From the NCBI GenBank assembly GCA_903928045.1, contig CAIYPH010000515.1, positions 1 through 15,153 of the forward strand: DNA of 15,153 nucleotides, given 5' to 3'. Shown piece by piece: positions 1-15,153 of the stretch. A program made the translations under genes and the position numbers. A model generated the notes under the pieces. That model worked only from the letters and a program-made list of their open reading frames with translations. It was not told the origin of the DNA and did not search any database. Numbering within the stretch: position 1 is the first letter of the stretch; every line of letters begins with the position of its first letter. Origin of the DNA: an uncultured Rhodospirillales bacterium (lineage in GTDB: Bacteria > Pseudomonadota > Alphaproteobacteria > Acetobacterales > Acetobacteraceae).

Positions 1-303
1 GACTTCGCCATCGATGCCGAGCGCGAGCACGGCAAATCCCCCGAAGACGCCATCCGCGAGGCCTGCCTGCTGCGCTTCCGCCCGATCATGATGACCACCA
101 TGGCCGCCCTGCTGGGCGCGCTGCCTTTGGTGCTGGAAAGCGGCACCGGCTCCGAGCTGCGCTTCCCCCTCGGCGTCACCATCGTCGGCGGGCTGCTGCT
201 GTCGCAGTTCCTGACCCTCTACACGACGCCGGCCATCTATCTCGCCTTCGAGCGGGTGCGGCTGGCGTGGGGTGGGGAAAGGAAGGAAGGGGTTCTTTTT
301 TGA
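1..303 (+). CDS. mdtB: RND multidrug efflux permease, MdtB-type, C-terminal end (partial)
   Basis: Only the last 100 codons are inside the window; the reading frame is open from base 1. The residues correspond to the end of TM10 and to TM11-TM12 of an RND (HAE1) inner-membrane proton/drug antiporter, including [19 protein letters not shown], a GSELRFPLG segment and a [17 protein letters not shown] ending. It closely parallels the C-terminus of the complete MdtC-like gene that follows, so these are the paired subunits of an MdtBC-type pump, which in E. coli work as a heteromeric complex with MdtA and TolC. MdtB is assigned from its position before mdtC, not from distinguishing residues. The last residues (about [10 protein letters not shown]) and the TGA stop are encoded by a palindromic repeat that also occurs elsewhere in the window, so the natural C-terminus has probably been replaced. 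The gap to mdtC is 113 bases, whereas such genes are often adjacent or overlapping. Confidence 0.85.
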
Positions 304-325
304 AAAAAAGAACGAAAAAACTTCT
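281..325 (+). repeat. Palindromic A/T-rich repeat, copy A
   Basis: A purine-rich lead (GGAAGGAAGG) is followed by arms GTTCTTTTTT (292-301) and AAAAAAGAAC (304-313) around a 2-base centre, then an A-run and CTTCTG. The outermost position (G291/G314) does not pair, unlike in copies C and D. The same arrangement recurs at 11974, 12057, 13652, 13811 and 14818. The stop codon of the upstream RND gene (301-303) lies inside this palindrome. No second, inverted copy is seen before mdtC; the right-hand side holds an unrelated GC-rich hairpin instead. Confidence 0.85.
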
Positions 326-350
326 GACGCGTAGCACAGCGGAGCGGCGA

Positions 351-401
351 CGGGAGCGGCAGCGGATCGCCTTCGATCCGCGAGAGCGCTGCCCGCTTCC
401 T
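351..401 (+). other. GC-rich hairpin just upstream of mdtC
   Basis: A perfect 8-bp stem, GCGGATCG (362-369) with CGATCCGC (374-381), has a CCTT tetraloop. An alternative outer stem pairs GGCAGCG (358-364) with CGCTGCC (387-393) and can be extended with a bulge to GGGAGC/GCTTCC. No U-run follows, so a classical intrinsic terminator is unlikely. It lies 16 to 66 bases before the mdtC start and could influence translation or mRNA stability between the two pump genes. The function is inferred only from structure and position. Confidence 0.5.
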
Positions 402-416
402 TTGAGCGCCTAGCCC

Positions 417-3400
417 ATGAGCTTCTCGGACGTCTTCATCAGGCGGCCGGTGGCGACGGTGTTGCTGTCGCTCGGGCTGATGATATCGGGCATCGTCGCC
501 TACCACTTCCTGCCGGTGGCGCCGCTGCCGAGCGTGGATATTCCGACCATCGTGGTGTTCGCCTCAAGGCCGGGGGCGGACCCGGAGACGGTGGCCAATT
601 CGCTGGCGGCGCCACTGGAGCGGCGCTTGGGGGTGATTCCGGGGGTGACGGAGATTACCTCGACCTCTTCGGTCGGCAACACCTCCATCGTCATCCAGTT
701 CGATCTCAAGCGCGACATCGACGGCGCGGCGCATGACGTGCAGGCGGCGATCAACGCCGCCATCGCCGATTTGCCGGGCGATTTGCCGATCCGGCCCTAT
801 TTCCGCAAGTTCAACCCGGCCGAGACGCCGATCATGACGATCGCGCTGACCTCGGAATCCATGTCGATGGGCCAGGTCTACGACGCCGCCGACAGCATCC
901 TCGCCCAGCGGCTGAGCCAGGTGGAGGGCGTGGCGCAGGTGACGGTGAATGGCGCCGAGAAGCCGGCGGTGCGGGTGCGCATCAACCCGGTGGAACTCGC
1001 CAATGCCGGGCTCGCCGCGCAGGATGTCTTCACCGTCATCCGGGCCGCCAACACCAACGGGCCGACCGGTGGCTTCCAGGGGGCGGACCGGGCGGAGAGC
1101 ATCGGCCTCAACAACCAGCTGAACCGCGCCGCCGATTACCGCCCGCTGGTGATCAAGTCCGCCAATGGCGCCGTGGTGCGCCTCGGCGATGTGGCGGAGG
1201 TGGTGGACGCCACCGCCAATGCGCGGCTCTCGGCGAGCTTCAACGCCAAGCCGGCGATCCTGCTCAGCATCACCAAATCCACCAACGCCAACGTGATCGA
1301 GACGGTGGACAACGTGCGCGCCGTGCTGCCGCTGCTGCAAAGCTGGATGCCCGCGGATATCCAGCTCACCATCCTGTCCGACCGCACGACCACCATCCGC
1401 GCCTCGGTGAATGACGTGCAGATCAGCCTCGCCATCTCGGTGGTGCTGGTGCTGCTGGTGGTGCTGCTGTTCATGCGCGCCGCGGTGCCCACCATCGCGG
1501 CGGCGGTGACGGTGCCGCTGTCGCTGGCCGGCACGCTGGCGGCGATGTGGTTCTGCGGCTACTCGCTCAACAATTTCACGCTGATGGCGCTCACCATCTC
1601 GGTCGGCTTCGTGGTGGACGACGCGATCGTGATGATCGAGAACATCATGCGCCACCGCGCGATGGGCAAACCGCCGCTCCAGGCCGCGCTCGATGGCGCG
1701 CGGCAGATCGGCTTCACCGTGCTGTCGATCTCGCTCTCGCTGGTCGCGGTGTTCATCCCCATCACCTTCATGGGGGGCGTGATGGGCAAGCTGTTTCACG
1801 AATTCGCCGCCACGATGACGCTGGCGATCGTGGTCTCGGCGGCCGTCTCGCTGTCGCTGACCCCCATGCTGTGCGGCCGCTTCATGAAGGATGCGCCACC
1901 CGCCACCGCCGGTTTCTGGCACGCGATCGACCGCGGGATCGAGCGCGGCTTCGGCTGGGTGCTCGGCCTCTACGCGGCCACGCTGGGCTGGGCGTTGCGC
2001 CATCGCCTGCTGATGGGCCTCTCCACCATCGCGGTGATGGGGCTCACCGTGTGGCTCTACACGGTCATGCCCAAGGGCTTCCTGCCGACCCAGGACACCG
2101 GGCTGATCTGGGGCGGCACGCTGGCCGACCCCTCGATCTCGTTTGCCGCCATGCAGGAGCGCCAGCGCCAGGCGGTGGCGATCATCTCGGCCGACCCCGC
2201 GGTGGCCGGTGTCGGCTCCACCGTCGGCGTCACCTCCGGCTGGGCCTCGCTCAACCGCGGGCAGATGACGGTGAGCCTCAAGCCGCTGCGCGAGCGCGGG
2301 CTGTCGTCGGAGGCGGTGATCGCCCGGCTGCGCCCGCTGCTCGCCCGCGTCGGCGGGTTGCAGACCTTCCTGTTCTCCGCCCAGGAGCTGCGCGGCGGCG
2401 GGCGGCAGGGCGGCTCCACCCAGTTCGTCCTGGTCTCCCCCGACCTCGCCGAACTGCGCACCTGGACGCAGCGGCTGGAGGACAGGCTGCGCGAGATCCC
2501 GGAAGTGACCGACGTCTCCTCCGACCAGGACCGCGCCGGCCCCCAGGCCGACGTGGTGATCGACCGCGCCCAGGCCGCCCGCCTCGGCGTCTCCGTCGCG
2601 GCGGTGGATAACGCGCTCAACAACGCCTTCGCCCAGCGGCAGATCTCCATCATCTACGCCGCCCGCAACCAGTATCGCGTGGTGCTGGAAACCAGCCCCG
2701 CCTTGCAGACCGACCCGGCGATGCTCGACCGCGTGTTTCTCGCCGGCCCCGCCGGCGCCAGCATCCCGCTGCGCAGCGTCGTCACGGTGGACCGCAGCAC
2801 CGCCCCCCTCGCAGTGCGCCACCAGGGCCAGTATCCGGCCGCCACCATCACCTTCAACGTGCCGGAGGGGGTTGCGAACGGCACCGCGCTCCAGGCCGTG
2901 CAGGCCGCCTATGAGGGCCTGGTGATGCCCGACACCATCCGCGCCAATTTCGCGGGGAATGCCCGCTTCATCACCGAGAGCCTGAGCTCCCAGCCGCTGC
3001 TGATCTCCGCCGCACTGCTCACCATCTACATCGTGCTCGGCGTGCTCTACGAAAGCCTCCGCCAGCCCGTCACCATCCTCTCCACCCTCCCCTCCGCCGG
3101 GCTCGGCGCCCTGGTCGCGCTGTGGCTGGGCGGGTTCGACCTCTCGATCATGGCCATCATCGGCGTGCTGCTGCTGATGGGGATCGTCAAGAAAAACGCC
3201 ATCATGATGGTGGATTTCGCCCTGGAGGAGGAACGCCAGCACGGAAGCTCCCCCGAGAAGGCGATCCATGCCGCCTGCCTCGAGCGCTTCCGCCCCATCC
3301 TGATGACCACCCTGGCCGCCCTGCTCGGCGCCTTGCCGCTGGCCTTCGCCTTCGGCACCGGCGCCGAACTGCGCCAACCCCTCGGCATCTCCATCATCGG

Positions 3401-3479
3401 CGGCCTGCTGGTCTCCCAGATCCTCACCCTCTACACCACCCCCATCGTCTACCTGGCCCTGCAACGCCGCCGGGTGTGA
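417..3479 (+). CDS. mdtC: RND multidrug efflux permease, MdtC-type
   Basis: The product has 1020 residues, close to the usual size of about 1025 for MdtC. It is an inner-membrane proton-driven drug exporter of the RND/HAE1 family, acting with a membrane-fusion protein and an outer-membrane channel that are not in the window. Visible marks are TM1 beginning with FIRRPVATVLLS, the porter-domain start LPVAPLPSVDIPTI (about 32-45), the TM4 proton-relay pair D401-D402 in GFVVDDAIVMIENI, the TM10 segment GIVKKNAIMMVDF with the relay Lys at about 926, and a C-terminus [19 protein letters not shown]. Long stretches match E. coli MdtC as I remember it, including FNPAETPIM, FGQRQIS-like and TILSTLPSAG segments, which makes the assignment firm. 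The ATG at 417 is chosen because it gives the canonical MSFSDVFIRRPVA start; no strong Shine-Dalgarno sequence precedes it. The gene ends 31 bases from the convergent deacylase gene. Confidence 0.95.
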   Translation: MSFSDVFIRRPVATVLLSLGLMISGIVAYHFLPVAPLPSVDIPTIVVFASRPGADPETVANSLAAPLERRLGVIPGVTEITSTSSVGNTSIVIQFDLKRDIDGAAHDVQAAINAAIADLPGDLPIRPYFRKFNPAETPIMTIALTSESMSMGQVYDAADSILAQRLSQVEGVAQVTVNGAEKPAVRVRINPVELANAGLAAQDVFTVIRAANTNGPTGGFQGADRAESIGLNNQLNRAADYRPLVIKSANGAVVRLGDVAEVVDATANARLSASFNAKPAILLSITKSTNANVIETVDNVRAVLPLLQSWMPADIQLTILSDRTTTIRASVNDVQISLAISVVLVLLVVLLFMRAAVPTIAAAVTVPLSLAGTLAAMWFCGYSLNNFTLMALTISVGFVVDDAIVMIENIMRHRAMGKPPLQAALDGARQIGFTVLSISLSLVAVFIPITFMGGVMGKLFHEFAATMTLAIVVSAAVSLSLTPMLCGRFMKDAPPATAGFWHAIDRGIERGFGWVLGLYAATLGWALRHRLLMGLSTIAVMGLTVWLYTVMPKGFLPTQDTGLIWGGTLADPSISFAAMQERQRQAVAIISADPAVAGVGSTVGVTSGWASLNRGQMTVSLKPLRERGLSSEAVIARLRPLLARVGGLQTFLFSAQELRGGGRQGGSTQFVLVSPDLAELRTWTQRLEDRLREIPEVTDVSSDQDRAGPQADVVIDRAQAARLGVSVAAVDNALNNAFAQRQISIIYAARNQYRVVLETSPALQTDPAMLDRVFLAGPAGASIPLRSVVTVDRSTAPLAVRHQGQYPAATITFNVPEGVANGTALQAVQAAYEGLVMPDTIRANFAGNARFITESLSSQPLLISAALLTIYIVLGVLYESLRQPVTILSTLPSAGLGALVALWLGGFDLSIMAIIGVLLLMGIVKKNAIMMVDFALEEERQHGSSPEKAIHAACLERFRPILMTTLAALLGALPLAFAFGTGAELRQPLGISIIGGLLVSQILTLYTTPIVYLALQRRRV

Positions 3480-3510
3480 GGGGCGGAGAGAAAGGCCAGG
3501 GCTCCGCCCC
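3480..3510. terminator. Hairpin filling the gap between two convergent genes
   Basis: GGGGCGGAG (3480-3488) pairs perfectly with CTCCGCCCC (3502-3510) around a 13-base loop. The hairpin occupies the whole space between the mdtC stop (3477-3479) and the stop of the convergent deacylase gene (3511-3513). This is the expected position for a shared bidirectional terminator. No T-run follows on either strand, so it may act as an mRNA 3'-end stabiliser or with Rho. Confidence 0.6.
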
Positions 3511-4548
3511 TCAGTCCCGGAAGGCGCGCAGGCGGCCGGTGACGAGGATATGCTGCCCCTGGGCGACCGGGGCGGCCCAGGCCTGGGCGATGATGATGCC
3601 GTCGACGCCGGCTTTCACCTCCCAGGGGGGCAGGTCGATGCGGTCGAAATCATGCAGGCGGCCGACGGTGGTGCCCTTGGTGACGATCTCGCCGCATTCG
3701 ATGAGGGGTTCGTAGTGCCCGGCGAAGGGGCAGACGGTGAAGCAGTCGCGGTCGACCATTTCGGCCATGTGCTGGGTGCCGGCGGCGTGGTGGGCGATTT
3801 TGTCGATGTGGCCGCGGAGCTGGCCGTGATGGATGGCCGCCGCGGTGACGCCATGGCGGGCGTAGCGCACGCCCGAGGCCTGCACCGCGCCGCCCCAGCC
3901 CAACTCGGTGCCGATGGTGATTTTACCGAGGCGTTCGGCTTCCGAGGGCAGCAGGCCGGGGGTTTCGTTCTGATAGGTGATGACCAGCGGGGTGCCGAAC
4001 CAGCGGGCGGTCTGCTCGATGCGGCGGCTTTGCGCGGGGTCCTCGATCGGGTGGAAGGAGGTGCATTGGGTGAAGCGCGCCACCTGGCCGCCGGCGTGCA
4101 GGTCGATCACCACATGGACATGGGGCCAGATCGCGGCGCGCACGAAGGCGGCGATGCGGTGGGTGATGCCAGCGAGCCCGGCGCCGCGCCCGGCGCCATC
4201 GACGAAGGCGCGGTTGAGGTTCACGCGGTCATCGAGCGAGGAATCGCGGGTGCCGGCGCGGAAGGCGGCGACGTTGAGCACGGGGACGAGGATGATGCGC
4301 CCGGCGACGTCCTCCAGGCGGAAATCATCCATGAGATGGCGGATTGCCATCGGGCCTTCGTATTCGTTGCCGTGGTTGGAGCCGAAGCAGACCAGGCCCT
4401 GGCCGGGTTTGGCCGATGGGCCGACCATGACGGTGAGGGGGATGAGATGGTCGCCCCAGATGCTGTCGTGCTCGAGGGCGACGTGATAGTCGCGCCGGCC
4501 AGGGGATTCTAGGTCAAGTTCGTGCGGGCGGACAATGCTGCGTTCCAT
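3511..4548 (-). CDS. Zinc-dependent deacylase, succinylglutamate desuccinylase/aspartoacylase (AstE/M14-like) family
   Basis: The product has 345 residues. The family hydrolyses N-acyl amino acids or related amides in the cytoplasm. Zinc-binding residues are visible as H59 and E62 in GSNHGNEYEG and H151 in VVIDLHAGG. R101 and the DDRVNLNRAF segment (107-115) match the family's substrate-binding arginine and LNR signature, and E215 in GTELGWGG fits the general-base position. The C-terminal 100 residues form the expected small beta-rich domain. The ATG at 4548 lies 2 bases after the TGA of the upstream enolase-superfamily gene (TGA-CC-ATG), which implies one transcript and translational coupling. 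A longer frame reaches 4908, but that part overlaps the upstream gene and has no family resemblance. Relatives act on succinylglutamate, N-acetylaspartate or N-acetyl-diaminobutyrate (DoeB); no neighbouring arginine or ectoine gene points to one of these, so I leave the substrate open. Confidence 0.9.
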   Translation of the reverse strand: MERSIVRPHELDLESPGRRDYHVALEHDSIWGDHLIPLTVMVGPSAKPGQGLVCFGSNHGNEYEGPMAIRHLMDDFRLEDVAGRIILVPVLNVAAFRAGTRDSSLDDRVNLNRAFVDGAGRGAGLAGITHRIAAFVRAAIWPHVHVVIDLHAGGQVARFTQCTSFHPIEDPAQSRRIEQTARWFGTPLVITYQNETPGLLPSEAERLGKITIGTELGWGGAVQASGVRYARHGVTAAAIHHGQLRGHIDKIAHHAAGTQHMAEMVDRDCFTVCPFAGHYEPLIECGEIVTKGTTVGRLHDFDRIDLPPWEVKAGVDGIIIAQAWAAPVAQGQHILVTGRLRAFRD

Positions 4549-4550
4549 GG

Positions 4551-5723
4551 TCAGTTCACCCTGTGGGAAGCGATGAAATCGGTATCCACGGTGACGCCGA
4601 TCCCCGGCGTATCGGGGATGGGGACGCAGCCATCCTCGTCCAGCGTGAAGCTGGCCCGCGCGATACCGGCGGTGAGCGGGGATTGGCTGACGTTGAATTC
4701 CACGAAGCGGGCGCGTGGCAGGGTGGCGATGAGCTGCAGCGAATAGCCGGTCAGTAGATGGGTGAGCCAGGAATGCGGCACCAGGTCGATCCCCGCTTCC
4801 TCGGCCATGCCCGCCACTTTGGCGGCGACCGTGATGCCGCCACAGCGGGAGAGATCGGGCTGGATCACGTCGACGCAGCCTTGCCCGATGAAGCGCTCGA
4901 ACTCCCAATGCGTCGCCACCTGCTCGCCGGCGGCGATATGCACCGGGCTCTCGGCGCGCACCGCGGCATACTCGTCAAACCGCTCGGGATGGATGAAATC
5001 CTCGCACCAGCCGACGTTGTAGTCCCCGAGCATGCGCACCAGCGCGATGTTCTCGCGCCGCGAGCGCGGGCGGAAATCGCCCTTCCAGCCCGCGGGATAC
5101 CAGCCGGGATCGACCAGCAAATGCCGCGCCGGCCCCAACGCCTCGCGCCCGGCCGCCACCAGCTCGCGATCGCGCCCGGGGTCCTCCCCGAACACGCCCC
5201 AGCCGAATTTCACCGCCTGGAATCCGCGCTCCACATAGCCGCGCGCGGCCGCATGCATCGCCTCCGGCGTCTCGCGGAACAGCGTCGAGGCATAGGCCAT
5301 CACGCGGTCCCGCCGCCGCCCGCCGAGCAGCCGGGCCAGCAACATGCCGGCGGCCTCGGCGCGGATCGACCACAGACAGTTGTCGAGCGCCGACATGCAC
5401 TGCATGCCGATCCCCCGCCGGCCGTAATAGGCGCTGCCGATGTAGAGCTTGTCCCACAGCCGGGCGACGTCGAGCGGGTTCTCGCCGATCAGCAGCTCAC
5501 CCAGCGTGCGGAAGCCGAGGATGGACATGCCCTGACCCGCGATGATGGCGGCGGCGGCGGGGGCGAGGGTTTCCACATCGGCCCAGCCGGTGATCCCGGC
5601 ATCCGTCGCCACCCGCACGATCAACTGCCAGTCGCCGTTGTCAGTCGCCTCCTCCGCCCCGGCGGAGGCCTGGTAGGTGGCACCGCCCCGCAGCAGGATC
5701 GGCTCAACCTCGGTGATGCGCAT
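4551..5723 (-). CDS. Enolase-superfamily enzyme, mandelate racemase/muconate lactonizing type
   Basis: The product has 390 residues, normal for the family. These cytoplasmic Mg-dependent enzymes abstract a proton next to a carboxylate; most bacterial members dehydrate sugar acids or racemise/cycloisomerise acids. Metal ligands are D205 (LLVDPGWYP), E241 (WCEDFIHPE) and E267 (IAAGEQVATHWE). The mandelate-racemase-type His-Asp dyad is D290 in QPDLSRCGGIT with H317 in VPHSWLTH. The usual KxK on the opposite face reads K172-F-G (AVKFGWG), so only the first Lys is kept. The start at 5723 (MRITEVEPI) is preferred because it gives the standard family N-terminus and follows AAGGGGA on the coding strand. 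An in-frame ATG at 5747 has no plausible ribosome site. The chosen start and ribosome site lie in a strong stem-loop (5721-5773). The gene is followed 2 bases later by the deacylase gene and preceded 58 bases away by the chemoreceptor gene on the same strand. A sugar-acid dehydratase is the best guess. Confidence 0.9.
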   Translation of the reverse strand: MRITEVEPILLRGGATYQASAGAEEATDNGDWQLIVRVATDAGITGWADVETLAPAAAAIIAGQGMSILGFRTLGELLIGENPLDVARLWDKLYIGSAYYGRRGIGMQCMSALDNCLWSIRAEAAGMLLARLLGGRRRDRVMAYASTLFRETPEAMHAAARGYVERGFQAVKFGWGVFGEDPGRDRELVAAGREALGPARHLLVDPGWYPAGWKGDFRPRSRRENIALVRMLGDYNVGWCEDFIHPERFDEYAAVRAESPVHIAAGEQVATHWEFERFIGQGCVDVIQPDLSRCGGITVAAKVAGMAEEAGIDLVPHSWLTHLLTGYSLQLIATLPRARFVEFNVSQSPLTAGIARASFTLDEDGCVPIPDTPGIGVTVDTDFIASHRVN

Positions 5724-5773
5724 CCCGGCGTCCCCTTGTTTGGCCATAGGAGGCCCAACAAGGCGCCGGGATG
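5721..5773 (-). promoter_or_regulatory. Long stem-loop covering the ribosome site and start codon of the enolase-superfamily gene
   Basis: On the plus strand, CATCCCGGCG (5721-5730) pairs with CGCCGGGATG (5764-5773), CCTTGTT (5734-5740) with AACAAGG (5757-5763), and GGCC (5742-5745) with GGCC (5752-5755). This gives 21 base pairs interrupted by a 3-base bulge (5731-5733) and one mismatch, with a 6-base loop (5746-5751). In the minus-strand transcript the 3' arm holds the AAGGGGA ribosome site and ends exactly with the ATG. The chemoreceptor stop codon lies 8 bases before it. It could lower translation of the enzyme relative to the chemoreceptor or mark a processing site; no U-run follows, which argues against an intrinsic terminator. 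Confidence 0.7.
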
Positions 5774-5781
5774 CAAGAGGG

Positions 5782-7782
5782 TCAGGCGGCGCGCACTCCG
5801 GCGGTGAAGGTTTGAACCTCGCGTGACAGGCTGGCGGCTTCACGGGCCAGGTCGCCGGAGGCGGCCAGGAGCTGGCTGGCCGCCTGCCCGGTGTCGTGCG
5901 CGGCATGGGAGACGCCGGTGATGTTTTCGGTGACGTCCTGGGTGCCGATCGCGGCCTGCTGCACGGTGCGGGCGATCTCCTGGGTCGCCGCGCCCTGTTC
6001 CTCCACCGCGGCGGCGATACTGGCGGCGATGCGGCTGACCTCGGCGATGGTGGTGACGATGCCGCTGATCGCCTCCACCGCCTCGCCGGTGGCGGCTTGG
6101 ATCTGGCTGACCTGCTGGCCGATATCGCCGGTGGCCTTGGCGGTCTGATTGGCCAGAGACTTCACCTCGGAGGCCACGACCGCGAAGCCCTTGCCGGCGT
6201 CCCCGGCGCGCGCCGCCTCGATGGTGGCGTTGAGCGCGAGCAGGTTGGTCTGCCCGGCAATGGTGTTGATCAGCCCCACCACGTCGCCGATCCGCCGCGC
6301 CCCTTCGGCGAGGGCCTGCACGATGCCATCGGTGCGCGCCGCGTCCTGGGCGGCGCGGGCGGTGATGTCGGCGGATTGCGCGACCTGGCGGCTGATCTCG
6401 CCGATCGAGCTGCCAAGCTCCTCGGCCGAGGCGGCCACGGTCTGCACATTGGCGCTCATCTGCTGCGCGGCCACCGAGACGGCTGAGGCCTGGGCGGTGG
6501 TCTGCTCGGCGGTGGCCGTCATGGTCGTGGCGGTGGCTTCGAGGCCCCCGGCGGCCTGCGCCAGGCCGGCGGTGAGGGCGCCGACCTTGGCCTCGAAATC
6601 CGTCACCAGCGCGGCCAGCGCGGCGGCGCGGCGCTCCTTCGCCTCGTGCTCCGCGCGCTGCTCGCTGGCCAGTTGGCGCGCGGCGATGCCGTTCTGCTTG
6701 AACACTTCGACCGCGCGCGCCATGGCGCCGATCTCATCGGTTGCGTCCCGCGCGGGGACCTCAACGTCGAGCTCGTTGCCGGCCAGGCGGGTCATCACCG
6801 AGGTCATCGCGGCGAGGGGGCGGGTGATCGAGCGGGCGACCAGGAGGGCCAGGAACAAGCCGCCAAATAAACCGGTGGCCGCGATGGTGACCGACCAGGA
6901 CCTGGCGGAGGCGGCGGCCGCCACCGCCTGGTTGGAGGCGTCGGAGACGACCTGCTGCATGCTAGCTGCGATCCGCTCCAGCTCCGCGTGCATGTCGATG
7001 ACCAGGGGCCGCAGCGTGCCGTCGAAATACGCCATCGGCGCGGTGATTGCGGCACTGGCCGCCTCGAAGGCCGCGCGGTGGGCCTGGGTGGCGGCGCGCA
7101 CCTTGACGATCGCGCGGCCAAGGTCCGGCGTCGCCATGGCCTCCAGCGCGTCCACCGCGGCCGCGGCGCGCTCGGCGTTGGCCTTGTAGGCGGTGATCTC
7201 CGCGGCGTTGCGGCTGGCCAGGAAGTGCCAGACCGAAAGATCGGCCTGCATGATCCGCTGCCGCACGTCCTCCGAGGAGCCGATGGTGATCTCGTCGTGG
7301 CTGGATTGCGCGACATCCATCATGTCGGTCGTCGCGCCGATCAGCTCGGCCCCGGCCTTTGCCAGGGAGGCCTGCGCGCGCGCGGCGTCCTTGACGAGGT
7401 CCTGCAGCCGGGCGGCGCCGGTCACCTGCTGCGCCAGACGGTCCGATAAACTGCGATAGCTGGCCAGCCGCTCTTGTGAGGTCGTGCTGGCCGCGGCCTC
7501 GCTCAGCCATTCCTTGATGGCCGCCTGGCTTACCTGCATCTCGCGGTAGGAGGCCTCATCGTTTTCGTGGATGACCCGCAACTGCTGCCGGCGGATGGCC
7601 TCCAGCCCCGCCTCCATCCGTGAGACCCGCATCATGCTGGCACTGACCCGCATGAGGGTCTCGCGCTGCGTCGTTTGTTGCGCGAGCCCCCACAGGCCAG
7701 TGCCGGCCAGTGCGATCGCAATCATGATGAGCGCGGTGAAGCCAAGATAAAGCCGGGTGCGCAGGGCAAGGCGAGGCAGCAT
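5782..7782 (-). CDS. Methyl-accepting chemotaxis protein with large periplasmic helical sensor
   Basis: The product has 666 residues and is a transmembrane chemoreceptor that would signal to CheW/CheA. Order of parts: short cytoplasmic N-terminus, TM1 (about 12-33), an all-helical periplasmic region (about 34-296), TM2 (about 297-318), HAMP (about 319-370, starting [13 protein letters not shown]), then the long cytoplasmic coiled coil. Its conserved hairpin tip is [23 protein letters not shown] at about 505-527, followed by [15 protein letters not shown]. The periplasmic part is about 260 residues, nearer to a helical bimodular (HBM) sensor than to the shorter four-helix-bundle type; HBM sensors known elsewhere bind small organic acids. 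No C-terminal CheR-docking pentapeptide is present (it ends AGVRAA). The start at 7782 ([15 protein letters not shown]) places the membrane segment right after the start and has AGGAA about 10 bases upstream; a longer frame to 7863 lacks a ribosome site. It is the first gene of the minus-strand block. Confidence 0.92.
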
Positions 7783-7924
7783 GTGGGCGGGTTCCTGTCG
7801 GGCGGTATCCGGCCCAGTCGTGGCCGTCGCGGCCAAAATGCGCCGTCTTTCTTGCCCAACCATGAATCGTGTCGCGCAACCGGCGCCGATTCACCGCCGC
7901 CGTCCCGAAATCAGCGATGGAACA

Positions 7925-7955
7925 TCGACACCTCAGCGGCTATGATTATTATAAT
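7925..7955 (+). promoter_or_regulatory. Candidate sigma-70-type promoter of the importer operon
   Basis: TCGACA (five of six matches to TTGACA) and a perfect TATAAT are separated by 19 bases. The -10 lies within the palindrome at 7944-7956 and about 84 bases before the start codon at 8039. In such GC-rich DNA a perfect TATAAT is noteworthy, but the long spacer lowers confidence. Confidence 0.45.
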
Positions 7956-7956
7956 C
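7944..7956. promoter_or_regulatory. 13-base palindrome, candidate operator
   Basis: GATTAT (7944-7949) and ATAATC (7951-7956) are perfect inverted copies around one base. The site overlaps the candidate -10 of the importer promoter, where a bound regulator would block transcription. No regulator gene is in the window, so the binding protein is unknown. Confidence 0.45.
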
Positions 7957-8038
7957 TTCGACACCGACCCAATCAGGTGCACGCCCATCGCCATCACGGC
8001 GACGGCGCGAGAAGAACACAAGAGGAGACGACCGGACC

Positions 8039-9343
8039 ATGACCGCAACCCGATCGCTGACCCGCCGCGCCCTGATCGCCACCGCGGCGAGCGCGCCGCT
8101 CGCCGCCCCGGCCATCGCGCAGAACGCGCTGAAGGGCACCAAGCTCACCATCCTCGCCGGCAATTGGTACGTGCCGGCCTGCAACACCATGCTCGATGAG
8201 CTCGCCGCCGAGGTGGGCAAGGATACCGGCATGGAGATCCGCATCGAGCGCTTCGCCGATGCCGAGCTGGCCACCAAGACCGCCTCGATCATCGGCACCG
8301 GGCGTGGCGCCGACCTCGCGGTCGCCGATGAGTTCACCACCTTCCTGTATGCCTCGAAGCTCAATGACGTCACCGACATCGCCGATGAGGCGGGCAAGAA
8401 CTATGGCGGCTGGCAGCAGGCGGGCAAGGATGCCTGCGTGGTCGGCGGCCGCTGGAAGAGCCTGTGCATCGGCCAGGCCCCGGCCGCCTGGGTCTACCGC
8501 ACCGACCAGTTCAAGGCCGCCGGGATCGACACGTTCCCCGACACCTTCGCCGACCTGCTGAAGGGCGCCAAGGCGCTGCACGCCAAGGGCACCCCGATCG
8601 GCATGACGCTCGGTCACGCCGGCGGCGACGGGCGCTCCACCAACTATCCGGTGCTATGGGCCTTCGGCGGCAAGGAGTTCGACAAGGACGGCAAGGTCAC
8701 GCTGAACTCGCCGGAAACCCTTCAGGCCATCGAGTGGTACAAGGAGATCTACCAATACTTCGTCCCCGGCACGACAGCCTGGCTCGACCCTGACAACAAC
8801 CAGGCCTTCCTCTCCGGCAAGTGCTCGGCGACGGTGAACGTCAACACCATCTACCTCTCCACCCGCACCGCGGCGGCGACCGACGCGGCGAAGAAGGAGA
8901 TGCTCGGCAATATGGACCACGGCCTGTGGCCGCGCGGCCCGGCCGGGCGCTTCGCCAACTACAACATCAACGTCTGGCTGCCCTTCGCCTCCAGCGCCAA
9001 CCCGGCCGGGCAGAAGCACTTCCTGCGCGCCTGGTACAGCCGCGCCTTCCTGCCGAAATGGACCAAGACCGGGCAGAGCTACTTCATCCCGACCTTCACC
9101 GGCTTCGACAAGGAAGACGTGTGGCCGGAGGATCCCAAGCTCAAGATCTTCCGTGAGCTGAACAAGATCAACCGCCTGCCCGGCTATTCCGGCCCGCCCA
9201 CTCCGGCGGCGGCTGAGGCGGTGGCGAAGTTCGTGATGGTTGATATGTTCGCCAAGGCCTGCACCGGGCAGATGACGCCCAAGGCCGCGATGGACTGGGC
9301 GAGCAAGGAATACGACCAGATCGCCAAGAAGCGCCGCGCCTGA
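8039..9343 (+). CDS. ABC transporter extracellular solute-binding protein (family 1, CUT1 sugar type)
   Basis: The product has 434 residues and is the periplasmic binding component of an ABC importer. The N-terminus has a twin arginine in SLTRRALIATAASAP, an Ala-rich core and a likely cleavage after A27 (AIA/QN), so export may use the Tat route, although the motif is only Tat-like. The mature part has features of the MalE/UgpB-like group: GTGRGADLAVAD near the N-domain, a TFADLLKGAKALHAKGTPIG hinge-side segment, and an FLSGKCSATVNVNT stretch typical of the second lobe. Several cysteines are present in the mature protein, possibly paired in the periplasm. AGGAG lies 11 bases before the ATG. 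The gene heads an operon with two permeases spaced 7 bases and -4 bases downstream. Most relatives bind sugars, sugar alcohols or glycerol-phosphate; the ligand here cannot be read from the sequence. Confidence 0.92.
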   Translation: MTATRSLTRRALIATAASAPLAAPAIAQNALKGTKLTILAGNWYVPACNTMLDELAAEVGKDTGMEIRIERFADAELATKTASIIGTGRGADLAVADEFTTFLYASKLNDVTDIADEAGKNYGGWQQAGKDACVVGGRWKSLCIGQAPAAWVYRTDQFKAAGIDTFPDTFADLLKGAKALHAKGTPIGMTLGHAGGDGRSTNYPVLWAFGGKEFDKDGKVTLNSPETLQAIEWYKEIYQYFVPGTTAWLDPDNNQAFLSGKCSATVNVNTIYLSTRTAAATDAAKKEMLGNMDHGLWPRGPAGRFANYNINVWLPFASSANPAGQKHFLRAWYSRAFLPKWTKTGQSYFIPTFTGFDKEDVWPEDPKLKIFRELNKINRLPGYSGPPTPAAAEAVAKFVMVDMFAKACTGQMTPKAAMDWASKEYDQIAKKRRA

Positions 9344-9350
9344 CCGGCCG

Positions 9351-10274
9351 GTGAGCGCGACCGTCACCCCGGTGCCGACACGGCGCCGGGGGCTGGTCTG
9401 GCTGATCGACAACGAACGGAGCCTCGGCTACCTGCTGGTGGCGCCCGTCGTCATCCTCATGCTCGGGCTGGTGGCCTATCCGTTCTGCGTCGCCCTCGGC
9501 TACGCGCTCACCGACCGCACCTTGGCGGACCCCGGCGTGTTCGTCGGGCTCGATAACTTCATCGACCTGTTCGACAACCAGATCTACCTGCAGACGCTGC
9601 GCAACACCTTCATCTTCACCGCCGGCTCGGTGGCGATGCGCCTCGTGTTCGGCGTCGGGCTGGCACTGCTGCTGAACGAGCATTTCCGCTTCCGCCGGCT
9701 GATCCGCTCGGCGGTGCTGCTGCCCTGGATCGTGCCCACCGTGCTCGGCACCATGGCCTGGCTGTGGATGTTCAACCCGAATTTCTCGGTGCTGAACTGG
9801 ATGCTGGTGCATTCCGGCCTGATGAAGGACGGCTTCAACTGGCTGACCAACCCGGATCTCGCGCTATTCTGCGTCACTCTGGTCAACGCCTGGCGCGGCA
9901 CGCCGTTCATGGCGATCACCGTGCTGGCCGGGCTACAGGCCATCCCGCATGACCTCTACGACGCCTCGGCGATCGACGGCGCCGGCAAGTTCCAGCGCTT
10001 CCGCTACGTCACCCTGCCGCTGGTGATGCCGGTGCTGCTCACCGCGCTGGTGCTGTCGATCATCTGGACCTTCTCGGATTTCGGCATCGTCTACGGCCTC
10101 ACCAAAGGCGGCCCGATGAACGCGACCCAGGTGCTGGCGACGCTCTCCTTCCAGCAGGGCCTCGCCGCCGGCAATATCGGCGAGGGGGCGGCGATTTCGC
10201 TCACCATGCTGCCGGTGTTGCTCATCCTCATCATCTGGCAATTGCGCCGCATCCGCCGGAGCACGGTTGCATGA
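9351..10274 (+). CDS. ABC sugar-type transporter permease, MalF/UgpA-like
   Basis: The product has 307 residues with about six membrane segments. It is one of two permeases forming the inner-membrane channel for the substrate delivered by the upstream binding protein. TM1 is YLLVAPVVILMLGLVAYPF; the cytoplasmic EAA loop that contacts the ATPase reads DLYDASAIDGAGKFQRFRYV followed by TLPL (about 200-223). The start is a GTG at 9351, 7 bases after the binding-protein stop. The next in-frame ATG lies inside TM1 and would delete part of it, so GTG is preferred despite a weak ribosome site. The stop overlaps the next permease's start (ATGA, 10271-10274), showing translational coupling. An FNPNFSVLNWML segment between TM helices fits the MalF/UgpA-like group. 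Confidence 0.92.
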   Translation: MSATVTPVPTRRRGLVWLIDNERSLGYLLVAPVVILMLGLVAYPFCVALGYALTDRTLADPGVFVGLDNFIDLFDNQIYLQTLRNTFIFTAGSVAMRLVFGVGLALLLNEHFRFRRLIRSAVLLPWIVPTVLGTMAWLWMFNPNFSVLNWMLVHSGLMKDGFNWLTNPDLALFCVTLVNAWRGTPFMAITVLAGLQAIPHDLYDASAIDGAGKFQRFRYVTLPLVMPVLLTALVLSIIWTFSDFGIVYGLTKGGPMNATQVLATLSFQQGLAAGNIGEGAAISLTMLPVLLILIIWQLRRIRRSTVA

Positions 10275-11143
10275 GCACCAAGCTGCAACCCGGCGAAATC
10301 CGCGGCAACAGCCCGCGCATGGAGCGCTGGCTGTTCTTCTACATCCCGATGTTCTTCGCGCTGTTCTTCCTGGTCGGCCCCTTCTACTGGATGCTGATCA
10401 CCGCGCTGAAGCCGGACAGCGAGTTGTACGACGGCGCCAAGAGCCCGCTCTACGTCGCCACCCCCTCGCTCGATCATTTCCGCTTCCTGTTCGAGAAGAC
10501 CGAGTTCGTCACCTGGACCTGGAACACCATGATGGTGGCGACGCTCTCCACCTTCATCGCGCTCGCGATGGGCGTGCCGGCCGGCTACGCCCTGGCGCGC
10601 CTGCGCTTCCGCGGCTCGGAGCTGATCGGCACCGCGATTTTCGTCACCTATCTCGTGCCGTCCTCGCTGCTGTTCATCCCGATGGTGGAGGTGATGGCGC
10701 AGCTGCACCTCGATGACAGCATCTGGGCGCTGGTGGTGGTCTACCCGACCTTCCTGGTGCCCTTCGTCACCTGGCTGATGAGCGGCTATTTCCGCACCAT
10801 CCCCGCCGAGCTGGAGGATTGCGCCCGCATCGACGGCATGACCCGCCTCGGCGCGATGTGGCGCATCGCCATCCCCCTGGCCCGGCCCGGCATCCTCTCG
10901 GCCGGCATCTTCGCCTTCACCCTGTCGTGGAACGAGTTCATCTACGCGCTCACCTTGGTCACCGCCTCGGCGGAACGCACCATCCCCGTCGGCGTGCTGG
11001 TGCAGCTCACCCGGGCCGATTTCTACTTCTGGGGACCGCTGATGGCCGGCGCCCTGCTGGGCTCGGTCCCCGTCGCCATCGTCTATTCATTTTTCGTCGA
11101 CCAATACGCCTCCGGCCTCACCGCCGGTGCCGTGAAAGGGTAG
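10271..11143 (+). CDS. ABC sugar-type transporter permease, MalG/UgpE-like
   Basis: The product has 290 residues with about six membrane segments, the second half of the import channel. TM1 is FFYIPMFFALFFLVGPFYWMLITALKP, typical of MalG-like proteins. The EAA loop reads LEDCARIDGMTRLGAMWRI followed by AIPLARPG (about 180-206). The C-terminal end, VYSFFVDQYASGLTAGAVKG, matches the usual family ending (Q..F..GLTAGAVKG), so the protein is full length. Its ATG overlaps the upstream permease stop by 4 bases. The gene ends 5 bases before the SDR, so all four genes from 8039 to 11973 are likely on one mRNA. No ATP-binding subunit follows; an unlinked, shared ATPase of the MsmK/UgpC kind probably energises the importer. 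Confidence 0.93.
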   Translation: MSTKLQPGEIRGNSPRMERWLFFYIPMFFALFFLVGPFYWMLITALKPDSELYDGAKSPLYVATPSLDHFRFLFEKTEFVTWTWNTMMVATLSTFIALAMGVPAGYALARLRFRGSELIGTAIFVTYLVPSSLLFIPMVEVMAQLHLDDSIWALVVVYPTFLVPFVTWLMSGYFRTIPAELEDCARIDGMTRLGAMWRIAIPLARPGILSAGIFAFTLSWNEFIYALTLVTASAERTIPVGVLVQLTRADFYFWGPLMAGALLGSVPVAIVYSFFVDQYASGLTAGAVKG

Positions 11144-11148
11144 CTGGA

Positions 11149-11973
11149 ATGCAGATGTTCGATCTCACCAACCGCGTCGCCGTCGTCACCGGCAGTGCCC
11201 AGGGCATGGGCCGCGCCATGGCCCTCGCGCTGGCCGAAGCCGGCGCCAGCCTCGTCCTGCTCGACCGCAACGCCGCCGGCATCGAGGAGACCGCCCACGC
11301 CATCGCCCAGACGGGCCGCAAATCCCTCCCCATCGCCGGTGACGTCACCGATTTCGCCCATATCGACAGCGTCTTCGCCACCGTCGACCGCGAATTCGGC
11401 CGCATCGACGTCCTCGGCAACGTCGCCGGCGAGGCCAGGCCCGGCCCCGCCGAGGACATGGCGATCACCGACGTCCAGCGGAATTTCCACAACCTGGTGA
11501 TCTCCCGCTACTACACCTGCCAGCACGCCGGCCGCCGCATGCTCGCCCAGGGCCGCGGCAGCATCATGAGCATCGGCTCCATCTCCGGCGTCACCTCGCT
11601 CGGCCGCGAGCAATCCGTCTACGGCATGTGCATGGCCGCCGTAATCCACATGACCCGCGAACTCAGCACCGAATGGGCCCCCCGCGGCGTGCGCGTCAAC
11701 TGCATCCTCCCCGCCCAGGTCGTCGGCGCCAACGGCCTCGGCCCGCGCATGGAAGCCGACCCCTTCCTCGCCGAAACCTTCCTCCGCGGCATCCCCGTCG
11801 GCCGCTTCGGCCAGCCCGACGACATCCGCGGCCTCTCCGTCCTCCTCGCGTCCGACGCCGCAAGCTGGATCACCGGCGCCATCATCCCGATGGACGGCGG
11901 CAACCTCGCCCTCAACGGCGGCGGCGGGCTGCTCGCGCCGCTCATGGAGAAATACGGCGCCAAGCCGAAGTAA
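11149..11973 (+). CDS. Short-chain dehydrogenase/reductase family protein with altered active site
   Basis: The product has 274 residues with a Rossmann fold: TGSAQGMG (14-21) is the glycine-rich cofactor motif, and D39 after the second strand suggests NAD rather than NADP. D65-V66 follows the third strand, and the C-terminal signature ends in DGGNLALNGG (249-258). The usual NNAG reads N91-V-A-G. The catalytic Tyr is Y158, preceded by S144 (S-I-S-G), but the active-site Lys expected at 162 is Met: YGMCM where relatives have YxxxK. The DNA (tac ggc atg tgc atg) leaves no doubt about the reading. The start at 11149 (MQMFDLTNRVAVV) is 5 bases after the permease stop; a longer frame from 10819 only overlaps the permease. 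Being last in the importer operon, it would be expected to act on the imported compound, but the Lys-to-Met change makes normal SDR catalysis doubtful. A non-enzymatic or changed role is possible. Confidence 0.88.
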   Translation: MQMFDLTNRVAVVTGSAQGMGRAMALALAEAGASLVLLDRNAAGIEETAHAIAQTGRKSLPIAGDVTDFAHIDSVFATVDREFGRIDVLGNVAGEARPGPAEDMAITDVQRNFHNLVISRYYTCQHAGRRMLAQGRGSIMSIGSISGVTSLGREQSVYGMCMAAVIHMTRELSTEWAPRGVRVNCILPAQVVGANGLGPRMEADPFLAETFLRGIPVGRFGQPDDIRGLSVLLASDAASWITGAIIPMDGGNLALNGGGGLLAPLMEKYGAKPK

Positions 11974-12026
11974 GGAAGCAAGCGCCTCTTTTTGAAAAAA
12001 GAAGCAAAAACTTTCTATCCGTTCGG
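11974..12026 (+). repeat. Palindromic A/T-rich repeat, copy B
   Basis: It begins directly after the SDR stop codon with a purine-rich lead (GGAAGCAAGC), then arms GCCTCTTTTT (11984-11993) and AAAAAGAAGC (11996-12005), with one mismatch, then CAAAAACTTT and TATCCGTTCGG. It is the GC-type (GAAGC) form. It faces copy C, 30 bases away, in inverted orientation. Confidence 0.85.
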
Positions 12027-12056
12027 CACCGCACTCTCCCGTGAAGGAGGCGAAGC

Positions 12057-12120
12057 AAACGGATATAAGTTTTTTGGTTCTTTTTTTCCAAAAAAGAACC
12101 CCTTGCCTTCCCTCCCTTCC
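12057..12120 (-). repeat. Palindromic A/T-rich repeat, copy C (inverted relative to B)
   Basis: On the minus strand it reads from a purine-rich lead through the palindrome to an A-run and ATCCGTTT. The arms are GGTTCTTTTTT (12076-12086) and AAAAAAGAACC (12090-12100). It is the GG-type (GAACC) form. Its purine-rich side faces the downstream carotenoid-oxygenase gene, which starts 37 bases further on. Confidence 0.85.
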
Positions 12121-12157
12121 TTACGCCCATACTCGTTCCAAATCAGCGGAGGACACC

Positions 12158-13651
12158 ATGCGCATCACCCGGCGGGACCCCGTGCGCGCCACCCTGGCGC
12201 CCAGCAACCACCCTTACCTCAACGGCGCCCACACCCCCCTGCACGAGGAGGTCGACGCCGAAGCGCTCGACGTCATCGAGGGCCGCATCCCCCGCGATAT
12301 CGATGGCGTCTACCTCCGCAACACCCAGAACCAGGTGCACCAGCCCGTCGGCCGCTTCCACCCCTTCGACGGCGACGGCATGCTGCACGCCATCAGCTTC
12401 CGCGACGGCCAGGCCAACTACCGCAACCGCATGGTCCGCACCAAAGGCTTCCAGGCCGAACAGGAGGCCGGCCACTCCATCTGGGCCGGCACCATGGAGA
12501 ACCCGAAAAAGTCCCTCCGCCCCGGCTGGGGCTCCCACGGCGCCATCAAGGACGCCTCCTCCACCGACGTCGTCGTCCACGCCGGCCAGGTGCTCTCCAC
12601 CTACTACCAATGCGGCGAAGGCTACCGGCTCGACCCCTACACCATGGAGAACCTCGGCACCGAAGGCTGGGTCCCGCTCGACGGCATCTCCGCCCACCCC
12701 AAGGTCGACGAACGCACCGGCGAACTCCTCTTCTTCAACTACTCCAAACACGCCCCCTACATGCATTACGGCGTGGTCGACCGGCACAACCGCCTCACCA
12801 CCTACATCCCCGTGCCGCTCCCCGGCCCCCGCCTGCCGCACGACATGATCTTCACCGCCAACTACTCCATCCTCAACGACTTCCCCCTCTTCTGGGACCC
12901 CGAACCCCTCGCCCAGGGCCGCCACGTCGTCCGCTTCTTCGAAAACATCCCCTCCCGCTTCGCCATCATCCCCCGCCACGGCCGCACCGAGGATATCCGC
13001 TGGTTCGAATCCTCCCCCACCTTCGTCCTCCACTGGATCAACGCCTACGAAGACGGCGACGAAATCGTCGTCGACGGCTACCACCAGCAAAACCCCATGC
13101 CGGAATCCCCCAAGGAAGCCCCCACCGGCTATGAACGCATGATGGTCTATCTCGACCAGCACGCCATGGGCACCCGCCTGCACCGCTGGCGCTTCAACCT
13201 GCGCACCGGCACCACCCGCGAGGAGCGGCTGGACCCCCGCATCCTCGAATTCGGCATGATGAACGCCCGCCAGACCGGCCTGCCCTACCGCTACGCCTAC
13301 TCCGCCGAAGCCAAACCCGGCTGGTTCCTCTTCACCGGCCTGGTCAAGCACGACCTCGCCACCGGCGCCTCCCAGTCCCTCTCCTTCGGCCCCGACCGCT
13401 TCGGCAGCGAAGCCCCCTTCGCGCCCCGCCTCGACAGCAAAGCCGAAGACGACGGCTACCTCGTCAGCTTCATCACCGACGAACGCACCCACGAATCCGA
13501 ATGCATCCTCGTCGACGCCCAACACGTCGAAGACGGCCCCGTCTGCCGCATCCGCCTCCCCCACAAAATCAGCAGCGGCACCCATGCGACCTGGGCGTCA
13601 CGGGCGGATATCGAGGGCGGACGGCTATTCCGCCTCTCGCACATGGATTGA
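12158..13651 (+). CDS. Carotenoid oxygenase (RPE65/CCD/lignostilbene dioxygenase) family protein
   Basis: The product has 497 residues and belongs to the seven-bladed beta-propeller, non-haem iron enzymes that split double bonds of carotenoids, apocarotenoids or hydroxystilbenes with O2. The four iron-binding histidines are all present: H180 (SAHPKVDERTGELLFF), H228 (LPHDMIFTANY), H292 (FVLHWINAYEDGDEIVVDG) and H476 (GTHATWA). An early FDGDGMLH segment (70-77) and YRLDPYTMENLG (156-167) are also family signatures. The ATG at 12158 follows CGGAGGA at a good distance. Longer frames to 12041 or 11992 would translate the palindromic repeats and are rejected. Codons end in C to an unusual degree (33 C against 11 G in bases 12181-12240). 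Repeat pairs sit on both sides, separating it from the importer operon. The substrate cannot be told; plant-type carotenoid, stilbene or lignin-dimer cleavage are the options. No carotenoid-synthesis gene is nearby. Confidence 0.93.
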   Translation: MRITRRDPVRATLAPSNHPYLNGAHTPLHEEVDAEALDVIEGRIPRDIDGVYLRNTQNQVHQPVGRFHPFDGDGMLHAISFRDGQANYRNRMVRTKGFQAEQEAGHSIWAGTMENPKKSLRPGWGSHGAIKDASSTDVVVHAGQVLSTYYQCGEGYRLDPYTMENLGTEGWVPLDGISAHPKVDERTGELLFFNYSKHAPYMHYGVVDRHNRLTTYIPVPLPGPRLPHDMIFTANYSILNDFPLFWDPEPLAQGRHVVRFFENIPSRFAIIPRHGRTEDIRWFESSPTFVLHWINAYEDGDEIVVDGYHQQNPMPESPKEAPTGYERMMVYLDQHAMGTRLHRWRFNLRTGTTREERLDPRILEFGMMNARQTGLPYRYAYSAEAKPGWFLFTGLVKHDLATGASQSLSFGPDRFGSEAPFAPRLDSKAEDDGYLVSFITDERTHESECILVDAQHVEDGPVCRIRLPHKISSGTHATWASRADIEGGRLFRLSHMD

Positions 13652-13707
13652 AGGAAGGAAGCGGTTCTTTTTTGAAAAAAAGAACCAAAAAACTTTTATC
13701 CGTTTGG
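13652..13707 (+). repeat. Palindromic A/T-rich repeat, copy D
   Basis: It starts at the base after the carotenoid-oxygenase stop codon with AGGAAGGAAGC. The arms are GGTTCTTTTTT (13663-13673) and AAAAAAGAACC (13676-13686), perfect over 11 bp around a 2-base centre, followed by AAAAAACTTTTATCCGTTTGG in the next 21 bases. GG-type. It faces copy E about 100 bases away. Confidence 0.88.
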
Positions 13708-13752
13708 AGTCTGGTGGAGACACTGGCACTTCTGGATGCTTGCTCCGCGCGT

Positions 13753-13784
13753 GGCCCGGATGACGCGCAGCGAAATCCGGGTCC
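13753..13784. repeat. REP-like palindrome inside the D-E pair
   Basis: CCCGGAT (13755-13761) pairs with ATCCGGG (13775-13781) around a 13-base GC-rich loop (GACGCGCAGCGAA). This resembles a CCCGGATgxxGCGxAGCGAAATCCGGG-type intergenic element that I remember as widespread in proteobacterial genomes, and it differs in sequence from the A/T-rich repeat around it. Chance is possible, but the match to a familiar intergenic motif is good. Confidence 0.6.
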
Positions 13785-13810
13785 CCATCTCCCCCAGACA
13801 GCCCCAAACC

Positions 13811-13864
13811 CAACGGATCAAAAAGTTTTTGCTTCTTTTTTCAAAAAGAAGCGCTTCCTTCCCT
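13811..13864 (-). repeat. Palindromic A/T-rich repeat, copy E (inverted relative to D)
   Basis: Arms GCTTCTTTTT (13831-13840) and AAAAAGAAGC (13843-13852) are perfect over 10 bp. The purine-rich lead (on the minus strand) touches the stop codon of the second SDR gene (13865-13867). GC-type. The right side reads AAAAACTTTTTGATCCGTTGG on the minus strand, close to copy D. Confidence 0.88.
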
Positions 13865-14773
13865 TCACCCTCTCCCCACCCCAGCCGCCTTCGCATACTC
13901 CGGATTGCGAAACCGCTCGAACGTAGTTTCGGTATCCCGATACCCCGGCTGCGCCGTCTCCCCGAACGCCGCCACCAGCGCCGCGTGCCGCTCCTCGATA
14001 TGCCCGCGATACTCCGGGTGCGGGATGATATAGAGCGCGTTCGCCTCGATCGCCCGCAGCACCTTGCGCCCCACGAACACCGGGTCCATCCGCTGCGCCT
14101 GCTCGATCCGCAGCGCCTCGGAGCCCTCGGTCGCCAACCCCTCGAACGCGTCCGGCAGGCGCGCCCGCACCGCCACCGAGCTTGCGAACAAATTGCTCCG
14201 TACGCCGCCGGGGCATAGCACGCTCACCCCGATCCCCGCCGGCGCCAGCTCGGCGCGCAGCGATTCCGACAGCCCGACCACCGCGAATTTCGAGGCGCAA
14301 TAGGCCGCGATCCCCCCCGGCGCCATCAGCCCGCCGGTCGAGGCGGTGTTGACGATATGCCCGCTTTGTCCCCGCGCCAGCATCCGCCGCGCCACCGCCC
14401 GCGCGCCGAGGAACGCCCCGGTGGCGTTGATCTCCAGCACCATCCGCCACAGCGCCTCCGGCATCTCCGCCACCGCCGTCGCCCGCCCGTCGGCAAACCG
14501 CCCCTGGCCGACCCCGGCGTTGTTGCACAGGATCTCCACCTTCCCGAGCGCGGCCTCCACCGCATCCAACGCCGCCTCCCACTGCTCGGCTTGCGTCACG
14601 TCGAGCGTCACCGCGGCGCCCAGCCCCGGCAGATCCAGCGCCGCGAGCGCCGCCTCATTGATGTCGGCAACCGCCACACGCAGCCCCGCGGCGATAAACG
14701 CCTTCGCCATCCCGAGCCCGATCCCGCTCGCCCCCCCGGTGATCAACGCCACCCTGCCCGCCAGGTTTTCCAT
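13865..14773 (-). CDS. Short-chain dehydrogenase/reductase, LigD-like tail
   Basis: The product has 302 residues, a classical SDR with C-terminal extension. Visible are the cofactor motif TGGASGIG (12-19), D37 after strand two (NAD preference), D58-V59, NNAG (84-87), N116, and catalytic S145, Y158 and K162 (YCASK). All are intact, so it should be an active NAD-dependent alcohol dehydrogenase or ketone reductase. The segment ANALYIIPHPEYRGHIEERH (about 251-270) resembles the EDNALYIIPYPE-type tail I remember from LigD-like Calpha-dehydrogenases of lignin dimers, although other SDR subgroups may share it. The start at 14773 (MENLAGRVALITGG) has AGAGGG about 6 bases upstream; a longer frame to 14827 runs into a repeat. 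It is convergent with the carotenoid-oxygenase gene. A role in aromatic-dimer oxidation would fit that neighbour but is only inference. Confidence 0.92.
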   Translation of the reverse strand: MENLAGRVALITGGASGIGLGMAKAFIAAGLRVAVADINEAALAALDLPGLGAAVTLDVTQAEQWEAALDAVEAALGKVEILCNNAGVGQGRFADGRATAVAEMPEALWRMVLEINATGAFLGARAVARRMLARGQSGHIVNTASTGGLMAPGGIAAYCASKFAVVGLSESLRAELAPAGIGVSVLCPGGVRSNLFASSVAVRARLPDAFEGLATEGSEALRIEQAQRMDPVFVGRKVLRAIEANALYIIPHPEYRGHIEERHAALVAAFGETAQPGYRDTETTFERFRNPEYAKAAGVGRG

Positions 14774-14817
14774 CGCACCCTCTGCTTGTGACGCCCGTGA
14801 TGCTGGCGCACGCGGCG

Positions 14818-14870
14818 AGGAAGGCAAGCGCTTCTTTTTTGAAAAAAAGAAGCAAAACTTTTATCCGCTT
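14818..14870 (+). repeat. Palindromic A/T-rich repeat, copy F
   Basis: A purine-rich lead (AGGAAGGCAAGC) faces the start of the second SDR gene. Arms GCTTCTTTTTT (14830-14840) and AAAAAAGAAGC (14843-14853) are perfect over 11 bp, then AAAACTTTTATCCGCTT. GC-type. No inverted partner is seen before the next gene at 14953. Confidence 0.87.
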
Positions 14871-14916
14871 TCTTCCCGCCTTCGCAAAAAATCTTCACCT
14901 TCGCGCATTTTTTCTC

Positions 14917-14950
14917 TTGTATGTCGATGACGATGAGATTAAACATACAA
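14917..14950. promoter_or_regulatory. Inverted repeat just before the last gene
   Basis: TTGTATGT (14917-14924) and ACATACAA (14943-14950) are perfect 8-base inverted copies with 18 bases between, ending 2 bases before the ATG at 14953. It could be an operator for a dimeric regulator or a leader hairpin that affects access to the start codon. No Shine-Dalgarno sequence lies between it and the ATG. Confidence 0.45.
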
Positions 14951-14952
14951 AC

Positions 14953-15153
14953 ATGTTCCATCACTTCCACACCCCCCGCCTGCCCGAAGGCACCCCCGAA
15001 GCGATCCGTCGCTTCGTGATGGCCATCGGCGGACTGTGCGAAGCGATCGGCCGCGCCTTCAATCCCAACCCGCCCGTCCCCGGCCTCATCATCGACAACT
15101 ACATCCTGCGCACCCCCCGCCGCTTCGAGCGCCGCATGGCCCGCCTCAACGCC
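14953..15153 (+). CDS. Unrecognised protein, N-terminal part (runs off the window)
   Basis: The frame is open from ATG 14953 to the window end, giving 67 residues that begin MFHHFHTPRLPEGTPEAIRR. I do not recognise a family. Visible are a His-rich start, a small hydrophobic stretch (FVMAIGGLCEAIG, about 21-33), a Pro-rich PNPPVPGLIID segment and a basic RRFERRMARLNA end. Codons are strongly C-ended like those of the plus-strand genes to the left, which supports real coding. No ribosome site is visible; the frame stays open further upstream and has a TTG at 14917, so the start is uncertain. An 8-base inverted repeat lies immediately upstream. Confidence 0.6.
   Translation, partial: MFHHFHTPRLPEGTPEAIRRFVMAIGGLCEAIGRAFNPNPPVPGLIIDNYILRTPRRFERRMARLNA

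What the first reader, a model, noticed from the sequence alone, without database searches (positions are those of the whole stretch)
281..14870. Six-copy family of A/T-rich palindromes with covarying arms
Copies at about 281, 11974, 12057, 13652, 13811 and 14818 share a purine-rich lead, a near-perfect palindrome of T- and A-runs, a second A-run and an ATCCGTT-like end. The closing pairs switch together: GGTTC with GAACC (C, D; A matches except its outermost base) or GCTTC with GAAGC (E, F; B with one mismatch). Paired changes imply selection on the hairpin or cruciform, not just shared descent. The elements are low-GC islands in GC-rich DNA, and the A- and T-runs could also bend DNA. They do not look like ordinary intrinsic terminators, since no U-run directly follows the stem. 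What they do is unknown to me.
Basis: partly seen in the sequence, partly recalled or inferred. Interest (0 to 1): 0.8.

Follow-up and report, generated by a model that had tools for sequence, protein, structure and literature searches.

The report
Three-armed A/T hairpin repeat family
The six palindromes belong to a large family of short repeated DNA hairpins, up to about 1,200 per genome in relatives of this acetic-acid-bacteria lineage, often sitting just after gene ends, and a third A-rich arm changes in step with the hairpin as if three strands fitted together.

Summary
In detail: all six copies exist and the closing pair covaries. No host genome is held, so relatives were used. The palindrome occurs in 69 of 200 family genomes (42 with at least 10 copies, maximum 1211) but 3 of 385 class genomes, two of them family members. 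Copies are extragenic (6 of 308 in called genes); 206 of 362 lie in inverted tail-to-tail pairs, and pair units are dispersed repeats. Of 169 copies with a stop codon upstream, 99 begin 6-16 nt after it. Closing pair: 95% Watson-Crick, 48% expected. This is a REP/BIME-like family without GTAG or CGTC tag.

Unexpected is the 'second A-run': its length equals the inner stem in 308 of 328 parsed copies, and it carries G where the stem's pyrimidine strand carries C (47 of 49; antiparallel 3 of 49), the mirror rule of a fold-back purine triplex. Mixed stem types come mainly from two genomes, so shared descent remains a rival. Window copy F breaks the length rule. Triplex formation and function are inferred, not shown. 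Ordinary intrinsic termination is not supported.

The parts
277..324 (+). Copy A: purine lead, hairpin GGTTC..GAACG, linker G, third arm A6, CTTC. The upstream frame reads into it and stops at TGA in the hairpin loop (301-303)
276..392 (+). Copy A plus a G/C-rich hairpin: matches six listed copies, 90-96% identical, in G001 (four) and G002 (two)
11974..12022 (+). Copy B: starts directly after the stop of the SDR gene (ends 11973); X=T5, third arm A5
12060..12111 (-). Copy C: inverted partner of B; X=T6 with a 3-nt loop, third arm A6
11974..12112 (.). B-C inverted pair unit with central hairpin; MFE -53.3 and -59.5 kcal/mol on the two strands, z about -6; orthologous pair in L001 and L002 between the same two genes; several dozen listed copies, 82-90% identical on the same strand, in G001 and G002
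13653..13704 (+). Copy D: starts directly after the stop of the RPE65-family gene (ends 13651); X=T6, third arm A6
13813..13862 (-). Copy E: directly after the stop of the minus-strand SDR gene (ends 13865); X=T5, third arm A5
13653..13862 (.). D-E inverted pair unit between convergent genes; the 146 nt between its hairpins fold into a central hairpin
14818..14867 (+). Copy F: single, between divergent genes; X=T6 but third arm only A4, an exception to the length rule
13687..13692 (+).

Best explanation
These are copies of a REP/BIME-like family of short non-autonomous palindromic repeats of Acetobacteraceae. The unit is: purine lead (about AAGGAAGG), hairpin N-TTC-X-GA-X'-GAA-N', one linker base (mostly C), third arm Z, CTTTT. 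Over half lie in inverted tail-to-tail pairs around a central hairpin, and the pair is what is seen dispersed. Copies lie outside genes, often just past stop codons. Shown: family, structure, covariation, placement, dispersed copies, and presence or absence at orthologous sites. Inferred: that they spread by copying; that when transcribed the hairpin 6-16 nt after the stop codon acts as a 3'-UTR structure that can slow the terminating ribosome or block 3' exonucleases, as reported for REPs near stop codons in E. coli; and that in single strands (RNA or lagging-strand DNA) arm Z can fold back on the inner stem as a purine third strand. The mobilising enzyme is unknown.
For: Copy number and restriction: 69 of 200 family genomes, 3 of 385 class genomes. 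Dispersed pair units, listed same-strand copies 82-93% alike (listings capped). Extragenic: 6 of 308 in genes; G181 junctions occupied: 31 of 61 convergent, 85 of 304 tandem, 14 of 67 divergent (genes from my own caller). Hairpin 6-16 nt after the stop in 99 of the 169 copies with a stop from -15 to 200 nt upstream, of 305 examined. On an annotated Pseudoroseomonas cervicalis plasmid both halves of a pair lie within 10 nt of annotated stops. Closing-pair covariation 95% vs 48%. Site turnover. Third arm: equal length 308 of 328, shuffle maximum 200; C to G 47 of 49; mirror rule fits 102 of 105 copies with mixed X. REPs near stops stalling ribosomes: PMC12306157, passages read.
Against: No expression data. 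20 of 225 G181 copies lie between divergent genes, as does window copy F, where a 3'-end role makes no sense. 136 of 305 copies have no same-direction stop within 200 nt of their lead, many being the far half of a pair. The pairs at 5713 and 18910 of L100 are absent from G132 and G053, so no single site need be functional. Single halves fold weakly: -11 to -13 kcal/mol, z -0.75 to -2.4. Stem types are unevenly spread: 41 of 49 C-bearing anchored copies come from G181 and 46 of 56 G-bearing ones from G003 (the G003 figure includes L003), so covariation may partly be inherited by type.
Confidence: 0.6

Rival explanations
1. Neutral or selfish MITE-like repeats: an unknown transposase copies the pair unit into short intergenic gaps, with no cellular function; placement after stop codons only reflects where insertion is tolerated.
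For: High within-genome identity; site turnover between relatives; copies between phage structural genes; copies whose hairpin holds the stop codon of the upstream frame (9 of 169; window copy A).
Against: The sharp peak 6-16 nt after the stop; the B-C pair kept at one site in W, L001 and L002 while its central sequence changed; third-arm rule kept in ten stem types. No transposase was identified.
Confidence: 0.45
2. Bidirectional transcription terminators: A-tract, G/C hairpin and T-tract in the tail-to-tail pair end transcripts from both sides.
For: 31 of 61 convergent junctions occupied in the G181 sample; the central hairpin is flanked by A-runs and T-runs.
Against: No terminator-like site in 11900-15153; a short A-run lies between hairpin and T-run; 85 of 304 tandem junctions carry copies in G181, and in the window and viral contigs copies stand between co-directional genes, including phage structural genes; 20 of 225 in divergent gaps; unpaired halves have no U-run after the stem.
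Confidence: 0.15
3. RAYT-mobilised REPs of the classical kind.
For: RAYT matches (NF047646) are commoner in element-rich genomes: 19 of 41 RAYT genomes have at least 10 copies against 23 of 159 others (Fisher p 5e-5; relatedness not corrected).
Against: 23 of 42 element-rich genomes have no RAYT match, among them G123 (893 copies), G174 (675) and G132 (476). By eye, GTAG-type repeats stand beside 13 RAYT frames of the 17 loci and beside those. Elements were found in 4 of the 17 loci and 2 of 7 further ones, in none on both sides of the RAYT within the stretch fetched; the nearest (L203) is about 100 bp upstream with a GTAG repeat in between. Leads and tails carry no GTAG or CGTC.
Confidence: 0.12
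4. Stem and third arm co-change only because each stem type was amplified from one founder copy, with no three-strand constraint.
For: Copies are related; 41 of 49 C-bearing anchored copies are from G181 and 46 of 56 G-bearing ones from G003; among 20 distinct X/Z combinations the C to G match is 5 of 7.
Against: Length and base rules hold in ten types with at least two copies: T5, T6, T7, TTTTCT, TTTTTCT, TTTCTT, TTTCTTT, TTTTCTT, TTTTTGT, TTTGTTT, and with both closing pairs in G188 and G008. Six further combinations with at least two copies depart from the rule, all with X read as T5 or T6 (some are loop ambiguities). A direct-repeat rule fits 46 of 105 and antiparallel pairing 3 of 105, against 102 of 105 for the mirror rule.
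Confidence: 0.35

Closest known systems
REP / BIME elements (GTAG- and CGTC-tagged; PMC3733652, abstract and passages read)
   Same: Short palindromes in high copy number, extragenic, mostly downstream of genes and between convergent or unidirectional genes, in inverted pairs, often close to or supplying stop codons.
   Different: No GTAG or CGTC tag seen; A/T-rich stem in 60-72% G+C DNA; third arm. The paper reports CGTC repeats as missing from Acetobacteraceae; the passages read do not describe this family.
Intrastrand triplex motifs (ITxF, TMECO; PMC4666352, abstract, sections 15, 16, 18 and passages read)
   Same: Three consecutive arms of equal length, Y-loop-R-loop-R, purine-motif class II; intergenic; many copies; sometimes in inverted pairs.
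   Different: TMECO is G/C-rich with 9-nt arms and shows no distance trend to genes; here arms are A/T-rich, 5-7 nt, a 4-bp outer stem lies within the second loop, and many copies abut stop codons. The paper regards 7-nt stems as likely chance and finds G/C-rich motifs more enriched; a term search of its text for Acetobacter, Gluconacetobacter, Acidiphilium and alphaproteobacteria gave 0.
REPs within 15 nt of a stop codon (PMC12306157, passages and section 11 read)
   Same: Same distance window, where REPs are said to stall ribosomes. It also counts 1,369 REPs in Lichenicola cladoniae, an Acetobacteraceae species.
   Different: That count comes from a general palindrome finder; no motif for it is in the text read, so whether it is this family is unknown.
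Enterobacterial RU repeats (PMC2759123, abstract start in a search listing only)
   Same: 103-168-bp small mobile sequences in intergenic regions, likened to MITEs.
   Different: Not compared by sequence.

Membership tests
REP/BIME (general definition) | High-copy, short, palindromic, extragenic | tested here: met
REP/BIME (general definition) | Units in inverted pairs | tested here: met
   61 tail-to-tail neighbours in G181; 103 pairs (gap 30-160 nt) among the 362 copies
GTAG or CGTC REP superfamilies | Unpaired GTAG or CGTC at one end | tested here: not met
   base composition of 305 leads is purine-rich without such a tag; tails are C-A(5-7)-C. No separate motif count was run
RAYT-linked REPs | RAYT gene flanked by the repeat | tested here: not met
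   none of 17 Y1_Tnp loci (13 of them clear RAYT frames) and none of 7 further loci has the element on both sides within the stretch fetched
Intrastrand triplex motif (class II) | Three arms of equal length, Y-R-R, loops 1-6 nt, arms 6-15 nt | tested here: met
   loops 2 and 5 nt if the outer stem is open; T5 types fall below the published minimum arm
Intrastrand triplex motif (class II) | Triplex forms in solution or cell | not testable with these tools
   needs CD, NMR or chemical probing
Intrinsic terminator | G/C stem followed at once by a T-run | tested here: not met
   0 sites in 11900-15153 (copies B-F)
Rfam families | Match at gathering score | tested here: not met
   0 matches in the window

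The most novel reading that the evidence does not exclude
A genome-wide repeat family whose sequence evolution is constrained by a three-stranded fold: stem pyrimidine arm, stem purine arm and a purine third arm keep equal length and change base by base under the reverse-Hoogsteen code (T-A takes A, C-G takes G), alternating with an ordinary hairpin closed by a covarying pair. In the reverse transcript the same rule gives a U/C third strand parallel to the purine arm. This would be comparative evidence for a selected intrastrand triplex at hundreds of gene ends.
Probability: 0.3. Interest if true: 0.82.

Novelty: new variant of a known kind. Interest (0 to 1): 0.6.

Why it matters
In the triplex paper read here (PMC4666352), bacterial intrastrand triplex motifs rest on motif counts, biophysics and footprinting. 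A family with ten stem types offers covariation evidence for a third strand and a set of natural variants to test. It also adds an untagged REP-like family that occupies half of the convergent junctions in one genome sample, with no known mobiliser.

Tried and rejected
Own-genome search: none is held; relatives were used. PF01797 suggested no RAYT in G181, G084 and G123; the better model NF047646 found RAYTs in G181 and a weak partial match in G084, so that argument was dropped and replaced by 23 of 42. The first element finder lost C-G closed copies through greedy matching; its counts are not used. MAFFT alignment A2 shifted the left arms, so no covariance model was built and pair counts were made by script on anchored copies (there the inner stem was required to pair perfectly and Z to be purine and mostly A, so inner-stem covariation and purine content are not evidence from that call). 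A BLAST step inside one search returned nothing because of invalid gap settings; it was rerun. Terminator reading rejected as main explanation. Pairing between the tails of the two halves as cause of the third-arm coupling: halves of different types occur together. Direct-repeat origin of the third arm: fits 46 of 49 C-types but 0 of 56 G-types. Geometry left open: with the outer 4 bp closed, one linker base looks too short for Z to reach the inner stem; with them open the linker is 5 nt.

Paper searches. No listed title or abstract start describes this family; full texts were not read except the passages named, and most subscription papers are not in the library.

Full report
WHAT IS IN THE WINDOW. 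The six palindromes are real. A structural scan for a T-rich/A-rich hairpin followed by an A-rich tail finds exactly six in the window and none in one Markov resampling of each of the five sequence sets, 1.28 Mb in all. B and C form an inverted pair between an SDR gene and an RPE65-family gene; D and E form an inverted pair between that gene and a convergent SDR gene; A lies between an upstream frame that ends in its loop and an AcrB-family gene (the upstream frame is 76% identical in DNA to the end of that gene); F lies between divergent genes. Rfam has no match.

HOW WIDE. No genome is held for the window. Relatives were found through the RPE65-family protein (L001 98%, L002 97%, L003 and L004 86% identical). 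The palindrome pattern occurs 192, 289, 495 and 94 times in their genomes (G001-G004), the reversed control 0 times. In the family of G001 it occurs in 69 of 200 genomes, at least 10 copies in 42, at least 100 in 25, at most 1211 (tallied); single matches in low-count genomes may be chance. The family is taken to be Acetobacteraceae because the record of L004 (G004) bears that name and G004 is among the 200. With the tail added to the pattern, 3 of 385 genomes of the class match: G001, G060 (both family members) and one hit in G318.

ANATOMY. Unit: purine lead, closing pair, TTC, inner stem X, loop mostly GA, X', GAA, closing base, linker base, third arm Z, CTTTT. Of 362 copies in my samples, 206 are in 103 tail-to-tail pairs. 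In G181, 53 of 61 such gaps are 65-69 or 80-84 nt; in G003, 15 of 19 are 85-94. The gap holds a central hairpin, variable in strength. Pair units are repeats: listed same-strand copies of B-C are 82-90% identical in G001 and G002, those of G181 units up to 93%; both listings are capped. Copy A with its flank matches another repeat, 276-392, six listed copies at 90-96%.

STEM COVARIATION. On 338 anchored copies, where inner stem and tail but not the outer pairs were required, the closing pair is Watson-Crick in 320 (C-G 183, G-C 134) against 48% expected from the columns. The next pair outside is Watson-Crick in 42, as expected (13%). The two pairs inside the closing pair show rarer paired variants. 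Of two sites shared by G001 and G002, both keep elements; at one the stem differs on both sides, and there G002 lacks the right half.

WHERE THEY SIT. Genes were called by a codon-usage script, not an annotation pipeline. In four relatives 6 of 308 copies lie in genes, all in G181. Junctions occupied: G181 convergent 31 of 61, tandem 85 of 304, divergent 14 of 67; G003 11 of 40, 23 of 157, 3 of 37. Of 305 copies examined, 169 have a same-direction stop from -15 to 200 nt before the hairpin; 99 of these start 6-16 nt after it and 9 hold the stop inside the hairpin. On the annotated plasmid pL11-B of Pseudoroseomonas cervicalis a pair at 6002-6118 of L135 lies between stops at 5992 and 6123; on pL11-A the right half abuts a stop and the left half faces a start.

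TURNOVER. W, L001 and L002 share the B-C pair at one site; D has counterparts after the same gene in L002 (cut short), L003 and L004, not in L001. The A site holds a half unit in W, a full pair in G002 and a GTAG-type repeat in G001. Between G181 and its congeners, the pairs at 5713 and 18910 of L100 are missing from G132 and G053; 8436, 14809 (right half only) and 16285 have counterparts in G132 and none in G053, a low-copy genome; 9655 was not compared and the pair at 1912 could not be placed. Copies also stand between phage structural genes (portal, tail sheath, baseplate) of viral contigs (60 and 11 stretches; five loci scanned, three checked).

MOBILISER. RAYT matches occur in 41 of 200 genomes. 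They are associated with element-rich genomes (19 of 41 against 23 of 159), which speaks for a link, but 23 of 42 element-rich genomes have none and the RAYT frames read stand beside GTAG-type repeats, judged by eye. The enzyme remains unknown.

FUNCTION. Best guess: structured 3' UTRs that modulate termination of translation and mRNA decay, borne on a semi-selfish repeat. Precedent: REPs within 15 nt of a stop stall ribosomes (PMC12306157, passages). Intrinsic termination is unlikely (tandem and phage-gene placement). The third-arm rule is what a purine-motif fold-back triplex needs (class II motif of PMC4666352); the reverse-Hoogsteen base code is from memory. Whether the triplex forms, and in which strand, is not shown.

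Noticed in passing
L001 10496-10670 (orthologous to window 265-417): A GTAG-type REP pair (GTAGGATGGGT...) occupies the site where the window has copy A and G002 has a full A/T pair: one intergenic site, three different repeats.
   Followed up: partly
window 1-303: The partial frame at the window start reads through the lead of copy A and ends at TGA in its loop, so the repeat supplies the C-terminus of the protein.
   Followed up: partly
L282, L327, L272: Units sit between co-directional phage portal, tail-sheath and baseplate genes.
   Followed up: partly
G181 pair spacing: Gaps between pair halves fall in two classes about 15 nt apart (65-69 and 80-84), with two kinds of spacer sequence.
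   Followed up: no
G188: A recurrent variant with an asymmetric inner stem, CTTCTTTTGACTTCCGAAAAAGAAG, keeps the tail of the TTTTTCT type; unexplained.
   Followed up: no
L002 after 7491: The copy after the RPE65-family gene in L002 breaks off within its tail into unrelated sequence, possibly an insertion.
   Followed up: no
window 14952-15152: A short open frame with no Pfam match.
   Followed up: no
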